Below, piece by piece: positions 1 to 64,000 of a stretch of DNA of 64,000 nucleotides. The translations under genes and the position numbers were made by a program. The notes below the pieces were generated by a model. It was not told where the DNA came from, made no database searches, and saw only the letters and a list, made by a program, of their open reading frames with translations. Positions within the stretch are counted from its first letter, which is position 1; each line of letters starts with the position of its first letter. The stretch comes from an uncultured Desulfobacter sp. (GTDB lineage Bacteria > Desulfobacterota > Desulfobacteria > Desulfobacterales > Desulfobacteraceae): contig NZ_OY762229.1 in assembly GCF_963665355.1 (NCBI RefSeq), positions 186,001-250,000 of the forward strand, read 5' to 3'.

Positions 1-749
1 ATCTGGCGCTGGGCCGCCTCTTCGGTGACATCCAGGATATATTCCAACGCCCCTTTGATATTACCTTTGGCATCTTTGATGGGCGCACCGGTATATTTGA
101 TGGGTATAATCACGCCGTCTTTGGGCCGGGCAATGGTTTCGGCACTGATCACCGAATCCGTTTTCATGGCCCGGGCACAGGCGCACTGCTCTGTGCGGCA
201 ATGGGGTGTCTTAAACAGATCATAGCACTTTTTGCCCAGGGCTTCGTCCGGTGTCAAACCCGCCACGGCCGCACCCGAAGGATTCATATACGTAACCGTA
301 AACTGGGTATCGATTTCCATTATGGGCGTGGGAATGACGTTAAGGTCGGTCTCCATCTGGGATAACCGATATTTCAACCCTTTAACCGCTGTGATGTCCC
401 TCAAAAGAATCAGACTGCTCTCTGTTTCATCCGGCAGGGGAATAGTGGTGGATTCGTACCAGGTAAAGGTATCTGAACTGCCTTTAAACAATATTTCGGC
501 ACTGGTTCGCTTACCAACACGCCTGGATTTGGAAACAGGGCAGTCCTTGGTTCCGCAAAACTGGGAGCAAATCACTTCCTCGCACTTTGCTCCTTTCAGG
601 ATTTGTTCCTTTGAAACGCCAAATGCTTCATAGAATGCCGTGTTCACCATGGTAATGGACATATTCCTGTCCACCACGCAACCTGGGTCAGCCATCAATT
701 CAAGGCATTGCTGATTAAACATTTCTGACTCATTATTGGGACTTGACAT
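1..749 (-). CDS. Two-PAS sensor protein, C-terminus cut by window edge (probable chemoreceptor)
   Basis: The frame is open to the left edge, so only about 249 N-terminal residues are visible. They hold two PAS domains (about 10-125 and 135-245) with no signal peptide or membrane segment. Each PAS carries a cysteine cluster (CSQFCGTKDC and CRTEQCACA). The second ends in EYILDVTEE, the usual exit of a PAS domain into a signalling helix. The ATG at 749 has GAGGAG 12 nt upstream. It starts 38 nt after the stop of the triple-CheW gene, so the two are probably one operon. That context suggests a methyl-accepting chemotaxis protein whose signalling domain lies outside the window. A PAS histidine kinase is the alternative. 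Confidence 0.8.
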   Translation of the reverse strand, partial: MSSPNNESEMFNQQCLELMADPGCVVDRNMSITMVNTAFYEAFGVSKEQILKGAKCEEVICSQFCGTKDCPVSKSRRVGKRTSAEILFKGSSDTFTWYESTTIPLPDETESSLILLRDITAVKGLKYRLSQMETDLNVIPTPIMEIDTQFTVTYMNPSGAAVAGLTPDEALGKKCYDLFKTPHCRTEQCACARAMKTDSVISAETIARPKDGVIIPIKYTGAPIKDAKGNIKGALEYILDVTEEAAQRQ

Positions 750-787
750 GATAAAATACTTCTCCTCTGATGGTTGGTTGCCGAAGG

Positions 788-2266
788 TTAATCCGCAGAC
801 ACGTCCTGTTCAGCAGTTGGGTGATGTCCGCAGTTTAAATGATTGCAAACCAGATTGCGGATATTAATTACTAATACATGCTTTTGCCTGCCTTCCTGAT
901 CAGAAAGATCGATCAAACGATCCACCGTATCTTTTGTGGCCTGGAACCGATCATTCAGGGAAGGGGAATCAAAGTGCTTCTCCTGCTTATATATGGTATT
1001 TATATTATCAACCTCCAGAGCCACGGTCACCGACTCGGCCCTGCAGATGATCAACTGCTCTCCGGGTCTGTTGCGATCCGGATATCCGTAAAAACGGCGC
1101 ATGTCCACCACCGGAACCACAAGTCCCCGTAAATTGATGACCTCGGTGTCATGCCCCCGGGCGGAAGGTATGGGCATAACCGTTCCCCGGGGGATAATTT
1201 CCTGAACATCTCTGATCTGAACTGCGAAAAGCTGCTCAACAGTAAACACCAGATAACCATTTTCAGTAATCAAATGGTGAACACCTGTCACATCTTTTGT
1301 GTTTTCATTTCTGTCTTTCATATGCGCCATGGACTGCAGCGTATCCACATGATTTTGGATCATTTTATCGACATCAAGAAGCATAATACTTGATTTCTGG
1401 TCTGTTTCATAAAGACCTGTTACACTTTGCTGCTCCCGGAATGGCATGGGCAGAATTTCATGGGTCCCCACCGTTAAAATCCGATGCACTTTGTCCATGA
1501 TCATGCCAAAACGTATATCTGTGGCGTCTATGATCAAAATACGCCGATTCTCATTGTCTTCGTCCAGATTTCGTTTGGAATCGCTCTTCCTGTCCAGCAG
1601 CACAAAGGAGTCAACCACAGGAATCGTACGGCCGCGAAGACGCAATGCTCCTTTAATACAACCGTGACAAAATGTTTCATCCACTGATTCGCAATAGGTC
1701 AATTCCTTGGCATTCTCCACAGGTACACCGTAATCCTGACCGCCACAGGTAAAAATAATAAACCGGCGGTAGACCTTTTCCTGTTTCTCCGCCTGGGCCT
1801 GCTCCTGGCCGGTATCTGCCCGGGACAACAGGCTTTCATTGTCAAAAAGCCGATTTAAATCCAGAAGTTCCAGATTTCTTGTGCCCTGGCGAATCAGACC
1901 CGAAATCAAACAATCTTTAGCAAGCAATGTGTGGGGGATGGCAAAAATATGCTCCGGTGCCACACGCAGCACATCCAAAATATCATCAAAGAGAAGACCA
2001 AAGCGATAACCGGCAAGTGAAACCACCGCCACCCGGGCATTTTCATCATATTCGGTCTCATCAAGCCCAAATCGTTTTTTTAGATTGATCACCGGAATGA
2101 CATCTTCCCGAAGACGCATAAAGCCCTCGAAAAAGGTGGCACTGTCGGGAACCGGCTGGATAGGGCGAACGTTTGTTGCCTCAATGACATTCAGTGCGTT
2201 AACCGCTATGTCAAATCCTTTGGATCGGTCCAAAAGAAACGATGCGAAAAGCTGCTCGCTAATCAT
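788..2266 (-). CDS. Triple CheW-domain chemotaxis scaffold protein
   Basis: A soluble 492-residue protein with three CheW-like domains in a row (about 5-145, 165-310 and 325-475). Each shows the CheW core, for example DVIPVINLKKRFGL, RGRTIPVVDS and LRGLVVPVVDMRRF. CheW couples chemoreceptors to the CheA kinase. Multi-CheW scaffolds are known, but single-domain CheW is usual. The ATG at 2266 has AAGGA 5 nt upstream. A TTG 18 codons earlier is in frame but has no ribosome binding site and lies in the leader, so I reject it. The gene precedes the PAS sensor, which supports a chemosensory pair. Its leader contains a duplicated hairpin element. Confidence 0.85.
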   Translation of the reverse strand: MISEQLFASFLLDRSKGFDIAVNALNVIEATNVRPIQPVPDSATFFEGFMRLREDVIPVINLKKRFGLDETEYDENARVAVVSLAGYRFGLLFDDILDVLRVAPEHIFAIPHTLLAKDCLISGLIRQGTRNLELLDLNRLFDNESLLSRADTGQEQAQAEKQEKVYRRFIIFTCGGQDYGVPVENAKELTYCESVDETFCHGCIKGALRLRGRTIPVVDSFVLLDRKSDSKRNLDEDNENRRILIIDATDIRFGMIMDKVHRILTVGTHEILPMPFREQQSVTGLYETDQKSSIMLLDVDKMIQNHVDTLQSMAHMKDRNENTKDVTGVHHLITENGYLVFTVEQLFAVQIRDVQEIIPRGTVMPIPSARGHDTEVINLRGLVVPVVDMRRFYGYPDRNRPGEQLIICRAESVTVALEVDNINTIYKQEKHFDSPSLNDRFQATKDTVDRLIDLSDQEGRQKHVLVINIRNLVCNHLNCGHHPTAEQDVSAD

Positions 2267-2330
2267 GACAATCCTTATGTTTTTATATGAAAGACTGAGT
2301 AATTCACCAAGATCTTTCAAACTTTGTAGT

Positions 2331-2459
2331 GGACTGAACCTGGCAGCTGATATGTCAGATTCAGCCCATGGCTGTTATATGAAAGTCTGTGAAACCTATG
2401 CAGATCTCTCAACTTTCGTTGTGGGCTATGGCCTGGCGGGTGATATGTCAGGTCAGCCC
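2331..2459 (-). repeat. Two tandem hairpin-forming leader repeats upstream of the CheW gene
   Basis: The 352-nt gap 2267-2618 holds two copies of a roughly 70-nt element about 91 nt apart, with shared cores at 2347-2380 and 2440-2473. Copy 1 can form a 12-bp stem (2331-2342 with 2356-2367, one or two G-U pairs). Copy 2 forms a 5+4-bp stem (2423-2427 with 2455-2459, and 2432-2435 with 2449-2452) around a loop similar to that of copy 1. Several stem positions differ between copies yet still pair. Both lie in the 5' leader of the minus-strand CheW gene. I do not recognise a known riboswitch class, and an extragenic repeat is equally possible. Confidence 0.5.
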
Positions 2460-2618
2460 GTGGCTGTTATTTAGAAAAAGTGCTGAATGGTGCGAGAGGC
2501 GACCTTGATTCCAGCATTTTCATTGATTTTTGTCCTATATTAAGAAGCTCAAACGACTATTTTGTCAAGTCGGAATTCTCATTGCTCATTAATTTTTAAT
2601 TTACAAAATTGTTTCTTT

Positions 2619-4262
2619 TCAAATAAGTGTTTTAATTTTAACTTGAAGTTGATCAGCTGTGAACGGCTTTTTCATAAAATCGTCAGCACCCATCTTTATA
2701 GCCAGTTGTTCTTGGGACTCCTCGGATTCCGTTGAAACAACCACAATGGGAATTTTTTCCACAGAAGGGTCGGTCCTGATTTTCTGGGTTAGTTCTATCC
2801 CGGTCATGACCGGCATGTTAAGGTCCGTCAGGATCAGATCAAATAATTTGTCCTCTTCCAGTATATCCAATGCTTTTCGGCCATTTTCAGCCGTTATGAC
2901 CGAAAGCCCCATGGCGGAAGCAATGCTGCGGTAAAATGCCAGCATGGATTCTGAATCATCAACGATAAGCACCCTCTTTTTCAGCAGCACCGAAGAGACG
3001 GAGCTGATTTTATCCCTATCAGATTCTGCCCTTTTGCTGTCTATGGATTTCAGCTTTTTTAAAAATGCGCCGCAAAAGCCCCTGTCGCTTGATTTGATAA
3101 TCACGTCAACCATTTTGTCACCGATTGCCTGATCTTCATACAAAGATTCAAACAAGGAGAGCGCTCTTGCTGCAACAACGGCATTGATCAACCGCGAAGA
3201 CTGGTCGTCACCTTTATCGATCATATTTTTGAGTTTTTTTACCACGCCTGGATTGATCTGATGATTCAGTGACGAAATCACAGCAATCAGTAATGAAGGC
3301 TCCTGCTCAAAAAGTCCGTCAACAAGGCGAACAAGGCTCCTGATTGAAAATATTTTACCCAACGCTTCATACACGGCAAACTTGACATTGGGATGGTCGG
3401 CGATTCCTTTATCAATGGCCTCCTCAATGCAGTCCACCCCTTTTTTATCGCCAATGGTTCCAAGCAGGTTTACTGCCATAATCTTTAAATCCGTGTTGTC
3501 CTCGTAGATAAACGGTGCGATAAAACGGATGGTTTCCGGTCCAAGCCGAGGAAACACTGCATGAATGATTCTTCGGGCTACCGGATTGCGGTGGTGAATT
3601 TTTGATGCCAGAAAGGATAATGCCTTGTCGGTATGTATCATTGCCAGGGAATCAATGGCGCCGGCGACAGTGAGATCGCACTGTTCGTAACGATCCCCAG
3701 CCTCTGATTCCTCCACAATTTTGCATAACGCATCAACGGAATCAACATCATTATATTTTCCAACAGCTTCAATGGATAAAGACGCGATTAACGAATCCTT
3801 GTTGTGCAGATTTTGACGAAATATGCCAAGGGCTTCGGGTGGCTGAATCAAAACGAGTGCCGAAAGGATTTCAAATCCTTCTTTATAACGCGGATTCAAC
3901 TCATCGGACATCAATTCACCGGATGCCATTTCGGATGTTTGTTCTGACATAAGATCCGTAAAGAGTTTAAGCAGAACAGGAGCAGCGGACGGAAATTTTT
4001 TGCGGCAACAAACCTGTAAGCTGATTTTTTTAATATTCCCATGATCGGACATAAGGCATTTTACAGTTTGCGCCTCGTTTTCCAGCAAAAGGGACCTGAG
4101 TGTATTTTCGGCCATGACAGCTGCCTGATCTGACGGATCACTTTTTTTACATAATTCGACAAGCCCGGGTATTGCAGCATCTTCCTTCTTTTTTTCGATA
4201 TCCTCTAACAGCTCGACCTGTTCAATGAAACTTTTTGAGGCGAAATTTCCAAGCTCGTCCAT
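2619..4262 (-). CDS. HEAT-repeat protein with C-terminal response-regulator receiver domain
   Basis: 547 residues. Residues about 15-400 are helical HEAT-like repeats. Residues about 425-547 are a receiver domain with the acidic pair in IVDDSES, the phospho-acceptor Asp480 (LILTDLNMP) and the conserved Lys in MKKPF. HEAT repeats bind protein partners, so phosphorylation may switch a scaffold rather than DNA binding. No DNA-binding or enzymatic output is present. The ATG at 4262 has AAAGGAG 6 nt upstream. An upstream in-frame start at 4313 has no such site. The gene runs on the same strand as the CheW-PAS pair, separated by the repeat-bearing leader. The cognate kinase is unknown. Confidence 0.85.
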   Translation of the reverse strand: MDELGNFASKSFIEQVELLEDIEKKKEDAAIPGLVELCKKSDPSDQAAVMAENTLRSLLLENEAQTVKCLMSDHGNIKKISLQVCCRKKFPSAAPVLLKLFTDLMSEQTSEMASGELMSDELNPRYKEGFEILSALVLIQPPEALGIFRQNLHNKDSLIASLSIEAVGKYNDVDSVDALCKIVEESEAGDRYEQCDLTVAGAIDSLAMIHTDKALSFLASKIHHRNPVARRIIHAVFPRLGPETIRFIAPFIYEDNTDLKIMAVNLLGTIGDKKGVDCIEEAIDKGIADHPNVKFAVYEALGKIFSIRSLVRLVDGLFEQEPSLLIAVISSLNHQINPGVVKKLKNMIDKGDDQSSRLINAVVAARALSLFESLYEDQAIGDKMVDVIIKSSDRGFCGAFLKKLKSIDSKRAESDRDKISSVSSVLLKKRVLIVDDSESMLAFYRSIASAMGLSVITAENGRKALDILEEDKLFDLILTDLNMPVMTGIELTQKIRTDPSVEKIPIVVVSTESEESQEQLAIKMGADDFMKKPFTADQLQVKIKTLI

Positions 4263-4529
4263 TACGATCTCCTTTTCTGTTCTTAGAACCTTACATAAAA
4301 GCTTCCGCCACATGCGGAAAATACATTTAGAAGCGAATCAGATCTGTTTGTTACGGCAAAAAGTTTAATTAATATAAAAGATGGTGGACGAAACAACCTC
4401 GCTTACTTATTGGGCATTCTATCTAAAAACAACGTCATTGGCAACATATCATAATCGTTTAAGCGGGCAAAAATCCATATCAGACACCGGGTTTATCTTT
4501 GCACCCCAAAGCAAGGTGTCGTTTGATTC

Positions 4530-4558
4530 TTGAATTTTAGATGAAAGTGCAATAAACT
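4530..4558 (+). promoter_or_regulatory. Possible sigma-70 promoter for the PEP-synthase-like gene
   Basis: TTGAAT at 4530-4535 and TAAACT at 4553-4558 are separated by 17 nt and lie about 75 nt before the GTG start at 4632. The rest of the divergent 369-nt gap (4263-4631) shows nothing else I can name. Confidence 0.35.
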
Positions 4559-4631
4559 CTTAGTCGGCTTTCATGCTTTGTTGGGGGTTGAACCAGGGTG
4601 TTGATAGCCCGATCTTCCAGGGAGGTGCAAC

Positions 4632-7600
4632 GTGGTGTGGTTTAAATCAATTCAAGATGGCGATGCCTGCCGCCCTCTTTTTGCCATGGATCCGGAGCAG
4701 ACCGCTCGATATAATCATTTCAGGGCGTTGCTGGACCATAATCGCGTGGCGATCAACCTCATGACAGACCTTGAGCAAACCTACTATGACAACCGCCCCT
4801 TCACAGCGCAGATGGTGGAGCATAAATGCACAGGTCTTTTGTCCGAGGTCCAGGCGATGGTTCAATCGCTGTCCGGCCTGTCGTCCAGACCGTATGAACG
4901 GCTTTCAGCAGTTTTGCAAAGCCTTCTGCGCTATTTCAGGGACGAACTGAGGCCCCCACTGCGTGCCGCCACGGACGCCCTGACCTTGCCTGTCTCCCGT
5001 ATAGAGTCCGCCCACGACAGGGCCGTGGGCGCCAAGGCAGCCAACCTGGCCCGGGCCCGGCGCGAGTTAAACCTTCCGGTCCCCAACGGTTTTGCCATCA
5101 CCACCTCCGCCTACCGGCTGTTTTTGCGCGAAACCGGTCTCTCGGAGAAGATCGACGATGCCATGGCGCAACTGACTGCCGACGACCCGGCGTCCATAGA
5201 GTCCGCCGGACGGGAGATCAGGTCACTGATCCTTGGCACCCCGTTGCCTGGAATTATCCGCACCGCCATTGAAAAGGATGCAGCCGAACTGGCCGGCGAC
5301 GCATCGGCCGGCTTCCGCCTGGCGGTGCGCAGCAGCGCCATCGGCGAGGATGGAGAAATCTCCTTTGCCGGACAATACACCTCGGTCCTGGACGTGCCCA
5401 TTGAAGACCTGACCAAGGCCTACACGCAGGTGGTGGCAAGCAAATACTCCACCCCGGCGCTCTCCTATCGCCTGCACCACGGCGTGGATGATGGCGAAAC
5501 CCCCATGGCGGTCCTGGTCCTGGAAATGATCCGTCCCCGCCTGAGCGGTGTGCTCTACACAGCCGATCCCGTGGGTGAAGACCGGGACACCATCCGTATC
5601 AGCGCCGTACATGGCCTTGGTGACACCCTGGTAGGCGGGAAGGCCTCCCCCCAACGCATATACCGGATCTCCAAATCCGGGTTCAAAATTCTGGAAATGG
5701 CCGGAGATGTTCCCTCCCCAGGGGCAAACGCATCAGAAACAACATTTTTGAGGGACCTGTGGCGGTACGCCAAACTTCTGGAAGATTGCTTCCAGCGCCC
5801 CATGGATATCGAATGGGCCGTGTACGGTGATCATCGTGTGTACATTCTGCAGGCCAGACCTCTTCTGGTGAGCGAACAGACAACCGAGCCGGAAATCGAA
5901 CCTGCTGTTGATTATCCGGGTCACCCCGTGCTTATTAATGGAGGCAAGTGCGCTGCGGGTGGTGTTGTCTCCGGCCGGGTTCTGGTGGTTAAAAACACCG
6001 AGGCGGACAATCCCATCCCCAGGCTTGAGCCGGACACAATCCTGGTCGCCCGGGCGGCATCCACCTCCATCACCCCCTGGATGGGCAAGGTGAAAGGCAT
6101 TATCACCGATGTCGGCGGCACTGCCAGCCATTTGGCCTCGGTGGCCCGGGAGTTTGGCGTGCCTGCGCTCTTTGGCACCCAATCCGCCACCGAAACCCTC
6201 ACGGACGGACAGGAAATCACCCTGTGGGCCAGCCGCGCGCGGGTCTACGACGGTGTGGTGGAGGAGCTGACCCAGGCCATGCGGCCGGTAAAGCGCCCCA
6301 TTTTCGCCAGCTCGCTCCACCTGAGGTTGCAACGCATGCTGGACCGGATTACGCCCCTGAACCTCACCGGGCCCGATTCTCCCCAGTTCACCCAGGAAGA
6401 GTGCCGGACGGTTCACGATATCATCCGCTATTGCCACGACATGTCCGTGCGCGAGATGTTCCGTTTCGGGAAATCCGCGGGTCATCCGCGTGGCGCGTTG
6501 CGTCTCAGGGCGACCCTCCCGCTTCAACTTTATGCCCTGGACCTGGGCAACGGTCTGCGGTGGGGGTTGACCACATGCGACGACATCAATGTCCACGATG
6601 TAACCAGCGCGCCTTTCCGCGCCCTGTGGCGGGGGATTTCCCACCCGGGCGTCAACTGGACAAGTTCCATTGCCATGAATCCTCACAACCTCATGTCCCT
6701 CATGGCGGGTGAAGCCGGATATGCCCTGGTCTCCGCCGACTATATGAACTTAAGCCTGCGCTTCAACTCTCATTTCGCCACTGTGGACACCCTGTGTGGG
6801 ACTGATCCGGAATATAACTACATCAACCTGCAGTTCTCCGGCGGAGCGGGCGGCTATTTCGGGCGCTCCCTGCGGATTCAATACATGGCCGCCGTACTCA
6901 GCCGGCTTGGTTTTGAAACCAGCGTCAATGGGGATCTGATTGAGGCCGGCCTGTCACGGCTCGAGCAGGCCTCCATGGAGGAAGCCCTTGATCAGCTGGG
7001 GCGTCTCCTGGGCACCAGCCGATTGCTCGACATGACCATGAACAGCCCGGAGCAGGCTGTTTCTTTGACCGAGTCCTTTTTCCAGGGTAAATACGATGTC
7101 CTTGGGAAAGAACACGAAGGCGCGCCCAAAGACTTTTATCTGATCACAGGGAACTGGAAAGAGAGCAATTCGGAAATGGAACCAGGCGGGGTGCTGCAGG
7201 ACGGTTCCCATTTCGCCTCCTGGATAACCACCGGCGTATCCCAGGCCATGACCCGGCTGCTGGGCAAGCGCTACCGGGAAATGATGGACAACATCGGTGC
7301 CTACCATTACTTCCCTCTGGCCATTGCCAAGGACAGCACCATGACCGGGGGCACCGTGACGGTGAAGGTCAAGCCGCTGTCCGGCACCATCGACCAGGCC
7401 GGCGGTCTGGCCTTTGCCATCCGCGACTTTGGCAACTACTTCGTCTTTCGTGTCAATACGCTGGAGGGCAACGCGGTTCTATTCGAATTCAAAAACGGCA
7501 AGCGCGTTGAGCGGGCGAATATCGACACCCCCGTGGCCGGAAACGTGTGGTACCGGCTGGGCGTGACAATACGTGGGCGCTGCATCCAGGCCTTCCTTGA

Positions 7601-7721
7601 TGATGGGCTGATGGTGGAATACGAGCCTGACCGGGGCCTGGAAGGCCATGTGGGTCTGTGGACCAAAGCTGATTCAGTGACTCTTTTCAAGGAACTGACT
7701 ATTAAACGCAGCACCAGTTAA
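4632..7721 (+). CDS. PEP/pyruvate-binding (PPDK/PEP synthase-like) protein with C-terminal beta-sandwich domain
   Basis: 1029 residues. After a helical N-terminus (about 1-115), residues about 120-415 match the ATP-grasp pyruvate/PEP-binding domain (VGAKAANLARARREL, VRSSAIGEDGEISFAGQYTS). Residues about 440-545 are the phosphohistidine swivel domain with GGTASHLA and His500. The large C-terminal TIM barrel of PEP synthase and PPDK is absent. Instead there is an uncharacterised region (about 580-880) and a LamG-like sandwich (about 890-1025). A phosphotransfer from ATP to His500 is likely, but the acceptor is not evident. The GTG start has GGGAGGT 5 nt upstream. The gene stands alone between the HEAT-receiver gene and the signalling island. 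Confidence 0.8.
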   Translation: MVWFKSIQDGDACRPLFAMDPEQTARYNHFRALLDHNRVAINLMTDLEQTYYDNRPFTAQMVEHKCTGLLSEVQAMVQSLSGLSSRPYERLSAVLQSLLRYFRDELRPPLRAATDALTLPVSRIESAHDRAVGAKAANLARARRELNLPVPNGFAITTSAYRLFLRETGLSEKIDDAMAQLTADDPASIESAGREIRSLILGTPLPGIIRTAIEKDAAELAGDASAGFRLAVRSSAIGEDGEISFAGQYTSVLDVPIEDLTKAYTQVVASKYSTPALSYRLHHGVDDGETPMAVLVLEMIRPRLSGVLYTADPVGEDRDTIRISAVHGLGDTLVGGKASPQRIYRISKSGFKILEMAGDVPSPGANASETTFLRDLWRYAKLLEDCFQRPMDIEWAVYGDHRVYILQARPLLVSEQTTEPEIEPAVDYPGHPVLINGGKCAAGGVVSGRVLVVKNTEADNPIPRLEPDTILVARAASTSITPWMGKVKGIITDVGGTASHLASVAREFGVPALFGTQSATETLTDGQEITLWASRARVYDGVVEELTQAMRPVKRPIFASSLHLRLQRMLDRITPLNLTGPDSPQFTQEECRTVHDIIRYCHDMSVREMFRFGKSAGHPRGALRLRATLPLQLYALDLGNGLRWGLTTCDDINVHDVTSAPFRALWRGISHPGVNWTSSIAMNPHNLMSLMAGEAGYALVSADYMNLSLRFNSHFATVDTLCGTDPEYNYINLQFSGGAGGYFGRSLRIQYMAAVLSRLGFETSVNGDLIEAGLSRLEQASMEEALDQLGRLLGTSRLLDMTMNSPEQAVSLTESFFQGKYDVLGKEHEGAPKDFYLITGNWKESNSEMEPGGVLQDGSHFASWITTGVSQAMTRLLGKRYREMMDNIGAYHYFPLAIAKDSTMTGGTVTVKVKPLSGTIDQAGGLAFAIRDFGNYFVFRVNTLEGNAVLFEFKNGKRVERANIDTPVAGNVWYRLGVTIRGRCIQAFLDDGLMVEYEPDRGLEGHVGLWTKADSVTLFKELTIKRSTS

Positions 7722-7821
7722 ATCCGGCAGCGCATAACGCCAGCAGTTATTATATCATGACCACCTGATTGATCCTGATTTCCACATCCCATTTTACCGG
7801 CATGCCCGTCCTTTTTTGATG

Positions 7822-7850
7822 TTGAAAGATTTAGACCCCGATGTTATGAA
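7822..7850 (+). promoter_or_regulatory. Possible sigma-70 promoter of the signalling island
   Basis: TTGAAA at 7822-7827 and TATGAA at 7845-7850 are 17 nt apart, about 60 nt before the first gene of the 20-kb co-directional block. Confidence 0.35.
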
Positions 7851-7908
7851 AGTAATATTGGTAATATCAAAACCGTTCGATTTTATTTCACATCCTTTTT
7901 AATCGAGA

Positions 7909-10677
7909 ATGGCAAACATGATGTTTGAACTCAAAGGGAAAAGATGTTCGTTCAGACTGTGGCGATGGCGGTTCGTCTGGGTTTTTACTTTTCTTCTTTG
8001 CTTACAGACAGCCCTTTTTGCATGGGAAAAAGTCCCGGAAGCAATAACCGTTGTTTACAGTACAGACTGTGTGCCGTTCCATTTTCAGAACAACGATTTT
8101 TTTCCTGCTGTAAAACAAGGACGCACCGAACTGTTAAGGATGATCACGGCGGGCATGAACCAGATCACAAGCCATGAGTCCCGGCATATTGCCAGGGAAT
8201 GGGCATCCGGACAAAAAAAACCAGATACCGACACTTTGATCATTGCGATGGACAGGCACTGCCCGCCCCTGACAATGATGGATACACAAGGAGACCCCAG
8301 CGGACTTTTAGTGGAGATGTGGCAGTTATGGAGTGAGAAGACCCGGACCCCGATTACATTTCGTCCATCCAGTTGGGAGGAGAGCGTCGACGCGGTAAAA
8401 AACGCAAAAGCAGATATCCACTCAGGACTATTTAAGAATGATGAAAGATCTCAATGGATGGACTTTTCAATTCCTATTTACCGGTCTGAGACCGCCCTGT
8501 ATTTCAAAAAGTCCACCCCGGATTTTTCCTTGAAGGATCTTGCCGACTACAGGGTCGGGGCACTGGCAGGTTCTTATCAGGCAGATTATCTGACCCGGTA
8601 TTTCCCCAAAATCAACACGGTGCCTCAAAGCGATGGAGAGGCTATGATCTTTTCCCTTCTGAAAGGAGATGTTGCAGCCATTCTTCATGAAACCATGACT
8701 GTGGAAGCAGATCTGAACCGTATGGGCCTGTCCGGCAGGTTGAAAAAAGGATCCCAGAGCGTGATGAACAATGCCATCCATGCAGGGGTTGCAAAGCAAA
8801 ATAAAAAAATGCTGGATCTGATCAATGAAGGGTTTGCCGCCATCGGGCAAAATAAACTGGCCGAAATTGAAAGCCGATGGATTCCAAGGCAGGAAAACCG
8901 GTTTTATTCAACCAAATCCCAAGAGGTTGTATTAAACGAGGAAGAAAAACTGTTCCTGGCCAACCATGCGCCTTTGACCTTCAGTGAAGTCAACTGGAAA
9001 CCCATGTCAATTGTTGACGGCACCAATCAATTTGACGGCATTATCGCTGATTATCTGGATCTGATCACACAGCGCAGCGGTCTTCGGTTTAAATTTTACC
9101 AAAGTGACACCTGGGAGCAGGTTCTTAAAAAGTATATTGACGGGGATATCGACGTGGTCCCGGCATTGGCGAAAACAGATAAAATTGACAGACCCATACT
9201 TCGTTCCAAACCCTTTGTGCGGTTTCCCCTTGTGATTGTCACCCTGGACAATGCGACCGCCCCATCCGATGTGTCCCAGCTGAAAAACCGCAAAGTTGCC
9301 GTGGGAAAAGGTTACACCAGTTATCATTACCTGAAAAACAACTATCCAGAGATAGAGCTTATTGAGACCGACGATGTCAAATCCGGCCTTCTGCTGCTGG
9401 CCAACCGCAGAGTATCTGCATTTGTGGGCCATATGGCGGTTGTCACCAGCTGCATCCAGGAAAATGGATTAACCAATCTCAAGATTGCCGGAGAAACAGA
9501 TTACATTTTTGAGCACTGTATCGGGGTGGATCCCCAATACACTGCGGCCGTATCAATCATTAACAAAGTTCTGGATACCATGGCAGATCAGGAGCACCAA
9601 AAAATTTATAATCGCCATATCAGCGTACATTATGAAAAAGGTGTTGATTATTCGCTGATTTTAGAGGTGATGGCCGGGACCTTGTTTTTCGGGGGCTTTG
9701 TCCTTTACTGGAACCGTAAATTATCCCGGGAAGTGACGGAAAGGAAATTAACCGAGCAGCGTCTGGTGGAAAATGAGCGCAAAACCCGGGCCATGAGCGA
9801 AGCCATCCATGACGGTCTGGTGATGATTGATGAAAACGCTAAAGTGATGTACTGGAACCATGCCGCTGAAAATCTGTTCGGAATTAAAGCGGAAGATGCC
9901 ATGGGCAGGGACATGCATGGTTTGATTGCACCGGGACAATACATTGAAAAGGCCAATGAGGGCCTGATGCGGTTTGCAAAAACCGGCCGGGGAGCCGTGG
10001 TTGGCAAACTGCAGGAGATTACCGCCCGACACAACGACGGAACAACCTTTCCAGTTGAAGTCGGTGTATCTTCATTCCAGATCGGGGAGAACTGGTATGC
10101 CGTAGGCACCATCCGGGATATCACGGACCGTTTGAACGCCCGGGAAACTGTCAACGCGATTCGTGCTGAACTCCAGCAGATCTTTGACAACACCCATGTG
10201 GGCCTTTTTTTACTGAATTCTGCCAACCAGATTCAACGCTGCAATGAACGAAGCGCCCAGATTCTGGGGTATGATTCACCCGTACAGATGTGCGGCATTG
10301 ATCTTGCGCAAATACACCTTAACTGCGAAAGCCACCATGTGTTCATTGAAAAATGCCACGCCACGCTGGATAAGGGTGAACAGGTCCAGATGGAGTATCA
10401 GCTAAAGAAAAAGGACGGCACAACGGTCTGGTGTTCGCTTTCAGGCAAATCCCTTGATAACGGAAACCCAATAGATCTGAACAAAGGTGTTATATGGGCG
10501 ATGGATGATATCACCGAGGAAATAAAAACCCGCACGGCGCTTCATGAAAATTTAAAGGAGCTGGAACGATTTTACAAGATGGCAATAAACCGGGAGGAAA
10601 AAATGATCGATCTTAAAGCAGAGGTCAATCTTCTATTAAAGCAAACGGGACAACAAGAAAAATATATCGTCAGGTAA
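7909..10677 (+). CDS. Membrane sensor: two periplasmic solute-binding domains plus two PAS domains, no kinase
   Basis: 922 residues. A signal peptide (FVWVFTFLLCLQTALFA) is followed by two family-3 type solute-binding domains (about 100-330 and 345-575). One membrane helix (about 583-602) leads to two cytoplasmic PAS domains (about 620-745 and 755-880) and a C-terminal coiled coil. No HisKA, HATPase, GGDEF or receiver is present, so it must signal by contact. It heads a run of tightly spaced genes, and the RsbR-like gene starts 44 nt downstream. I infer that the coiled coil speaks to the stressosome-like proteins. The start is uncertain: ATG codons at 7909, 7918 and 7921 all have weak ribosome binding sites. 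Confidence 0.85.
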   Translation: MANMMFELKGKRCSFRLWRWRFVWVFTFLLCLQTALFAWEKVPEAITVVYSTDCVPFHFQNNDFFPAVKQGRTELLRMITAGMNQITSHESRHIAREWASGQKKPDTDTLIIAMDRHCPPLTMMDTQGDPSGLLVEMWQLWSEKTRTPITFRPSSWEESVDAVKNAKADIHSGLFKNDERSQWMDFSIPIYRSETALYFKKSTPDFSLKDLADYRVGALAGSYQADYLTRYFPKINTVPQSDGEAMIFSLLKGDVAAILHETMTVEADLNRMGLSGRLKKGSQSVMNNAIHAGVAKQNKKMLDLINEGFAAIGQNKLAEIESRWIPRQENRFYSTKSQEVVLNEEEKLFLANHAPLTFSEVNWKPMSIVDGTNQFDGIIADYLDLITQRSGLRFKFYQSDTWEQVLKKYIDGDIDVVPALAKTDKIDRPILRSKPFVRFPLVIVTLDNATAPSDVSQLKNRKVAVGKGYTSYHYLKNNYPEIELIETDDVKSGLLLLANRRVSAFVGHMAVVTSCIQENGLTNLKIAGETDYIFEHCIGVDPQYTAAVSIINKVLDTMADQEHQKIYNRHISVHYEKGVDYSLILEVMAGTLFFGGFVLYWNRKLSREVTERKLTEQRLVENERKTRAMSEAIHDGLVMIDENAKVMYWNHAAENLFGIKAEDAMGRDMHGLIAPGQYIEKANEGLMRFAKTGRGAVVGKLQEITARHNDGTTFPVEVGVSSFQIGENWYAVGTIRDITDRLNARETVNAIRAELQQIFDNTHVGLFLLNSANQIQRCNERSAQILGYDSPVQMCGIDLAQIHLNCESHHVFIEKCHATLDKGEQVQMEYQLKKKDGTTVWCSLSGKSLDNGNPIDLNKGVIWAMDDITEEIKTRTALHENLKELERFYKMAINREEKMIDLKAEVNLLLKQTGQQEKYIVR

Positions 10678-10721
10678 TTGAACATCGTAACAACAAACAG
10701 CAACCAAAGGAGATACGTCTG

Positions 10722-11522
10722 ATGAACAATCCGGGCATTGGTCAAATTGACGGGACCCTGGCAGTAAACATTCTCCAGCAGATCCCCACCCCGATTATGG
10801 CGGTCAACCGTGGCATGGCAGTCATATTTCTTAACAGGGCGGGACTAAAGATACTAGGCAAATCCTGGAAAGAAATCCAGGGAATGCCATGCCGGGAGGT
10901 TTTTCAATCCCGGCATTGCGGCACGGATGAGTGCCGGATGACGCAGGTGATGGACGGGGGACAGACGGTCACCTCCCGCAATGAGATGAAAGTGAACGAC
11001 AGATATATTCCCATTGAATACACCGCCGCAGCCATGAAAGATGATCAGGGAAATATTGTGGGAGGGCTTGAATATATCCTTGATATCACAGAACGGGTCC
11101 GCCAGGAGAACAAACTTAAAGAGCAGAGCCGGACCATCATGGAAATTTCAACCCCTGCCATAAAACTGTGGGACAGGGTGGTCATCCTGCCGGTGGTGGG
11201 GGTAGTGGACTCCCTGAGGGCCCAGCAGATGATGAATACCATGCTCACAAAAATCATGGAAACTGCGGCAAAGGTGATCATCCTGGATATCCAGGGCGTG
11301 GCGGCCGTGGATACGGCTGTGGCCAATCATCTGATTAAAATCGCCAAAGCCACCAAGCTGATGGGCTGCCGCTGTATTATTTCCGGCATTTCACCTGCAG
11401 TTGCACAAACACTGGTTCAACTGGGCATCGAACTGGGGGAGATCTCCACCAACTCCACACTGAAGGACGCGCTTTCAGATGCGTTCAAACTGATGGATTT
11501 AGAGGTCCGGCCAAAAGGTTAA
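10722..11522 (+). CDS. PAS-STAS protein, RsbR-like stressosome component
   Basis: 266 residues. An N-terminal PAS domain (about 15-130) carries the cysteine cluster CGTDEC. A short linker helix joins it to a STAS domain (about 145-262). The STAS matches RsbR closely: DIQGVAAVDTAVANHL, GISPAVAQTLVQLGI. Thr198 in VDTAV corresponds to the Thr phosphorylated by RsbT in Bacillus RsbR, and a second Thr follows in AVAQT. RsbR proteins form the stressosome shell with RsbS and hold RsbT. AAAGGAG lies 9 nt before the ATG. The next gene is the single-STAS partner, 5 nt away. Confidence 0.9.
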   Translation: MNNPGIGQIDGTLAVNILQQIPTPIMAVNRGMAVIFLNRAGLKILGKSWKEIQGMPCREVFQSRHCGTDECRMTQVMDGGQTVTSRNEMKVNDRYIPIEYTAAAMKDDQGNIVGGLEYILDITERVRQENKLKEQSRTIMEISTPAIKLWDRVVILPVVGVVDSLRAQQMMNTMLTKIMETAAKVIILDIQGVAAVDTAVANHLIKIAKATKLMGCRCIISGISPAVAQTLVQLGIELGEISTNSTLKDALSDAFKLMDLEVRPKG

Positions 11523-11527
11523 AATTA

Positions 11528-11938
11528 ATGGGTAAAGAGTTAAAACATTCCGGGGCAGCCCTTCATCAGGTGGGTGAATTCATGATTGCATCCATACACA
11601 ACTATTCGGATGAAAGCGGTATCTTTGCAACAGGCAACGCGATCCTGAACAGGTTGAGACAGGACACGGCCAAAGGCGTGGTCATTGATTTATCGGAGGT
11701 AACGATTCTAAGCACCAAAGAATTTTTTATCCTTAAAGATATGGCCAAAGCCATTGCCGTGATGGGGACAATCACGGTTCTATCAGGTTTTCAACCGGGT
11801 GTGGCAGCCTCATTGGTGGATTTTGACACAAATTTTGATGACATTTTGACCGCACGAAACACAGATGATGCCCTGGAAATTTTAGCAAATCATGCCATGT
11901 TAAATCGTGCCAATGGAACCTGGCCAAAAGGATTTTAA
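11528..11938 (+). CDS. Single STAS-domain protein, RsbS-like
   Basis: 136 residues forming one STAS domain (about 15-125), slightly longer than Bacillus RsbS. The phosphorylation loop IDLSEVTILSTKEFFIL keeps Ser/Thr residues where RsbS has its target serine. In the stressosome RsbS binds RsbT until phosphorylated. It lies between the RsbR-like and RsbT-like genes with gaps of 5 nt each, the classic rsbR-S-T order. A SpoIIAA-type anti-anti-sigma factor is the alternative, but no anti-sigma or sigma gene is nearby. Confidence 0.88.
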   Translation: MGKELKHSGAALHQVGEFMIASIHNYSDESGIFATGNAILNRLRQDTAKGVVIDLSEVTILSTKEFFILKDMAKAIAVMGTITVLSGFQPGVAASLVDFDTNFDDILTARNTDDALEILANHAMLNRANGTWPKGF

Positions 11939-11943
11939 TACCG

Positions 11944-12366
11944 ATGACAAATGCCACAACAAGTTTGAATGAGCAGGCAACCTTTGAACTGTATGAACCG
12001 TCGGACAACGCCCAGGTGGTATTCACGGCTAGAAAAATGCTGGCAGGGATGGGATTTGACCCCACAAGACAGTATTTAATTGCATCTGCGGTGTCTGAAT
12101 TATCCACCAACATCATCCGGTATGCCCAAAAGGGAAAAGTTACGTTAAATGTCATTCACAATGGAGACAAGGCAGGATTTCAAGTTCATGCCCAGGACCA
12201 GGGGCCGGGCATCAGTGATATGGACAAGGCCATGAAAGAAAATTACAGCTCCGGCAACGGACTTGGACTGGGCCTGCCCAGTGTCAAACGGATTATGGAT
12301 GAATTTCAGATTCAATCGGCCCCCGGCGAAGGCACCCGGATAACAGCCATAAAATGGATGGATTAG
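11944..12366 (+). CDS. RsbT-like serine/threonine kinase (HATPase_c, anti-sigma type)
   Basis: 140 residues with the GHKL ATPase boxes: N-box SELSTNIIRYA, G1 DQGPGISD and G2 GLGLGLPSVKRIMDEF. This matches RsbT, the switch kinase that phosphorylates RsbR and RsbS and then leaves to activate its target. In Bacillus the target is the phosphatase RsbU. Here no RsbU, RsbV, RsbW or sigma-B gene is visible. The gene is followed at once by the phosphatase gene and then by a hybrid kinase, which is the likely receiver of the signal. Confidence 0.9.
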   Translation: MTNATTSLNEQATFELYEPSDNAQVVFTARKMLAGMGFDPTRQYLIASAVSELSTNIIRYAQKGKVTLNVIHNGDKAGFQVHAQDQGPGISDMDKAMKENYSSGNGLGLGLPSVKRIMDEFQIQSAPGEGTRITAIKWMD

Positions 12367-12369
12367 TTG

Positions 12370-12969
12370 ATGGAACCAAGCGGGCAGATCATTGATTTTC
12401 ACATTGAAAAAAAAGCCTTGAGCGGAGAGCCCGACGAGTGCGGAGACACAGGATTAATCAAGATGTACGACAATTTTTGTTTCCTGGCCCTGGTTGATGT
12501 GCTGGGACATGGAAAGCCTGCGGCCCGGGAGGCGCTGCTTTCAAAGGATTACCTGGACCATAATTATACAAAGCATCTCACCGACATTATCAACGGCATG
12601 CATGAGTATCTAAGAGGAACCCGTGGCGCCGTGGCCGCGGTCTGCAGGTTGGATTTGACCACCGGTATTCTTCAATATTCAGGCATGGGTAATATTCATC
12701 TGCGACTATTTGGCACAAAACAGGAATCCCTTGTTACAAAAGACGGGGTGATCGGCTACATCATGCCCTCCCCTGTCCAGGACCAGACCCGTCTGGTATC
12801 CGGCGATGTTCTGGTTATGACCTCGGACGGGATAAAGGAGCACTTTGATCCCCATGCCTATCCGAGAATCACCACGGGACGGGCAAAGGAGATCTGCAAC
12901 AATTTCATCAAACTCCTTGGGAAAGGCACGGATGATATGTCATGCATTGCATTGAGGTTCGGAATATGA
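12370..12969 (+). CDS. SpoIIE/PP2C-family phosphatase, RsbX-like
   Basis: 199 residues forming one PPM phosphatase domain without a sensor part, as in RsbX. Metal-binding acids are seen in [20 protein letters not shown] and [10 protein letters not shown]. RsbX resets the stressosome by dephosphorylating RsbR and RsbS. The ATG at 12370 follows a TTG that overlaps nothing. The stop overlaps the next start as ATGA, so the phosphatase and the hybrid kinase are probably translationally coupled. Confidence 0.87.
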
Positions 12970-15800
12970 TCGAACTTGCAAACTTTTCACTGGGCACAAA
13001 ATCAGGTTTGAAACAAATAGGGCTCAAACTTTACAACATGTCACTCTGGCTTGGTTTTAACGATATTCAGGCCGCCCGATTCGCAACTGTTTTTACAGAA
13101 CTGGTCTCTTGGGACAATATGTCTGAAGATAAAAAAACACAAGCCGCCATAGAACTGGACAGCCTGGAATACGGCCATGCCATACGCATCAAGGTCCAAC
13201 CGTTTGACCCTGCTAAAGAACCTTTTGCAAAAAATTATTTCGACCACAGTGAAGTATCCGGAACAGATCAAAAGCAGACATGGTTTACCGGCGTCAAAGC
13301 ACTGCCTGATCCGGACTTTCATCTGTCCCAGCTCCTGATTGAAAAAACCCGGGAGATGCTGGGAAGGCCGCTCAAAGAAGAGCTGATCAATGACCTGGTA
13401 AAAAAGAATCGGGAACTGAAAACCGCCCAGCACAAAACCCACATGGCCACCCTGGAACTTAAGGAACAGGTGGAGGAACTTGCCAGGGCCAAACGAGCCA
13501 TGCTCAATATCATGGACGATCTTGATGAAGCCAAAAAGCAGGCGGAATCCGCCACCCGGGCCAAAAGTGATTTTCTGGCCAACATGAGCCATGAAATCAG
13601 AACACCGATGAACGCCATCATCGGCATGACGCATCTGGCACTTCAAACCGAAATGACCCCTAAGCAAACAGATTATTTAACCAAAATTGACGGGGCAGCC
13701 AATGCCCTTTTGGGCCTGATTAATGATATCCTGGATTTTTCCAAAATCGAAGCCGGCAAACTGGATATGGAAATGGTGAATTTTTCCATTGAGTCCATCA
13801 TGTCGCAAGCCTCGGATCTGGCGGCGGTCAAGACATCGGAAAAGGGACTGGAGCTGCTTGTCAAAATTGCCCCGAATCTGCCCAAGATGCTGACGGGCGA
13901 CCCATTGCGCCTGAAACAGATCCTGGTGAACCTGGCCGGAAATGCCGCTAAATTCACGGAAAAGGGTGAAGTGGTCATGACATGCGACATTGCCCGGAGG
14001 GATGACAAGAGTGTGTTGCTGAAATTTTGCGTTAAGGACACCGGCATCGGAATGACACAAGAGCAGCAAAGCATGTTGTTCCAGGCGTTTTCCCAGGCCG
14101 ACACCTCCACAACCCGCAGATATGGCGGAACAGGCCTTGGGCTTACCATTTCAAAACGGCTGGCTGAAATGATGGATGGAACCATTGGTGTTTCGTCCGA
14201 GCATGGCAAAGGCTCAACCTTTTATTTTACAGCACGATTTGGGATTGCCGACAGCAATGTCTATTGCAAACAGGTTGAAATCGATGACCAGCTTCATCAA
14301 ATGCGTGTTCTGGTGGTGGACGATAATGCCACGGCCCGGGAAATCTTTGAATCATATCTGGGGTCCATGGGATTCAGGACCGAAAGCGCATCCAACGGCC
14401 AGACCGCCATTGATCTGATTCAACGCGCCTCAAAGACCGATCCGTTTCGAGTGGTGCTCATTGACTGGCAAATGCCGGGCATGGACGGCATACAGACATC
14501 CCAGAACATCATTAAATTACCAGGCCTTGAACCAAAGCCCAAAATCATTATGGCAACAGCTTATGACCGCAGTGAAGCCACTGAGCATTCCAGGGGGGTA
14601 AAGTTAAACGGCATAATTGTCAAACCCGTCACCCTGTCCGCACTGTTTGATGCCATCATGGTCGCCTTTGGACGCGGGGTTCAAATCAAATCACGGCAGG
14701 ATCACCCCAATCACGATGAACTTGACCATATCCGCGGGGCATGGATACTTCTGGTGGAAGACAATGAGATCAACCAGGAAATTGCCGTGGAAATTTTAGA
14801 GGGAGCCGGTCTGATTGTTGATGTGGCCGGCAATGGGGAACAAGGAGTTCAGGCGGCCCTTGGAAAAAAATATGATCTGGTTTTGATGGACATCCAGATG
14901 CCGGTGATGGGCGGCATGGAGGCCACAGAACGCATCCGGAAAGTCAAATCAGCTGACACACTTCCCATTATTGCCATGACCGCCCATGCCATGTCCGGTG
15001 ACCGTGAAAAAAGTATAAAAGCAGGCATGCAGGAGCATGTTACCAAGCCCATCAATCCGCCGGAGTTATTCAATGCTTTGATTCAATGGATAAAACCTGA
15101 AAAAATAGATACCTCGTCCACTATTCCGGTTACCTGTCAGCCCGGAACCCCACCGGAAATACAGACGACAGATGACCTGCCCCAGTGGCTGCCCGGCATT
15201 GACATGGCCCAGGGACTGGACAGGATCAACAACAACAAAATACTGTATAAGCGACTGTTGTTAAAAGTCCGAAGGGACTATGGGGATGCGGCTGAACGAT
15301 TATCGTCCTTGATAAAAGACAACGACCTTGAACAAGCCCGGCGCCTGGCCCACTCCATCAAAGGTGTAGCAGGAAATCTGGGGGCCGGAAACCTTCAGGC
15401 TGCGGCACAGGTTATTGAGGCCGGCCTGAAGCCTTCGCCGGACCAGATGTTACTTTCCAGGGAAGAGATGGAACAGTTTAACATGGAAATGGCCGTGGTT
15501 CAAAAGGGACTGGCCATGCTCAAAGAAGAAGCAACACCAACGGATAACGCTTACCCGGTCGCGGATACTGACGAATTGATTCAATGCATTGAAGAACTGA
15601 TTCCTTTGCTGAAAAAAAGTCAGGCCAAACAGGTGAAACTATGTGCAGCAAAAATCAATACCCTGGGATGGCCCGAGGAGTTATTGAACGATATCCAGGA
15701 GATCACCAACCTTGCCGGACGCTATAAATTTAAAGAAATACTGCCCATTTCCCAGGCTGTTTACAAAAAGCTTCAAATCCTGAATGGACACAACGCCTGA
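12966..15800 (+). CDS. Hybrid histidine kinase with degenerate RsbT-like N-terminus, two receivers and Hpt
   Basis: 944 residues, soluble. Residues about 1-110 resemble an RsbT-type ATPase fold ([18 protein letters not shown]), but the N-box asparagine and the G boxes are gone. A coiled coil (about 140-195) follows. Next are HisKA with His209 in [10 protein letters not shown], HATPase with [12 protein letters not shown], a first receiver (Asp500), a second receiver (Asp642) and an Hpt domain (His796 in [13 protein letters not shown]). The start at 12966 gives the ATGA overlap with the phosphatase. An earlier in-frame ATG (12942) would bury it deeper in that gene. I infer that the N-terminus docks to the RsbR/S/T/X set and feeds a phosphorelay. 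Confidence 0.88.
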
Positions 15801-15826
15801 AGCCCCAAAAAAATAGGAGGCCTGCA

Positions 15827-16930
15827 ATGAAAGAGAACAGAGAGTTTGCCATTCTGGTGGTGGATGATACCGAAACCAATGTTGATATATTAATGGACAC
15901 ACTGGGTGACGATTACGACATCCGGGTCGCCATGGACGGGGAGTCTGCCCTGGAAAACGTGGCCGAAGACAAACCGGACCTTATACTTCTTGATATCATG
16001 ATGCCCGGCATGGACGGTTATGAGGTGTGCAGGCGTTTGAAAGACGACCCGGCCACCCATGATATCCCCGTGATCTTTTTAACTGCCATGACCGATGAAC
16101 AGAACGAAGCCAAAGGACTGGCCATGGGGGCGGTGGATTACGTCACCAAACCCTTTTCCTCCGAGCTGGTCAAGGCCCGGGTATCCAACCAGCTGGAGCT
16201 GAAAAAACACCAGGACCATCTCCAGGAACTGGTGGATTTGAGAACAAAGGAACTGGCGCTGACCCAGGAAGTGACCATATACAGCCTGGCCAGTCTGGCA
16301 GAAACCCGGGACCCTGAAACCGGCGGCCATATTTTAAGAACCCAGCGCTATGTCAAGACTCTTGCACATCAACTTAAAAACACACCCGAATTTGAAAAAA
16401 CCCTGAATAATGAGGTGATTGACCTGCTTTACAACTCAGCACCTCTCCATGATATAGGCAAAGTCGGGGTGGCGGACAGCATCCTTCTTAAACCCGGCAA
16501 ACTCACCGATGAAGAGTTTGCTGAAATGAAAAACCATACGATTTACGGCAGAAATGCCCTCAAAGTGGCTGAAGAGAAACTGGGGGATAATTCATTTATG
16601 CAGTATGCCCGGCAGATCGCTTATACCCACCATGAAAAATGGGACGGATCAGGATATCCCAACAGCCTTAAAGGGGAAGGAATCCCTGTTTCCGGGCGGC
16701 TGATGGCCATTGCAGACGTCTACGACGCCCTGATTTCCAAAAGGGTCTATAAACCACCCTTCAGCCATGCCAAGGCCATTAGTATTATAACAAAGGAGAG
16801 TGGTACTCATTTTGATCCGTTAATGGTTGAACACCTTTTGATCATCAAGGACCAGTTTTTACAAATTGCCTTTACCCTGGCAGACTCCGAGGAAGAAAAA
16901 GCAGCCCTCACCGCAGAAGGCAATGCCTGA
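15827..16930 (+). CDS. Response regulator with HD-GYP c-di-GMP phosphodiesterase domain
   Basis: 367 residues. The receiver (1-125) has DDTE, phospho-acceptor Asp56 (LILLDIMMPGMDG) and Lys in TKPFSS. The HD-GYP domain (about 145-345) keeps all expected motifs: HILRTQRY, HDIGK and HHEKWDGSGYP. It should hydrolyse c-di-GMP when activated. AGGAGG lies 6 nt before the ATG. The gene follows the hybrid kinase by 26 nt, and that kinase is the natural phosphodonor through its Hpt domain. Its 3' end runs close to the next kinase gene. Confidence 0.92.
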   Translation: MKENREFAILVVDDTETNVDILMDTLGDDYDIRVAMDGESALENVAEDKPDLILLDIMMPGMDGYEVCRRLKDDPATHDIPVIFLTAMTDEQNEAKGLAMGAVDYVTKPFSSELVKARVSNQLELKKHQDHLQELVDLRTKELALTQEVTIYSLASLAETRDPETGGHILRTQRYVKTLAHQLKNTPEFEKTLNNEVIDLLYNSAPLHDIGKVGVADSILLKPGKLTDEEFAEMKNHTIYGRNALKVAEEKLGDNSFMQYARQIAYTHHEKWDGSGYPNSLKGEGIPVSGRLMAIADVYDALISKRVYKPPFSHAKAISIITKESGTHFDPLMVEHLLIIKDQFLQIAFTLADSEEEKAALTAEGNA

Positions 16931-16952
16931 AACCGGGCAAAGGAACCCATTC

Positions 16953-19900
16953 ATGCCCGATATAGGACAAATAAAAAACCTTATCACCTATCTGGTCATA
17001 CTCGCACTTTTTACGCTTCCTTGGCAGGTTTGGGCAAAATCTCTGCCCGGCCTTACAGACAAAGAGGTTCAGTGGCTCACAGCGCATCCCCGAATTCAAA
17101 TCGGCGTCATGGACGCCTGGCCGCCCATGGACTTTATTGACAGCACAGGTGTCCCGGCCGGTATCGGCGTTGATTATATCCAGGCAATGAACGCCTTACT
17201 GGGGGGGCGCCTGACAGTGGTGCCGGGTCCTTTTGCAAAAAATCTGGAAAAAGTGATCCGGGGTGAACTGGATGCCGTCATGGACATCACCCCCCGGCCT
17301 GACAGGCAAAAAATTTTAAATTTTACAAGCCAGTATCTGAACATTCCCCATGTCATTGTGGGCCCAAGGAACGGAGCGTATTATGGATCTGAAAACGAAC
17401 TGGCACAAAAGACTGTGGCCCTGGAAAAGGGTTTTTACAATGTCACCTATTTCAGGCGGAATTATCCAGATGTTAAAATAAAAATCTACCCTGATACCGC
17501 CCTGGCCCTGGATGCCGTGGCCAGGGGGGAAGCGGATGCCTATGCAGGCAACCGGGCTGTTGCGGCTTATATTATGGAAAAGGAAGTGATGGCCACACTG
17601 AAGTTCCATGGCAGACTGAACAAACCCGGGTCCGTGCTTGCCATCGGGACACCCAAAAACCTGCCGGAACTTACGGCGATCCTTGAAAAAACCTTGAATG
17701 CCATCCCTGATTCCCAAAAACAATCCATCATCAGTCACTACGTCAGCCCATCCGGCAAACCCCAATCCCCTACCGCACCGGTCGAAACCATCACATTAAA
17801 AACCCTTGGCATGCTGATTGCCATTTTTTCAGGCACCATCCTTCTTATGCTGCTGATCCTTTCCCGGGTGATGCGACAGAAACGGGCGGCGGCTCTATTC
17901 GGCACCACTTTGTTCCGCAGCCTGATTGTTGCGGGACTATCTGTCTTTGTGCTGACAATCTCGGGTTTGGGATGGGGGCTGATGGAGAACACCCGAAATT
18001 CCACAATAAAAGACATGGCCGCCCACCTGCGCCTTCTGCTGGCTTTAACCCAGGACCGGACAGATATGTGGCTTACGGATCGAAGGAGATCCATATGTCA
18101 CCTGGGCACCCAGCCGACGCTTGTGGCCATTACCCGGCAGTTGCTATGGGACTATGACGCAAAAAAACAGATGACGGCATCCCTGGTCCAGGCAGATGCC
18201 CGGACCTTTTTTGCCGCCAACAGACAAGGATTTTCCTACACCGGTTTTTGCATTATCAGCCCGGACCGTTTGGTCATCAGCTCCCACGACAATGCACAGA
18301 TCGGAACGCAACATCCGGCAACCATGGAATACCCGGGCCGCCTGGAAAGGGCCTTTTCGGGAGAAACCCTTTTCATTCCCCCGACGACAACAGCCGGTAA
18401 CAGCAGTGAATCAAAAACAAAATCCGACATGCTGGTCATCAGTCCGGTGGTCACCCCGGAAAATGATATCATCGCCGTTATCGCGCTTATGTTCGACGCC
18501 CGAAAAAATCTGGCACAATTTACGCGATCTCCGGGCCGCTGGGCCACAGACGACATCTATGCCTTTGACCGGACCGGCAGGATGATCACCCCCAGCCGTT
18601 TCGATGATCAGCTCAAGGAGATCGGACTATTAAAACCAAATGAGTCAAGTGCGTTGACATTATACCTCAGAAATCCGGGCGGGGATATGACCCGGGGGTT
18701 TCACCCCAGAGTGCCGCGCCCTGAACAGCCCCTGACCCATATGGCAGAACATGCCATACAGCTTCGCAGCCAGATGGCAGGCCAGTACATTGTACAAAGG
18801 GACTTGCCAATAAAAGAAAACATGCAGGGATATCTGGATTACAGGGGGGTACCGGTGTTCGGTGCCTGGCTGTGGAATCCGGACCTGGACCTGGGCATTA
18901 CGGCAGAGATAGACATTGAAGAGGCCATGGCCGGATTTCATAAAATCCGATTGGCCGTTTTTATCATTCTCGGGGTTACCCTGGTGCTCTCTGTATTGTC
19001 CGTTCTTCTGGTCCTGGTCCTGGGAGACCGCACCCGAAAAACCCTTGAAGCTGCAAAAGAAGAACTTGAGGAAAAAGTGGGAGAGCGCACTCTGGAACTT
19101 AAAGAGAACCAGGAACTGTTTTCGGCTTTGCTGGAATCGGCACCGGATCCCATGTTGGCCTGTGATGAAGACGGCAAAATAGTTCTGATCAACTCCCAAA
19201 CCGAGCTGTTGCTGGGGTATGAACGGTCCGAACTTCTGGGCGCAGGTGTGGACATGCTGCTTCCGGAACAGGCAGACACCTGTATGCAGGAGGTGAAGTC
19301 CCAATTTCTCAGCGCCAGGGATACCAGAAGAAAAATGGGATTCAGCATAGAGCAAACGGCCCGTGCAAAAAACGGGAATCTTATTCCCGTGGAGATCAGC
19401 TTAAGTCCCATACAAAGCAGGTCCGGCCTGTTAGTGATCTCGTCCCTGAGAGATATCTCCGAGCGCAAAGCAGTAGAGGAAGCCCTGAATGCATCAAAGG
19501 AAAACCTGCGGCGAATTCTGGACAACAGCCCTGTGGCCATCACATCGTCAACCCGGGGGGTGATTGGGTTCTGCAATCCCAAATTTGTGGAGATGTTTGG
19601 CGTGAAAGAGGGAGAACAATATTCCCATCTCTATGTCAATCCTGAGAAGCGGGACGAGCTGGTGAAAAGATTGAGCCCAGACCAGCCGGTGCTCAATCAG
19701 GAACTTCAGATGTACAGCGCCACAGGGGGCATCCTGGATGTCATGGTCAGCTTTCTTGCGCGCAACAACGGCGAACAGGGGATTATGGCATGGATGATGG
19801 ATATCACGGAGCGAAAAAAAGCCGTGCAACAAATCATAACTGCCAAGGACATGGCAGAAGAAGCCACCCGGGCCAAATCTGATTTCCTGGCCAACATGAG

Positions 19901-22097
19901 CCATGAAATCCGCACCCCCATGAATGCGATCCTTGGCATGAGCCATTTGACCCTGAAAACACAATTGAATCCCAAACAGCGGAACTACATTGAAAAAATG
20001 CACCAGTCAGCCCTCAATCTTCTGGGCATCATCAATGATATTCTTGACTTTTCCAAAATCGAAGCCGGCAAACTGACCATCGAAAAGATTGATTTTAACC
20101 TCAACGAAATCCTGCACAACCTGTCGGGGCTGGTGTCTGCCAAAACCCGGGAAAAGGGTCTGGAACTGATATTCAACATGGAGAGGAACCTGCCGGTTCT
20201 TCTTAGGGGAGATCCCCTGAGATTAGGACAGATTCTGCTTAATCTGGCCAATAATGCCGTTAAATTCACCGAAACAGGGGAAATTGAAATCTGCATTTTC
20301 GGGGTCGACGTTCAGCCCCATGAAGCCATGCTTAAGTTTGAAGTACGGGATACAGGCATTGGCTTAAATCAGGCCCAGCAGGCCAATCTGTTTCTATCCT
20401 TTCACCAGGCAGACACCTCCACCACACGGCGTTACGGTGGGTCCGGGCTCGGCCTTTCCATCTGCAAAAAGCTAAGTGAAATGATGGGTGGCACCATCGG
20501 GGTCACCAGCCAGACGGGCAAAGGTTCCACATTCTGGTTCACAGCCAGATTTGACAGAACTGATATGGAAACACCGACACAGTTTATCCCCGACGCATTA
20601 AATGGCCTGAAAACCCTTGTGGTGGACGACAATCAGACCTTTTGCCATGTCATGGCAGGTTATCTGGAGGCATTCTCTTTCCATGTGGAGAGTGCGTTTT
20701 CAGGCCGTGCCGCCCTGGAGATGGTCAAAGCGGCAGAACAGGAGCAGAACGGCCAATATGATTTAATACTCATGGACCGGCAGATGCCGGATATGGACGG
20801 CATTGAGACAGCCCGGCATATTATCCAGGATGCAGGACTGAAAAGCAGACCCCCAATCATCATGGTGACGGGCAATGACCGGCAGGATGTGACGGAGCAG
20901 GCCGGCAAACTGGGCATAAAAACCATTCTTCTCAAGCCGCTGACGCCGTCCATGCTCTTTGACGGAGTCATGGCGGCCTTTGGCCGGCGAGAATCAGATG
21001 CGGTCAACCACATGGTCAAACGATCGGAAAACCTGCCGAAAAATTTTGACGATATCCGGGGCGCCAGACTGCTGCTGGTGGAAGACAATGAAATAAATCA
21101 GGAACTGGCTGTGGAACTGCTTGAACAGGAGGGTTTTTTTGTTGAGGTGGCGGATAACGGACAAATCGCAGTGGAAATGGTGTCCGCCAAAGCCTTTGAT
21201 GCCGTGCTCATGGATCTGCAGATGCCGGTAATGGATGGACGGACTGCCACCCGGCACATTCGCACTCTTAATCTTGGGGCGGGACAGCCGCCCATCATTG
21301 CCATGACCGCCGACGCCATGAGTGGTGTCAAAGAGGAGGTCCTGGCCATCGGAATGAATGATTACGTGACCAAACCCATTAATCCGTCAGAATTTTTCAA
21401 GGTCCTGGTCAAATGGATAACGCCAGGCAAGCGGGAAAGCAAAAAACCAAACACCGGTGCTGGACAAGCCGACGAACCGGGCCTTCCCGTCTTAAAAGGC
21501 ATTGATTCGGCCCAGGGACTGGCCAGGATGGGTCAAAAAAAAGAGCGCTACATCAGAATACTTGCAAAATTTCATTGTGAAAACCAGGATACAATAGCCG
21601 CACTTGAGAAAGCAATCCAGGCCCAGGATCAGTCAACCGCCGTCCGCATCGCCCATACCGTTAAAGGACTTGCCGGCACCATCGGCGCCCAGGCGCTTCA
21701 GACGGCTGCCGCGGCTCTGGAAGCCGGTCTGATATCGGACCTGGATTCAAATCAAAATAAAACACTGCACCGAAACTTTAACATGGAACTTGGGACGGTT
21801 TTAAAATCCCTGTCCCACCTGCCCGGGGCAGATGACCCCCCAAGTGCCCCAGGATCCCGCAAAACCGGCGAGCCCGGGCAGTTATTGCAACTCCTCCAGG
21901 CCCTTGCCCCCCACATCGGCATACACCAGCCCAAACCTGCAAAAAAGGTGCTTGAAAAAATCAATGAATTTGCCTGGCCCGGGCAATACAGAACAGGGAT
22001 TGATGAACTAAACACCATGGTCGGCAAATACAGGTTCAAGGAGGCCGAAGCTGTTTTAGAATCGTTGATATCCGAGCTGTCTGCATTCAATGGCTGA
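16953..22097 (+). CDS. Membrane hybrid histidine kinase: solute-binding domain, extracytoplasmic sensor, two PAS, two REC, Hpt
   Basis: 1714 residues. Signal peptide, solute-binding domain family 3 (about 30-270), membrane helix (about 288-308), a second helix (about 322-345), an extracytoplasmic Cache-like region (about 350-660) and a third helix (about 668-692). Then a coiled coil, two PAS domains (about 725-850 and 855-965), HisKA with His984 ([10 protein letters not shown]), HATPase (GSGLGLSICKKL), receivers with Asp1275 and Asp1421, and Hpt with His1568. The start at 16953 has AAAGGA 8 nt upstream. ATG 16923 overlaps the previous stop but lies too close to its purine run. Confidence 0.9.
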   Translation: MPDIGQIKNLITYLVILALFTLPWQVWAKSLPGLTDKEVQWLTAHPRIQIGVMDAWPPMDFIDSTGVPAGIGVDYIQAMNALLGGRLTVVPGPFAKNLEKVIRGELDAVMDITPRPDRQKILNFTSQYLNIPHVIVGPRNGAYYGSENELAQKTVALEKGFYNVTYFRRNYPDVKIKIYPDTALALDAVARGEADAYAGNRAVAAYIMEKEVMATLKFHGRLNKPGSVLAIGTPKNLPELTAILEKTLNAIPDSQKQSIISHYVSPSGKPQSPTAPVETITLKTLGMLIAIFSGTILLMLLILSRVMRQKRAAALFGTTLFRSLIVAGLSVFVLTISGLGWGLMENTRNSTIKDMAAHLRLLLALTQDRTDMWLTDRRRSICHLGTQPTLVAITRQLLWDYDAKKQMTASLVQADARTFFAANRQGFSYTGFCIISPDRLVISSHDNAQIGTQHPATMEYPGRLERAFSGETLFIPPTTTAGNSSESKTKSDMLVISPVVTPENDIIAVIALMFDARKNLAQFTRSPGRWATDDIYAFDRTGRMITPSRFDDQLKEIGLLKPNESSALTLYLRNPGGDMTRGFHPRVPRPEQPLTHMAEHAIQLRSQMAGQYIVQRDLPIKENMQGYLDYRGVPVFGAWLWNPDLDLGITAEIDIEEAMAGFHKIRLAVFIILGVTLVLSVLSVLLVLVLGDRTRKTLEAAKEELEEKVGERTLELKENQELFSALLESAPDPMLACDEDGKIVLINSQTELLLGYERSELLGAGVDMLLPEQADTCMQEVKSQFLSARDTRRKMGFSIEQTARAKNGNLIPVEISLSPIQSRSGLLVISSLRDISERKAVEEALNASKENLRRILDNSPVAITSSTRGVIGFCNPKFVEMFGVKEGEQYSHLYVNPEKRDELVKRLSPDQPVLNQELQMYSATGGILDVMVSFLARNNGEQGIMAWMMDITERKKAVQQIITAKDMAEEATRAKSDFLANMSHEIRTPMNAILGMSHLTLKTQLNPKQRNYIEKMHQSALNLLGIINDILDFSKIEAGKLTIEKIDFNLNEILHNLSGLVSAKTREKGLELIFNMERNLPVLLRGDPLRLGQILLNLANNAVKFTETGEIEICIFGVDVQPHEAMLKFEVRDTGIGLNQAQQANLFLSFHQADTSTTRRYGGSGLGLSICKKLSEMMGGTIGVTSQTGKGSTFWFTARFDRTDMETPTQFIPDALNGLKTLVVDDNQTFCHVMAGYLEAFSFHVESAFSGRAALEMVKAAEQEQNGQYDLILMDRQMPDMDGIETARHIIQDAGLKSRPPIIMVTGNDRQDVTEQAGKLGIKTILLKPLTPSMLFDGVMAAFGRRESDAVNHMVKRSENLPKNFDDIRGARLLLVEDNEINQELAVELLEQEGFFVEVADNGQIAVEMVSAKAFDAVLMDLQMPVMDGRTATRHIRTLNLGAGQPPIIAMTADAMSGVKEEVLAIGMNDYVTKPINPSEFFKVLVKWITPGKRESKKPNTGAGQADEPGLPVLKGIDSAQGLARMGQKKERYIRILAKFHCENQDTIAALEKAIQAQDQSTAVRIAHTVKGLAGTIGAQALQTAAAALEAGLISDLDSNQNKTLHRNFNMELGTVLKSLSHLPGADDPPSAPGSRKTGEPGQLLQLLQALAPHIGIHQPKPAKKVLEKINEFAWPGQYRTGIDELNTMVGKYRFKEAEAVLESLISELSAFNG

Positions 22098-22228
22098 AGA
22101 TATGGATAAACTGACGCAAAACAGTATTCCGGGAGTGAGACCTCTCATCCTCAATTTTTAATTGTACAATCAGATGAATTCAAATAAAGTAGTGAATATT
22201 ATTTTATATCGTCATTGGGGAACAAATT

Positions 22229-23257
22229 ATGACACAGGGTTCCGATAAACCTACGATTCTCATTGTTGATGATGTCCCGGACAACATTACCGTTTTGTCC
22301 AGCATCCTGGTTGACTACAACTTGAAAGCGGCAAACAACGGTGCCAAAGCCCTGGAAATCGCATCGCGCTTCAAACCGGACATTATTCTGCTTGACATCA
22401 TGATGCCTGAAATGGACGGCTATACCGTGTGCATGCGACTGAAGCGTGATTTTAAGACCAAAGACATCCCTGTCATATTTGTCACGGCAATGGATGAGGT
22501 GTCGGACGAGGCCCGGGGCTTTGAACTGGGTGCGGTCGATTACATCATAAAACCCGTCAGTCCCCCCATTGTCCGGGCAAGGGTGAAAACACACCTTCAC
22601 CTGTACGATCAAAACAGGGCACTGGAGCACCTGGTCCATGAACGGACAAAAGCGCTGAACAAAAGCAGGCTTGAAATCATCCGCAGATTAGGCCTTGCCG
22701 CGGAATACAAAGATAACGAAACAGGCATGCACGTCATCCGTATGAGTTATTACTGCAAAGTCATGGCAACGGCAATGGGAATGGGTAACGCAGAGGCTGA
22801 ACTGTTATTACACGCCTCACCCATGCACGACATCGGCAAAATCGGCATTCCGGACAGTATCCTCAGCAAGCCGGGGAAACTGGATGCCAAAGAAAGAGCC
22901 ATCATGGAAACCCACACGGAGATCGGGGCCCGGATTATCGGGGAACATGACAGTGCGCTTTTGGATATGGCACGGACAGTGGCGCTGACCCACCATGAGA
23001 AATGGGACGGTACAGGCTATCCCCGGGGGCTTAAGGGAGAGGATATCCCCCTTGTGGGCCGTATCGTAGCTATTGCGGATGTCTTTGACGCCCTTGTCAG
23101 CAACCGGCCCTATAAAAAAGCGTGGCCCGTTGAAAAAGCTGTGGCCCTTATCAAAGAAGAGTCGGGGAAACATTTTGACCCCGGGGTGGTGAATGTGTTT
23201 GTGGCGAACCTGGATGAGATACTATACCTTTCTAAATTGAATGCAGACCCGGATTAG
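22229..23257 (+). CDS. Response regulator with HD-GYP c-di-GMP phosphodiesterase domain
   Basis: 342 residues with the same layout as the HD-GYP protein at 15827: receiver (1-125, Asp56 in IILLDIMMPEMDG) and HD-GYP domain (about 150-340) with HDIGK and HHEKWDGTGYP intact. It sits between two giant hybrid kinases and is probably the output of one of them. The 131-nt gap before it contains a possible promoter (TTGTAC, 17 nt, TAAAGT at 22162-22190), so it may also be transcribed separately from the upstream run. Confidence 0.92.
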   Translation: MTQGSDKPTILIVDDVPDNITVLSSILVDYNLKAANNGAKALEIASRFKPDIILLDIMMPEMDGYTVCMRLKRDFKTKDIPVIFVTAMDEVSDEARGFELGAVDYIIKPVSPPIVRARVKTHLHLYDQNRALEHLVHERTKALNKSRLEIIRRLGLAAEYKDNETGMHVIRMSYYCKVMATAMGMGNAEAELLLHASPMHDIGKIGIPDSILSKPGKLDAKERAIMETHTEIGARIIGEHDSALLDMARTVALTHHEKWDGTGYPRGLKGEDIPLVGRIVAIADVFDALVSNRPYKKAWPVEKAVALIKEESGKHFDPGVVNVFVANLDEILYLSKLNADPD

Positions 23258-23316
23258 CCTTTTGATGCAGATCGCGCTAAAAAAAGTACGACACCAAACT
23301 AAACACAAGGAGTATC

Positions 23317-26300
23317 GTGAAGCTTCGTAACTTTTCCAGATTGTCCGTACTTGCTGTGGTTGTTTTTTTTATCCTGTTTCACCTGATTGCTTCGGAATTC
23401 ATCGTCAAAAAAGGATTTCAAACCCTTGAGGATGATCACACACGATTTCTGGTGAACACTGCCGGACGCGCATTGGACCATAATCTTGTGATTCTTGACA
23501 AACTGTTGTTAGACTGGGCCAACTGGGACGATTTGTATGATTTCATGCAGGCCCCGACCCCGGAATTTGTCCAATCCAACCTTCCCATGAGTACATTTGT
23601 TGACCAGTCCCTGGTGTGCGTGATGCTCCGGAACAAAAAAGGAGAAGTGATTTATCAACAAGCCGTTAACCAGAATGCAGAGTTTGACAGTGAACTTGCC
23701 CATAAAATTTTGGGGCAAATCGCAATGAAGTGTCCGTCTCTGGCAGAAAACCAGGACAAACAGTCAGGACTGCTCTTGCTTAACTCCGGTGAACTGGCGA
23801 TGATCGCAAAAAGACCGGTCTTAACCAGCCAGGCCTCAGGGCCGCCCGTGGGAACCATCATGTTTGTCCGTTTTGTATCCCAGGACATACTCAATGAGAT
23901 ATCCTCATTGCTGGGTGTGCAAATTGCCCTGATGCCTCTGGATGAAAAACAGGATATGGCGGCCAAGGCCATGCAATCCCCCGGCAAGGTGTTTATTGAA
24001 CATGAAGGTAAAAACCACTCAGAGGGATTCAACGCTATCCTTGATATCAAGGCTGAGCTTACGGCTCTTATGAAGGTTACTCCAAAGCAGATTCTTTTTC
24101 AACACGGTGAGAAGATAACAAACTATTTTTTCTACGTTTTCACATCTGCTGTTCTGCTGTTCAGTCTTTTGGGATATTTTCTTCTCCATAAAAAAATCCT
24201 GAACCCCCTGGAATCGCTCATGCATCAAATTTCCCGGCGCGATGATCTCTCCGGGAAAGCACCGTCCCTCTTCATCAAGGGGAACGATGAAATCCACGAA
24301 TTGAGCGTCTGTATCAACGACATGGTTGATCACATTGACAAATCAAAACAAGACGTTTTAGAAAAATCTATAAAAATAAGCAAAAACGAACGGTTTCTCA
24401 ACCAGTTGTTCAACTCCATTGAGGCGGGAATTCTACTCGTAGACCCGGACACCAGGATTATTGTTGATATAAATAAATATGCCCAAAAGCTTACAGGGTA
24501 CTCAAGAGATGAGGTTATAGGACATGTGTGCCACAGGCTGACATGTCCGTCCGAGGTAACCCAGTGCCCTCTTCTGGATTTAAAACAACCCAAAGATATG
24601 TCCAAACGAAAACTTCTGCTTAAAGACGGTTCAACCATCCCAATCATGAAATCAGCTGTTTTTATAAACAAAGGAGACCAGTTGCTTTTGCTGGAAACCT
24701 TTGTGGACATCTCCGAGACCGAGTACAACCGCCAGCAACTTGAAAAGGCCAAAAAAGAACTGGAAGATAAAGTCGAAGAGCGCACAGCCTATCTGCGCGG
24801 CATCATTGACACAGCTTTCAACGGCATCATTGTTGTTGACGGCCAGGGGGTTATCAATGAGTTCAGCCCGGCGGCCCAGCAGATATTCGGCTACACCAGA
24901 AAAGAGATTATCGGACAAAGAATTAACATACTGATGCCCGAGCCCTACAGCCGCGAGCATGACAAGTACATTCACAACTACCTTGAAACAGGCGTGGCAA
25001 AAGTAATCGGCAATCAGACGGTGGTCCCGGCACTGAGAAAGGACGGCTCTCAATTCTCAATGGAAATCGCCCTCAATACGGACATTGTTAACGGAGAACC
25101 GATATTTGTGGCCGTCATGAGTGATGTTACAGAACGCATCAAAGTGGAGGAAGCCGTCGCCAAGGAACGTAAACGGCTCAAAGAGATACTGGACACAAGT
25201 CCCGTGGGTGTGGTGATCACCGTTGACGGTGTTGTTAAATTCAGTAACCCCAGCATGACGGAAATGGGTTTCGAGTCCGGTCAAAAAACCATGGGCACCT
25301 ATATTGATCTCCAAAGCAGGACACACCTGCTTGACGAACTTGACAAAAAGGGCGTTGCCTTAAACTTTGAAACCCAGTTTCGAAATAAAAACGGGCATCC
25401 CATTGATGTCCTGATATTTGCATACAACTATAATTATGAAGGCAACCAGGCTATTCTGGGCTGGATTATTGATATTACCCACCGCAAGTCCATGGAAAAC
25501 GAAATCCGGGAAGGACGGACCAAATTCCAAAGACTTGTGGAGGAGCTGGGTGGAAGGTTTGTCGTCTTCAGCCACAAACCGGACGGAGAGATTTTGTTTA
25601 TCAGTGAAGGGGTAAACTCCGTGTTCGGTTTAGACAAAGAGGACGTCCAGGGGAAACGATGGCAGGATGTCATCAACTGGCTTCCCGGAGAGAGGGAAAA
25701 AATGGTGGAGGCCTTCAGGAATTTCCTGCAAAATGATTCTGTCTCCCACGAAACCGAGGCCTCGTTCATACACGCGGATGGAAGCATACGAATGCTGCTC
25801 ATCTCCGAACATGCGGTTACGGATGCCACCGGGCAACTGGTCACCATTGAAGGCATTATGGAAGACATCACCGCCCGTAAAGAAACGGAAAAGGTCCTGG
25901 CCCAGGCCAAGGAGGCGGCCGAAGAGGCCACCAGGGAAAAATCCAATTTTCTGGCAAATATGTCCCATGAAATCCGCACCCCCATGAATGCCATTATCGG
26001 CCTGTCCTATCTGGCCCTGCAAGGAGATCTTGACGATAAACAACGCGGTTACATTGACAAAGTGCACAACTCGGCCGACTACCTTTTAGGCATTCTCAAT
26101 GATATTCTGGATTTTTCCAAAATTGAGGCGGGTAAGCTTGATATGGAGCAGACCAGCTTTTTCCTTGAGGATGTGTTTGACCACATTGGCAGCGTGGTGG
26201 GTCTCAAAGCCCAGGAAGCCGGGCTTGAGCTGATGTTTGACCTGCCCTGCACCCTGCCCACGGCACTTGTGGGAGATCCCCTGAGGCTGGGGCAGGTACT

Positions 26301-28152
26301 GCTCAACCTCGGGAACAATGCAGTGAAGTTTACACCCAAGGGGGAAGTGGTGATCTCCGCACGCGTGGCAGAAGAGAGTGAAAAGGAAGCGACCTTCAAG
26401 TTCGCCATACGCGATACCGGCATCGGCATGACAAAAAAGCAGCAGGGAAAACTCTTCCAGCATTTCAGCCAGGCCGATACCTCCATCACCCGGAAATACG
26501 GCGGGGCCGGACTGGGTCTGGCCATCTCCAAAAAACTGACGGAAATGATGGGGGGCAGGATATGGGTGGAAAGTACACCTGATGCGGGCAGCATATTTTT
26601 CTTCACAGCCTGTTTTGCCAAACAGGCTCAAACAGAAACCCTGATCCGGCATAACAAAAATTCTGCCCCCCTGCATATCCTTGTGGCCGATGACAACGCC
26701 ACGGCACGGTCCATTTTCCTGGAGATGCTGACAGGATTTGGTTTCACGGCAGATCTGGCGGAGAGCCCCGAAGCCGCGCATCGTTTGTTAGAACAGCAAA
26801 ATATTGCCCGGCCCTACGATCTGGCCATTCTGGACTACTCCTTTTCCAATACCAACGGCATTGAAATCGCGCGGACCATGCAGGCCAACGCAACAAGAAC
26901 ACATGCGCCCATGGTTATCCTGGTGACAGCCTACAACAACATGAATATCACCCATGAGGCCAGGGATGTACACATTATAAAAGAAGTTTTAAGCAAACCC
27001 ATCATGCCCTCCACCATGTTTGACGCCATCATGATGGTCAAACAAGGTAAGCTTCGCAGGGAGAGCAGATCAATGCTCCGGCAGGACGAAATAACTCAGC
27101 AAACCGCCAGATTGAAAACCGCCAAGATTTTGATCGTGGAAGACAATGATATCAACCAGGACGTAGCGGCAGACTTGCTGACCAATCACGGCATTGATTA
27201 CAAGATTGCCGAAAACGGACAAGTCGCCTTGGAGATGCTTGAAAAAGACCATTTTGACGGCATTCTCATGGACTGCCAGATGCCGGTGATGGACGGCTAC
27301 ACCGCCACCAGGAAAATCAGAGAGGATAAACGGTTCAAGGACCTTCCCATCATTGCCATGACCGCCAACGTCATGGCCGGAGACAGGGAAAAATCCCTAG
27401 CAGCCGGAATGAATGACCACATAGGCAAGCCCATCAGGATCAAGGAGCTCTTTGAAGCTATGGACAGATGGATCAAACCGGCAATTTCAATGCAGCCCCA
27501 GCCTTCCCGGGAAACTGAAAACAAATTGGGCAACATTCCGGGTATAGACACCACCGCGGGCCTGGAGACCGTCCAGGGCAATCATGAACTTTATCTCAGA
27601 ATGTTAGATAAATTTTTCAATCGTTACCGTGAGTTCGAAAAAGAGTTCATTGCCGCCAGACAGGATAAAGATGAAACCGCGCCCATGAGATGCGCACACA
27701 CCCTTAAAGGATTAGCCGCCAATATCGGTGCCCTCGGTATCAGGGAAAAAGCAGCCATCCTTGAATCGGCCTGCAGAGATCATCAACCGGAACAGGAGAT
27801 CAACACACACCTTCGGGACATCGTTCAGGCGCTCTCCCGGATAATGGATAAATTGCCTGCATCTGAAGCGTCCAGCACCTCTGTGGCTGTGGAAGTCACG
27901 AGGACCGCAGATATCATCCCCATGCCGGAAAGAACCGTTAATTTCATTAAGACGCTGGCCCGGATGATTGATGAATCAGACATCGGGGCATTACGGATTG
28001 TGGCTGAGATGCAGGACGTCCCCGGTATAGAAAACTCTTCACAATATGACCAATATGCTCAAATAATGACTGCAGTGACCAGAGCTCTGGAGGATTACGA
28101 TTTTGATCTTGCCAAAAAACATATTAATGAACTTGATCATCTGATTTCATAA
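23317..28152 (+). CDS. Membrane hybrid histidine kinase: CHASE4, HAMP, four PAS, two REC, Hpt
   Basis: 1611 residues. Membrane helix (about 8-28), periplasmic CHASE4-type sensor (about 35-255, with [14 protein letters not shown]), second helix (about 268-292) and HAMP (to about 345). Then four PAS domains (about 360-480, 490-615, 620-730 and 735-860). The first PAS has the cysteine pattern C-C-CPLLDL. HisKA has His884, HATPase has [12 protein letters not shown], the receivers have Asp1173 and Asp1319, and Hpt has His1461. The first receiver keeps its Asp, but the usual MPGMDG is replaced by SFSNTNG. The GTG start has AAGGAG 4 nt upstream. Last gene of the co-directional block. Confidence 0.9.
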
Positions 28153-28156
28153 AGTC

Positions 28157-28291
28157 TTAGACTACGGCCTGCGACACAACAAAGTCATAGTATGGCTCGC
28201 TTTTATACAAAATTTTAAGATAGTTCTGATATTCAAGATACACGCTCTCCTTGACGGCACCGGCGTCATAGGCGCCAATGATCACACTATT
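28157..28291 (-). pseudogene. Remnant of a PhnD-like periplasmic binding domain
   Basis: About 44 codons (GAYDAGAVKESVYLEYQ, then LKILYKSEPYYDF) match the C-terminal part of phosphate/phosphonate-type binding domains, which end in a similar DAGAVK...LY.S.P pattern. No N-terminal part exists: the sequence upstream on this strand is the end of the GGDEF-EAL gene. It is probably debris of a deleted sensor or transporter gene. Confidence 0.5.
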
Positions 28292-28375
28292 GAAAAAAAA
28301 ACACACCGGAAGAAACCGTGTATGCAGTAATGGATGAGATAAAACCGGAAGAACAAGCCAAAAGAACAAGTTTGA

Positions 28376-31237
28376 TCAGGCATGTGAGAACTGGTGTTCT
28401 GACAACCAGGACTCAAGTTCGGGCAAAGGCATGGGCCGGGCAAAAACATATCCCTGAATATCCATGTCTCCCAGCTGTTTTAAAATTGCCAGCTGTTTTT
28501 CGTTTTCCACACCTTCGGCCACAATACCTATGTTCAGCTTGCTGGCCATCAGGACAATGGTTTCAACCAGGGCCAGGGCATTGGCATCATCAATAATATC
28601 GTCGATAAAGGATTTATCGATTTTCAAGGTGGTGATGGGCATCTGCTTGAGATAGGCCAGGGAGGAATAACCGGTGCCAAAGTCATCAATGGCTGTTGAG
28701 ACCCCTATCCGGGACAAGTTTTTAAGCCGGGTCATGGTGGTGTTTATATCCCGCATCAACAAAGACTCTGTAATCTCTATTTTCAGACGACCTGCCGGGT
28801 ACGAGGTCTCGTCCAGGATATCTGAGACCATTTTTTCAAATAAGGGATCATCCATCTGCCGTGCAGAAACATTGACGGACAGCATCAGATCCTGTTGATT
28901 TTTTTGTCTGATGCCGCAGATCTGTTCAACCGCTTTTTTAAAAATCTGTTTCCCAATGGGAATAATCAGGCCGGATTCTTCCGCCAGGGGAATAAACCGG
29001 CCGGGGGGAACAACAGCTCCATCCGGCTTTACCCAGCGAACCAGGGCTTCAAACCCCGTGGGCTTTAATGTTCTGATATTGACCTGGGGCTGGAAATAGA
29101 CCTGGAATTCATCGTTTTCAATGGCCATGCGCATATTCATTTCCATCTCAATGCGCTGGGATATCTTTTGGGCCATTTTCTGTTCGAACAGATAATATTT
29201 GTCTTTTCCTTTTTCCTTGGAGTGATACATGGCAAGATCGGCGTGGCGTACAAGGGTTTCTGCATCATCGCCGTCTTCGGGAAAAACGGCAATACCGATA
29301 CTGCAGGTGATATGAAATGACTTGCCGCCAATATTGAAGGGGGCTGAAAACGAACCCTGGATCCGTTTGACCAGGCCGATTATTTCCATCATATCGTCCA
29401 CGTCGGTGACCATGATCACAAATTCATCCCCGCCCAACCGGGCCACGGTATCACTGGCCCGTGTCACGGCATGCAGTCGTTGTGCAGCCTCTTTTAACAG
29501 CTCGTCTCCCTGGGCATGCCCTGCCGAATCATTGACGTTTTTAAAATTATCAAGATCAATGAAGATCAACTGAATCATTTTTGCATCGCGCCGGGCTCTT
29601 CTTATGGCATGTTCAAGCCTGTCCTTGAGCAAGGTCCGGTTGGGAAGACCTGTGAGGGGATCATGGTAGGCCATATATTCGATCTGCTTTTCTTTGGTTT
29701 TCATTTCAGAAATATCATGAAACACGGCCACGTAATTTTTCACCTCTCCGTTCTTATCCCGGATGGCACTGATGCTTAAAAACTCCGGATATGCCAGTCC
29801 GGATTTTTTCCGGTTCCAAATTTCACCGGACCAGTGACCCTTTCGTATCAGGGACTCCCACATGGCGGTATAGAAAGTTCGATCATGCCGGTCTGATTTT
29901 AAAATCCGGGGATTTTGCCCCAGGGCCTCTTGGGCGGTGTACCCGGTAATGTCGGTAAATGCCTTATTAACGGCCTGGATCGTGCCATCAGGTTCAGTTA
30001 TGGTGATTCCCTCATTGGCATTTTCAAATACCTTTTCAAATAATTGCAGCTGGGTCTCCGTTTTTTTACGAATCAGATTTTCCGAGATCAGATTTTTTTT
30101 ATAAATTTCCAGCCGCTTTACAAATTCGTTGAAACTGGATTCAAGGTCGCCAATTTCGTCTTTACGCTGGCTGTCCAGCGGCTGCATCTGCCAATCCTGG
30201 TTCATATTGACATTTAACCGGTCGATGAGGTTGGTCAGCGGCCTGGTAATGGTGGTGCTCACCGCCAGAGTGACCAGGGCAATGACGGCAATGGACGCAG
30301 CCAGGATCACAAAAAACATCCGGCGCATCTTTGAAAGCGGAGCAAAGGCTTTTTCAGTATATGTCGAAGAAGCAATGAACCAGTCAAAATCCGGTATATA
30401 GTCAAACACCATCAATTTTTCTTTAACAACCTGATCTTCAGGATTTTTCCAGAGATAGTAGGTCATCCCCTTTTTCTGTGCGATTATTTCCCGAATCTGT
30501 TTTTTATTTTCGCTTGTTGCATAATCCAGCATGTTGCCGGTTATTTTAGGATGGATGATGATGTTGGCCCGGCTGTCAAAAACAAAAGCGTAACCTCCCC
30601 CCACCACATCCATTGCCAGCACTTTTTCCTTGAAATCTTCCACAGAGACAAGCCTGGAAAATTCAGATTTGTACGATGATACTGAAATGATCCAGTCCCA
30701 GGGCTCAAAATAAGTCATATGCAGCGCCTTGGCATGTTCCTCAGTATCCTCCGGGTTTTTCCACCAGTACTCCAGGTATCCGTTTTTCTGCATCATCTGC
30801 TTCTGGACAAACCCGAATCCGGAAAAATTTTGCCCTCTGACCTTCTGTTTCGGATGGATTTTTACCACTCCTGAACTGTCTATAACGTATATGTACCCGG
30901 TCCGACCGATTTTTTGACTCAGCAGCAGGTTTTCTGCCTGCTCTTTTGCCTCTTTTTCGGATATCAGATGATTCTGGAAATCCTGGTAGATGTGTTCAAT
31001 GACTTCCAGGTTTTTTTCAGCAATGGCACGCAAATGAATTTTGATGGAAACGGTTCCCGCCGTTTCGATCAAACCTTTGATTGACTGGTTGGAAAATGTC
31101 AATGCAGTCTTTATCTGATGTTCGAGATAATTTTCTACATGAACATAGTACATGGTGAAGCCGCATGAAAAAACAGCTGTGGCCACCAGCGAATAGATAA
31201 AAAACAGCTTGAACCGTATGGAAATACGTCTGGGCAT
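28376..31237 (-). CDS. Cache-HAMP-PAS-GGDEF-EAL c-di-GMP turnover protein
   Basis: 953 residues. Membrane helix (about 8-30), a large periplasmic double Cache sensor (about 35-305), second helix (about 310-335) and HAMP (to about 390). A PAS domain (about 405-530) precedes GGDEF (about 540-700, intact RLGGDEF near 600) and EAL (about 710-945, intact FEALVRW near 728, DDFGTGYSSL and EGVE). Both catalytic motifs are complete, so it may both make and break c-di-GMP. It converges with the signalling island, whose HD-GYP proteins act on the same messenger. No strong ribosome binding site precedes the ATG at 31237. Confidence 0.92.
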   Translation of the reverse strand: MPRRISIRFKLFFIYSLVATAVFSCGFTMYYVHVENYLEHQIKTALTFSNQSIKGLIETAGTVSIKIHLRAIAEKNLEVIEHIYQDFQNHLISEKEAKEQAENLLLSQKIGRTGYIYVIDSSGVVKIHPKQKVRGQNFSGFGFVQKQMMQKNGYLEYWWKNPEDTEEHAKALHMTYFEPWDWIISVSSYKSEFSRLVSVEDFKEKVLAMDVVGGGYAFVFDSRANIIIHPKITGNMLDYATSENKKQIREIIAQKKGMTYYLWKNPEDQVVKEKLMVFDYIPDFDWFIASSTYTEKAFAPLSKMRRMFFVILAASIAVIALVTLAVSTTITRPLTNLIDRLNVNMNQDWQMQPLDSQRKDEIGDLESSFNEFVKRLEIYKKNLISENLIRKKTETQLQLFEKVFENANEGITITEPDGTIQAVNKAFTDITGYTAQEALGQNPRILKSDRHDRTFYTAMWESLIRKGHWSGEIWNRKKSGLAYPEFLSISAIRDKNGEVKNYVAVFHDISEMKTKEKQIEYMAYHDPLTGLPNRTLLKDRLEHAIRRARRDAKMIQLIFIDLDNFKNVNDSAGHAQGDELLKEAAQRLHAVTRASDTVARLGGDEFVIMVTDVDDMMEIIGLVKRIQGSFSAPFNIGGKSFHITCSIGIAVFPEDGDDAETLVRHADLAMYHSKEKGKDKYYLFEQKMAQKISQRIEMEMNMRMAIENDEFQVYFQPQVNIRTLKPTGFEALVRWVKPDGAVVPPGRFIPLAEESGLIIPIGKQIFKKAVEQICGIRQKNQQDLMLSVNVSARQMDDPLFEKMVSDILDETSYPAGRLKIEITESLLMRDINTTMTRLKNLSRIGVSTAIDDFGTGYSSLAYLKQMPITTLKIDKSFIDDIIDDANALALVETIVLMASKLNIGIVAEGVENEKQLAILKQLGDMDIQGYVFARPMPLPELESWLSEHQFSHA

Positions 31238-31531
31238 ATTGAGTCTTAAATTTTAAGGTGTTAAATTTTTTTGTGCCTTGCATCTGGGCAACTTTTCGTC
31301 CAAACACGGAGTTTTCGTTCAGGCACTAATTAAAGATACTGGAAAAGTGTATTTCAAAATGTTTGTGAAATCAACACAGTATTCCGGCCGGCAGAGGGGA
31401 AACTTGAATGTTTTGTAGATGGCAGACGTGAAAAACCTGTTCTATGCCTATAGGGTGAATATACCATACATGGCGGGATCTTAAAAATAAAGTACCTTGA
31501 AGGCCCCAATTCACCCCCAGGGCAATGGCTG

Positions 31532-32371
31532 TTATGAATTTGTTTCCTGGTACATATGAATGTCACGCTGGGGAAAGGGAATGCTGATACCATTGGCATC
31601 AAGGGCCAGCTTGATGTTTTCATGGAGGGCAAAATAGACACTCCAGTAATCCCCTGTTTTGACCCAGGGCCGGACCACCAGGTTTACACTGGAATCCGCA
31701 AGCTCAGACACGGCAATGAGGGGTGCTGGTTCAGGAAGAACTCTTTTTTCTTCGGACAGGACTCCTTGAATAACCTCTTTGGCTTTTTTGATATCATCAC
31801 CATACCCAATGCCGATGACAAGATCGACCCTGCGGGTGGGGTTGGCCGTAACATTGGTAATAATATTGGAGGTAATACTCGCATTGGGCACGATCACTTT
31901 CTGATTATCCGTGGTATTCAACTCCGTGGTGAACAAGGAGATACTCATGACATTTCCGGTAACCCCGCCAATGTTCACAAAGTCATTAACCCTGTAGGGC
32001 CTGAACAGAACCAGCATCACGCCCGAAGCAAAGTTGGACAAAGAATCCTTCAACGCAAGACCAATGGCCAGGCCGGCAGCACCCACAATGGTCAAAAAAG
32101 AGGTGGTGTTGATGCCCAGCTGGCCTGCGGCAGCAATAACGACCATCACCATAAAGGAATAGTAAATGATACTGTCAAGGAACCGCACAAGTGTGATATC
32201 CACCTTGTTTTTTTCCATCAGTTTGGTGATCAGATTTGTAATTCGTCTGGCCAGCCATTTCCCGATCGCCAGGATCAGCAGTGCAGCAATGATCTTCACA
32301 GAGTAAGTGGTCACCCAGTAGGTTACCATCTCCATATATTTTTCAACGTTAATTTGCTTCAACCACTCCAT
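31532..32371 (-). CDS. mscS: Small-conductance mechanosensitive channel, MscS family
   Basis: 279 residues, close to Escherichia coli MscS. Three N-terminal membrane helices (about 20-45, 62-85 and 90-120) end in the pore helix. The MscS core shows GLALKDSLSNFASG and a soluble beta domain with YRVNDFVNIGGVTG. It opens on hypo-osmotic shock to release solutes. The start at 32371 has AAAGGAG 6 nt upstream. A 35-codon in-frame extension upstream lacks any site and is rejected. The gap of 294 nt to the GGDEF-EAL gene and of 313 nt to the divergent NtrC-type gene contains nothing I can identify. Confidence 0.93.
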   Translation of the reverse strand: MEWLKQINVEKYMEMVTYWVTTYSVKIIAALLILAIGKWLARRITNLITKLMEKNKVDITLVRFLDSIIYYSFMVMVVIAAAGQLGINTTSFLTIVGAAGLAIGLALKDSLSNFASGVMLVLFRPYRVNDFVNIGGVTGNVMSISLFTTELNTTDNQKVIVPNASITSNIITNVTANPTRRVDLVIGIGYGDDIKKAKEVIQGVLSEEKRVLPEPAPLIAVSELADSSVNLVVRPWVKTGDYWSVYFALHENIKLALDANGISIPFPQRDIHMYQETNS

Positions 32372-32684
32372 TTTTTCTCCTTTCAACTTTTCTTTTATAA
32401 AATTGTATAAACTGTTTTTCAGTTCCGATTTTTTACCGGCAATGGCAAACCTATACACAAGCAAAAAAATTGTCAAACAAAACGGCAGGGTATAACAAAA
32501 TTAAACACAACATTACGCAAATAAAAAATCAACCCGGACAGAGCGTTGTTTAAAAGAGATTACCCAGAGCCCGGGTCAGATATTTATTTACATCAGCCGG
32601 ATTCGCCTCTATATTTTTGAGATAGTTGTATTCGTAACGACACATAACCGCATGAAATAGACGATCAGGAATTGAGACGAATTT

Positions 32685-34073
32685 ATGGAGTCTGTGCCTA
32701 AAAATTCAGAGATAAAACCATTTTCCCTGCTTTTTGTTGATGATGAAAAAAATATTTTGTCGGCCTTGACCAGGGCGTTTTTTGATGAAAACTACACGCT
32801 ATACCAGGCCGGTACAGCTGACAAGGCCCTTGATCTTATGTCAAAAACAAAGATCAATGCGGCCATCATTGATTTAAGGATGCCCGGAATGAGCGGACTG
32901 GACCTGCTCAAAGAGATAAAAAGCAGGTATCCGTCCGTAATGATCATCATGCTCTCGGGCCACGGCAGCATTAAAGATGCCGTGGAATCCATCAGCAGCG
33001 GTGCAGAGGATTTTATTGAAAAACCATTTGTCAGGGAAAGCCTTGTGGCCAAAGTCCGGCAACTATTTGAAATCTATAAGTTAAAAAAAGAAAATCAGCA
33101 GCTCAAAGAGGAGATGGGGATTCGTTTCAACTACAATAAATTGATCGGAACCTCTCCCAATACACTTCAGTTAAAAAAAATGATCAGCAAGGCCAGTCAA
33201 TGCGAAGCCACAGTTTTAATCCAGGGGGAAACCGGAACCGGCAAGGAACTGGTGGCAAAAGCCCTCCATCACCACAGCCCGCGGTCAGACCAGGCATTCA
33301 TTGTGGTTGACTGCACCACGATAAATGAAACCATGATGGAAAGCGAGCTGTTCGGACATGTTAAAGGTGCCTTTACAGGAGCCCACCAAAATGCTGAAGG
33401 TCTTGTTCTGGCTGCGGACAAAGGCACACTGTTCTTTGACGAAATCGGGGAAATCCCCCTCAAAATCCAGGCGAAACTGCTCCGGGTGCTCCAGGAAAAA
33501 GAGATCCGCCCGGTGGGCTCCAGCCGGGCAAAACAGGTGGATATCAGAATCGTGGCAGCAACCAACCGGGATCTGAAAACCGAAATCGCTGAAAACCGAT
33601 TCCGGGAAGATCTATATTATCGTCTGGACACGGTAAAGATTAAGGTGCCCCCCCTAAGGGATCGTGTGGAAGATATTGCACTTCTGGTCAAATATTTTAT
33701 CCACCGTTATAAAACTGAATTTTCTTCAATCGAAGCAATTTCAGCAGATACACTGATCCATCTGGAAAAATATTCATGGCCGGGGAATATACGGGAACTG
33801 GAAAATGTCGTACGCAGAGCCATGGCTTTGAGCAGAGAAAAAGAGATTTTGGTTTCAGACCTGCCGTCAATGATATCCGGCTCTCCTATGCAGAAGCCGG
33901 CGGCCCATCCCCAGGAGGATTCAATGGAGTCCTATGAAAAGGCCGCCATCAGGAATGCCATGGAAAAGTGCGGAAACAACAGGCGTGCCGCAGCCGAAAT
34001 GCTGGGAATTGGTGAAGCCACCCTTTACCGTAAAATCAACAAGTACGGGGCAACGGATCTGATGTCCCAATAA
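32685..34073 (+). CDS. NtrC-family sigma-54-dependent response regulator
   Basis: 462 residues. Receiver (about 10-130, phospho-acceptor Asp63 in IIDLRMPGMSG), AAA+ domain (about 148-385) with Walker A GETGTGKE, the sigma-54 contact loop GAFTGA, Walker B LFFDEIGE and arginine fingers in FREDLYYRL, and a Fis-type helix-turn-helix (about 420-455, AAEMLGIGEATLYRKI). It should drive sigma-54 promoters. One such promoter stands at 52881 in this window, though a link is only a guess. It is divergent from mscS and next to a block of kinases that could phosphorylate it. Confidence 0.95.
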   Translation: MESVPKNSEIKPFSLLFVDDEKNILSALTRAFFDENYTLYQAGTADKALDLMSKTKINAAIIDLRMPGMSGLDLLKEIKSRYPSVMIIMLSGHGSIKDAVESISSGAEDFIEKPFVRESLVAKVRQLFEIYKLKKENQQLKEEMGIRFNYNKLIGTSPNTLQLKKMISKASQCEATVLIQGETGTGKELVAKALHHHSPRSDQAFIVVDCTTINETMMESELFGHVKGAFTGAHQNAEGLVLAADKGTLFFDEIGEIPLKIQAKLLRVLQEKEIRPVGSSRAKQVDIRIVAATNRDLKTEIAENRFREDLYYRLDTVKIKVPPLRDRVEDIALLVKYFIHRYKTEFSSIEAISADTLIHLEKYSWPGNIRELENVVRRAMALSREKEILVSDLPSMISGSPMQKPAAHPQEDSMESYEKAAIRNAMEKCGNNRRAAAEMLGIGEATLYRKINKYGATDLMSQ

Positions 34074-34145
34074 ATTGGTCTATTCCTCTTATCTGGTTAA
34101 AACACAGCCTGTTGCGAAAGTTATGTCAAAAGGGATAATTGAAAC

Positions 34146-34381
34146 TCATCCCGGTTTTGCCACATGTTCAACAATGCGCTGGGCAACCACAGCCGCATTA
34201 TCAAGGTCACTGATTTCAGGCAGAACTACCGTAAATTCATCCCCGTCCAACCGTGCGGCAGTCCTGTCCTTACCCATCCGGGAAACCGTATCGGATAGAC
34301 GCAGGCTTCTCACCAGACGCTCTGCCATGATCTTAAGAAGTTCATCACCCACACTGTGGCCCAACTATCATTAATTCGTTT
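34146..34381 (-). pseudogene. Broken GGDEF (diguanylate cyclase) domain fragment
   Basis: On the minus strand the C-terminal half of a GGDEF domain remains: VGDELLKIMAERL and RLDGDEFTVVLP. The preceding KRINDS lies in another frame. One missing base near 34364 explains the shift, since INDS-LGHSVGDE reads through if a T is restored. The N-terminal half of the domain is deleted, and the C-terminal end stops early (VAKPG). It directly follows a receiver gene, so the ancestor was probably a REC-GGDEF response regulator. Confidence 0.7.
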
Positions 34382-34435
34382 GGCCCAACCCTTCCTTGCC
34401 CTGAAAGGCATATTCAATCTCAAACTGGATTTTTT

Positions 34436-34864
34436 TCATTGGAGTTCATTAGCTCTCCCGTATGGGGCAATGTCAAAGCCTGATTTTTCATTATTCAGCC
34501 TTGCCGTTATCCTGGCGTGCAGAGAAGCCGGATCAATGGGTTTTGTGATATAGTCTTCCGCCCCCATCTCAATACTTTTCACCATATCCTCAGCTTCTCC
34601 TGAAGCCGAAATGACAATTACAGGGATATGCATCAGATCCGAATTGGATTTAAGCTGTTCCAATACCTGAAACCCATCCATTCCGGGCATAACGATATCC
34701 AGCAGAACCAGATCCGGGGCTTTCTTATTTATCAACTCCAGGGCCTGTATTCCATTCTCAGCCATACTGACTTTAAACCCTTTGTTGCCAAGACTTAAGG
34801 CTAAAACTCTGCGATTCAACAAATCATCATCCACGACAAGTATCCGGAAATCATCTTGGTTCAT
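34436..34864 (-). CDS. Single-receiver response regulator (probably truncated REC-GGDEF)
   Basis: 142 residues, nearly all one receiver domain: VVDDDLLNRR, Asp56 in LVLLDIVMPGMDG and Lys in ITKPIDPASL. The tail has no output domain. It overlaps the stop of the upstream kinase by ATGA, so the pair is translationally coupled. The GGDEF debris just downstream suggests it lost its output domain. It may still act as a phosphate shuttle or sink. Confidence 0.85.
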   Translation of the reverse strand: MNQDDFRILVVDDDLLNRRVLALSLGNKGFKVSMAENGIQALELINKKAPDLVLLDIVMPGMDGFQVLEQLKSNSDLMHIPVIVISASGEAEDMVKSIEMGAEDYITKPIDPASLHARITARLNNEKSGFDIAPYGRANELQ

Positions 34865-35691
34865 ATAACCTTCTTGAGCTTAACGGTAAAAATAAAAATT
34901 GATCCAACACCGGGCGTACTCTCCACACGGATTTCCCCGCCCATCAGATTGACCAGCTGTTTGCTGATGGCCAACCCCAGACCGGTCTCTCCACATTTTC
35001 GGATGGATGAGTCATCTATCCGGCTAAAGGGTTTGAACAGGCGTTTGAGCATTTTTTTATCAATGCCGACACCGGGATCCTCAACGGCAAGTTCGATCTC
35101 TATCCACGTCGAATCGTCCCCGGCTTCCGCCTTGGCCACGGGGCAGACCGCCACAATGATCTCACCGGCTTCGGTGAATTTAACTGCATTGCTCAACAGA
35201 TCCACAAGTACCTGCCGAAATCTTGTTGCATCACCTTCAACAATAATGGGGGTATGATCTTCAAAAATCACGCGCAATTCAATCTTTTTTTCTGCAGCCT
35301 GGGCGGCAACAATATTCAAGACGGAATAAACACATTTGCGGAAATCAAAAGGTTTGCTCTCCAGGGTCATGCAACCGGCCTCGATTTTTAAATAATCAAG
35401 ACTATCGTTAACAATGGCCAAAAGGGAACTGCTGCTCTCTTTAATAACATTCAAAAAACCAGCTTGCTCGGTTGTCAGGGATGTTTCCTGAAGCAACGTT
35501 GTCATTTCAAAAATGGCATCCATGGGGATACGGATCTCATGGCTCATGGATGCCAGAAATGCACCGTTTCCCTTATCTGCGGCAAGGGTCAGCTCAGAGT
35601 CTGACGACTCCGGGGTCTCATTCACCTCTTTTTGTTTGTGGCTAATGACGGACTGATCTTTCACAACCGCTTTTGCTGAATTATTTTCCAT
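34861..35691 (-). CDS. Small soluble sensor-less histidine kinase
   Basis: 276 residues. An unstructured N-terminus leads to HisKA with His51 in SHEIRIPMDA, then HATPase (about 165-272) with the N-box DLLSNAVKF and [13 protein letters not shown]. It has no sensor or membrane part. AGGAGG lies 5 nt before the ATG at 35691, inside the end of the preceding REC-kinase gene (11-nt overlap). The order REC-kinase, kinase, receiver suggests a small phosphorelay operon. Confidence 0.88.
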   Translation of the reverse strand: MENNSAKAVVKDQSVISHKQKEVNETPESSDSELTLAADKGNGAFLASMSHEIRIPMDAIFEMTTLLQETSLTTEQAGFLNVIKESSSSLLAIVNDSLDYLKIEAGCMTLESKPFDFRKCVYSVLNIVAAQAAEKKIELRVIFEDHTPIIVEGDATRFRQVLVDLLSNAVKFTEAGEIIVAVCPVAKAEAGDDSTWIEIELAVEDPGVGIDKKMLKRLFKPFSRIDDSSIRKCGETGLGLAISKQLVNLMGGEIRVESTPGVGSIFIFTVKLKKVI

Positions 35692-37111
35692 TTTTCCCTC
35701 CTTTGCCGTCGGGCCTGGTCCCGTGATTGAGACACACAGGCAGACGGACCGTAAAACAGCTCCCGAATCCCGGTGAGCTGTCAACCGATATCTCTCCGTG
35801 ATGCGTTTTAATGACCTCATAAACAATACTCAACCCCAGGCCTGTGCCCGTCCCCACTGGTTTTGTACTGAAAAATGGGTCAAATATACGGTTTTGATCA
35901 ATTTTTGAAATACCGCACCCCGTATCTTCAATCCTGATCTCAACCCATCCGGTTCTCTCCCGGGGTCCTGGGGTGACCAGGCCGGTGGAGATCCGTATAA
36001 TGCCCTGGTTTTCAATGGCCTGTCCCGCATTTATCAGCAAATTCGTAAAAACCTGACTGATTTTCTGGGGATAGCATTGAACCAGGGGAAGATCACTGTA
36101 TTGCTTTTCAATTTTGGCCTTTTGCGAAAGTTCACTCCACAGAACACCTAGGGCCGTGTCCAGGATTTCATTGATGTCAATCCTTTTTAAGTCGGCCTGA
36201 TCAGCGCGGGAAAAAAACTTCAGATTCCGGACAATGGTTTTAATCCTGTCAATGCCTTCAATGGATTCATCTGACAAGTTTTCCAGATCCGACATGATGA
36301 AATCGATTTTATGATCCTGCCGAAAACGCCGGATATCGGCCAAAGCGGCAGCTTCCTCCGGTCCATGAACCGTCTTGGCCAGTTCAGAAATCACCGTTTC
36401 ATACTGGCTGTTGAGCATAGAAATTTTTTTCAGATAACTTTTCACGGTGGCCAGATTGGAATTTACAAAGGCAAGGGGAGTATTAATTTCATGGGCCACA
36501 CCCGAAGCAAGCAGGCCCACGGTTGCCATTTTTTCTGTCTGCACGATGATAGATGTCTGCTCTTTGACTTTTGACTCAAGGCTTTCATTGATATTCTGAA
36601 ATTTTTTTTCCAATTCATCCCGTTTTTTTTCAAGATTCCACTCATGGGTCAGGGCCCTGGCGAACTGGAGGATCTCTCCAGGGTTAAAAGGCTTGCGCAG
36701 GTAAAAGATATCGTTACGGCCCACGATCCGGGTGATTTCGGCAGGGGAATATTCGCTGTAGGCTGTAACGATGACAATCTTGATATCGGGATCAATACAC
36801 CAGATATTTCTTGAGGTCCGTGCTCCGTCCAGGCCGGGCATCTTCATATCCACAAAGGCAACGGCAAAGGGCTGCTGCCGGGACAAGGCATGTTCAACTT
36901 CTTCTACGCCCCGGCTGCCGTTGCAGGCCAGTGTGACGTCATAGGATGGGGGGACTGAACCGGGGCCGAACGTGTCCCTGTTATCGGAATCGAAAAGCGA
37001 GCGGCCTTTGTTCAGAACATCCGGCGCTGTCTGCGGAGAAAGGATATCCCGGTAGGTTTCCAGGATGTCCTGGTCATCATCTATAATCAGAATTCTTTTA
37101 CTCTCTTTCAT
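35681..37111 (-). CDS. Receiver-histidine kinase fusion (paralogue A)
   Basis: 476 residues. An N-terminal receiver has an insertion between beta-1 and beta-3 (Asp88 in VAFVDMKMPGLDG). A coiled coil precedes HisKA with His207 (GVAHEINTPLAF) and HATPase with GTGTGLGLSIVYEVIK. The ATG at 37111 has GAGGT 4 nt upstream. A TTG at 37132 is in frame but less likely. It is a clear paralogue of the gene at 38229: both share DMKMPGL, VTAYSEY, DIFYLRKPF and HEIN.PLAF. As a receiver-first kinase it is probably switched by another kinase rather than by a ligand. Confidence 0.9.
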   Translation of the reverse strand: MKESKRILIIDDDQDILETYRDILSPQTAPDVLNKGRSLFDSDNRDTFGPGSVPPSYDVTLACNGSRGVEEVEHALSRQQPFAVAFVDMKMPGLDGARTSRNIWCIDPDIKIVIVTAYSEYSPAEITRIVGRNDIFYLRKPFNPGEILQFARALTHEWNLEKKRDELEKKFQNINESLESKVKEQTSIIVQTEKMATVGLLASGVAHEINTPLAFVNSNLATVKSYLKKISMLNSQYETVISELAKTVHGPEEAAALADIRRFRQDHKIDFIMSDLENLSDESIEGIDRIKTIVRNLKFFSRADQADLKRIDINEILDTALGVLWSELSQKAKIEKQYSDLPLVQCYPQKISQVFTNLLINAGQAIENQGIIRISTGLVTPGPRERTGWVEIRIEDTGCGISKIDQNRIFDPFFSTKPVGTGTGLGLSIVYEVIKTHHGEISVDSSPGFGSCFTVRLPVCLNHGTRPDGKGGKNGK

Positions 37112-37178
37112 CTGTACCTCTATGTCCCGCAAATTGTCTTTACAGATTTCTTTATTTCCGCCCCAAACTTATTCCCGG

Positions 37179-37874
37179 TTACTGTTGTCCGCTGTGATGC
37201 AGGTCAATGATCCGGGTGTTGTTTGCATAATAGCATGTCTGATATGCATCAAAATGCATCACCTTCTGGAGCAGATCGCCTAGCCGGATTACCTGTGAAT
37301 GAATCATTGCAATAATATCTTTGGGGCAATTATTTTCCGGTGTCTCCATGAGCAGCTCACAATATCCGGATATAACCTGAAGCGGCTGGGAGAACTCATG
37401 GCAGACAGCACCAGCCATTTCCAGAGCGCCTTTGAACCGCTCATCATGATTTTCAATAACAGAACCAGCGCATTTTTTTTCAAGGGCATTGAGCTCTAAT
37501 GTCATATGAAAATACTGTATAGCTTGCCGAATTTCCGTTTTGAAGTGAAGGTCCGTCCACGGCTTTTTAACAAACCGGAACACCTGATCTTTATTGATGG
37601 CATCAATGGTCGCGTTGACATCGGCATATCCTGTGGTGAGGATTCTTACGGCAGACGGAATAATCTCCCGGATTTTTCCCAAAAATTCTACACCCGACAT
37701 TTCCGGCATGCGCTGGTCTGAAATCACCACGGCAGGGTTAATACAGGAGACCATTTCCAGCGCCTCCAGGGGAGAAGAAAAGGTCACGCATTCATAGGGT
37801 TCATTCCTCAACATCCTGCGGCAGGCCTTTAATAACGGCATTTCATCATCTACGATTAAAATTTTGTCTGTCAT
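37179..37874 (-). CDS. Receiver plus HisKA-like dimerisation domain, ATPase domain missing
   Basis: 231 residues. The receiver (1-125) has Asp53 (VVISDQRMPEMSG) and Lys in VKKPW. After it comes a HisKA-type helix pair with His159 in CHEFSQPLQVISGY. The protein stops there, with no GHKL ATPase. It could serve as a phosphotransfer protein whose His is phosphorylated in trans. AGGAGG lies 4 nt before the ATG at 37874. The stop is an ordinary one and nothing downstream restores an ATPase frame, so this may be its mature form. Confidence 0.82.
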   Translation of the reverse strand: MTDKILIVDDEMPLLKACRRMLRNEPYECVTFSSPLEALEMVSCINPAVVISDQRMPEMSGVEFLGKIREIIPSAVRILTTGYADVNATIDAINKDQVFRFVKKPWTDLHFKTEIRQAIQYFHMTLELNALEKKCAGSVIENHDERFKGALEMAGAVCHEFSQPLQVISGYCELLMETPENNCPKDIIAMIHSQVIRLGDLLQKVMHFDAYQTCYYANNTRIIDLHHSGQQ

Positions 37875-38228
37875 GAGGCCTCCTGTTTTCTGTTGTGGGG
37901 GATTCTCCTTAATGATTTTATAACAGCAACATCCGGACCAACTTTTAAACAGCCTGGAAACCTGCAGCAGGCCAGACAAGACAGGCGCTATGGCGTTATG
38001 GCCAAGGAGTCAACCTCCTATCAAAATGACAAGCCAAAGCGTCTTTGATATATCAAAATGATAGCAAGGCAACGCCAAGACACTATCTTTAAAGGATTTC
38101 TGGTCCATGCACACAAAACGGGTTAGAGTATTGACCGGAATTCTGCTATAATTGGGGCCATAAAATCGAACAGTCCGAAGAAACTATCAGAAAATAAAAG
38201 CATTGCTGTCGTATATAAGGAGCACGCA
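37875..38228. other. Divergent intergenic region with a short direct repeat
   Basis: Between the REC-HisKA gene and paralogue B. It carries a direct repeat TATCAAAATGA at 38019 and 38051 (32-nt spacing) and a weak promoter-like pair before 38229 (TAGAGT, 17 nt, TATAAT). Nothing coding is seen. Confidence 0.4.
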
Positions 38229-39632
38229 ATGGATCAAAACAACAGAATTCTGATTATTGACGATGATGAAGGTGTTCGCGAAACATATGCCGGCATTTTC
38301 ATACCTGAAAAAAAATCCTACGTATTGTCCCGCGGGCAACAATTATTCGATAAAGAAACCTTTGAACCGCCTCCGTTGAAGAGAAGGACATATGATATCT
38401 GCCTGGCTGAAAATGGGCTCCAGGGCATTGAAAAAGCAACTAAGGCCCGGGAGACAGGAATGCCCTTTGCGGTTGCGTTTATTGATATGAAGATGCCCGG
38501 CCTGAATGGCGCCCAGACCAGCAGAAGGTTATGGGAAATTGACCCGGATTTAAAAATCGTCATTGTAACGGCATACAGCGAATATACACCCGAAGACATT
38601 ATTTCGGTCACCGGCAGAGATGATATTTTCTATTTGAGAAAACCGTTTAACTATGAAGAGATACTGCAGTTTGCAAGAGCCCTGACCAATGAATGGAATC
38701 TTGAACGTAATCGGAGTACTCTTGAAAAGAATTTAATAACAGCCAATGAAAAACTTGCCGACATGAACGACAATCTGAGAGCCAAGGTACAGCAACAGGC
38801 GACATTGATTGTTCAGGCCGAAAAAATGGCATCCGTCGGTATCCTGGCCGCAGGTGTGGCCCATGAAATCAACAACCCGCTTGCATTTATTAACTCAAAT
38901 CTGGCAACCATCAAAAGTTACTTTGAACGGATTATCACCCTATATGAAAAAATGGACGCCGTGGCGTTATTTTTAGATACTTTGGCCAATCCGGCCGCAG
39001 AAGAGCTGCTCAAGGATCTGTCCGAATTCAAAGAAAAAAACAAAATAAAAGATATAGTTGAAGATCTTGACTATATTGCGGATGAATCCATTGAAGGACT
39101 TAACAGAATAAAAATGATTGTCCAGGATCTGAAAAACTTTTCAAGACTTGATGAAATGCAGTTTGAAAAAACAGACATCAACAATGCCATTGAATCCGCC
39201 CTGCATATGGTTTGGAGCGAATTGAAACATAAGGCCACCATTGAAAAAAAACTGGGCGACATACCTTTGATCAACGGTTTTCCCCAAAAAATAAGCCAGG
39301 TATTTCTAAACCTTTTGATCAATGCAAGCCAGGCCATTGAAAAAAGCGGCACCATTACGGTGGAAACCAAACTGGTGCATTTGGGGCGGCGAAAAGGAGA
39401 CAGGTTTGTCGAAATAAATATTTCAGATACCGGATGCGGCATTCCCGAAGAGAATATCAAAAAACTTTATGACCCGTTTTTTACAACCAAACCGGCTGGA
39501 ACAGGCACAGGGTTAGGACTTAGCATTGTTTACGAAATCATAAAGGCCCATAACGGAGACATTTCGGTACACAGTCGTCTGGGTGAAGGGAGCACATTTT
39601 GCGTACATCTGCCGCTCATCAATAATTCTTAA
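38229..39632 (+). CDS. Receiver-histidine kinase fusion (paralogue B)
   Basis: 467 residues with the same layout as the gene at 35681-37111: receiver (Asp86, VAFIDMKMPGLNG), coiled coil, HisKA (His212, GVAHEINNPLAF) and HATPase (GTGTGLGLSIVYEIIK). AAGGAG lies 6 nt before the ATG. It leads a three-gene run with a lipoprotein binding protein (21 nt downstream) and a membrane kinase, which suggests that the kinase pair shares an input. The two paralogues face away from each other across a 1.1-kb segment, as if formed by inverted duplication. Confidence 0.9.
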   Translation: MDQNNRILIIDDDEGVRETYAGIFIPEKKSYVLSRGQQLFDKETFEPPPLKRRTYDICLAENGLQGIEKATKARETGMPFAVAFIDMKMPGLNGAQTSRRLWEIDPDLKIVIVTAYSEYTPEDIISVTGRDDIFYLRKPFNYEEILQFARALTNEWNLERNRSTLEKNLITANEKLADMNDNLRAKVQQQATLIVQAEKMASVGILAAGVAHEINNPLAFINSNLATIKSYFERIITLYEKMDAVALFLDTLANPAAEELLKDLSEFKEKNKIKDIVEDLDYIADESIEGLNRIKMIVQDLKNFSRLDEMQFEKTDINNAIESALHMVWSELKHKATIEKKLGDIPLINGFPQKISQVFLNLLINASQAIEKSGTITVETKLVHLGRRKGDRFVEINISDTGCGIPEENIKKLYDPFFTTKPAGTGTGLGLSIVYEIIKAHNGDISVHSRLGEGSTFCVHLPLINNS

Positions 39633-39653
39633 TCCCCAACAAAAGGGACACCT

Positions 39654-40520
39654 ATGCATTCTCAACTATTTTACAGGTATAAACAGTTTAATTTTAAAAT
39701 CTTCATATTGGGCATCGTATTACTTTGCCTGCCGGCGACACTGCTATCATGCCCAGATCAAAAAACTTCTGAAAAAAAAGAAACCGTACAATTCTTGAAC
39801 GACCATAAGGAAGTGCAGAGTCAAGAAGAGCTGTTGATATATTGCGGCATCACAATGATACGGCCCATGACACGAATTGCTCAGATCATTGAACAACAGA
39901 AAAACTGTAAAATCACCATTACCAAAGGCGGATCAGGGAATCTGCTGAAAGCAATTGTTCATAACCAGGCCGGAGACCTGTACCTGCCGGGATCAGAACG
40001 ATATTATGAAACAATCAATGAAAAATACCCAGGTCTTGTGACAAAAACACAATTTGTGGGTCATAACAGGGCGGCACTCATGGTTCACAAGGGAAATCCC
40101 CTTCATTTTACCAATGACCTTTCGGTTCTTACGGACAGCCGGTACGGGGTGGTCATCGGGAACCCCGATTCAGGCAGCATAGGCCGGGAGACACGCAACA
40201 TTCTTGAAAAAAAAGGAATATTTGAAGACGTAGTGAAAAACGCCCTGTCTTTAACAACCGACTCAAAAGATCTTGTCAAGGCAATCAAAAACCGGGAGGC
40301 AGATATTGTCATCAACTGGTACGCGGTCTCCACATGGGACCATAACCCCGAAATCATGGATGTCATCGACATTGCACCTGAATATGCACAAACGAAAAAA
40401 TTAATTTTAGGCCTGCTGAAATATTCCAGATACCCGGATATTGCTGAAGAATTCATGGCGTATGCCGGTTCTGAAAAAGGCCGGGAGCTATTTAGGATCT
40501 ATGGATTATACTTTGAGTAG
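39654..40520 (+). CDS. Lipoprotein periplasmic binding protein, ModA/SBP type
   Basis: 288 residues. The N-terminal membrane stretch ends in a lipobox (LLSC, Cys about 33), so it is probably a lipoprotein. The mature part is a type II binding fold: YCGITMIRPM, KGGSGNLLKAI, FVGHNRAALMVHKGNP, IGNPDSGSIGR. This resembles molybdate/tungstate-type binding proteins. No permease or ATPase genes are adjacent. The next gene is a membrane kinase, with no gap at all, so I infer a sensory rather than transport role. Confidence 0.85.
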   Translation: MHSQLFYRYKQFNFKIFILGIVLLCLPATLLSCPDQKTSEKKETVQFLNDHKEVQSQEELLIYCGITMIRPMTRIAQIIEQQKNCKITITKGGSGNLLKAIVHNQAGDLYLPGSERYYETINEKYPGLVTKTQFVGHNRAALMVHKGNPLHFTNDLSVLTDSRYGVVIGNPDSGSIGRETRNILEKKGIFEDVVKNALSLTTDSKDLVKAIKNREADIVINWYAVSTWDHNPEIMDVIDIAPEYAQTKKLILGLLKYSRYPDIAEEFMAYAGSEKGRELFRIYGLYFE

Positions 40521-42989
40521 ATGTCAGCCATGAAACAGGTCCCTGCCTCCATAAAATCATATTTATCAGAACCCATTATTTCATTAATTGCCTACCATGT
40601 TGTGTTTATTATTCTCGTCGCGGGAATCATTCTATATGCCCAGTACCATGCACGTGTCCACTATCTGGAACCTGCCCGTGAAAACATTGAAAACCAGAAT
40701 AACAAAAAAGAACTTGCTTATATAATTACCAGGGAGCTGCAGGGTATAGAAGTGCATTATAATGAAATGCTTCTCTCCAGCAACCTTAAAAAAATTAACA
40801 TATTGTCAAAAAAGTATAATGAGTCATGGATTCATATTAACAAAATTCTTTCGGTCCTTGAAAACGGCGGCCAGGTAACAGATAAACTTCCTGTCAATTT
40901 TTATGATAAAGATGAGCTTAAAGAAAAAATCTCATATGTGAAAACCGGCCACCAGGAAATCCTGCTTGAACTGCTCAACCTGTCTCCCAAACTTGAAGAA
41001 CTGAACAATCTGTGGAATAAGACTGAAACCCAACTTGTCCAAAAGCTGATCCAGAATAATTTGAACCCCATATCCGCTGATTTTGACCTTCTGATGGTGA
41101 CCAGGCAGACACACGCGATTTTGCTGCGGTTGCAGGAAGGGGCGAATAAAATATTTTATGATATCAAGCTTGCCAACACAAACTCCCAATCCCGCATTGT
41201 CAAAGTGCAAACCACGGTTCAACAGATAGTATTGGCCATCAATATCCTGGGCAATTTTCTTGTTATCTTATTCGCATTCCTGATCGCAATCAGAATATTT
41301 AAAATACTTCAAAAAGAAAAAGAATCCACCGCCGACAACAAAAAATTGTCAACTGTCATAGAACAGACCCCTGCGTCCATTGTTATTACCGATGCATCAG
41401 GCAACATTGAGTATGCAAACCAGTTCTTCAGAAAGATAACCGGTTATGCCAAAGAAAGCCTGGCAGGGGTTCACATAAGGATACTGAAAAGCGGAAAAAC
41501 ACCGGATGAAACTTATAGACAGATGTGGGAGACCATTACGGACGGCAGAACCTGGGAGGGAGAACTGTGCAATAAAAGGCAAGACGGTTCTTTATTCCAT
41601 GAGCATGTCGTGATTGCCCCGGTATTTGATGCCCGCAGTCAGATCAATAATTTTGTTGCTGTTAAGCTGGACATTACAGATAAAATTGAATTGCAGAAAA
41701 AAGTTGAAACCTCCAATGCGGCCATGCGGGCAGTGGTAGAGAATATACCCGTTGGCGTGGTTTTGATAGATGCCAATAAAAAAATCATCCAGATCAATGA
41801 ACCGGCATCTAAAATACTCAAATTTGACAGCTTTGAACAGGCAAAGCAGACACTGCTGTACAGCTATTGTTACGAAACATACTGCGACATTAATCCTTCA
41901 GCCTGCCCCATTCTGGATCTTGGTAAAACAAACATGCAATTCACCGAAAAAGAATTGATTTCTGGGGACCGACATTCCAACGAAAAAATCACGATTTTGA
42001 AAAGCGTCATTCCCATTTTCATGAACGATCAGTACTTATTAATGGAAGTATTCATTGATATATCGGCAAGAAAAAAACATGAACAGGCCCTTGAGACGCT
42101 GGTTAAAGAACGGACAAAAACACTTGAAGACACCCAGAAGGAACTGATCAACAAAGCCGTCGATTCCGGACGGGCCCAGTTGTCTGCCATGGTTCTCCAC
42201 AATATCGGCAACGCCATTACCCCGGTGACAGTCGTTGTTGAGCAGATCCGCCAGAATAAAATCAGTCAAACCCAGCATTACCTCAAGGCATGCTACAATG
42301 ACCTTTTACAGCATAAGGATGATTTGAGCCGGTATATCCAGAAGGATCCCAGGGGGATGAAAGTCGCCGAATACATGGGGGAATTGATTAGGGAACTGGG
42401 AACACAACTGAAAAAAGTGGATGACATGACCGACAAATGTGCGACCGGGATTGCCTATGTATCTGAAATATTAAGTGTTCAAAGCGCCTATGCGCCGGGT
42501 CGTGAAGAGATAAAGGAAAGCGTTAATCTCAATCGGATTGTGGAGGATGCGTTAAAAATTCAGGAACGCTTTATCCGGAAACAAAATATCATATTAGAGA
42601 CCGACCTTGATGCAGGGATTCCCCGTCTGGTAATCGAAAAAAACAAAATGATGCAGGTTGTGGTCAATCTGATTAAAAATGCCTGTGATGCCATAATTGA
42701 AAACAATCCTACCAAAGCGCACACAATCCATATTGCTACATCTGAAAAAAACGACCGTGTCTGCCTGGAAATTTCAGATTCAGGCTGCGGGATAGATCCG
42801 GATAAACTGGAAACCATTTTCAACTTCGGTGTTTCAACAAAGGGGTCTTCGGGTTTCGGCCTCTATTATTGTAAAAATTTTGTTGACAGAAATAACGGCA
42901 GAATGCACATCACAAGCAAAGGCAAAGGTCACGGAGCTGTCGTAACCGTAGAACTGAATCATCCAATAAATGCTGTACCTGAAGATTAA
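40521..42989 (+). CDS. Membrane histidine kinase with two PAS domains
   Basis: 822 residues. Two membrane helices (about 18-40 and 235-260) flank a helical periplasmic region. PAS 1 (about 275-390) and PAS 2 (about 395-520) follow; the second has cysteines in CYETYCDINPSACPILDL. The H-box is of the HNIGNA type (His560, MVLHNIGNAITPV) and the HATPase ends with GSSGFGLYYCKNF. The ATG directly follows the stop of the lipoprotein gene, so coupling is likely and the lipoprotein is probably its ligand-binding partner. A terminator follows at 43044. Confidence 0.88.
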   Translation: MSAMKQVPASIKSYLSEPIISLIAYHVVFIILVAGIILYAQYHARVHYLEPARENIENQNNKKELAYIITRELQGIEVHYNEMLLSSNLKKINILSKKYNESWIHINKILSVLENGGQVTDKLPVNFYDKDELKEKISYVKTGHQEILLELLNLSPKLEELNNLWNKTETQLVQKLIQNNLNPISADFDLLMVTRQTHAILLRLQEGANKIFYDIKLANTNSQSRIVKVQTTVQQIVLAINILGNFLVILFAFLIAIRIFKILQKEKESTADNKKLSTVIEQTPASIVITDASGNIEYANQFFRKITGYAKESLAGVHIRILKSGKTPDETYRQMWETITDGRTWEGELCNKRQDGSLFHEHVVIAPVFDARSQINNFVAVKLDITDKIELQKKVETSNAAMRAVVENIPVGVVLIDANKKIIQINEPASKILKFDSFEQAKQTLLYSYCYETYCDINPSACPILDLGKTNMQFTEKELISGDRHSNEKITILKSVIPIFMNDQYLLMEVFIDISARKKHEQALETLVKERTKTLEDTQKELINKAVDSGRAQLSAMVLHNIGNAITPVTVVVEQIRQNKISQTQHYLKACYNDLLQHKDDLSRYIQKDPRGMKVAEYMGELIRELGTQLKKVDDMTDKCATGIAYVSEILSVQSAYAPGREEIKESVNLNRIVEDALKIQERFIRKQNIILETDLDAGIPRLVIEKNKMMQVVVNLIKNACDAIIENNPTKAHTIHIATSEKNDRVCLEISDSGCGIDPDKLETIFNFGVSTKGSSGFGLYYCKNFVDRNNGRMHITSKGKGHGAVVTVELNHPINAVPED

Positions 42990-43043
42990 AAAAGTTCGAT
43001 AAAGACGTAAATGCTCACAAAATCGCCTCCCCGTGCCTTGCCC

Positions 43044-43075
43044 CCCGGGAACTTTTTACCCTGACCCGGGTTTTT
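43044..43075 (+). terminator. Intrinsic terminator after the kinase run
   Basis: CCCGGG at 43044-43049 pairs with CCCGGG at 43065-43070, followed by five T. It lies 55 nt after the kinase stop. Confidence 0.65.
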
Positions 43076-43105
43076 CGTCCAGGCGTTCTTATTGCAAAGA
43101 AAAAC

Positions 43106-44026
43106 TCAATCCCCGGAGTTTATAGCCAATGCCGGAGACTGGTCCACCAAATACTCCGAAAGCTCACCCACCTCAGAATACACACGGGAATCCAATTTTT
43201 TCAACCAGCGCTTGGGTATTGCGTCCTCCCCATAAACAGCCCCGGCAAGCATACCAATCAATGCGCCGGTGGTATCCGCATCTCCCCCCTGATTCACAGT
43301 GCCGATGAGAGCATCTTCAAAGGTGGTCGTTGAAAATAAAAAATGAAATACAGTCTGCACTGTTTCCACAACAAAGGCTGAACTTTTACCCGGATATGGA
43401 GAATAACGAAAATCCGGATAGTTACCCACAAAATCGTCAGTATAAATGAAAAGTTGGCTCAATGAGGCACCCATCATGGCATAATGGAGCAGACGACCGA
43501 AAAAAATACATGCCACATCAGACAAAGGATTATTGTGCGTCAGGTGGGCCTGTTCCACAACATATTGGGCAAGGAGTTCCTCACTGCCCAGGGTGTAAAG
43601 GGCAACAGGAAGCATGCGCATTAAGGCCCCGTTGCCGGCACTCCAGCGGCTGGGAGCCACTTCAAGGGATTGGTTAAGAATATAATTTCTGATTCCCCTG
43701 GCACATGTGGAACCGACATCCACCGGTCGTCCTCTCATCCAATCGGCAAATGCCTCTGCAATGGCGCCAAGGTTCCATCCGTTTGAATTGCGAATGGCCC
43801 GTCCGATACACATCGACATTTCAGTGTCATCTGTCACCTGGCCGGCTTTCAGATACAGCCAGCCTTTCCCGATGATCTGTTTGTGTACACCATACTGTTG
43901 TTTGATTTCCTGGGGCGTCATGAACTCGCAGGTCGCCCCTAAAGCATCTCCAACGGCAAGACCAACAAAGGCTCCCTTTGCCTTGTCCACAATTTGTGTT
44001 CTCTCAGGGATATGCTCCGGCTGCAT
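43106..44026 (-). CDS. draG: ADP-ribosyl-(dinitrogen reductase) glycohydrolase DraG
   Basis: 306 residues, full length for the ADP-ribosylglycohydrolase family. Dinuclear metal-site acids are seen in VTDDTEMS and in NQGGDADTTGAL. DraG removes ADP-ribose from the nitrogenase Fe protein and so reactivates it when ammonium or energy limitation ends. It follows draT by 17 nt on the same strand, and the pairing makes the assignment firm. No nif structural genes are in the window. Confidence 0.93.
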   Translation of the reverse strand: MQPEHIPERTQIVDKAKGAFVGLAVGDALGATCEFMTPQEIKQQYGVHKQIIGKGWLYLKAGQVTDDTEMSMCIGRAIRNSNGWNLGAIAEAFADWMRGRPVDVGSTCARGIRNYILNQSLEVAPSRWSAGNGALMRMLPVALYTLGSEELLAQYVVEQAHLTHNNPLSDVACIFFGRLLHYAMMGASLSQLFIYTDDFVGNYPDFRYSPYPGKSSAFVVETVQTVFHFLFSTTTFEDALIGTVNQGGDADTTGALIGMLAGAVYGEDAIPKRWLKKLDSRVYSEVGELSEYLVDQSPALAINSGD

Positions 44027-44043
44027 TGATGATAAGTTCCTAA

Positions 44044-44862
44044 TTATATTATTCGCCTGGAAATATCGTACACACCACCAATGACCAGGACCTCCTCTTC
44101 CCCCTTGAGTATCCCGGCATGGAGAAAAGCACCATCAAAAAAAATTTTTGACACAGGAACTTTGGCTTCAATAATGAACGTTCCAAATTCCCAGGCCCGT
44201 TCAAAATCATGGGTAAAGGAATTTAGATTATTGAGACGGATCACTCCGTTTCCTTTCTTGGCGTCCCATTCAAGTATATCATGGTCGTAAAATCCATGAA
44301 CCCCCCTAAACAGGGTAATGTGAGTGGTGTCGGGATCTCGACGTTTTATCTCATACTGAACAAACTCATAGAGAAGATCCAGCTGGGAAAAAATACCGTT
44401 GGTGCGGGCGGCCCCGTTCATGCGATCTGTCAGATATGATAAGTACTCTTGGCTGTCTTTGCCTTTGATCCGGCCGCCATGATAGATTGGGGGTAACCCC
44501 ATCCTGCTTTCCACCCACCCCTTCAAAACAGCTCCGTCAACGGAATCTGCATCAAAAAGCCATCCCCGAAGAAAGCTTAAGTAACTGTGTTTCAGGCCTG
44601 GTGTCCCACCTGCTTCACCATTTTTACGCCATTGATGAAGGTGAAACGCAACATCCATGTAATCCTGAAATATTCTTGCCCTTTCTTCCCAGCTGTCGAG
44701 TTGATCCAACTGCCTGAAAAAATGAGCATGTTCAGTCCGTACGCCATGGACACTTAACGGTTTGGGATTCGCATTGAATTCCCGGGATCCAATGACCCAG
44801 GCCGGCACATTGCACAAGCTGTACTGATAATCGGATCTAACTGTTTCTATAATGAACTCCAA
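44044..44862 (-). CDS. draT: NAD+-dinitrogen-reductase ADP-ribosyltransferase DraT
   Basis: 272 residues from the TTG at 44862. The family core is clear: NVPAWVIGSREFN, LSVHGVRTEHAHFF, SYLSFLRGWLFD and TLFRGVHGFYDHD. DraT transfers ADP-ribose from NAD+ to an arginine of NifH and so switches nitrogenase off. The start is uncertain. The open frame continues 28 codons upstream to a TAA without any ATG, and the TTG at 44862 has no spaced ribosome binding site. An unusual start codon upstream is possible. Confidence 0.9.
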   Translation of the reverse strand: MEFIIETVRSDYQYSLCNVPAWVIGSREFNANPKPLSVHGVRTEHAHFFRQLDQLDSWEERARIFQDYMDVAFHLHQWRKNGEAGGTPGLKHSYLSFLRGWLFDADSVDGAVLKGWVESRMGLPPIYHGGRIKGKDSQEYLSYLTDRMNGAARTNGIFSQLDLLYEFVQYEIKRRDPDTTHITLFRGVHGFYDHDILEWDAKKGNGVIRLNNLNSFTHDFERAWEFGTFIIEAKVPVSKIFFDGAFLHAGILKGEEEVLVIGGVYDISRRII

Positions 44863-45202
44863 CCTTTTGGGACCGTATTCAAAATAATATACATGATTGG
44901 GCCGGGCTTTGCTGTATTGAGCACGCCAGGTGTCTCTGATGAAATATTATTTTGATTTATTTGTCGGCCTCTATTACCCTGTTTCCATTACCTGATTTGC
45001 CATAACCCACCCCCAAACACATAAATTTGATGTTTATCAGCCCCGGAATCCCAAAGCAAGTGGATACTGCTAATATGTTAAAAATGATTTTAAAAATAGG
45101 GACCGGCTTGGGATGGCATGTATGTATGCACGCATCCTGGTAAGCATTTTGGCAGAGGTGTGCCATGACTGTGATCTATTAAGATCTACAAAAAGGAAGT
45201 TT
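44863..45202. other. Intergenic region upstream of draT
   Basis: About 340 nt. On the minus strand, TGGCAC near 45162 is followed by TGCC with one base too few for a standard sigma-54 site (GG-N9-GC). A short frame at 44957-45166 has no ribosome binding site. I see no gene here. Confidence 0.3.
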
Positions 45203-46126
45203 TTATCCGATATATCCTAAATCGACTTTTGGTAAGGATGCTTTTTTTACAAGTGTTAACGGACACTCAGAGACAGCCGTTTGGGCTTCAGTTGTCTGTG
45301 AATATGCGGCAAGAACACGGTTAATCATATCAAGCCCATAGTATCTCTCAACCCCTTGTTTTCCTTTTTCCAACGATAGGTCAATGCAGGTTGGTTCCGC
45401 CTCAAAAAAGAAGTGATACAAATTTTTCTTTGTCGGTTTTTGGGCATATGCTTTTTTGTATTTCTGGGCCATCGTTTTCAAATTCAACCGAAGGGCCACG
45501 GCAGGATTATTATTCACATAAGAATAGGAAGAAATCCATCCGATTCTCTCAAACAAAAGAATATCTTCGTAAATTTTTAAATATTTAGGATGAACCGTAA
45601 TCAGCAGATCATCTGCTTGGAGTATTTTAGCCGCATACCACCAGATCAAGCGATTGCCCAGCATGGGGATGTTTTTGTTCCCTTTTCGATACAACGGATG
45701 GGATGCCAAACACCCGACTTCCACAAGGTTGTGCCCCTGGTTTCTTAATACATCCACCTCACGTTTAAATCCAATATCCATGGGAAGTCCCTGTTCATGA
45801 TCCGGAAACAGGCTGGCTGTATATATGGGTACTGTTTCACCGGAATTATCGGTTAGACTCCCCAGAAAGACTCTGGATTTAGGATCCGAGTGGTGGGGGA
45901 CAATTCTTAAAGGAATACGGGAAGGGTTACTAAATCCGGCGCCTACATAAACATCATGGAGGAGCCTGAAACAGTTAGTATAATCCTCGGTATCAAATGC
46001 CGGGCGAAAAGTGATTCCATCCAGGTTAGTTTCAAAGGTCGGAAGGGCTGCCCTGACGATTTGTTTTCTAAAACCTGGTGATAGGTAGCACAATAACGAT
46101 TTTGAAAGAGAGTTTAATATATTCAT
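45203..46126 (-). CDS. FeeM-like N-acyl amino acid synthase / GNAT-fold acyltransferase
   Basis: 307 residues. The N-terminal 200 residues resemble the FeeM long-chain N-acyl amino acid synthase core: ITFRPAFDTEDYTNCFRLLH, FKREVDVLR, LVEVGCLASHP and IWWYAAKIL. FeeM joins a fatty-acyl chain from acyl carrier protein to an amino acid, giving signalling lipids or lipid precursors. The C-terminal 90 residues are not recognised. It is single-gene, between draT and a repeat-bearing gap. Confidence 0.7.
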   Translation of the reverse strand: MNILNSLSKSLLCYLSPGFRKQIVRAALPTFETNLDGITFRPAFDTEDYTNCFRLLHDVYVGAGFSNPSRIPLRIVPHHSDPKSRVFLGSLTDNSGETVPIYTASLFPDHEQGLPMDIGFKREVDVLRNQGHNLVEVGCLASHPLYRKGNKNIPMLGNRLIWWYAAKILQADDLLITVHPKYLKIYEDILLFERIGWISSYSYVNNNPAVALRLNLKTMAQKYKKAYAQKPTKKNLYHFFFEAEPTCIDLSLEKGKQGVERYYGLDMINRVLAAYSQTTEAQTAVSECPLTLVKKASLPKVDLGYIG

Positions 46127-46166
46127 AAATTTTTTCTTTACATGTTGTTTTAATGTTGCCTTAATT

Positions 46167-46355
46167 AATGCCAGGTTTAAAGTCCCTGAAGCCTTTGGCA
46201 GGATGCCATTTCCCGTATTAGAACATAATTGTCGTTCAACGAAAGGTTATTAACTATTCAATTTGTATGCCAGGATTAAAGCGCCTGAAACCCTTTGATA
46301 GAAGGCGCTTTCCGCAGATAAAGGTATAACCGTCGCTCAACAAAAAGATCATAAA
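46167..46355. repeat. Degenerate tandem duplication, about 100-nt period
   Basis: Unit 1 starts at 46168 and unit 2 at 46267 with the same ATGCCAGG. They align along about 85 nt to GTCGTTCAAC (46231) and GTCGCTCAAC (46332). Unit 2 alone can form a 9-bp hairpin (AAAGCGCCT with AGGCGCTTT). It sits within the 482-nt gap 46127-46608, which is otherwise empty, upstream of the FeeM-like gene. Confidence 0.55.
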
Positions 46356-46608
46356 GTTACAAAAATTGCAGCTCTGGTTACGAAATATGCACATCAAGGT
46401 ACTCAAATCAATATACCCAAATCAACGGGTGCAGTCTCAAAATTTAGATTTCAGCATTAATTGCTATCGCCATGAAATCACAGCACAATGAGACAACCGG
46501 ACGAGGCAAGCATGAAAATCGGCATATCAAAATCAGATCAATCAAAGCGGTCTGGGGATATCCTCTGGTGAAAAATTTCAGAACGCTGTAATTTCATAGA
46601 GATAGCAA

Positions 46609-46902
46609 TTAGGGCTGACCGGAGACTGACAACAGTACGCTATTTTTTTTACAAGCGATGCCCCTGTCCTTTTCGGCAGCCGCAGTTAATTCTTCAATCA
46701 GAGCAGACAAATTCAGTTTGTATTTTTCAGTAACTGTTTCAAGAGATTCAAACAGTGCGTTACAACAGATACACTCCCCTGCCCGGCCATCCCAGTGTTT
46801 GAACACCTCCTGGGTGGCGCTGTATTTTGAAACAATGTCCAGCACTGTCATGACTGGCTCAATAAGGCAGGTCGAAGAATAATTTTTTGATTTGTCGGTC
46901 AT
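46609..46902 (-). CDS. DUF1858 domain protein
   Basis: 97 residues or fewer, with the DUF1858 core VLDIVSKYSATQEVFKHW and the CICC motif. DUF1858 proteins are small helical, redox-disulfide-like proteins often linked to hybrid-cluster or iron-sulfur proteins. The ATG at 46902 is preferred. A GTG at 46920 is in frame but lacks a ribosome binding site. The function in the cell is unknown. Confidence 0.75.
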   Translation of the reverse strand: MTDKSKNYSSTCLIEPVMTVLDIVSKYSATQEVFKHWDGRAGECICCNALFESLETVTEKYKLNLSALIEELTAAAEKDRGIACKKNSVLLSVSGQP

Positions 46903-47111
46903 TTTTCCAGTGTCTTTCACAATTAGGTGGCCTATTCTTTCAGAACCCGGGCCAGGGCCGTGGGGATCTGGAAAATAGAACGGGTGCCCCCCGGTTCACA
47001 GGTACGAGAAAGCCATTAACGAGTATCTCATCGCCATCCAAGACCGGCACGCTAAAAGTCAAAGAGAAGGCTTCATCCGGCACTATGACAACCATCAGGA
47101 GCGTTGGTGGG

Positions 47112-47432
47112 TCATCTCCTTATGGGCCAGTTCCAAGGCATATCAACAAAGTGTATGCCCAATGTTGCCGGCCTTGGAGCTTTGTCCAGGTGTTTGCCCA
47201 CCATTTCGCAGGCAAGGCAGGATACATCCGGACATCCGCAGTCTGAGACATTAACGATGATTTTTATTTTCTTGTCAATAGTAAGCTTCATATTGGCAGT
47301 CCGGACCACATTCTCTCTGGAGGCCATGTTATCCACGATAATTTCAAACTCACCATCGCTTTCGGACTTTATAGCGTCCGGGGCAGCCACCTGGGAATAT
47401 ATAAACATAAGAATCACAAGACCGGGCATCAT
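47112..47432 (-). CDS. Small hypothetical protein with hydrophobic N-terminus
   Basis: About 106 residues from the ATG at 47432. A short hydrophobic start (MPGLVILMFIYSQVAA) could be an export signal but lacks positive charge. The C-terminal part has a cysteine cluster (CGCPDVSCLAC). No family is recognised. It lies 54 nt downstream of gpt on the same strand. It may be real but could be a chance frame. Confidence 0.35.
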   Translation of the reverse strand: MMPGLVILMFIYSQVAAPDAIKSESDGEFEIIVDNMASRENVVRTANMKLTIDKKIKIIVNVSDCGCPDVSCLACEMVGKHLDKAPRPATLGIHFVDMPWNWPIRR

Positions 47433-47486
47433 CCATCCGAAACCAGTATGGGTATGGGAGAGTCCCAGGTTATTTCCCAAAGCTGA

Positions 47487-47966
47487 CTACCCGACAATAG
47501 GTTCCACAAACCGGGGCTCAGAATCCCAGGGAAAAAGAATCCAGGTGTCCTGACTGACCTCCGTGACATGGTCATCTACCAAAGATTTTCCGGCAGGCTT
47601 GGCATAAACGGTTGCAAAATAGGCCATAGGCAGCATCTGTCTTACAATTCTGGCAGTTCCTCCCGTATCCACAAGATCATCAATGATCAAAAGGCCTTCT
47701 CCGTCACCGTCCATGGGCTTCAGGATGCTGGAATCCCCCTGGTTCTGCCAGTCATAACTTGTAATACAGATGGTATCAATCAGATGAATACCCAGTTCCC
47801 GGGCAACGATGGCTGCCGGCACAAGACCGCCCCGGGTGACGGCCACAATACCCTTCCATGCCCGGTTCAGATCATGAAGACGCCGTGACAGAGCCTTGAC
47901 ATCCCTGTGCAACTGCTCCCAGGAGATGGGATAGCTTCGGCTATAACGCTCGTTTTTATCCGACAT
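47487..47966 (-). CDS. gpt: Xanthine phosphoribosyltransferase Gpt
   Basis: 159 residues, the length of Escherichia coli Gpt. The PRPP-binding motif LLIIDDLVDTGGTA and the purine-site region VAVTRGGLVPAAIVA are present. It salvages xanthine and guanine to XMP and GMP with PRPP. AGGAG lies 12 nt before the ATG. Confidence 0.95.
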   Translation of the reverse strand: MSDKNERYSRSYPISWEQLHRDVKALSRRLHDLNRAWKGIVAVTRGGLVPAAIVARELGIHLIDTICITSYDWQNQGDSSILKPMDGDGEGLLIIDDLVDTGGTARIVRQMLPMAYFATVYAKPAGKSLVDDHVTEVSQDTWILFPWDSEPRFVEPIVG

Positions 47967-48082
47967 GTTATAGGATCTCTCCTTCTAAAATATCTTCTGT
48001 AAAATATTCCAAGTCTGTTAGTTTTATGTTATCCGATGGAAAAAGGAAAGAGTCACTGACACACAAAAATAAAGGAAGCAAA

Positions 48083-48265
48083 ATGAAAAAAGATCCCAAC
48101 CGTTGCCTGTCATGCGGCGGAAAGCTTGTTGTCCGTCGCGCCTGTCCACATGTGATTATCTGCTGTGACGCCTGCGGGAAAAGCTATCCCCAGGAAAAAT
48201 ACAAAGATCTGATAGATGATTACTGGGAAAATAAACTGGCCAATATTCCGGTTAACCGGCTTTAA
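48083..48265 (+). CDS. Small dual-CXXC zinc-ribbon-like protein
   Basis: 60 residues with two CXXC pairs (CLSCGG and CDACGK) and extra cysteines (ACPHVIICC). AAAGGA lies 6 nt before the ATG at 48083, and 19 in-frame codons upstream are rejected. Small dual-CXXC proteins are common in sulfate reducers, and some are selenoproteins. No in-frame TGA is seen here. Metal or redox binding is likely, and the partner is unknown. Confidence 0.75.
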   Translation: MKKDPNRCLSCGGKLVVRRACPHVIICCDACGKSYPQEKYKDLIDDYWENKLANIPVNRL

Positions 48266-48527
48266 TTGATTTCCCCGACATAGGCTCTGAATTGTGAAAA
48301 GTAATGACCCGACTCTGGGGCATACAACACCAGCATCCCCCAATCCCCTCCCCCTGTCAAAAAAATTGTGATGCCCAGCCAGAAAATTGCTTGAAACGGC
48401 TACCCCACATTTTTCCACATAAAAACCCGCCTACTTTGCAACATTTTGTATTTTTAAAAATAAAACTCTGATACAGTGGAGCTATTCGCGAATAAATTCT
48501 TCAACCATTTTTCCCTCTGGAGTTAAT

Positions 48528-49877
48528 ATGACCCGAATCCCAAGACATTTGGTTTGTTCTTATGTTTTCACATTCATTATATTCAGTGTTTTCAACATCG
48601 GGTCGAACTGCCTGGCAGAATCCTCCACATCCCAGTTTAAAGAGGCAGAGGTTTTTCCGGTTGATGACCTTATCAAACCCAATGTGACATTCTGGACCAA
48701 TGTGTTCTCAAAATACACCCGGGCCCAGGGGTTGGTTCACGATATGGACGACCTGTCCAGAATTTATGAAGAGATTAAACTCGATCCGTCCAAAACCGAG
48801 GACGCAGCCCTGGCAAACAAGGAAACCCAAAAAGAGGCGATTAAAAAATATAAGAGGATACTTCTCGCATTTTCCAAAGGCAAGGTTCCGGAAACATCCC
48901 AGGAAAAAAAAATTGCAGCGCTGTTCCCAGATAAACCCAAGCCGGAGATCTTCAAACTGGCTGCCGAAAGGCTTCGGGTGCAGACGGGATTAAAAGAGCA
49001 TTTCATGGAAGGGGTAATTCGCTCAGGCGCCCTGATAGATGAATTTAAAATGATATTCAAATCCTATGGCCTGCCCGAAGATCTGGCCTATCTGCCATGC
49101 CTGGAATCTGCCTACGACATCCAGGCCTACTCAAAATTCGGGGCTGCAGGTTTATGGCAGTTCACCCATTATACGGGAAAGCTGTTCATGGATATCAACA
49201 GCGTGGTGGATCAGCGCCGGGACCCCATTGTCTCCACACATGGCGCAGCCCAGCTTTTGAAAAAAAACCATGAAACTCTTAAAAACTGGCCCCTGGCTAT
49301 TACAGCTTACAACCACGGCCTTTGCGGCATGTCCCGGGCACAGGCTAAGCACAAGACCTATGCGGCCATATACACAAATTACCGCAGCCGATCCTTTAAA
49401 TTTGCATCACGCAATTTTTATCCGGAGTTTATCGCCGCCCGTAATGTAGCAAAAAATTACACTGACTATTACGGCGATATTACCCTGGAGAAACCCGGCC
49501 AGCAGACCCGATACAAAGTTAAAGGGTTTGTGGCGGCAACAGACCTTGCAGGAAAACTACCGGTTGATCTGGAGACTTTGCAGGCCATGAACCCGGCATT
49601 AAGAAAACCCGTTTTTGACGGCACTAAATACATCCCGCCGGGGCACACATTATATCTTCCCAAGCATATATCGTCGAACCTTCTGGACAAAACACTTGAA
49701 CCTTTATACTGCACCGCCCAAAATCCCTCCCCCTTCCACCGGGTTATCAAGGGGGATACTGCCGGCAACATTGCCCAAGCCTACAAGGTGCCCGTTACAG
49801 ACCTGATCGCAGTTAACGGCCTTGGAAAAAAAGCGGTGATCCACGTTGGCCAGACCTTGAAAATTCCGTTGAAATAA
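48528..49877 (+). CDS. MltD-like lytic murein transglycosylase with LysM domain
   Basis: 449 residues. Signal peptide (to about 34), SLT transglycosylase domain (about 165-330) with catalytic Glu193 in CLESAY and the GAAGLWQF motif, and a C-terminal LysM (about 405-449, VIKGDTAGNIAQAYK). A first LysM-like segment at about 330-380 is degenerate. It cleaves peptidoglycan glycan strands during wall growth. GGAG lies 5 nt before the ATG. It converges with the HD-GYP gene; an imperfect hairpin (49880-49886 with 49898-49904) lies between them but has no T-run. Confidence 0.92.
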   Translation: MTRIPRHLVCSYVFTFIIFSVFNIGSNCLAESSTSQFKEAEVFPVDDLIKPNVTFWTNVFSKYTRAQGLVHDMDDLSRIYEEIKLDPSKTEDAALANKETQKEAIKKYKRILLAFSKGKVPETSQEKKIAALFPDKPKPEIFKLAAERLRVQTGLKEHFMEGVIRSGALIDEFKMIFKSYGLPEDLAYLPCLESAYDIQAYSKFGAAGLWQFTHYTGKLFMDINSVVDQRRDPIVSTHGAAQLLKKNHETLKNWPLAITAYNHGLCGMSRAQAKHKTYAAIYTNYRSRSFKFASRNFYPEFIAARNVAKNYTDYYGDITLEKPGQQTRYKVKGFVAATDLAGKLPVDLETLQAMNPALRKPVFDGTKYIPPGHTLYLPKHISSNLLDKTLEPLYCTAQNPSPFHRVIKGDTAGNIAQAYKVPVTDLIAVNGLGKKAVIHVGQTLKIPLK

Positions 49878-49892
49878 TAGGCCTTAAGGACC

Positions 49893-51119
49893 TCACATAA
49901 GGCCCGAGAGATCAAAGCTGTCAGACCTGCTCAATGTAACAATGAAGCGTTTCAGCAGTTCCCTGTCAAAACAGTGGGACATGCCATGATCCCGTAATTT
50001 CACCCTGGCTTCCACCCGTTTGGCAGCCTCTTCTTCAAGCATCTGCCGCTCCCTTAGGCGTCGCAGCTTAAGCTCATAATCATCACGCACAACGGCGGTG
50101 ACAGGTGGCCGGGCGTTTTTCACGGCTTCAGCTTCAAAGATCTTTAATTTATCCAGATACGGATTTTGACCGGCCATAATTTTTAAAGCCTCCAACGGGG
50201 TTTTTGCTTTTTTATAAGGCCTTGCCGAAGTCAGCGCGTCAAACACATCCGCAATGTGGCAGAGTTTTGCGGTCAAGGGGATATCATCTCCGGTTAAGCC
50301 ACAGGGATAACCGCTGCCGTCTTCATTCTCATGATGATATAAAATAGCCTGAACAGTCTCTTTGGGTAAATTTTTTTCAAACAGGAGCGCCACACCAAAG
50401 GCGGGGTGGGACTGCATCAGGACATACTCAAGATTATTCAGACGTCCGGGCTTATGAATCACATTTTCAGGAATTTTCACTTTACCCAGGTCATGGAGAC
50501 AGCCGGCTACAGTGGCTTGAAGGAGGAGCCTCTCCAACTGCTCCTTGTCAGGATTGCCGAAAATATCCTGGTTGGACTTGATGAAAACAGCGGTCAGCCA
50601 GCCCACCTTAACCGAATGGGTATGGGTATCATAATCATGCCCGATCATGGAGGCGACACCGTATAAAGACTCTATGCCGGACAGAAAATCAAGGGCCCGG
50701 GACATGAGTTTTTCCAAGTTATCTACAGTTTCACCGATTTTAGCCTGGGGAACAAACGGGGCCGCAAAAGTCTCTTTGATTGCATCGGTGGACAGATTGA
50801 CCAGAATACCGGTTTTCTTCTCAACAGAGATGGCTTTATGGTTCAGGATAAATTCAAGGTTATCTTTGACGTACGATTTATATGCCGGAAGCTCTCTTTT
50901 ATGAATATAAACCGTATCCCAGTGTTCAAGCATCACCTTAAGGCGTGTGGTTGTAATTTTCCCGGTATCTACCAGCAGGCACCGGAATCTGTAAACACCC
51001 TCTTTGGGAGGATATCGTTCAAACAGCGAAAAATCTGTCAGAGAGACCGGATTTATGGATAAAGGATCAACAGCAAAAAATGAACTGCCGTCGTCAAAAT
51101 ATTCTGGTGCCAGACCCAT
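49893..51119 (-). CDS. HD-GYP domain protein (c-di-GMP phosphodiesterase), no receiver
   Basis: 408 residues. An N-terminal DUF3391-like region (about 20-140) and a helical linker precede an intact HD-GYP domain (about 165-345): HDYDTHTHS, HDLGK and HHENEDGSGYP. Unlike the two other HD-GYP proteins in the window, it has no receiver, so it is probably controlled by binding rather than phosphorylation. AGGAG lies 8 nt before the ATG. The last 60 residues are charged and helical. Confidence 0.92.
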   Translation of the reverse strand: MGLAPEYFDDGSSFFAVDPLSINPVSLTDFSLFERYPPKEGVYRFRCLLVDTGKITTTRLKVMLEHWDTVYIHKRELPAYKSYVKDNLEFILNHKAISVEKKTGILVNLSTDAIKETFAAPFVPQAKIGETVDNLEKLMSRALDFLSGIESLYGVASMIGHDYDTHTHSVKVGWLTAVFIKSNQDIFGNPDKEQLERLLLQATVAGCLHDLGKVKIPENVIHKPGRLNNLEYVLMQSHPAFGVALLFEKNLPKETVQAILYHHENEDGSGYPCGLTGDDIPLTAKLCHIADVFDALTSARPYKKAKTPLEALKIMAGQNPYLDKLKIFEAEAVKNARPPVTAVVRDDYELKLRRLRERQMLEEEAAKRVEARVKLRDHGMSHCFDRELLKRFIVTLSRSDSFDLSGLM

Positions 51120-51376
51120 ATGTATCGCTCCTATTCACGTTGCCGGCCCGCTTTTTCGACAGTTTATGCAAAATAGCAGCAACTGTAACCCGGCATATTG
51201 GCAGACATGCGCCTATTTTCAATCCAGATTTGCTTGTCTTTTCACCTTGGATCAATTCCAGACAATGAATTATAAATGCAGCGTTGTTGAAATGGCGACA
51301 ATTTTGGATTTTTTATCAAACATCATCGCCCATGTAAAGCACAATGCCACACATCTGTTGGCAGTTCATTTTATCC

Positions 51377-51405
51377 TTGACTCACCAGGAAATCGAGTCT
51401 ATACC
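51377..51405 (+). promoter_or_regulatory. Sigma-70 promoter of the DAHP synthase leader
   Basis: TTGACT at 51377-51382, 17-nt spacer, TATACC at 51400-51405. Transcription would start near 51412, 27 nt before the leader-peptide ATG. The region 51120-51376 upstream holds nothing else I can name. Confidence 0.7.
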
Positions 51406-51438
51406 ATTTTTATTACAGTTTCTACAAAAGGAAAACCT

Positions 51439-51516
51439 ATGACTACTCGCAACACAGGCAAATTTTATTTTTATTTTCGGTATTATGCTTATACCGGCCT
51501 GCCTGTATTGCGCTAA
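51439..51516 (+). CDS. Phe/Tyr-rich leader peptide of the DAHP synthase attenuator
   Basis: 25 codons (51439-51516), with AAAGGA 6 nt before the ATG. The middle reads KFYFYFRYYAY, eight aromatic residues in eleven (four Phe-like and four Tyr codons). Such runs mark leader peptides that sense charged tRNA-Phe or tRNA-Tyr, as in pheA leaders. Stalling there would leave 51497-51502 (GCCTGC) free to pair with 51538-51543 (GCAGGC), which opens the downstream terminator. Completing translation covers that segment and lets the terminator form. Confidence 0.85.
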   Translation: MTTRNTGKFYFYFRYYAYTGLPVLR

Positions 51517-51530
51517 ATAGTTAACTACTT

Positions 51531-51565
51531 AAAAGCCGCAGGCAGACACCGCCTGCGGCTTTTTA
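51531..51565 (+). terminator. Attenuator terminator upstream of DAHP synthase
   Basis: Stem GCCGCAGGC (51535-51543) with GCCTGCGGC (51551-51559), extended by AAAA/TTTT, 7-nt loop, T-run. It lies 14 nt after the leader stop and 42 nt before the gene, so it acts inside the transcript. Confidence 0.9.
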
Positions 51566-51606
51566 TATGAAGTTTCAGGCGACAAGAGCCCGCGAAAGGA
51601 ATCGCC

Positions 51607-52659
51607 ATGAAATTGATTAACGATGTAAATGTAGAATCATTTCTCACCCTGACATCCCCGGAAGTCATACGCACAGAATTGCCTGTATCGGATGAAACCG
51701 AAGACAACGTGCTGGCCGGCCGCAGAGAAGTCCAGAATATCCTGACCGGAGAGGACAAACGGTTGATGATCATCGCAGGCCCCTGCTCCATCCATGACCT
51801 GGATGCGGCCATGGAGTACGCCCGGAAGATGAAGGCCCTGCGTGAAGACGTCAAAGATAAAATCAGCCTGATTATGCGGGTCTATTTTGAAAAACCCAGG
51901 ACCACCGTAGGGTGGAAGGGCCTGATCAATGATCCGTTCCTGGATTCATCCTATAATATGGAAGAAGGTCTTCGAAGGGCCAGATCCCTGCTCATCGACA
52001 TTAATGCCCTGGGCCTGCCTGCCGCCACAGAAATTTTAGATCCCATCACCCCCCAGTACATTGCCGGGCTTTTAAGCTGGGTGGCCATTGGCGCACGCAC
52101 CACAGAGTCTCAGACCCACCGGGAAATGGCCTCCGGGCTGTCCATGCCCGTTGGATTTAAAAACGGCACTGACGGCAGCCTGACATCGGCGATCAACGCC
52201 ACCCAGGCAGCAAAAGCCCCCCAGCATTTTCTGGGCATTGATCCAGATGGGAAAACAGCCGTTGTCTCAACCCGGGGCAATCGATTCGGCCATGTTGTTC
52301 TGCGCGGCGGAGCCACCCCCAACTACGACCCCGTATCTGTGGGAAAAGCCCAGGCCCGACTCAGGGAACGAGGCCTTTTAGATGCGGTGATCATTGACTG
52401 TTCCCATGACAATTCCGGCCAAAAATACACAGGCCAGGCCTTTGTATTTAACAGCGCCGTAAATCAAAGGATTGACGGCAATGACAGGATCGTAGGCCTG
52501 ATGCTGGAAAGCAATCTCTTTGAAGGCAATCAGAGATGCAAGTGCACCGGTGGTGATGCAGACACACTGAAGTACGGGGTCTCCATCACCGATGAATGTA
52601 TCTCATGGGAAACCACGGAAAGCCTTATCCGTGGCGCATTTGATAAGCTGCCGGCATAA
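51607..52659 (+). CDS. 3-deoxy-7-phosphoheptulonate (DAHP) synthase, class I
   Basis: 350 residues, the usual AroF/G/H length. Motifs: IAGPCSIHD, FEKPRTTVGWKGLINDP, GARTTESQTHREMASGLSMPVGFKNGT, and RGGATPNYD. It condenses PEP with erythrose 4-phosphate to begin aromatic amino acid synthesis. AAAGGA lies 6 nt before the ATG. The attenuator with a Phe/Tyr leader indicates control by those two amino acids' tRNAs, so I would expect an AroF or AroG type. The isoform cannot be decided from sequence alone. Confidence 0.95.
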   Translation: MKLINDVNVESFLTLTSPEVIRTELPVSDETEDNVLAGRREVQNILTGEDKRLMIIAGPCSIHDLDAAMEYARKMKALREDVKDKISLIMRVYFEKPRTTVGWKGLINDPFLDSSYNMEEGLRRARSLLIDINALGLPAATEILDPITPQYIAGLLSWVAIGARTTESQTHREMASGLSMPVGFKNGTDGSLTSAINATQAAKAPQHFLGIDPDGKTAVVSTRGNRFGHVVLRGGATPNYDPVSVGKAQARLRERGLLDAVIIDCSHDNSGQKYTGQAFVFNSAVNQRIDGNDRIVGLMLESNLFEGNQRCKCTGGDADTLKYGVSITDECISWETTESLIRGAFDKLPA

Positions 52660-52692
52660 AAAGCGCCCTGTTTGATTTTAATATTGCATTTA

Positions 52693-52730
52693 TCCGGGGC
52701 GTGGGCTATCCGTATCGCCCCGGAGATTTT
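52693..52730 (+). terminator. Probable terminator after DAHP synthase
   Basis: Stem TCCGGGGCG (52693-52701) with CGCCCCGGA (52716-52724), followed by a broken T-run (GATTTTAC), 34 nt after the stop. Confidence 0.5.
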
Positions 52731-52880
52731 ACTTTCTGCACCCACATAGTCGCATTTCCAGCACAGGGTCGCTTTTTTGCGCCCACTCTCGGCCCGTCTT
52801 TTTTCACACACCCCTTGCAAAAAACATAATACGCCTTACTTTTCAAATCATTGCAAATAAGTTTGATATTACCCGTGTGA

Positions 52881-52896
52881 TGGCACACACTTTGCT
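52881..52896 (+). promoter_or_regulatory. Sigma-54 promoter of the ORP-type operon
   Basis: TGGCAC (52881-52886), five bases, TTGCT (52892-52896): a perfect match to TGGCAC-N5-TTGCW with GG-N10-GC spacing. It lies 76 nt before the first gene of the operon. Known ORP operons of Desulfovibrio vulgaris are sigma-54 dependent, which supports it. Confidence 0.85.
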
Positions 52897-52971
52897 AACC
52901 TGTATCCCACAAGATTTCGGCCCCATCGAAATCCTGGAAATTTGAATGAAATGAGACTGGAGATGTATAAA

Positions 52972-53355
52972 ATGAAACAGGCGGTATTTGCGAGCAGGGA
53001 CAAAGCTCAATTTACGGGACTTGAACAAATGCTGGGCAAAAACAGTATTGAAGTGACATGGTGCGCAACCGGCAAAGAACTTTTATCCCTGCTTGCCGAC
53101 ACCCCCAAAGGACAGTGGGTTGACCTGGTAATTATGGAAGAAAACCTGCCGGACATGAATGCCAAAGCCCTGGTGGAGGCCGTAACCGCCCAAAGCCCCA
53201 TGACCAATTGTGCCATTGCCGGCACCATGGATCACAAACAGTTCCACGATGTATATGAAGGATATGGTGTGCTGATGCAGCTGCCCGTGCAACCGGGACA
53301 GGATGATGCCCAAAACCTGGAAGATCACTTAAGAAAAATCAGATTGCTGGGGTGA
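52972..53355 (+). CDS. Receiver-like small protein at the head of the ORP-type operon
   Basis: 127 residues from the ATG at 52972, with GGAG 9 nt upstream. The fold pattern resembles a receiver domain (VDLVIMEENLPDMNAKALVE), but the aspartate pair at the N-terminus and the phospho-acceptor Asp are replaced, so it is probably a pseudo-receiver. It is followed by two MinD-like ATPases after 36 nt. Similar small proteins occur in ORP clusters of sulfate reducers, but I cannot match it with certainty. Confidence 0.7.
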   Translation: MKQAVFASRDKAQFTGLEQMLGKNSIEVTWCATGKELLSLLADTPKGQWVDLVIMEENLPDMNAKALVEAVTAQSPMTNCAIAGTMDHKQFHDVYEGYGVLMQLPVQPGQDDAQNLEDHLRKIRLLG

Positions 53356-53391
53356 AGGGAACCGCCCGGACCGCCAAGGAGATAAAACGAT

Positions 53392-54252
53392 ATGATCATC
53401 AGCATAGCAAGCGGAAAAGGAGGCACAGGCAAGACCACAGTGGCCACAAATCTTTGCGCAAGCCTTGATGCAGACCTCATGCTTTTAGACTGCGATGTGG
53501 AAGAACCCAATGCCCATCTTTTCCTGAATCCTGACATAACCAAGAAAGAAAAGGTCAATGCCCCTGTGCCCAAGGTGGATCAAAGCCTTTGCACATATTG
53601 CAAAAAATGTATGCAGATCTGCAGATACGGCGCCATTGCCGTGGCCGGAAAAACAGTGGTGACATTTCCGGAGCTCTGTCATTCCTGCGGCGGCTGTACG
53701 GTTGTCTGTCCCGAGAAAGCCATTACTGAAATTGAGCGTGTCATCGGCACGGTGGAAATCGGCAGCATAAACCTGCCCGGCTCCCCATCCTTCGGCCGGG
53801 GACTTCTGGACATAGGTCAGGTCATGGCACCGCCGGTCATCAGGCAGGTGCGGCAGCTTGAAGGCAAAAAAGAGCTGACCATTATCGATGCTCCTCCGGG
53901 CACCTCCTGCCCCGTAATTGCGGCCATGAAAGGAACAGATTTTGTACTGCTTGTCACAGAGCCCACGCCCTTTGGCCTGCATGACCTGACCCTGGCCGTG
54001 GAAGCGGTTAAGCTGCTGGGCATTCCCTGCGGTCTTGTGATCAACCGGGCAGGCCTTGGCAATGATGATGTGAAAGTTTACGCCCAAAAGGAAAGCATTC
54101 CTATTTTACTGGAAATTCCCTTTGACAAACGCATTGCTTCGGCCTATTCAAAGGGCGAACTGCTTGTCCAGGCATTGCCTGAATACAAAAAAATTTTTAA
54201 AGCTTTGTTCACATCCATTGAAGCTATTGTAAACCGGAAAGGGGCTGCCTGA
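53392..54252 (+). CDS. MinD/Mrp-family ATPase with inserted ferredoxin domain (ORP operon, first)
   Basis: 286 residues. A deviant Walker A GKGGTGKTTVA and a DCDVEEPNAH motif mark the MinD/ParA group. Two 4Fe-4S motifs (CTYCKKCMQICRY and CHSCGGCTVVCPE) are inserted at about 65-110. IDAPPGTSCP is the Walker B region. It probably loads or inserts an iron-sulfur or metal cluster under ATP use. It overlaps the next gene by 1 nt (TGATG), so translation is coupled. Confidence 0.92.
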   Translation: MIISIASGKGGTGKTTVATNLCASLDADLMLLDCDVEEPNAHLFLNPDITKKEKVNAPVPKVDQSLCTYCKKCMQICRYGAIAVAGKTVVTFPELCHSCGGCTVVCPEKAITEIERVIGTVEIGSINLPGSPSFGRGLLDIGQVMAPPVIRQVRQLEGKKELTIIDAPPGTSCPVIAAMKGTDFVLLVTEPTPFGLHDLTLAVEAVKLLGIPCGLVINRAGLGNDDVKVYAQKESIPILLEIPFDKRIASAYSKGELLVQALPEYKKIFKALFTSIEAIVNRKGAA

Positions 54253-55151
54253 TGAAAGAACTTGTTATTTTAAGCGGCAAAGGCGGAACCGGGAAAACCA
54301 GCTTAACCTCAGCATTTGCAGGCCTTGCCGGAAATATGATGCTTTGCGATGCGGACGTGGATGCAGCAGACCTGCACCTGATTATGGACCCGGATATTCA
54401 GGAAACCCATGATTTTGCCGGTGGCTATGAAGCCGAAATCATCCCTGAAGCCTGTACAGGCTGCGGCTTGTGCATGGAGCTTTGCAGGTTCGATGCAGTC
54501 AAACATGTGGAAGGCAAAGCCATATTCCGTATTGACGGCCTTGACTGTGAAGGCTGTGGGGTCTGCGCAGATCTTTGCCCTGAATCGGCCATAAAATTTG
54601 AAGAAAAAATCTGCGGCCAGTGGTTTGCTTCCAAGACCCGGTTCGGGGACATGATCCATGCCCGTTTAGGCATTGCCGAAGAGAATTCAGGCCGGCTGGT
54701 GGCCCTGGTCAGGGAAGAGGCCCGAAAACGGGTCGTGGCAGGCCACATTGACATCCTGCTCACTGACGGCCCTCCGGGCATCGGCTGTCCGGTTATAGCC
54801 TCCATGGGCCAGGCCAACGCAATTCTCATTGTCACAGAACCCACGGTGTCGGGCATACATGACATGGAACGTGTGGCCCAGCTGGCAGCTCATTTTAAAA
54901 TCCCGGCCATGATCTGCATTAACAAATATGATTTAAACCCGGATCAGGCCCGGGCCATTGAAGTTATTGCCGAAAAAAGAAATATGAAATTTGTAGGAAA
55001 AATCCCCTTTGATCCGGCATTTACAAAAGCCATGGTCCAGGGCAAATCCATCATGGAAACCCATGCTGACAGCCCGGCTGCAACACAAATCAAACAAATC
55101 TGGGACAAAATCATGGAACATCCGGCCATGAAGATGGATAGACTGTGTTGA
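54252..55151 (+). CDS. MinD/Mrp-family ATPase with inserted ferredoxin domain (ORP operon, second)
   Basis: 299 residues, paralogous to the preceding gene: Walker A GKGGTGKTSLT, DADVDAADLH, 4Fe-4S motifs CTGCGLCMELCRF and CEGCGVCADLCPE, and TDGPPGIGCPV. Paired ATPases of this kind accompany orange protein in Desulfovibrio, where they are linked to its Mo-Cu cluster and to cell-division positioning. Here the pair precedes two FeMo-cofactor-type proteins. Confidence 0.92.
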   Translation: MKELVILSGKGGTGKTSLTSAFAGLAGNMMLCDADVDAADLHLIMDPDIQETHDFAGGYEAEIIPEACTGCGLCMELCRFDAVKHVEGKAIFRIDGLDCEGCGVCADLCPESAIKFEEKICGQWFASKTRFGDMIHARLGIAEENSGRLVALVREEARKRVVAGHIDILLTDGPPGIGCPVIASMGQANAILIVTEPTVSGIHDMERVAQLAAHFKIPAMICINKYDLNPDQARAIEVIAEKRNMKFVGKIPFDPAFTKAMVQGKSIMETHADSPAATQIKQIWDKIMEHPAMKMDRLC

Positions 55152-55220
55152 CCATGACAATATAAAAAAACAATATTTTTAAGGTTCAATAGATACAACT
55201 ATAAGGAGTAAGTGAAAATT

Positions 55221-55601
55221 ATGGAAAACGGTAGAATTGCAATTCCCTCCAACGGAGAAGGTGGACTTTCCGGCACCCGTGCAGGTCATTTCGGACATTG
55301 TGACGTATTCACTTTTGTGGACGTTAAAGACGGAAAAATTGAAAATGTATCCACCATTGCCAATCAGGAGCATGTCCAGGGCGGCTGTATGGTGCCTGTA
55401 AACCTGCTTGCCGATCACCGGGTGAACGCCCTGATCGTGGGTGGAATAGGCATGCGTCCTCTCATGGGCTTCCGCCAGGTGGGAATTGATGTTTATCATG
55501 ATGACCAGCGCGCGGACATTGAACCTGTTGTTATGGACCTGATTGCAGGCAAACTTTCCCAGATTAGCAATGATCAGGTGTGTGGCGGCGGAGCCCACTA
55601 A
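55221..55601 (+). CDS. Dinitrogenase iron-molybdenum cofactor-type protein (ORP operon)
   Basis: 126 residues from the ATG at 55221. The beta-alpha NifX/NifB-C/MTH1175 fold is seen in RIAIPSNGEGGLSG, AGHFGHCDVFTFVD and ADHRVNALIVGGIGMRPL. Such proteins bind metal clusters. AAGGAG is 12 nt before the ATG. An in-frame GTG at 55212 is only 3 nt from it, so the start is uncertain by three codons. With no nitrogenase genes around, an ORP partner (MTH1175 type) fits better than NifX. Confidence 0.85.
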   Translation: MENGRIAIPSNGEGGLSGTRAGHFGHCDVFTFVDVKDGKIENVSTIANQEHVQGGCMVPVNLLADHRVNALIVGGIGMRPLMGFRQVGIDVYHDDQRADIEPVVMDLIAGKLSQISNDQVCGGGAH

Positions 55602-55622
55602 ATATTTTTGAGGACAGCAACA

Positions 55623-55982
55623 ATGAAAATAGCGATCACATCAACGGGCAAAGATCTTGATGCCCAGGTCGATCCCAGGTTCGGCAGAGCAGCCTACATC
55701 GTTGTGGTGGACACAGATACCCTGGATTTTGAAGTTATTGACAACTCTGAAAATAAAAATGCCTTTAAAGGCGCGGGTATTACAGCGGCCTCGTCGATCT
55801 GCGACAAAGGCGCCCAAGTGCTTCTCACAGGTTTCTGCGGGCCCAATGCATTTAAAACCCTTGACAGCGCAGGCGTCAAGGTGGCCAATGACGCCTCCGG
55901 TACCATCAAAGATGCAGTTGAGGCCTACAAAGCCGGCAAATTCACATTTGCCGACAGTGCCAATGCCGAGGGACACTGGTAA
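55623..55982 (+). CDS. Orange-protein-like cluster-binding protein (ORP)
   Basis: 119 residues. MKIAITSTG and DPRFGRAAYIVVVDTDT are close to Desulfovibrio ORP, which carries a S-Mo-S-Cu-type cluster. TGFCGPNAFKTLDSAG matches the central part. The ATG at 55623 has GAGGA 8 nt upstream; a start five codons earlier is in frame but lacks a site. It is 21 nt after its paralogue and closes the operon. Confidence 0.82.
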   Translation: MKIAITSTGKDLDAQVDPRFGRAAYIVVVDTDTLDFEVIDNSENKNAFKGAGITAASSICDKGAQVLLTGFCGPNAFKTLDSAGVKVANDASGTIKDAVEAYKAGKFTFADSANAEGHW

Positions 55983-55991
55983 ACTTTAATA

Positions 55992-56081
55992 TGGAGGCAC
56001 CCTGTTTTGGTGGCATCTTTTTACCCCTATCTTACCCCCGTCTCATTTAAGAAGGTGTCACCAGCACAGGGTGTGCTCCAT
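55992..56081. repeat. Long imperfect inverted repeat after the ORP operon
   Basis: ATGGAGGCACCCTGT (55992-56006) pairs with 56066-56081 with one bulge, and GGTGGC (56010-56015) pairs with GTCACC (56057-56062). Inside the right arm AGCACA-GGG-TGTGCT (56063-56077) is a perfect short palindrome. It may end the ORP transcript or regulate fmdB. A second weak hairpin (CACCCC/GGGGTG, 56118-56135) follows. Confidence 0.45.
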
Positions 56082-56166
56082 ATGTTTGTTCAGACAACTA
56101 CATAGCACTTGAACCAACACCCCGTGTTTGGGGTGACTTTTCGTTCTAACACCACAAGGAGATGTT

Positions 56167-56421
56167 ATGCCTTTATATGACTTCCATTGCCCGGAATGCA
56201 ACCGGATCGTTGAACTGCTCATGACCAGCCGGGATGACCAGGCGGTTTGCCCTGAGTGCGGCAGCACCCGCCTTGAAAAACTCATGGCAGCCCATTCAAG
56301 CCTTTCGGGCAAATCCGGCAGTTCCCTGCCCGGCCCCAAGGACACCGCCTGTTGCGGTTCCAGACCCGGTGAAAAAAGCGGATGTGCCGGACCAGGGTCC
56401 TGCTGTGGCAGGACTTTTTAA
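56167..56421 (+). CDS. FmdB-type zinc-ribbon protein
   Basis: 84 residues beginning MPLYDFHCPEC, with CPEC and CPECG pairs of the FmdB/CxxC_CXXC_SSSS zinc ribbon. The tail is rich in Gly, Ser and Cys (DTACCGS, CAGPGSCCGRTF). A regulatory role was proposed for the family, but the true function is unknown. AAGGAG lies 5 nt before the ATG. The next gene starts inside its 3' end. Confidence 0.9.
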   Translation: MPLYDFHCPECNRIVELLMTSRDDQAVCPECGSTRLEKLMAAHSSLSGKSGSSLPGPKDTACCGSRPGEKSGCAGPGSCCGRTF

Positions 56422-57671
56422 AAAAATTGCGCAACATCCCCTCAACCTTTGAAAAACGCGTCAAGCGCCGGGTTTCCGGAAGATCCCATGTTTTTTTTGC
56501 CGTATGTCCGCCGGGTCTTGGCGGCATTTGTGAAAAAGAGGTGGCGCGGGTATCCCAAAAAGCGGAAGAATTATTCTCACAGAACCACAAGCTTACGGAT
56601 ATCAAAGTACTTCCCGGAGGCATTGAATTCACAACAAGGTTGAAAACCGCCTGTCTGACCAATATTCTGATGGGATCTGCCACCCGGATTCTCATGCGTA
56701 TTGCATCGTTCAGGGCAGATGGGTTCAACCGGCTTGAAGAGCAGATTAAAGCCATTGACTGGGAATTGTACCTGCCGCATCAGACCCTGCCCGACATCCG
56801 GGTTTCCACCCACAAATCACGCCTGTACCACTCCACAGCCATTGCCGACCGGATCAGCCCCATAGTTCATGACCGGCTCTTCTCAAACAGTATCCCTGTG
56901 TACCGGGATTTTCCAGGACCAGCCGAGCCCACTGTTCCCCAAACCCTGATGGTCCGGGGGGAAAACGACCGCTTTGAACTCTCCCTGGACATGTCCGGCA
57001 CACCTTTATACAAAAGGGGAATTAAAGAAAAAATTGTCAGAGCCCCTTTACGTGAAACCCTGGCCTTTGCCATCCTGACCCGGCTGAATCTGTCTGAAAA
57101 GGATACCATAGCCGACCCCATGTGCGGCTCGGGCACTTTCAGCCTGGAGGGCGCCATGATGCAGAACGCACTGCCTCCCGGGGCGTTCCGGTCCTTTGCC
57201 TTTGAAACCTGGCCCGGATTTGAGGAAAAAAGCTTCACACACGCCCGGGACAGGCTCATGGAAGCAGCCCGGACAGACATGGGCTCCCAGCCTTTACAAC
57301 CCATCCTGGCCCGGGATCTGGACCAGACAGCCATTGACCATCTCAAACAGAGCTGTACCCGCCATAAAGTATTTCAACGTATCGATCCAGTCTGCGATGA
57401 TTTCTTCAACATGAAGCCCCCCCCCATCACAGACAATCAGGGCGTGGTGGTTCTGAATCCGCCCTATGGTCTCCGCCTGGATAAAAATGATGACATCACA
57501 GCCCTTTATAAAGAGATCGGACACAAGCTGGCTGCTGATTTCAAAGGATGGCGGGCGGGAATCATCTGCCCGGGCAGAAAAGAGTTCCAGGCACTGAACT
57601 TACGCCTGTCAACCATGCCCCTTTTCCATGGCGGACTTGATCTTAATGCCGCCATCGGCGTAATCGGCTGA
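56382..57671 (+). CDS. THUMP-domain class I RNA methyltransferase (RlmL/YcbY N-terminal type)
   Basis: 429 residues at most. A THUMP domain (about 40-150) precedes a Rossmann methyltransferase domain with PMCGSGTF (SAM binding) and NPPYGLRL, the catalytic NPPY of N2-guanine methyltransferases. It matches the RlmL/YcbY family that methylates 23S rRNA. The start is uncertain: the ATG at 56382 overlaps fmdB by 40 nt and has no strong site, and a TTG at 56427 is the alternative. Confidence 0.88.
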   Translation: MCRTRVLLWQDFLKKLRNIPSTFEKRVKRRVSGRSHVFFAVCPPGLGGICEKEVARVSQKAEELFSQNHKLTDIKVLPGGIEFTTRLKTACLTNILMGSATRILMRIASFRADGFNRLEEQIKAIDWELYLPHQTLPDIRVSTHKSRLYHSTAIADRISPIVHDRLFSNSIPVYRDFPGPAEPTVPQTLMVRGENDRFELSLDMSGTPLYKRGIKEKIVRAPLRETLAFAILTRLNLSEKDTIADPMCGSGTFSLEGAMMQNALPPGAFRSFAFETWPGFEEKSFTHARDRLMEAARTDMGSQPLQPILARDLDQTAIDHLKQSCTRHKVFQRIDPVCDDFFNMKPPPITDNQGVVVLNPPYGLRLDKNDDITALYKEIGHKLAADFKGWRAGIICPGRKEFQALNLRLSTMPLFHGGLDLNAAIGVIG

Positions 57672-57920
57672 CAAATAAAAAAAACCTGATTATAACGGAT
57701 TTGGGACCCGTCCGTAAGCCTCCCAGTGAGCCCGAAATTAAAAGGTTCTGAAGCCGGTTTCCGTGGTACTTAAATTCGTTAACTCTTTCAAAAGAACTCA
57801 CATAGCCTTTTTGCCTTACCGTCCATGGATTGAGTGGAACAAAATTTCAGAACCCTCATGACAAGATTGCCCAATGAAACCATTTAGTCTGAATGAGGAA
57901 GAGTTTGACGCGCGTATAAA

Positions 57921-58286
57921 ATGAAGGAAAATCAAGACAAAACAGTAAATGAACGAACCGGGATATTTACCACGGGCATCATTTCTCAAATCGGTGATGA
58001 CCGAAAAATTGCCCTGTTTTACACAGGGCGGAACCATGCCGGTGAGAACATCGCCCGGCTTTATGGGATACGTGACAAAGACTGTCTCCAGCCGATTCAG
58101 ATGTGCGATGCCTTGTCACGAAATTTCTCTGATGAATTTAAAAGGATTCTTTGTAACTGCCTTACCCATGCTCGTCGAAATTTTGTGGATGTAGAAGATC
58201 ATTTCCCGGATGAATGCGAGTATGTCATAGATGTTCTTGCTGATGTTTATCATAATGATGACCAGACAAAAAAAAACAGGCGATGA
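57921..58286 (+). pseudogene. IS66-family transposase, central part (N-terminus lost)
   Basis: 121 codons matching the catalytic centre of IS66 TnpC: ERTGIFTTGIIS, IALFYTGRNHAGENI, IQMCDALSRNFSDEF and LTHARRNFVDV. About 250 N-terminal residues are missing, and I see no IS66 start upstream (57672-57920 is otherwise empty). The frame runs out at 58286 in an A9 run, and the rest continues in the -1 frame. Confidence 0.8.
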
Positions 58287-58717
58287 CACCGGAACAGCGA
58301 TTGGCTTATCACCAGGAACACAGTGGTCCTTTGATGGCGGATCTTCTGTCCTGGTTGGAGAAACAACTTAATGAACATATAGTGGAACCGAATTCCGGCC
58401 TGGGTAAGGCCATCGCTTATATGATTAACCATTGGCCTGAGTTAACCCGTTTTTTGAAAGTGCCTGGAGCCCCCCTGGATAACAACATTTGCGAACGCAG
58501 CTTGAAACAAAGCCTCCTGCATCGGAAAAATTCACTATTTTATAAAACAGAACATGGTGCCTTTGTTGGTGATATGTTCATGAGCCTGATTCAGACCTGC
58601 AATCTGATGAGGGGCAATCCATTTGATTATCTGGTTTCATTGCTGAATAACGCAACTGAGCTGAGAACTGATCCTTCCCGGTGGATGCCTTGGAATTACA
58701 AAACCGCGTCAGCGTAA
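58283..58717 (+). pseudogene. IS66-family transposase, C-terminal part in -1 frame
   Basis: 144 codons continuing the protein: TPEQRLAYHQEHSGPLM, PLDNNICERSLKQSLLHRKN, LIQTCNLMRGNPFDYL. This is the end of IS66 TnpC. A -1 shift at the A9 run (58269-58277) would join it to the upstream part (QTKKQAMTPEQR). It may be a frozen mutation or slippage. No terminal inverted repeats were identified. Confidence 0.8.
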
Positions 58718-59032
58718 TATAATCGCAGCATGCCCGCCCCCTCTCTTGTGACGAATTCAGCTGAGTTGCCCTAAAAAAATCCTTTGTGCATGTTTACCGA
58801 AGGGACACACTTCTTTTGTTATTGGAGACTGTTTTTAAATTGGCTTGAGCGACAGATGATACCATTATGTTGACCTTGGCAGTTCTCATTTTCAACTTTC
58901 TGAAAAAGAAATTTAATAGGGCATTCAATTGATTGTTGCAATTTTGAAATAGGGATGTTTAATTTCCGATAACCTTGATTATCGTTTTTGACACCTGTCC
59001 GAATTGGTTGGATAACATTTCCGGACGCTCAG

Positions 59033-59095
59033 GCCAGCGTTACGATTTACAGTCTGATCGAGACCGCAAAAACGAATGGACTGAAACCATACAAC
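59033..59095 (+). pseudogene. C-terminal scar of a second IS66-type transposase
   Basis: 21 codons (ASVTIYSLIETAKTNG...) match the LIETAKANGLEPY signature of another IS66 subfamily. Nothing else of that element remains. Confidence 0.6.
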
Positions 59096-59262
59096 GTCGA
59101 TAAAAATCAGCTGATCGACGCGCCGACCTCATGAGGGTGGTTAAAATCGCTTACCAAACTCATGGTATCTGTAGTCCGAACCACGCTCAATTTTGAATTC
59201 CTGATCATTTTTTTCCATTTTGTCACATCAGGAGCCACGCCCTGCTTTTCCGGGTGTGGCTC

Positions 59263-59294
59263 GGATATAGGATAGGATAGGTTAGGTTAGGTTA
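59263..59294. repeat. Pentamer array GGATA/GGTTA
   Basis: Three GGATA units (the first followed by TA) and three GGTTA units in tandem. Two more GGTTA lie at 59809-59818, on the other side of the yjzC-like gene. Confidence 0.7.
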
Positions 59295-59393
59295 TTTATA
59301 TATTTTTCGGGTCTACAGAGGTTTCTTTGTGCAGTTGTGCATATACACATTTGTGTGGGGTTGCAGCGGTGGATATAGGTATATTGCAATAAG

Positions 59394-59430
59394 ATGTAAG
59401 TTTCGTGTAAGAATATGTAAGCGGTGTAAG
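59394..59430. repeat. Four phased RTGTAAG heptamers
   Basis: RTGTAAG at 59394, 59405, 59415 and 59424, spaced 11, 10 and 9 nt, close to one helical turn each. This is typical of an operator for an oligomeric DNA-binding protein. Confidence 0.6.
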
Positions 59431-59493
59431 CGGTCAGGCGGGGTGAAGTGTGCTCTTTTGGGATGTGCAGATGACGTGGGATGGTGGCAGGCA

Positions 59494-59522
59494 TTAAAAA
59501 GGCGGAGCATATTAGCTCCGCC
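59494..59522 (-). terminator. Intrinsic terminator of the yjzC-like gene
   Basis: GGCGGAGC (59501-59508) with GCTCCGCC (59515-59522), and a T-run on the minus strand. It lies 32 nt after the stop. Confidence 0.8.
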
Positions 59523-59554
59523 TTTAGTTGTTGTTTTGATTTTATCCGAGGAGT

Positions 59555-59740
59555 TTATTTCCCGGATTTATGTTTTGTTGGATCATCCAATGTGAATTTC
59601 TGACCGGATTTAGGTGTCGGAGGCAGAGGTTCGCCTCTAACAACCGTTCTTTCTTCTCCCGTTTTTCCTCCACGGGGGCCAACAATTCCGTACTGTCCAG
59701 ATCTCGGTGCTTTTTCGCCGGGTTTATATGTTTTCGTCAT
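59555..59740 (-). CDS. YjzC-like small protein
   Basis: 61 residues. YKPGEKAPRSGQYG and VRGEPLPPTP match the YjzC family (FKPGQKAPNNGVY in Bacillus subtilis). The function of the family is unknown. GGAG lies 9 nt before the ATG at 59740; a start at 59755 is in frame but less likely. It has its own terminator and is flanked by GGTTA pentamers. Confidence 0.75.
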   Translation of the reverse strand: MTKTYKPGEKAPRSGQYGIVGPRGGKTGEERTVVRGEPLPPTPKSGQKFTLDDPTKHKSGK

Positions 59741-59815
59741 TATATATATCTCCATAAATCAAATCATTAAGAGAGGTGGCAGGCCGGTCAAGACCCGCCA
59801 GGTCATCAGGTTAGG

Positions 59816-60103
59816 TTAATAGGTACAGTTTGGTACTGCTGCTGCGTTTTCAAGCCAGTCCCAGACTGTTTTCTTCATCCAACCTTGCCGAGGTTGTCCG
59901 GTGATATCAACGACAAAGATGTAATCATTCTTGTCTATCACTTTCATCAGCCGATCGGCCCATGTGCTCACCGATTCATTCGTTGAAATGAACCAGAAGC
60001 TGTCCATTGCCCGGATATATCCAGGAGCAGTTTTGATTGTATCATAGAGATCAGAGTAGTTCTGACCAGCCTTATTCAAGTCGTATGATATACTAAGTAT
60101 CAT
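59816..60103 (-). CDS. SinR-family Cas2-fold protein
   Basis: 95 residues. The start MILSISYDLNKAGQNYSDLY and VVDITGQPRQGW match the SinR/Cas2-like ferredoxin-fold group. Such orphans are VapD/Cas2-type small proteins; some are nucleases or toxins. There is no CRISPR array or cas gene in the window, so the CRISPR name is avoided. AAAGGA lies 8 nt before the ATG at 60103. It is 76 nt from the yjzC-like gene on the same strand. Confidence 0.8.
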   Translation of the reverse strand: MILSISYDLNKAGQNYSDLYDTIKTAPGYIRAMDSFWFISTNESVSTWADRLMKVIDKNDYIFVVDITGQPRQGWMKKTVWDWLENAAAVPNCTY

Positions 60104-60190
60104 ATTCAAAATCCTTTATCCAAAATTCAAAAACATGTGTCCGTACAGGTTATCCGCAGGGACTATATGGAAAAAGGGACGCCAGGGTAG

Positions 60191-60224
60191 TTCCCCTGAA
60201 CTCGGGGTGCTTATGAGTCAGGGG
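60191..60224. repeat. Copy 1 of a hairpin repeat shared with 62118-62150
   Basis: CCCCTGA (60193-60199) pairs with TCAGGGG (60218-60224). The element (CCCTGAA..CGGGG...TATGAGT) recurs as CCCTGAA..CGGGTTTTCTCATGAGT at 62122-62146. Confidence 0.5.
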
Positions 60225-60329
60225 TTAGGCTGGTGGTGGAACGTATAATGTCATAGGACAAACCCTCCTTTGTGCATTCTTACACAGCACAGGAAAGCTT
60301 GGGAGATTCCTTCGATAATCACATTTTGC

Positions 60330-60467
60330 TTGACACTATATGCCGATATGATAGTCTGAAGGTGTCTGTAACCTACCAGCTTTCATGCTGCGTAGCTTTA
60401 TTTGAAAGCCCCTGGCGACCCTGTGATCCCCAAATCACAGATTGATGTCTGGGGTTTTCTTATTTTT
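60330..60467 (+). ncRNA. Candidate structured small RNA
   Basis: TTGACA at 60330 lies upstream of a region without frames but with strong folding: CCA-GCTTTCA (60376-60385) with TGAAAGC-CCC-TGG (60403-60415), then CTGTGAT/ATCACAG (60421-60427, 60434-60440) with loop CCCC pairing to GGGG (60451-60454), then TTTT. It may also be the 5' part of something on the minus strand upstream of the SinR-like gene. No known RNA family was recognised. Confidence 0.45.
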
Positions 60468-60634
60468 ACATCACCATGTATATCATTTATTTAGTTTAAA
60501 TGCAAGCTTATCCTCCCACATTTTATCATTTTTATTTGCGCGACTTTGTTCCACGCATTTCATCTTGAAATAACACGTTCCAGTTCAAACTAGTTTGCAC
60601 CTATTAGGTATATTAAACTCAAAATAGATCCGAA

Positions 60635-61060
60635 CTATTCACTATTTTCGACATCAGTATGTTCGTCACACTCACTACTTGACTCGGATTCTGTCGATTC
60701 TTTATCCAGCTCTGGTATCTGAGCAATGGCAACTTGTGCTTCCTCGTTCCAAGTTGCGTCCATCGGCATAGTTTCTTCATAAGAAACACTATAGAAATCC
60801 AGGAATGATTTTCCGGAAACGAAATAATTATTCTTGCGCTTCACAAGCTTGATTGCGCCATCCTTATTAGAATCGTTTGTGAATTCAAAAGCTATTTTAT
60901 TCTCATCCTTATTCATATAAAGGATAACAAAATCAAAACTATCCAGCTTGAACTTATTGATAGAGCCGTTATTGAAGCCTATCTGGCCTCGCTTGCGAAT
61001 CGAAATCTTCGGCTTGAAAGACCTCCCTTGCTGTGTAAATTTCTCGAAACCTTCTAACAT
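60635..61060 (-). CDS. Conserved-looking hypothetical protein
   Basis: 141 residues. The N-terminal 95 residues are basic and beta-rich (KPKISIRKRGQIGFN, FVILYMNKDENKIAF). The C-terminal 35 are strongly acidic (ESTESESSSECDEHTD). No family was recognised. A strong AAAGGAGGTGAT lies 8 nt before the ATG at 61060; the GTG at 61069 is part of that site. It is divergent from the remA-like gene. Confidence 0.7.
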   Translation of the reverse strand: MLEGFEKFTQQGRSFKPKISIRKRGQIGFNNGSINKFKLDSFDFVILYMNKDENKIAFEFTNDSNKDGAIKLVKRKNNYFVSGKSFLDFYSVSYEETMPMDATWNEEAQVAIAQIPELDKESTESESSSECDEHTDVENSE

Positions 61061-61246
61061 AAAAATCACCTCCTTTCTAAAGTTCCCTTCTCACACTGAT
61101 ACCATTCTAAAGCAATGGACGGTGATGTCAATAACTTCGCTCAGAAATGTGCATTTATTCGCTCAGGAATTCCAAGAAAAAAGTTCGTTCTAACGCATTT
61201 ATTAGCCCATAGGTTATACTAATACGCAAAAAGCACTGCAACAGAC

Positions 61247-61297
61247 GCTTACACACAATCATTTACCTCAGGTTACCTTCACATACCTTAACATACC
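61247..61297. promoter_or_regulatory. Helically phased TACC repeats between the hypothetical gene and remA
   Basis: TACC occurs at 61264, 61274, 61284 and 61294, exactly 10 nt apart, preceded by CTTACAC at 61247. It lies in the 390-nt divergent gap 61061-61450. This gap also has the palindrome TTGCAT-TCCG-ATGCAA (61313-61328). The likely reader is an oligomeric DNA-binding protein, such as the RemA homologue itself. Confidence 0.6.
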
Positions 61298-61450
61298 ATC
61301 CTGTGCACTTAATTGCATTCCGATGCAATCAATCACCGTCTTTGAAGTATCCGCTTACAAAATACCATGCTCATCCCACTGCCATTTATATAAGCCCTCA
61401 TAGATGGGGCAGATTGACTACAATATATGAGGATGAATGAGGAGGTGTGT

Positions 61451-61693
61451 ATGTTGGCGCATATAAGGCACAGCAATTATGCAATGGCTGACAAGATCCT
61501 GGCGGTTTTGGCTGCAGATGGGTCTGCGGTGCGTTGGCTGCGTAGCGAAGCAAAGGATGCCGGGCGTTTGATTGATGCTACGGCTGGAGGTCGGATTCGG
61601 AGTTTAATTGTTGCAACGTCGGGCCAGGTGATCCTTTCGGTCGTGCAGCCGGAGACAATCTGGAAGAGGATGCGGGTGGTTGTCGGTGATTGA
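61451..61693 (+). CDS. remA: RemA-family (DUF370) regulator
   Basis: 80 residues. GRLIDATAGGRIRSLIVA and GQVILSVVQPET match Bacillus RemA (LIDATYGRRTR, HVILSAVQPET). RemA forms ring-like oligomers that wrap DNA and activate matrix and osmoprotection operons. The second arginine of GRRTR is kept in GGRIR; the first is Gly. GGAGG lies 6 nt before the ATG at 61451. A start eight codons earlier is rejected. Confidence 0.85.
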   Translation: MLAHIRHSNYAMADKILAVLAADGSAVRWLRSEAKDAGRLIDATAGGRIRSLIVATSGQVILSVVQPETIWKRMRVVVGD

Positions 61694-61835
61694 TGAAAGG
61701 ATTCATCATAATGCAGGAGGAATTCCGGGGACAGTTTACTTAATTCAAACAAGAAACATGCTACGGTCAGGCCGTAGATGTTCATCGTTCGCTCGGACTC
61801 ACGGGAGCGAGCTGGCAAATTGCCCGATTTTATGG

Positions 61836-61908
61836 TACGGCTTAAGCTTTGCTTCGCTGCCGCAGAACTTCGTTATGACGGACAAAGCGAAGCAAAGCTT
61901 AAGCCGTA
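61836..61908. repeat. Perfect 23-bp inverted repeat
   Basis: The arm at 61836-61858 (TACGGCTTAAGCTTTGCTTC...) is the exact reverse complement of 61886-61908, with a 27-nt loop. No open frame or T-run follows, so it is not an ordinary terminator. Confidence 0.9.
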
Positions 61909-62117
61909 GTCAAAGGAGAATTTACCACCCCACTTTCCCGGGCCGTTGAACAGCCTGCTACACTCGAACGAGTCGGTGAGCTTAACATTAGAATTTTTGA
62001 GGAATAGTAAAGCGAGACTTTTGTCTATGAAAAAATTGGGCTTGATCATAACTTCGGCCACTTTGTGCTCATCTTTTCAGAACATAAAAAATAACGCTGG
62101 AATTACAATCGGTTGGT

Positions 62118-62150
62118 AGTGCCCTGAATCGGGTTTTCTCATGAGTGGCC
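62118..62150. repeat. Copy 2 of the hairpin repeat at 60191
   Basis: CCCTGAATCGGG...CTCATGAGTGGCCC aligns with 60190-60224 over about 33 nt with several mismatches. The hairpin is weaker here. Confidence 0.45.
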
Positions 62151-62353
62151 CATGTTATGATCATCCCCAAAAAATTCTATTGTTCCCCAAAACCCCATGA
62201 GCACTGGCGTTTCTATTGTTGGGGATTGGGATCACCCCAATCCCTTTCGATTTTTACCGGTAAATATTCCAATACATGGCCTCGGTGTCGCTGATTTTTC
62301 CAAGATACATCTGGGCGGTGGACAGGAACCGTCTATTTTGTACGTTCAAATAT

Positions 62354-62734
62354 TCATTTTTTCGATTGCTCTTGTTTTAACCTTTCGCTCATCCCCGGAC
62401 GTTCATAACCATATACTTCCTTTGACCAAGTTGCTGACCAATCTGCAAGCGGAACAATAAATGAACGTAACTCTTTCCCTCTTTCCGTTAAAACGTAGCC
62501 ATCAAGACTTCTTGCAACAATTTCTGCATTACGTAAGTCCTTTAGCCGACTATTAAGGACGGATGGAGAGACCCCTCCACAGCGATCCTGAAGATCTCTA
62601 AATGAACATGGGTTGTCCCCGAGGTACCAAAGAATGCCTAACGCCCAACGCTTTCCTAAAAGGTCAAAGAGTGCGTTGATTGGTGAACCGGAACTTGAAC
62701 CTCGAACCTTTTTACCAGGCTGTGATGAAGACAT
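62354..62734 (-). CDS. HxlR-family winged-helix regulator
   Basis: 126 residues. The HxlR core is complete: LLGKRWALGILWYL, GGVSPSVLNSRLKDL, and ADWSATW. It represses or activates nearby genes in response to reactive electrophiles or redox state in known cases. The ATG at 62734 starts 1 nt after the tautomerase stop, so the genes are coupled. Longer in-frame starts would overlap the tautomerase. Confidence 0.88.
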   Translation of the reverse strand: MSSSQPGKKVRGSSSGSPINALFDLLGKRWALGILWYLGDNPCSFRDLQDRCGGVSPSVLNSRLKDLRNAEIVARSLDGYVLTERGKELRSFIVPLADWSATWSKEVYGYERPGMSERLKQEQSKK

Positions 62735-62735
62735 C

Positions 62736-62936
62736 TTAGAAAGATGCCTCAGCAATGATCTCAGCTCGTGTTTTGCCTGCGAGCCCGATAGATTCATTTT
62801 GGTATTCATCAATAAAAACTACATACTTGTCTGCAGGAACTTTAGTTATTTCCACTGCGGTTTTAGTGATTTCCTTGATTAAACGAGCTTTTTGTTCTTG
62901 ATCAATTGGATGAATAGCAACAGTAATAACAGGCAT
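62736..62936 (-). CDS. 4-oxalocrotonate tautomerase-family protein
   Basis: 66 residues. After Met removal the catalytic Pro1 is exposed (MPVITVAIHPIDQEQK). The DmpI-type pattern VPADKYVVFIDEY follows. Family members are small hexameric tautomerases. AAGGAG lies 11 nt before the ATG at 62936. It is co-transcribed with the HxlR regulator, which suggests the regulator senses its substrate. Confidence 0.88.
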   Translation of the reverse strand: MPVITVAIHPIDQEQKARLIKEITKTAVEITKVPADKYVVFIDEYQNESIGLAGKTRAEIIAEASF

Positions 62937-62976
62937 AATTTTATTTTCTCCTTCGATTAATTCAACTGCTACGCAT

Positions 62977-63005
62977 TTAATAGCATGATACGAAAATAGT
63001 ATCAA
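62977..63005 (-). promoter_or_regulatory. Promoter with palindromic operator for tautomerase-hxlR
   Basis: On the minus strand TTGATA (63000-63005), 17 nt, TATTAA (62977-62982). The spacer holds TGATAC-N7-GTATCA (62986-63004), so a repressor, probably the HxlR protein, would block RNA polymerase. Confidence 0.7.
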
Positions 63006-63231
63006 AAAGATTTTTATTCCGATTATTCTATGCAAAGGGCTAACCCTCGAAAATTTTCCAAAACACCCAAAGCAAATTAAAAATTTAGAATAAATCGGAA
63101 AATGCCTATACCGTGGTCATGTGTACTTGATCTGTTATTGGTGAGGGCCGCTGAACTTCAAATAGTCCGGTTCAATACCAGGAGTGATTGCTTTCAATCG
63201 CTTCTTTTTTAACAGAAAACATATTCCGGTA

Positions 63232-63825
63232 TTACCTGCGAGATACTAGGATTTCGTCAATTAATCCATATGCTTTTGCCTGCTCCGCCGTCATAAAATA
63301 ATCCCGTTCCATATCCTCCTTAATTTTTTCAAAAGGCTGTCCTGAAAGGTTGCTATATATTTTATGGAGTTTCTCTTTTGTTTTTTCAAGCCACTCACTG
63401 CGGATTTTAATGTCTGTCGCCTGACCCTGAAGCCCACCGGATATCGAAGGCTGATGAATCAATACCTCACTGTTTTTAAGTGCAAATCGTTTGCCTTTCG
63501 TCCCGGAAACCAAGAGTAATGAAGCGGCGCTCCCCGATTGCCCAACACTGATGGTTGATACATCACATTTGATGTAGTTCATGGTATCCATAATGGCGAA
63601 TCCGTCCGTTACGGAACCGCCAGGGCTGTTAATATAAAAATGAATATCTTTTCCACAATCAGCAGATTCTAAAAAGAGCATCTGTGCTATAATTACGCTC
63701 GCAAGTTCATTGGTCACCACACCGTTAAGCATTACAATGCGGTCACTCAACAGCCTTGAAAAAATATCATAAGAGCGTTCTCCACGGGATGTTTGCTCAA
63801 TTACCATAGGTATGAGGTTATTCAT
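63232..63825 (-). CDS. clpP: ATP-dependent Clp protease proteolytic subunit ClpP
   Basis: 197 residues, family length. Catalytic triad Ser99 (GQSGSAA), His124 (VLIHQP) and Asp175 (ERDYFM) is present, together with FYINSPGG. The nucleophile context GQSGS differs from the usual GQAAS. No clpX, clpA or tig gene is adjacent, so this is probably an additional ClpP paralogue. GGAG lies 8 nt before the ATG. It follows an AraC-type regulator gene by 22 nt. Confidence 0.93.
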
Positions 63826-63847
63826 ATTATAATCTCCACATATCGCT

Positions 63848-64000
63848 TTATGCGGCCATATTAGTGATTTTATTTCTGTTAAAGTAGCTGCTAAGGTCGA
63901 TCACCTTATTGGACGTGTTACCCCCACAAATTTTTCGGTATTTTCCTGGTGTCAGGCCATAAATCCTCATAAATGCCCTTGAAAATGATTCCTGCGACGC
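63848..64000 (-). CDS. AraC-family regulator, C-terminal part only
   Basis: The last 50 codons enter from the right edge: [22 protein letters not shown] is the second helix-turn-helix of AraC/XylS proteins. The rest lies outside the window. It is 22 nt upstream of clpP on the same strand and may control it. Confidence 0.88.

Follow-up and report, generated by a model that had tools for sequence, protein, structure and literature searches.

A degenerate RsbT-like domain as a candidate link between a stressosome and an HD-GYP output in Desulfobacter

The window, a stretch of 64,000 nucleotides from an uncultured Desulfobacter sp., carries an RsbR-S-T-X module followed directly by a hybrid kinase (HK1) that opens with a degenerate, RsbT-like domain and by a REC-HD-GYP protein (HDGYP1). 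We think it fairly probable that these genes form a minimal stressosome of the Vibrio type (RsbR-S-T-X) with HK1 as client and HDGYP1 as enzymatic output, in which RsbT would contact the pseudo-RsbT domain of HK1. This domain, which the first-pass annotation overlooked, is the best clue to how stressosome and HK1 may be coupled.

Gene layout

The ten ORFs at 7909-28152 are real, all lie on the + strand and lack internal stops (ORF list, translation). As annotated earlier, they run in one direction; they encode an SBP-PAS sensor, RsbR, RsbS, RsbT, RsbX, three hybrid kinases (12966-15800, ~16953-22097 and 23317-28152) and two REC-HD-GYP proteins (Pfam), as follows.

7909..10677, + strand: membrane sensor, two SBP_bac_3 and two PAS domains, no kinase domain (Pfam, translation)
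10722..11522, + strand: rsbR, PAS-STAS (Pfam; alignment)
11528..11938, + strand: rsbS, single STAS domain (Pfam STAS 22.0 bits; alignment)
11944..12366, + strand: rsbT, serine kinase of the GHKL type; N-box and DxGPGI present (Pfam; alignment)
12367..12969, + strand: rsbX, single-domain SpoIIE (PP2C-type) phosphatase (Pfam)
12966..15800, + strand: HK1, pseudo-RsbT domain, helical linker, HisKA, HATPase, REC, REC, Hpt (Pfam, conserved start, motifs)
12966..13301, + strand: putative pseudo-RsbT (degenerate GHKL) domain of HK1 (AlphaFold, Foldseek, hhalign, motif tests)
13374..13511, + strand: predicted long helix from the pseudo-RsbT domain to HisKA (AlphaFold secondary structure, residues 145-190, numbered from 12942)
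15827..16930, + strand: HDGYP1, REC, HD-GYP (Pfam; HD and HHEKWDGSGYP motifs; relatives lie downstream of HK1-type kinases)
16953..22097, + strand: HK2, SBP, PAS, PAS, HisKA, HATPase, REC, REC, Hpt (Pfam)
22229..23257, + strand: HDGYP2, REC, HD-GYP (Pfam; motifs)
23317..28152, + strand: HK3, CHASE4, HAMP (18.7 bits, below the Pfam cut-off), PAS domains, HisKA, HATPase, REC, REC, Hpt (Pfam)

Relatives keep the start pattern M-I/T-x-LG, and the start of HK1 is therefore most likely 12966 rather than 12942; from there, the gene overlaps the rsbX stop codon by ATGA. HK2 probably starts at ATG 16953, judging from the translation, and ATG 12370 may be an alternative start for rsbX. The kinases and HD-GYP proteins contain the motifs that we take to be the H-box, receiver Asp, Hpt His, HD and HHExxDGxGYP; the first receiver of HK3 is non-canonical and was not matched. 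The sensor ends in the tail LERFYKMA..REEKMIDLKAEVN, and the same tail was found immediately upstream of rsbR in two other loci (L055, L093).

The RsbR-S-T-X module

The domains of a complete set of PAS-STAS, STAS, RsbT-like and RsbX-like proteins, as proposed earlier, were all found. RsbR combines a PAS N-terminus with a C-terminal STAS domain, as expected of a stressosome protein (Pfam), and is 67-88% identical across eight family loci. The STAS match of RsbS (22.0 bits) falls slightly below the Pfam cut-off of 22.6; Thr63 occupies the putative phosphosite, where eight aligned relatives have Ser or Thr, and presumably corresponds to Ser59 of B. subtilis. Both ATP motifs of RsbT are intact in the alignment (SELSTN and DQGPGI), and RsbX is a 200-aa protein with a SpoIIE match, a single-domain PP2C (Pfam).

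When the ten genes and eight of their neighbours were scanned with Pfam, no sigma factor, RsbV, RsbW or RsbU was found, in agreement with the annotation, and RsbU_N (PF08673) had no match anywhere in the genome. Further SpoIIE, STAS and HATPase_c_2 proteins are encoded elsewhere in the genome.

HK1 opens with a predicted pseudo-RsbT domain

The first ~120 residues of HK1 carried no annotation. AlphaFold and Foldseek predicted for them a switch-kinase fold of the RsbW/SpoIIAB type, and AlphaFold predicted the same fold for an Acetobacterium homologue. The top 16 PDB matches of the HK1 domain were all GHKL switch-kinase entries (RsbW, SpoIIAB, UsfX), as were the top 20 of the Acetobacterium domain, among which SiaB also appeared, a match that the HK1 domain did not give; in these counts 6m36_A is RsbW and 6m36_B is RsbV, and the remaining 6m36/6m37 chains were assigned by alternating letters. 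The HK1 domain is thus predicted, from models, to have a GHKL alpha/beta fold. RsbU_N can be ruled out as the docking domain of HK1, since it is absent from the genome and the predicted fold is alpha/beta.

A profile of 37 such domains aligned with RsbT in hhalign at 88.6% (E 2.6e-6), compared with 0.4% for the RsbS control; an earlier run with eight domain sequences had been weak (13.4%, E 0.0021). We kept the domain and RsbT profiles apart, with reversed-sequence controls; an iterated search had pulled RsbTs into the domain profile. Searched in this way, the domain profile matched 12 of 65 RsbTs at E < 1e-3 and the RsbT profile 4 of 58 domains, with no reversed control among the matches. Certain kinase N-termini were matched by both profiles, and through these RsbT-like bridge sequences the HK1 domain is linked to RsbT. 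In a tree, 37/37 pseudo-RsbT domains fell in one clade (support 0.968). None of the 37 matched the Pfam GHKL models at E <= 1, nor did the domain profile match any GHKL chain among the PDB sequences; the fold therefore rests on the models, the profiles and the bridge sequences.

Both the N-box Asn and DxGxGI are missing from the HK1 domain in the motif test. Of 28 placed domains, two of them out of register, one has the Asn (L088, which is in register), versus 51 of 55 placed RsbTs; DxGxGI was present in 1 of 37 domains (L076, at a different position) versus 55 of 57 RsbTs. As judged from sequence, the N-terminal domain of HK1 is an RsbT homologue that has lost its ATP motifs. With RsbW, SpoIIAB and UsfX it would share the predicted fold; it differs from these switch kinases in the loss of the N-box Asn and DxGxGI and in its fusion to outputs.

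The domain recurs beside rsbRST

In a class-wide search, the domain core was found at 18 places, and in 18/18 the carrier gene directly follows RSTX (one is a fragment); these were selected from 25 matches by excluding six coil-only ones (profile 158-192) and G336:C198 (positions 118-192 only). An RsbT scan recovered the domain after rsbRST(X) in 44/48 loci from about seven phyla with a profile itself built with many of those loci, and 40/48 were matched with a profile from eight Desulfobacteraceae sequences only. When 43 genomes were searched whole, the best domain match lay at the scanned locus in 41; a single additional full-length copy was found, also next to RsbS-RsbT, and none at a distance from rsbS-rsbT. 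The outputs headed by the domain include hybrid kinases (HisKA), PP2C phosphatases (SpoIIE), a nucleotide cyclase, GGDEF and GGDEF-EAL proteins (Pfam). RsbU_N occurred in 7 of 389 genomes and the domain core in 18 genomes, with no genome carrying both, which is little informative, as fewer than one shared genome is also expected by chance.

These data bear on the possibility that the stressosome acts elsewhere and adjoins a phosphorelay/HD-GYP cluster by happenstance. The genome offers other STAS, SpoIIE and HATPase_c_2 genes and 24 HD_5 matches, and part of the neighbourhood (HK2, HDGYP2, HK3) varies among relatives. The start-stop overlap, the RSTX-client order across phyla and the absence of a full-length domain away from rsbS-rsbT in the whole genomes speak against it, and we regard it as very improbable. 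Relatives and members of other phyla have the core of the set as well, and it is therefore not due to chance.

Conserved core and HD-GYP outputs

One of three relatives from the same genus retains HK2-HDGYP2-HK3 (G028, with HDGYP2 at 85% and HK3 at 74% identity), the second has only a shortened HK2 and the third none of them; the upstream sensor is missing from the stretches read in all three. This variation rules out the ten-gene set as one conserved operon. By sequence comparison, the conserved unit is RSTX-HK1-HDGYP1, and HK2, HDGYP2, HK3 and the SBP-PAS sensor are variable rather than fixed parts, which may feed the same pool as the core. The wiring of stressosome to kinase suggested by the first-pass annotation is thus supported for the HK1-type gene after RSTX and not for the ten genes as a whole; likewise, the co-occurrence it asked for across genomes extends to RSTX, the client and a REC-HD-GYP gene after kinase clients, and not to HK2, HDGYP2 and HK3.

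Both HD-GYP proteins have the HD and HHExxDGxGYP motifs; HDGYP1 probably breaks down c-di-GMP. A REC-HD-GYP gene lies downstream of 17/25 kinase clients versus 0/11 other clients (Fisher p 1.5e-4, uncorrected for kinship); at the remaining 8/25 no full REC-HD-GYP was found within 3 kb. The H-box test had given 23 kinase and 13 other clients, and L077 and L084 were moved to the kinases by BLAST/Pfam. Eight of the 11 non-kinase clients were classed by Pfam (L057, L067, L068, L073, L076, L079, L094, L100) and three by the missing H-box motif alone (L092, L096, L099). Loci with fewer than 1300 bases past the client were left out of the Fisher test (6/34 first called kinase, 2/10 other). HDGYP1 is the likely target of HK1.

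Comparison with Vibrio and proposed mechanism

A stressosome locus proposed to lower c-di-GMP is not new in kind: two reports on Vibrio RSTX-D1-D2 loci already propose that D1-D2 degrade c-di-GMP (PMC9237108, PMC10014275). The earlier idea that this stressosome sets c-di-GMP through phosphotransfer is accordingly a proposal published before for Vibrio, and is partly supported here by conserved order. In Vibrio as in the Desulfobacter locus, RsbR-S-T-X is followed by a hybrid kinase (D1 in Vibrio) and a REC-HD-GYP protein (D2), without sigma B or RsbU_N. D2 of Vibrio sp. THAF191d is 50.5% identical to HDGYP1; its D1 may have a homologous N-domain: it matches the N-domain profile (full-sequence E 8e-5, single stretches weak), has the G-x14-E helix pattern of the N-domain and falls in the N clade of the tree. 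RsbR begins with a globin in Vibrio (published for V. vulnificus, recognised by eye in THAF191d) and with a PAS domain here, D1 of V. vulnificus has a PAS domain that HK1 lacks, and the present locus has extra kinases and an extra HD-GYP protein. In V. vulnificus, the transcription kinetics of D1 and D2 are reported to track those of rsbRSTX (PMC9237108).

The RSTX order, the domain beside rsbRST and the homology to RsbT, traced through bridge sequences, counted for HK1 as an RsbT client. We infer RsbT binding, the direction of the switch, HK1-to-HDGYP1 phosphotransfer and c-di-GMP as the substrate; the genes, their motifs and conserved order, the loss of ATP motifs and the spread over outputs are read from the sequences. 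As is known for RsbRST elsewhere, RsbR and RsbS would hold RsbT, a signal at the RsbR PAS domain would lead RsbT to phosphorylate the STAS proteins and be released, and RsbX would reset them. Free RsbT would then contact the pseudo-RsbT domain, most likely as a pseudo-homodimer partner, and through the helix running into HisKA this contact would alter the kinase/phosphatase state of HK1. Phosphate would pass His-Asp-His and on to the HDGYP1 receiver, changing the breakdown of c-di-GMP.

Alternatively, the domain could dock, like RsbT, on the STAS core (RsbS/RsbR) rather than on RsbT, so that HK1 would itself be bound to the stressosome and be freed or switched upon phosphorylation of the core by RsbT. 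The domain is an RsbT homologue, and the known complex partners of RsbT are STAS proteins. GHKL switch kinases contact these partners through the lid and the nucleotide site, neither of which is recognisable in the pseudo-RsbT domain, and we consider such docking unlikely, if still worth weighing. It would fit the report of Heinz et al. 2022 that no positive interaction result could be obtained for V. vulnificus RsbT and D1, which counts against contact between RsbT and HK1; in their two-hybrid assays, RsbT was not seen to interact with RsbS or RsbR singly either (PMC9237108).

The same authors suggest that RsbT may phosphorylate clients lacking RsbU_N (PMC9237108). Applied here, RsbT would act on HK1 as an active Ser/Thr kinase and the N-domain would merely dimerise or recruit the substrate. 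Phosphorylation alone gives no reason for an RsbT fold ahead of so many outputs, and this reading seems to us improbable.

A possible second stressosome adaptor

Docking through a pseudo-RsbT domain seems to be new; the domain was undescribed in the open-access literature searched. We lean towards regarding it as a second general stressosome adaptor beside RsbU_N, present in about seven phyla, and as the missing link where the target of RsbT is unknown, as it is in many stressosomes lacking sigma B. Heinz et al. detected no RsbU_N in most of the downstream proteins that they considered (PMC9237108), and for RsbT of Vibrio brasiliensis Jia et al. describe the downstream partner as unknown. A worn-out copy of RsbT may be the route by which many bacteria join the stressosome to different outputs; if so, a signalling kinase would have been duplicated, killed and reused as the receiver for its parent. 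A recognisable adaptor would provide a sequence handle for stressosome outputs, predict the enzymes that a stressosome controls, and reduce the question of coupling to a simple binding experiment.

The proposed pair resembles RsbT-RsbU of B. subtilis in that RsbT is released by a stressosome and the output protein has an N-terminal docking domain and a helical linker, although RsbU_N is a four-helix bundle and the HK1 domain a predicted degenerate GHKL alpha/beta fold. In Moorella thermoacetica, the stressosome also acts on c-di-GMP, through the diguanylate cyclase MtG (PMC12143880); that client joins RsbU_N to GGDEF, whereas here a pseudo-RsbT domain would be used and HD-GYP is probably reached via a phosphorelay.

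Gene content of the cluster and its conserved unit

The ten same-direction genes described in the first-pass annotation were borne out: ten ORFs free of internal stops occupy positions 7909-28152 of the + strand (host genome 5.64 Mb in three contigs), with the following Pfam domains.

Genes of the cluster, all on the + strand
7909-10677, +, sensor: SBP_bac_3 x2 and PAS x2, kinase domain absent
+, RsbR: PAS-STAS
+, RsbS: STAS (22.0 bits, slightly below the 22.6 cut-off)
+, RsbT: GHKL ATPase
+, RsbX: SpoIIE
12966-15800, +, hybrid kinase HK1: HisKA-HATPase-REC-REC-Hpt
15827-16930, +, HDGYP1, after HK1: REC-HD-GYP
16953-22097, +, hybrid kinase HK2: SBP, PAS, PAS, HisKA, HATPase, REC, REC, Hpt
22229-23257, +, HDGYP2, after HK2: REC-HD-GYP
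23317-28152, +, hybrid kinase HK3: CHASE4, HAMP, PAS domains, HisKA, HATPase, REC, REC, Hpt

Using a motif search, we found phosphorelay and HD-GYP motifs across the cluster, the first receiver of HK3 giving no match to the receiver pattern. HK1 likely starts at 12966, in an ATGA overlap with the rsbX stop, because the Met at this position is the start common to its relatives. HD_5 matches number 24 in the 5.64 Mb of this genome, i.e., ~1 per 235 kb.

When the first 191 residues of HK1 were searched against 86 genomes of the family, matches were obtained in 9, its own included, and rsbR-rsbS-rsbT-rsbX lay immediately upstream in 9/9 (the L024 match being a fragment). In 389 genomes of the class, 18 of the 25 matches extended to the N-terminal core, while 6 were restricted to the coil and one started at position 118. 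All 18 core matches were directly downstream of rsbS-rsbT-rsbX, with rsbR also present (on the opposite strand in L053). The linkage of this kinase to the stressosome genes held in these searches; the full ten-gene set varies among relatives. RsbRSTX-HK1-HDGYP1 is retained in the three same-genus relatives: in G028, HK2, another regulator, HDGYP2 and HK3 also follow HDGYP1; G025 has, of these three genes of the window, only a shortened HK2; and G020 has none of them. The SBP-PAS sensor was not seen in the stretches read from these relatives. Given this variability, the gene comparison identifies RsbRSTX-HK1-HDGYP1 as the conserved unit.

The N-terminal domain of HK1 is related to RsbT

AlphaFold models of the N-terminal domain of HK1 (8 sequences, pLDDT 81.0) and of its Acetobacterium counterpart, L083 (22 sequences, pLDDT 81.1), both displayed the order strand-helix-helix-strand-strand-helix-strand-strand, followed by long helices. 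In Foldseek searches against the PDB, the top 16 hits of the former were RsbW, SpoIIAB and UsfX entries (best E 1.3e-4), and the top 20 of the latter were these proteins and SiaB (best E 1.1e-5). Chain identity was checked for 6m36_A (RsbW), 6m36_B (RsbV) and 8ih8_A (RsfB), the remaining chains being assigned by letter alternation and length. The rmsd was 3.5-5.8 A and the TM by query 0.34-0.46, and the likeness is therefore one of fold; the domain is predicted to have the GHKL switch-kinase fold.

At the sequence level, hhalign of 37 domains against nine RsbTs gave 88.6% (E 2.6e-6), compared to 0.4% for the RsbS control. Profiles kept apart cross-matched weakly (12/65 RsbTs, 4/58 domains), with zero reversed sequences among the matches. 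No member of the domain set matched the Pfam GHKL models at E <= 1, and the domain profile found no GHKL chain among PDB sequences. Five kinases encoded after rsbRST (L207, L208, L210, L198 and Paraburkholderia L104) have N-termini matching both profiles, that of L207 at 2e-21 with RsbT and 2e-13 with the domain. Because these bridge proteins match both, kinship of the domain with RsbT is firmly indicated by sequence comparison. The 37 domains group as a single clade in the tree (support 0.968), six bridge kinases falling between them and RsbT.

The ATP motifs are largely lost. The N-box Asn occurs in 1/28 placed degenerate domains (in L088; 2 of these 28 sit out of register) versus 51/55 RsbTs, and DxGxGI in 1/37 (L076, elsewhere in the sequence) versus 55/57. 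Four of the five bridge kinases keep the Asn and two keep DxGxGI; L207 has neither the Asn nor the Asp.

Distribution and outputs of the domain

A contig scan with RsbT, rather than the kinase, as query yielded 48 loci (8 of the contigs were also fetched in other searches), which from their titles we take to be from Desulfobacterota, Bacillota, Spirochaetota, Fibrobacterota, Victivallales, Atribacteria and Proteobacteria including Zetaproteobacteria. With a profile built from just eight Desulfobacteraceae N-domains, a gene after RsbT matched at E <= 0.01 in 40/48; the 37-sequence profile, to which many of these loci contribute, gave 44/48. The other four comprise a 71-residue fragment (L058), a different arrangement (L095) and two contigs ending 181 (L097) and 0 (L101) bases past RsbT.

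Whole genomes were searched for 43 of the 48 (all except L054, L058, L060, L061 and L097). The domain profile matched in 42, the best match being the gene at the scanned locus in 41 (a piece of it in L098); the sole match in G429 (L095) was an RsbT, and nothing was found in G434 (L101). One additional full-length copy, G420:C188, also adjoins RsbS-RsbT. Among the other minor matches, G395:C198 is the latter part of a match split in two, and the rest are frames 131-266 residues long; those fetched or at scanned loci are RsbT-like. Matches occurred in 14/321 genomes of the class of the Legionellaceae genome and in 20/395 of the window's phylum. In all 37 further fetched stretches (the G694:C151 match left out), a GHKL gene accompanies a STAS gene resembling rsbR or rsbS, many matches there being RsbTs, RsbT-SpoIIE fusions or RsbT-like kinase N-termini, not the degenerate domain.

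A second RsbT-like gene lies right after rsbT, before rsbX, in L199, L205, L220, L222 and L223; in L191, L192, L195, L207, L208 and L211 the second RsbT-like copy forms a fusion with an RsbX-like part.

The domain also stands in front of outputs other than hybrid kinases, as indicated by a Pfam check of ten client proteins (L080 incomplete).

Clients of the domain other than hybrid kinases
PAS-SpoIIE: L067, L073, L076, L079
SpoIIE: L057
Adenylate/guanylate cyclase: L068, 7956-9221 (Desulfovibrionaceae MAG)
Simple histidine kinase: L084
GGDEF: L094, 7115-8038 (Zetaproteobacterial/Mariprofundaceae)
PAS-GGDEF-EAL: L100, 7987-10494 (Zetaproteobacterial/Mariprofundaceae)

The L068 fusion possibly links the stressosome to cAMP/cGMP. 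The L094 and L100 clients are again c-di-GMP enzymes, here without a phosphorelay. A full REC-HD-GYP gene was found within 3 kb downstream of 17/25 kinase clients versus 0/11 others having enough room (p 1.5e-4, uncorrected for kinship).

A putative partner for RsbT

RsbW and SpoIIAB are dimers. The simplest reading of a dead RsbT copy is that it serves as a partner for RsbT, and RsbT would pair with this copy at the N-terminus of HK1. Jia et al. locate phosphosites of RsbT on a helix that is predicted to serve dimerisation and the binding of partners; for V. brasiliensis, they describe the protein downstream of RsbT as unknown (PMC4976288). A 2025 eLife article describes a coiled-coil linker as the route by which RsbT switches RsbU, and makes the case that linkers of this kind can be exchanged for those found in histidine kinases and cyclases (PMC12143880); the helix predicted between the domain and HisKA fits linker switching. 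Against this pairing, Heinz et al. report that they obtained no positive interaction results for V. vulnificus RsbT and the hybrid kinase D1 (PMC9237108).

The RsbRSTX-kinase-HD-GYP layout is of a known kind. Heinz et al. list loci in which a stressosome is accompanied by c-di-GMP and phosphorelay modules (PMC9237108), and the V. vulnificus operon with its downstream two-component system was described earlier (PMC3360785, PMC4260858). This system, D1-D2, is reported as most likely acting in c-di-GMP degradation, a D1 mutant showing reduced swimming (PMC10014275). The sequence of Vibrio sp. THAF191d has this layout: RsbRSTX, a hybrid kinase, then REC-HD-GYP. The proposed wiring from stressosome through phosphorelay to c-di-GMP is supported in part, and is known in kind from Vibrio. 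The pseudo-RsbT adaptor was not found in the portions of the open-access stressosome literature searched, and older subscription surveys could contain it; this adaptor is the part of the finding that deserves experiment.

Neighbouring genes

The sensor (7909-10677) is a membrane protein without an output domain, directly upstream of rsbR, and similar proteins precede rsbR in L055, L056, L058 (two frames), L060, L093 and L097. Since it adjoins rsbR in the window and in other loci, the stressosome may receive an extracellular signal by this route. Further upstream is a 1029 aa PPDK_N/PEP-utiliser protein (4632-7721), and the opposite strand encodes a HEAT-repeat protein that includes a receiver domain (2619-4313).

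The same genome carries two likely partner-switching pairs, STAS + HATPase_c_2 (G000:C2 5493449-5494239) and SpoIIE + HATPase_c_2 (G000:C2 2826464-2827449), with which crosstalk of the window's RsbT is possible. A further c-di-GMP enzyme, dCache-PAS-GGDEF-EAL (28376-31237, - strand), adjoins HK3, and another HD-GYP-type protein is encoded at 49893-51119 (- strand).
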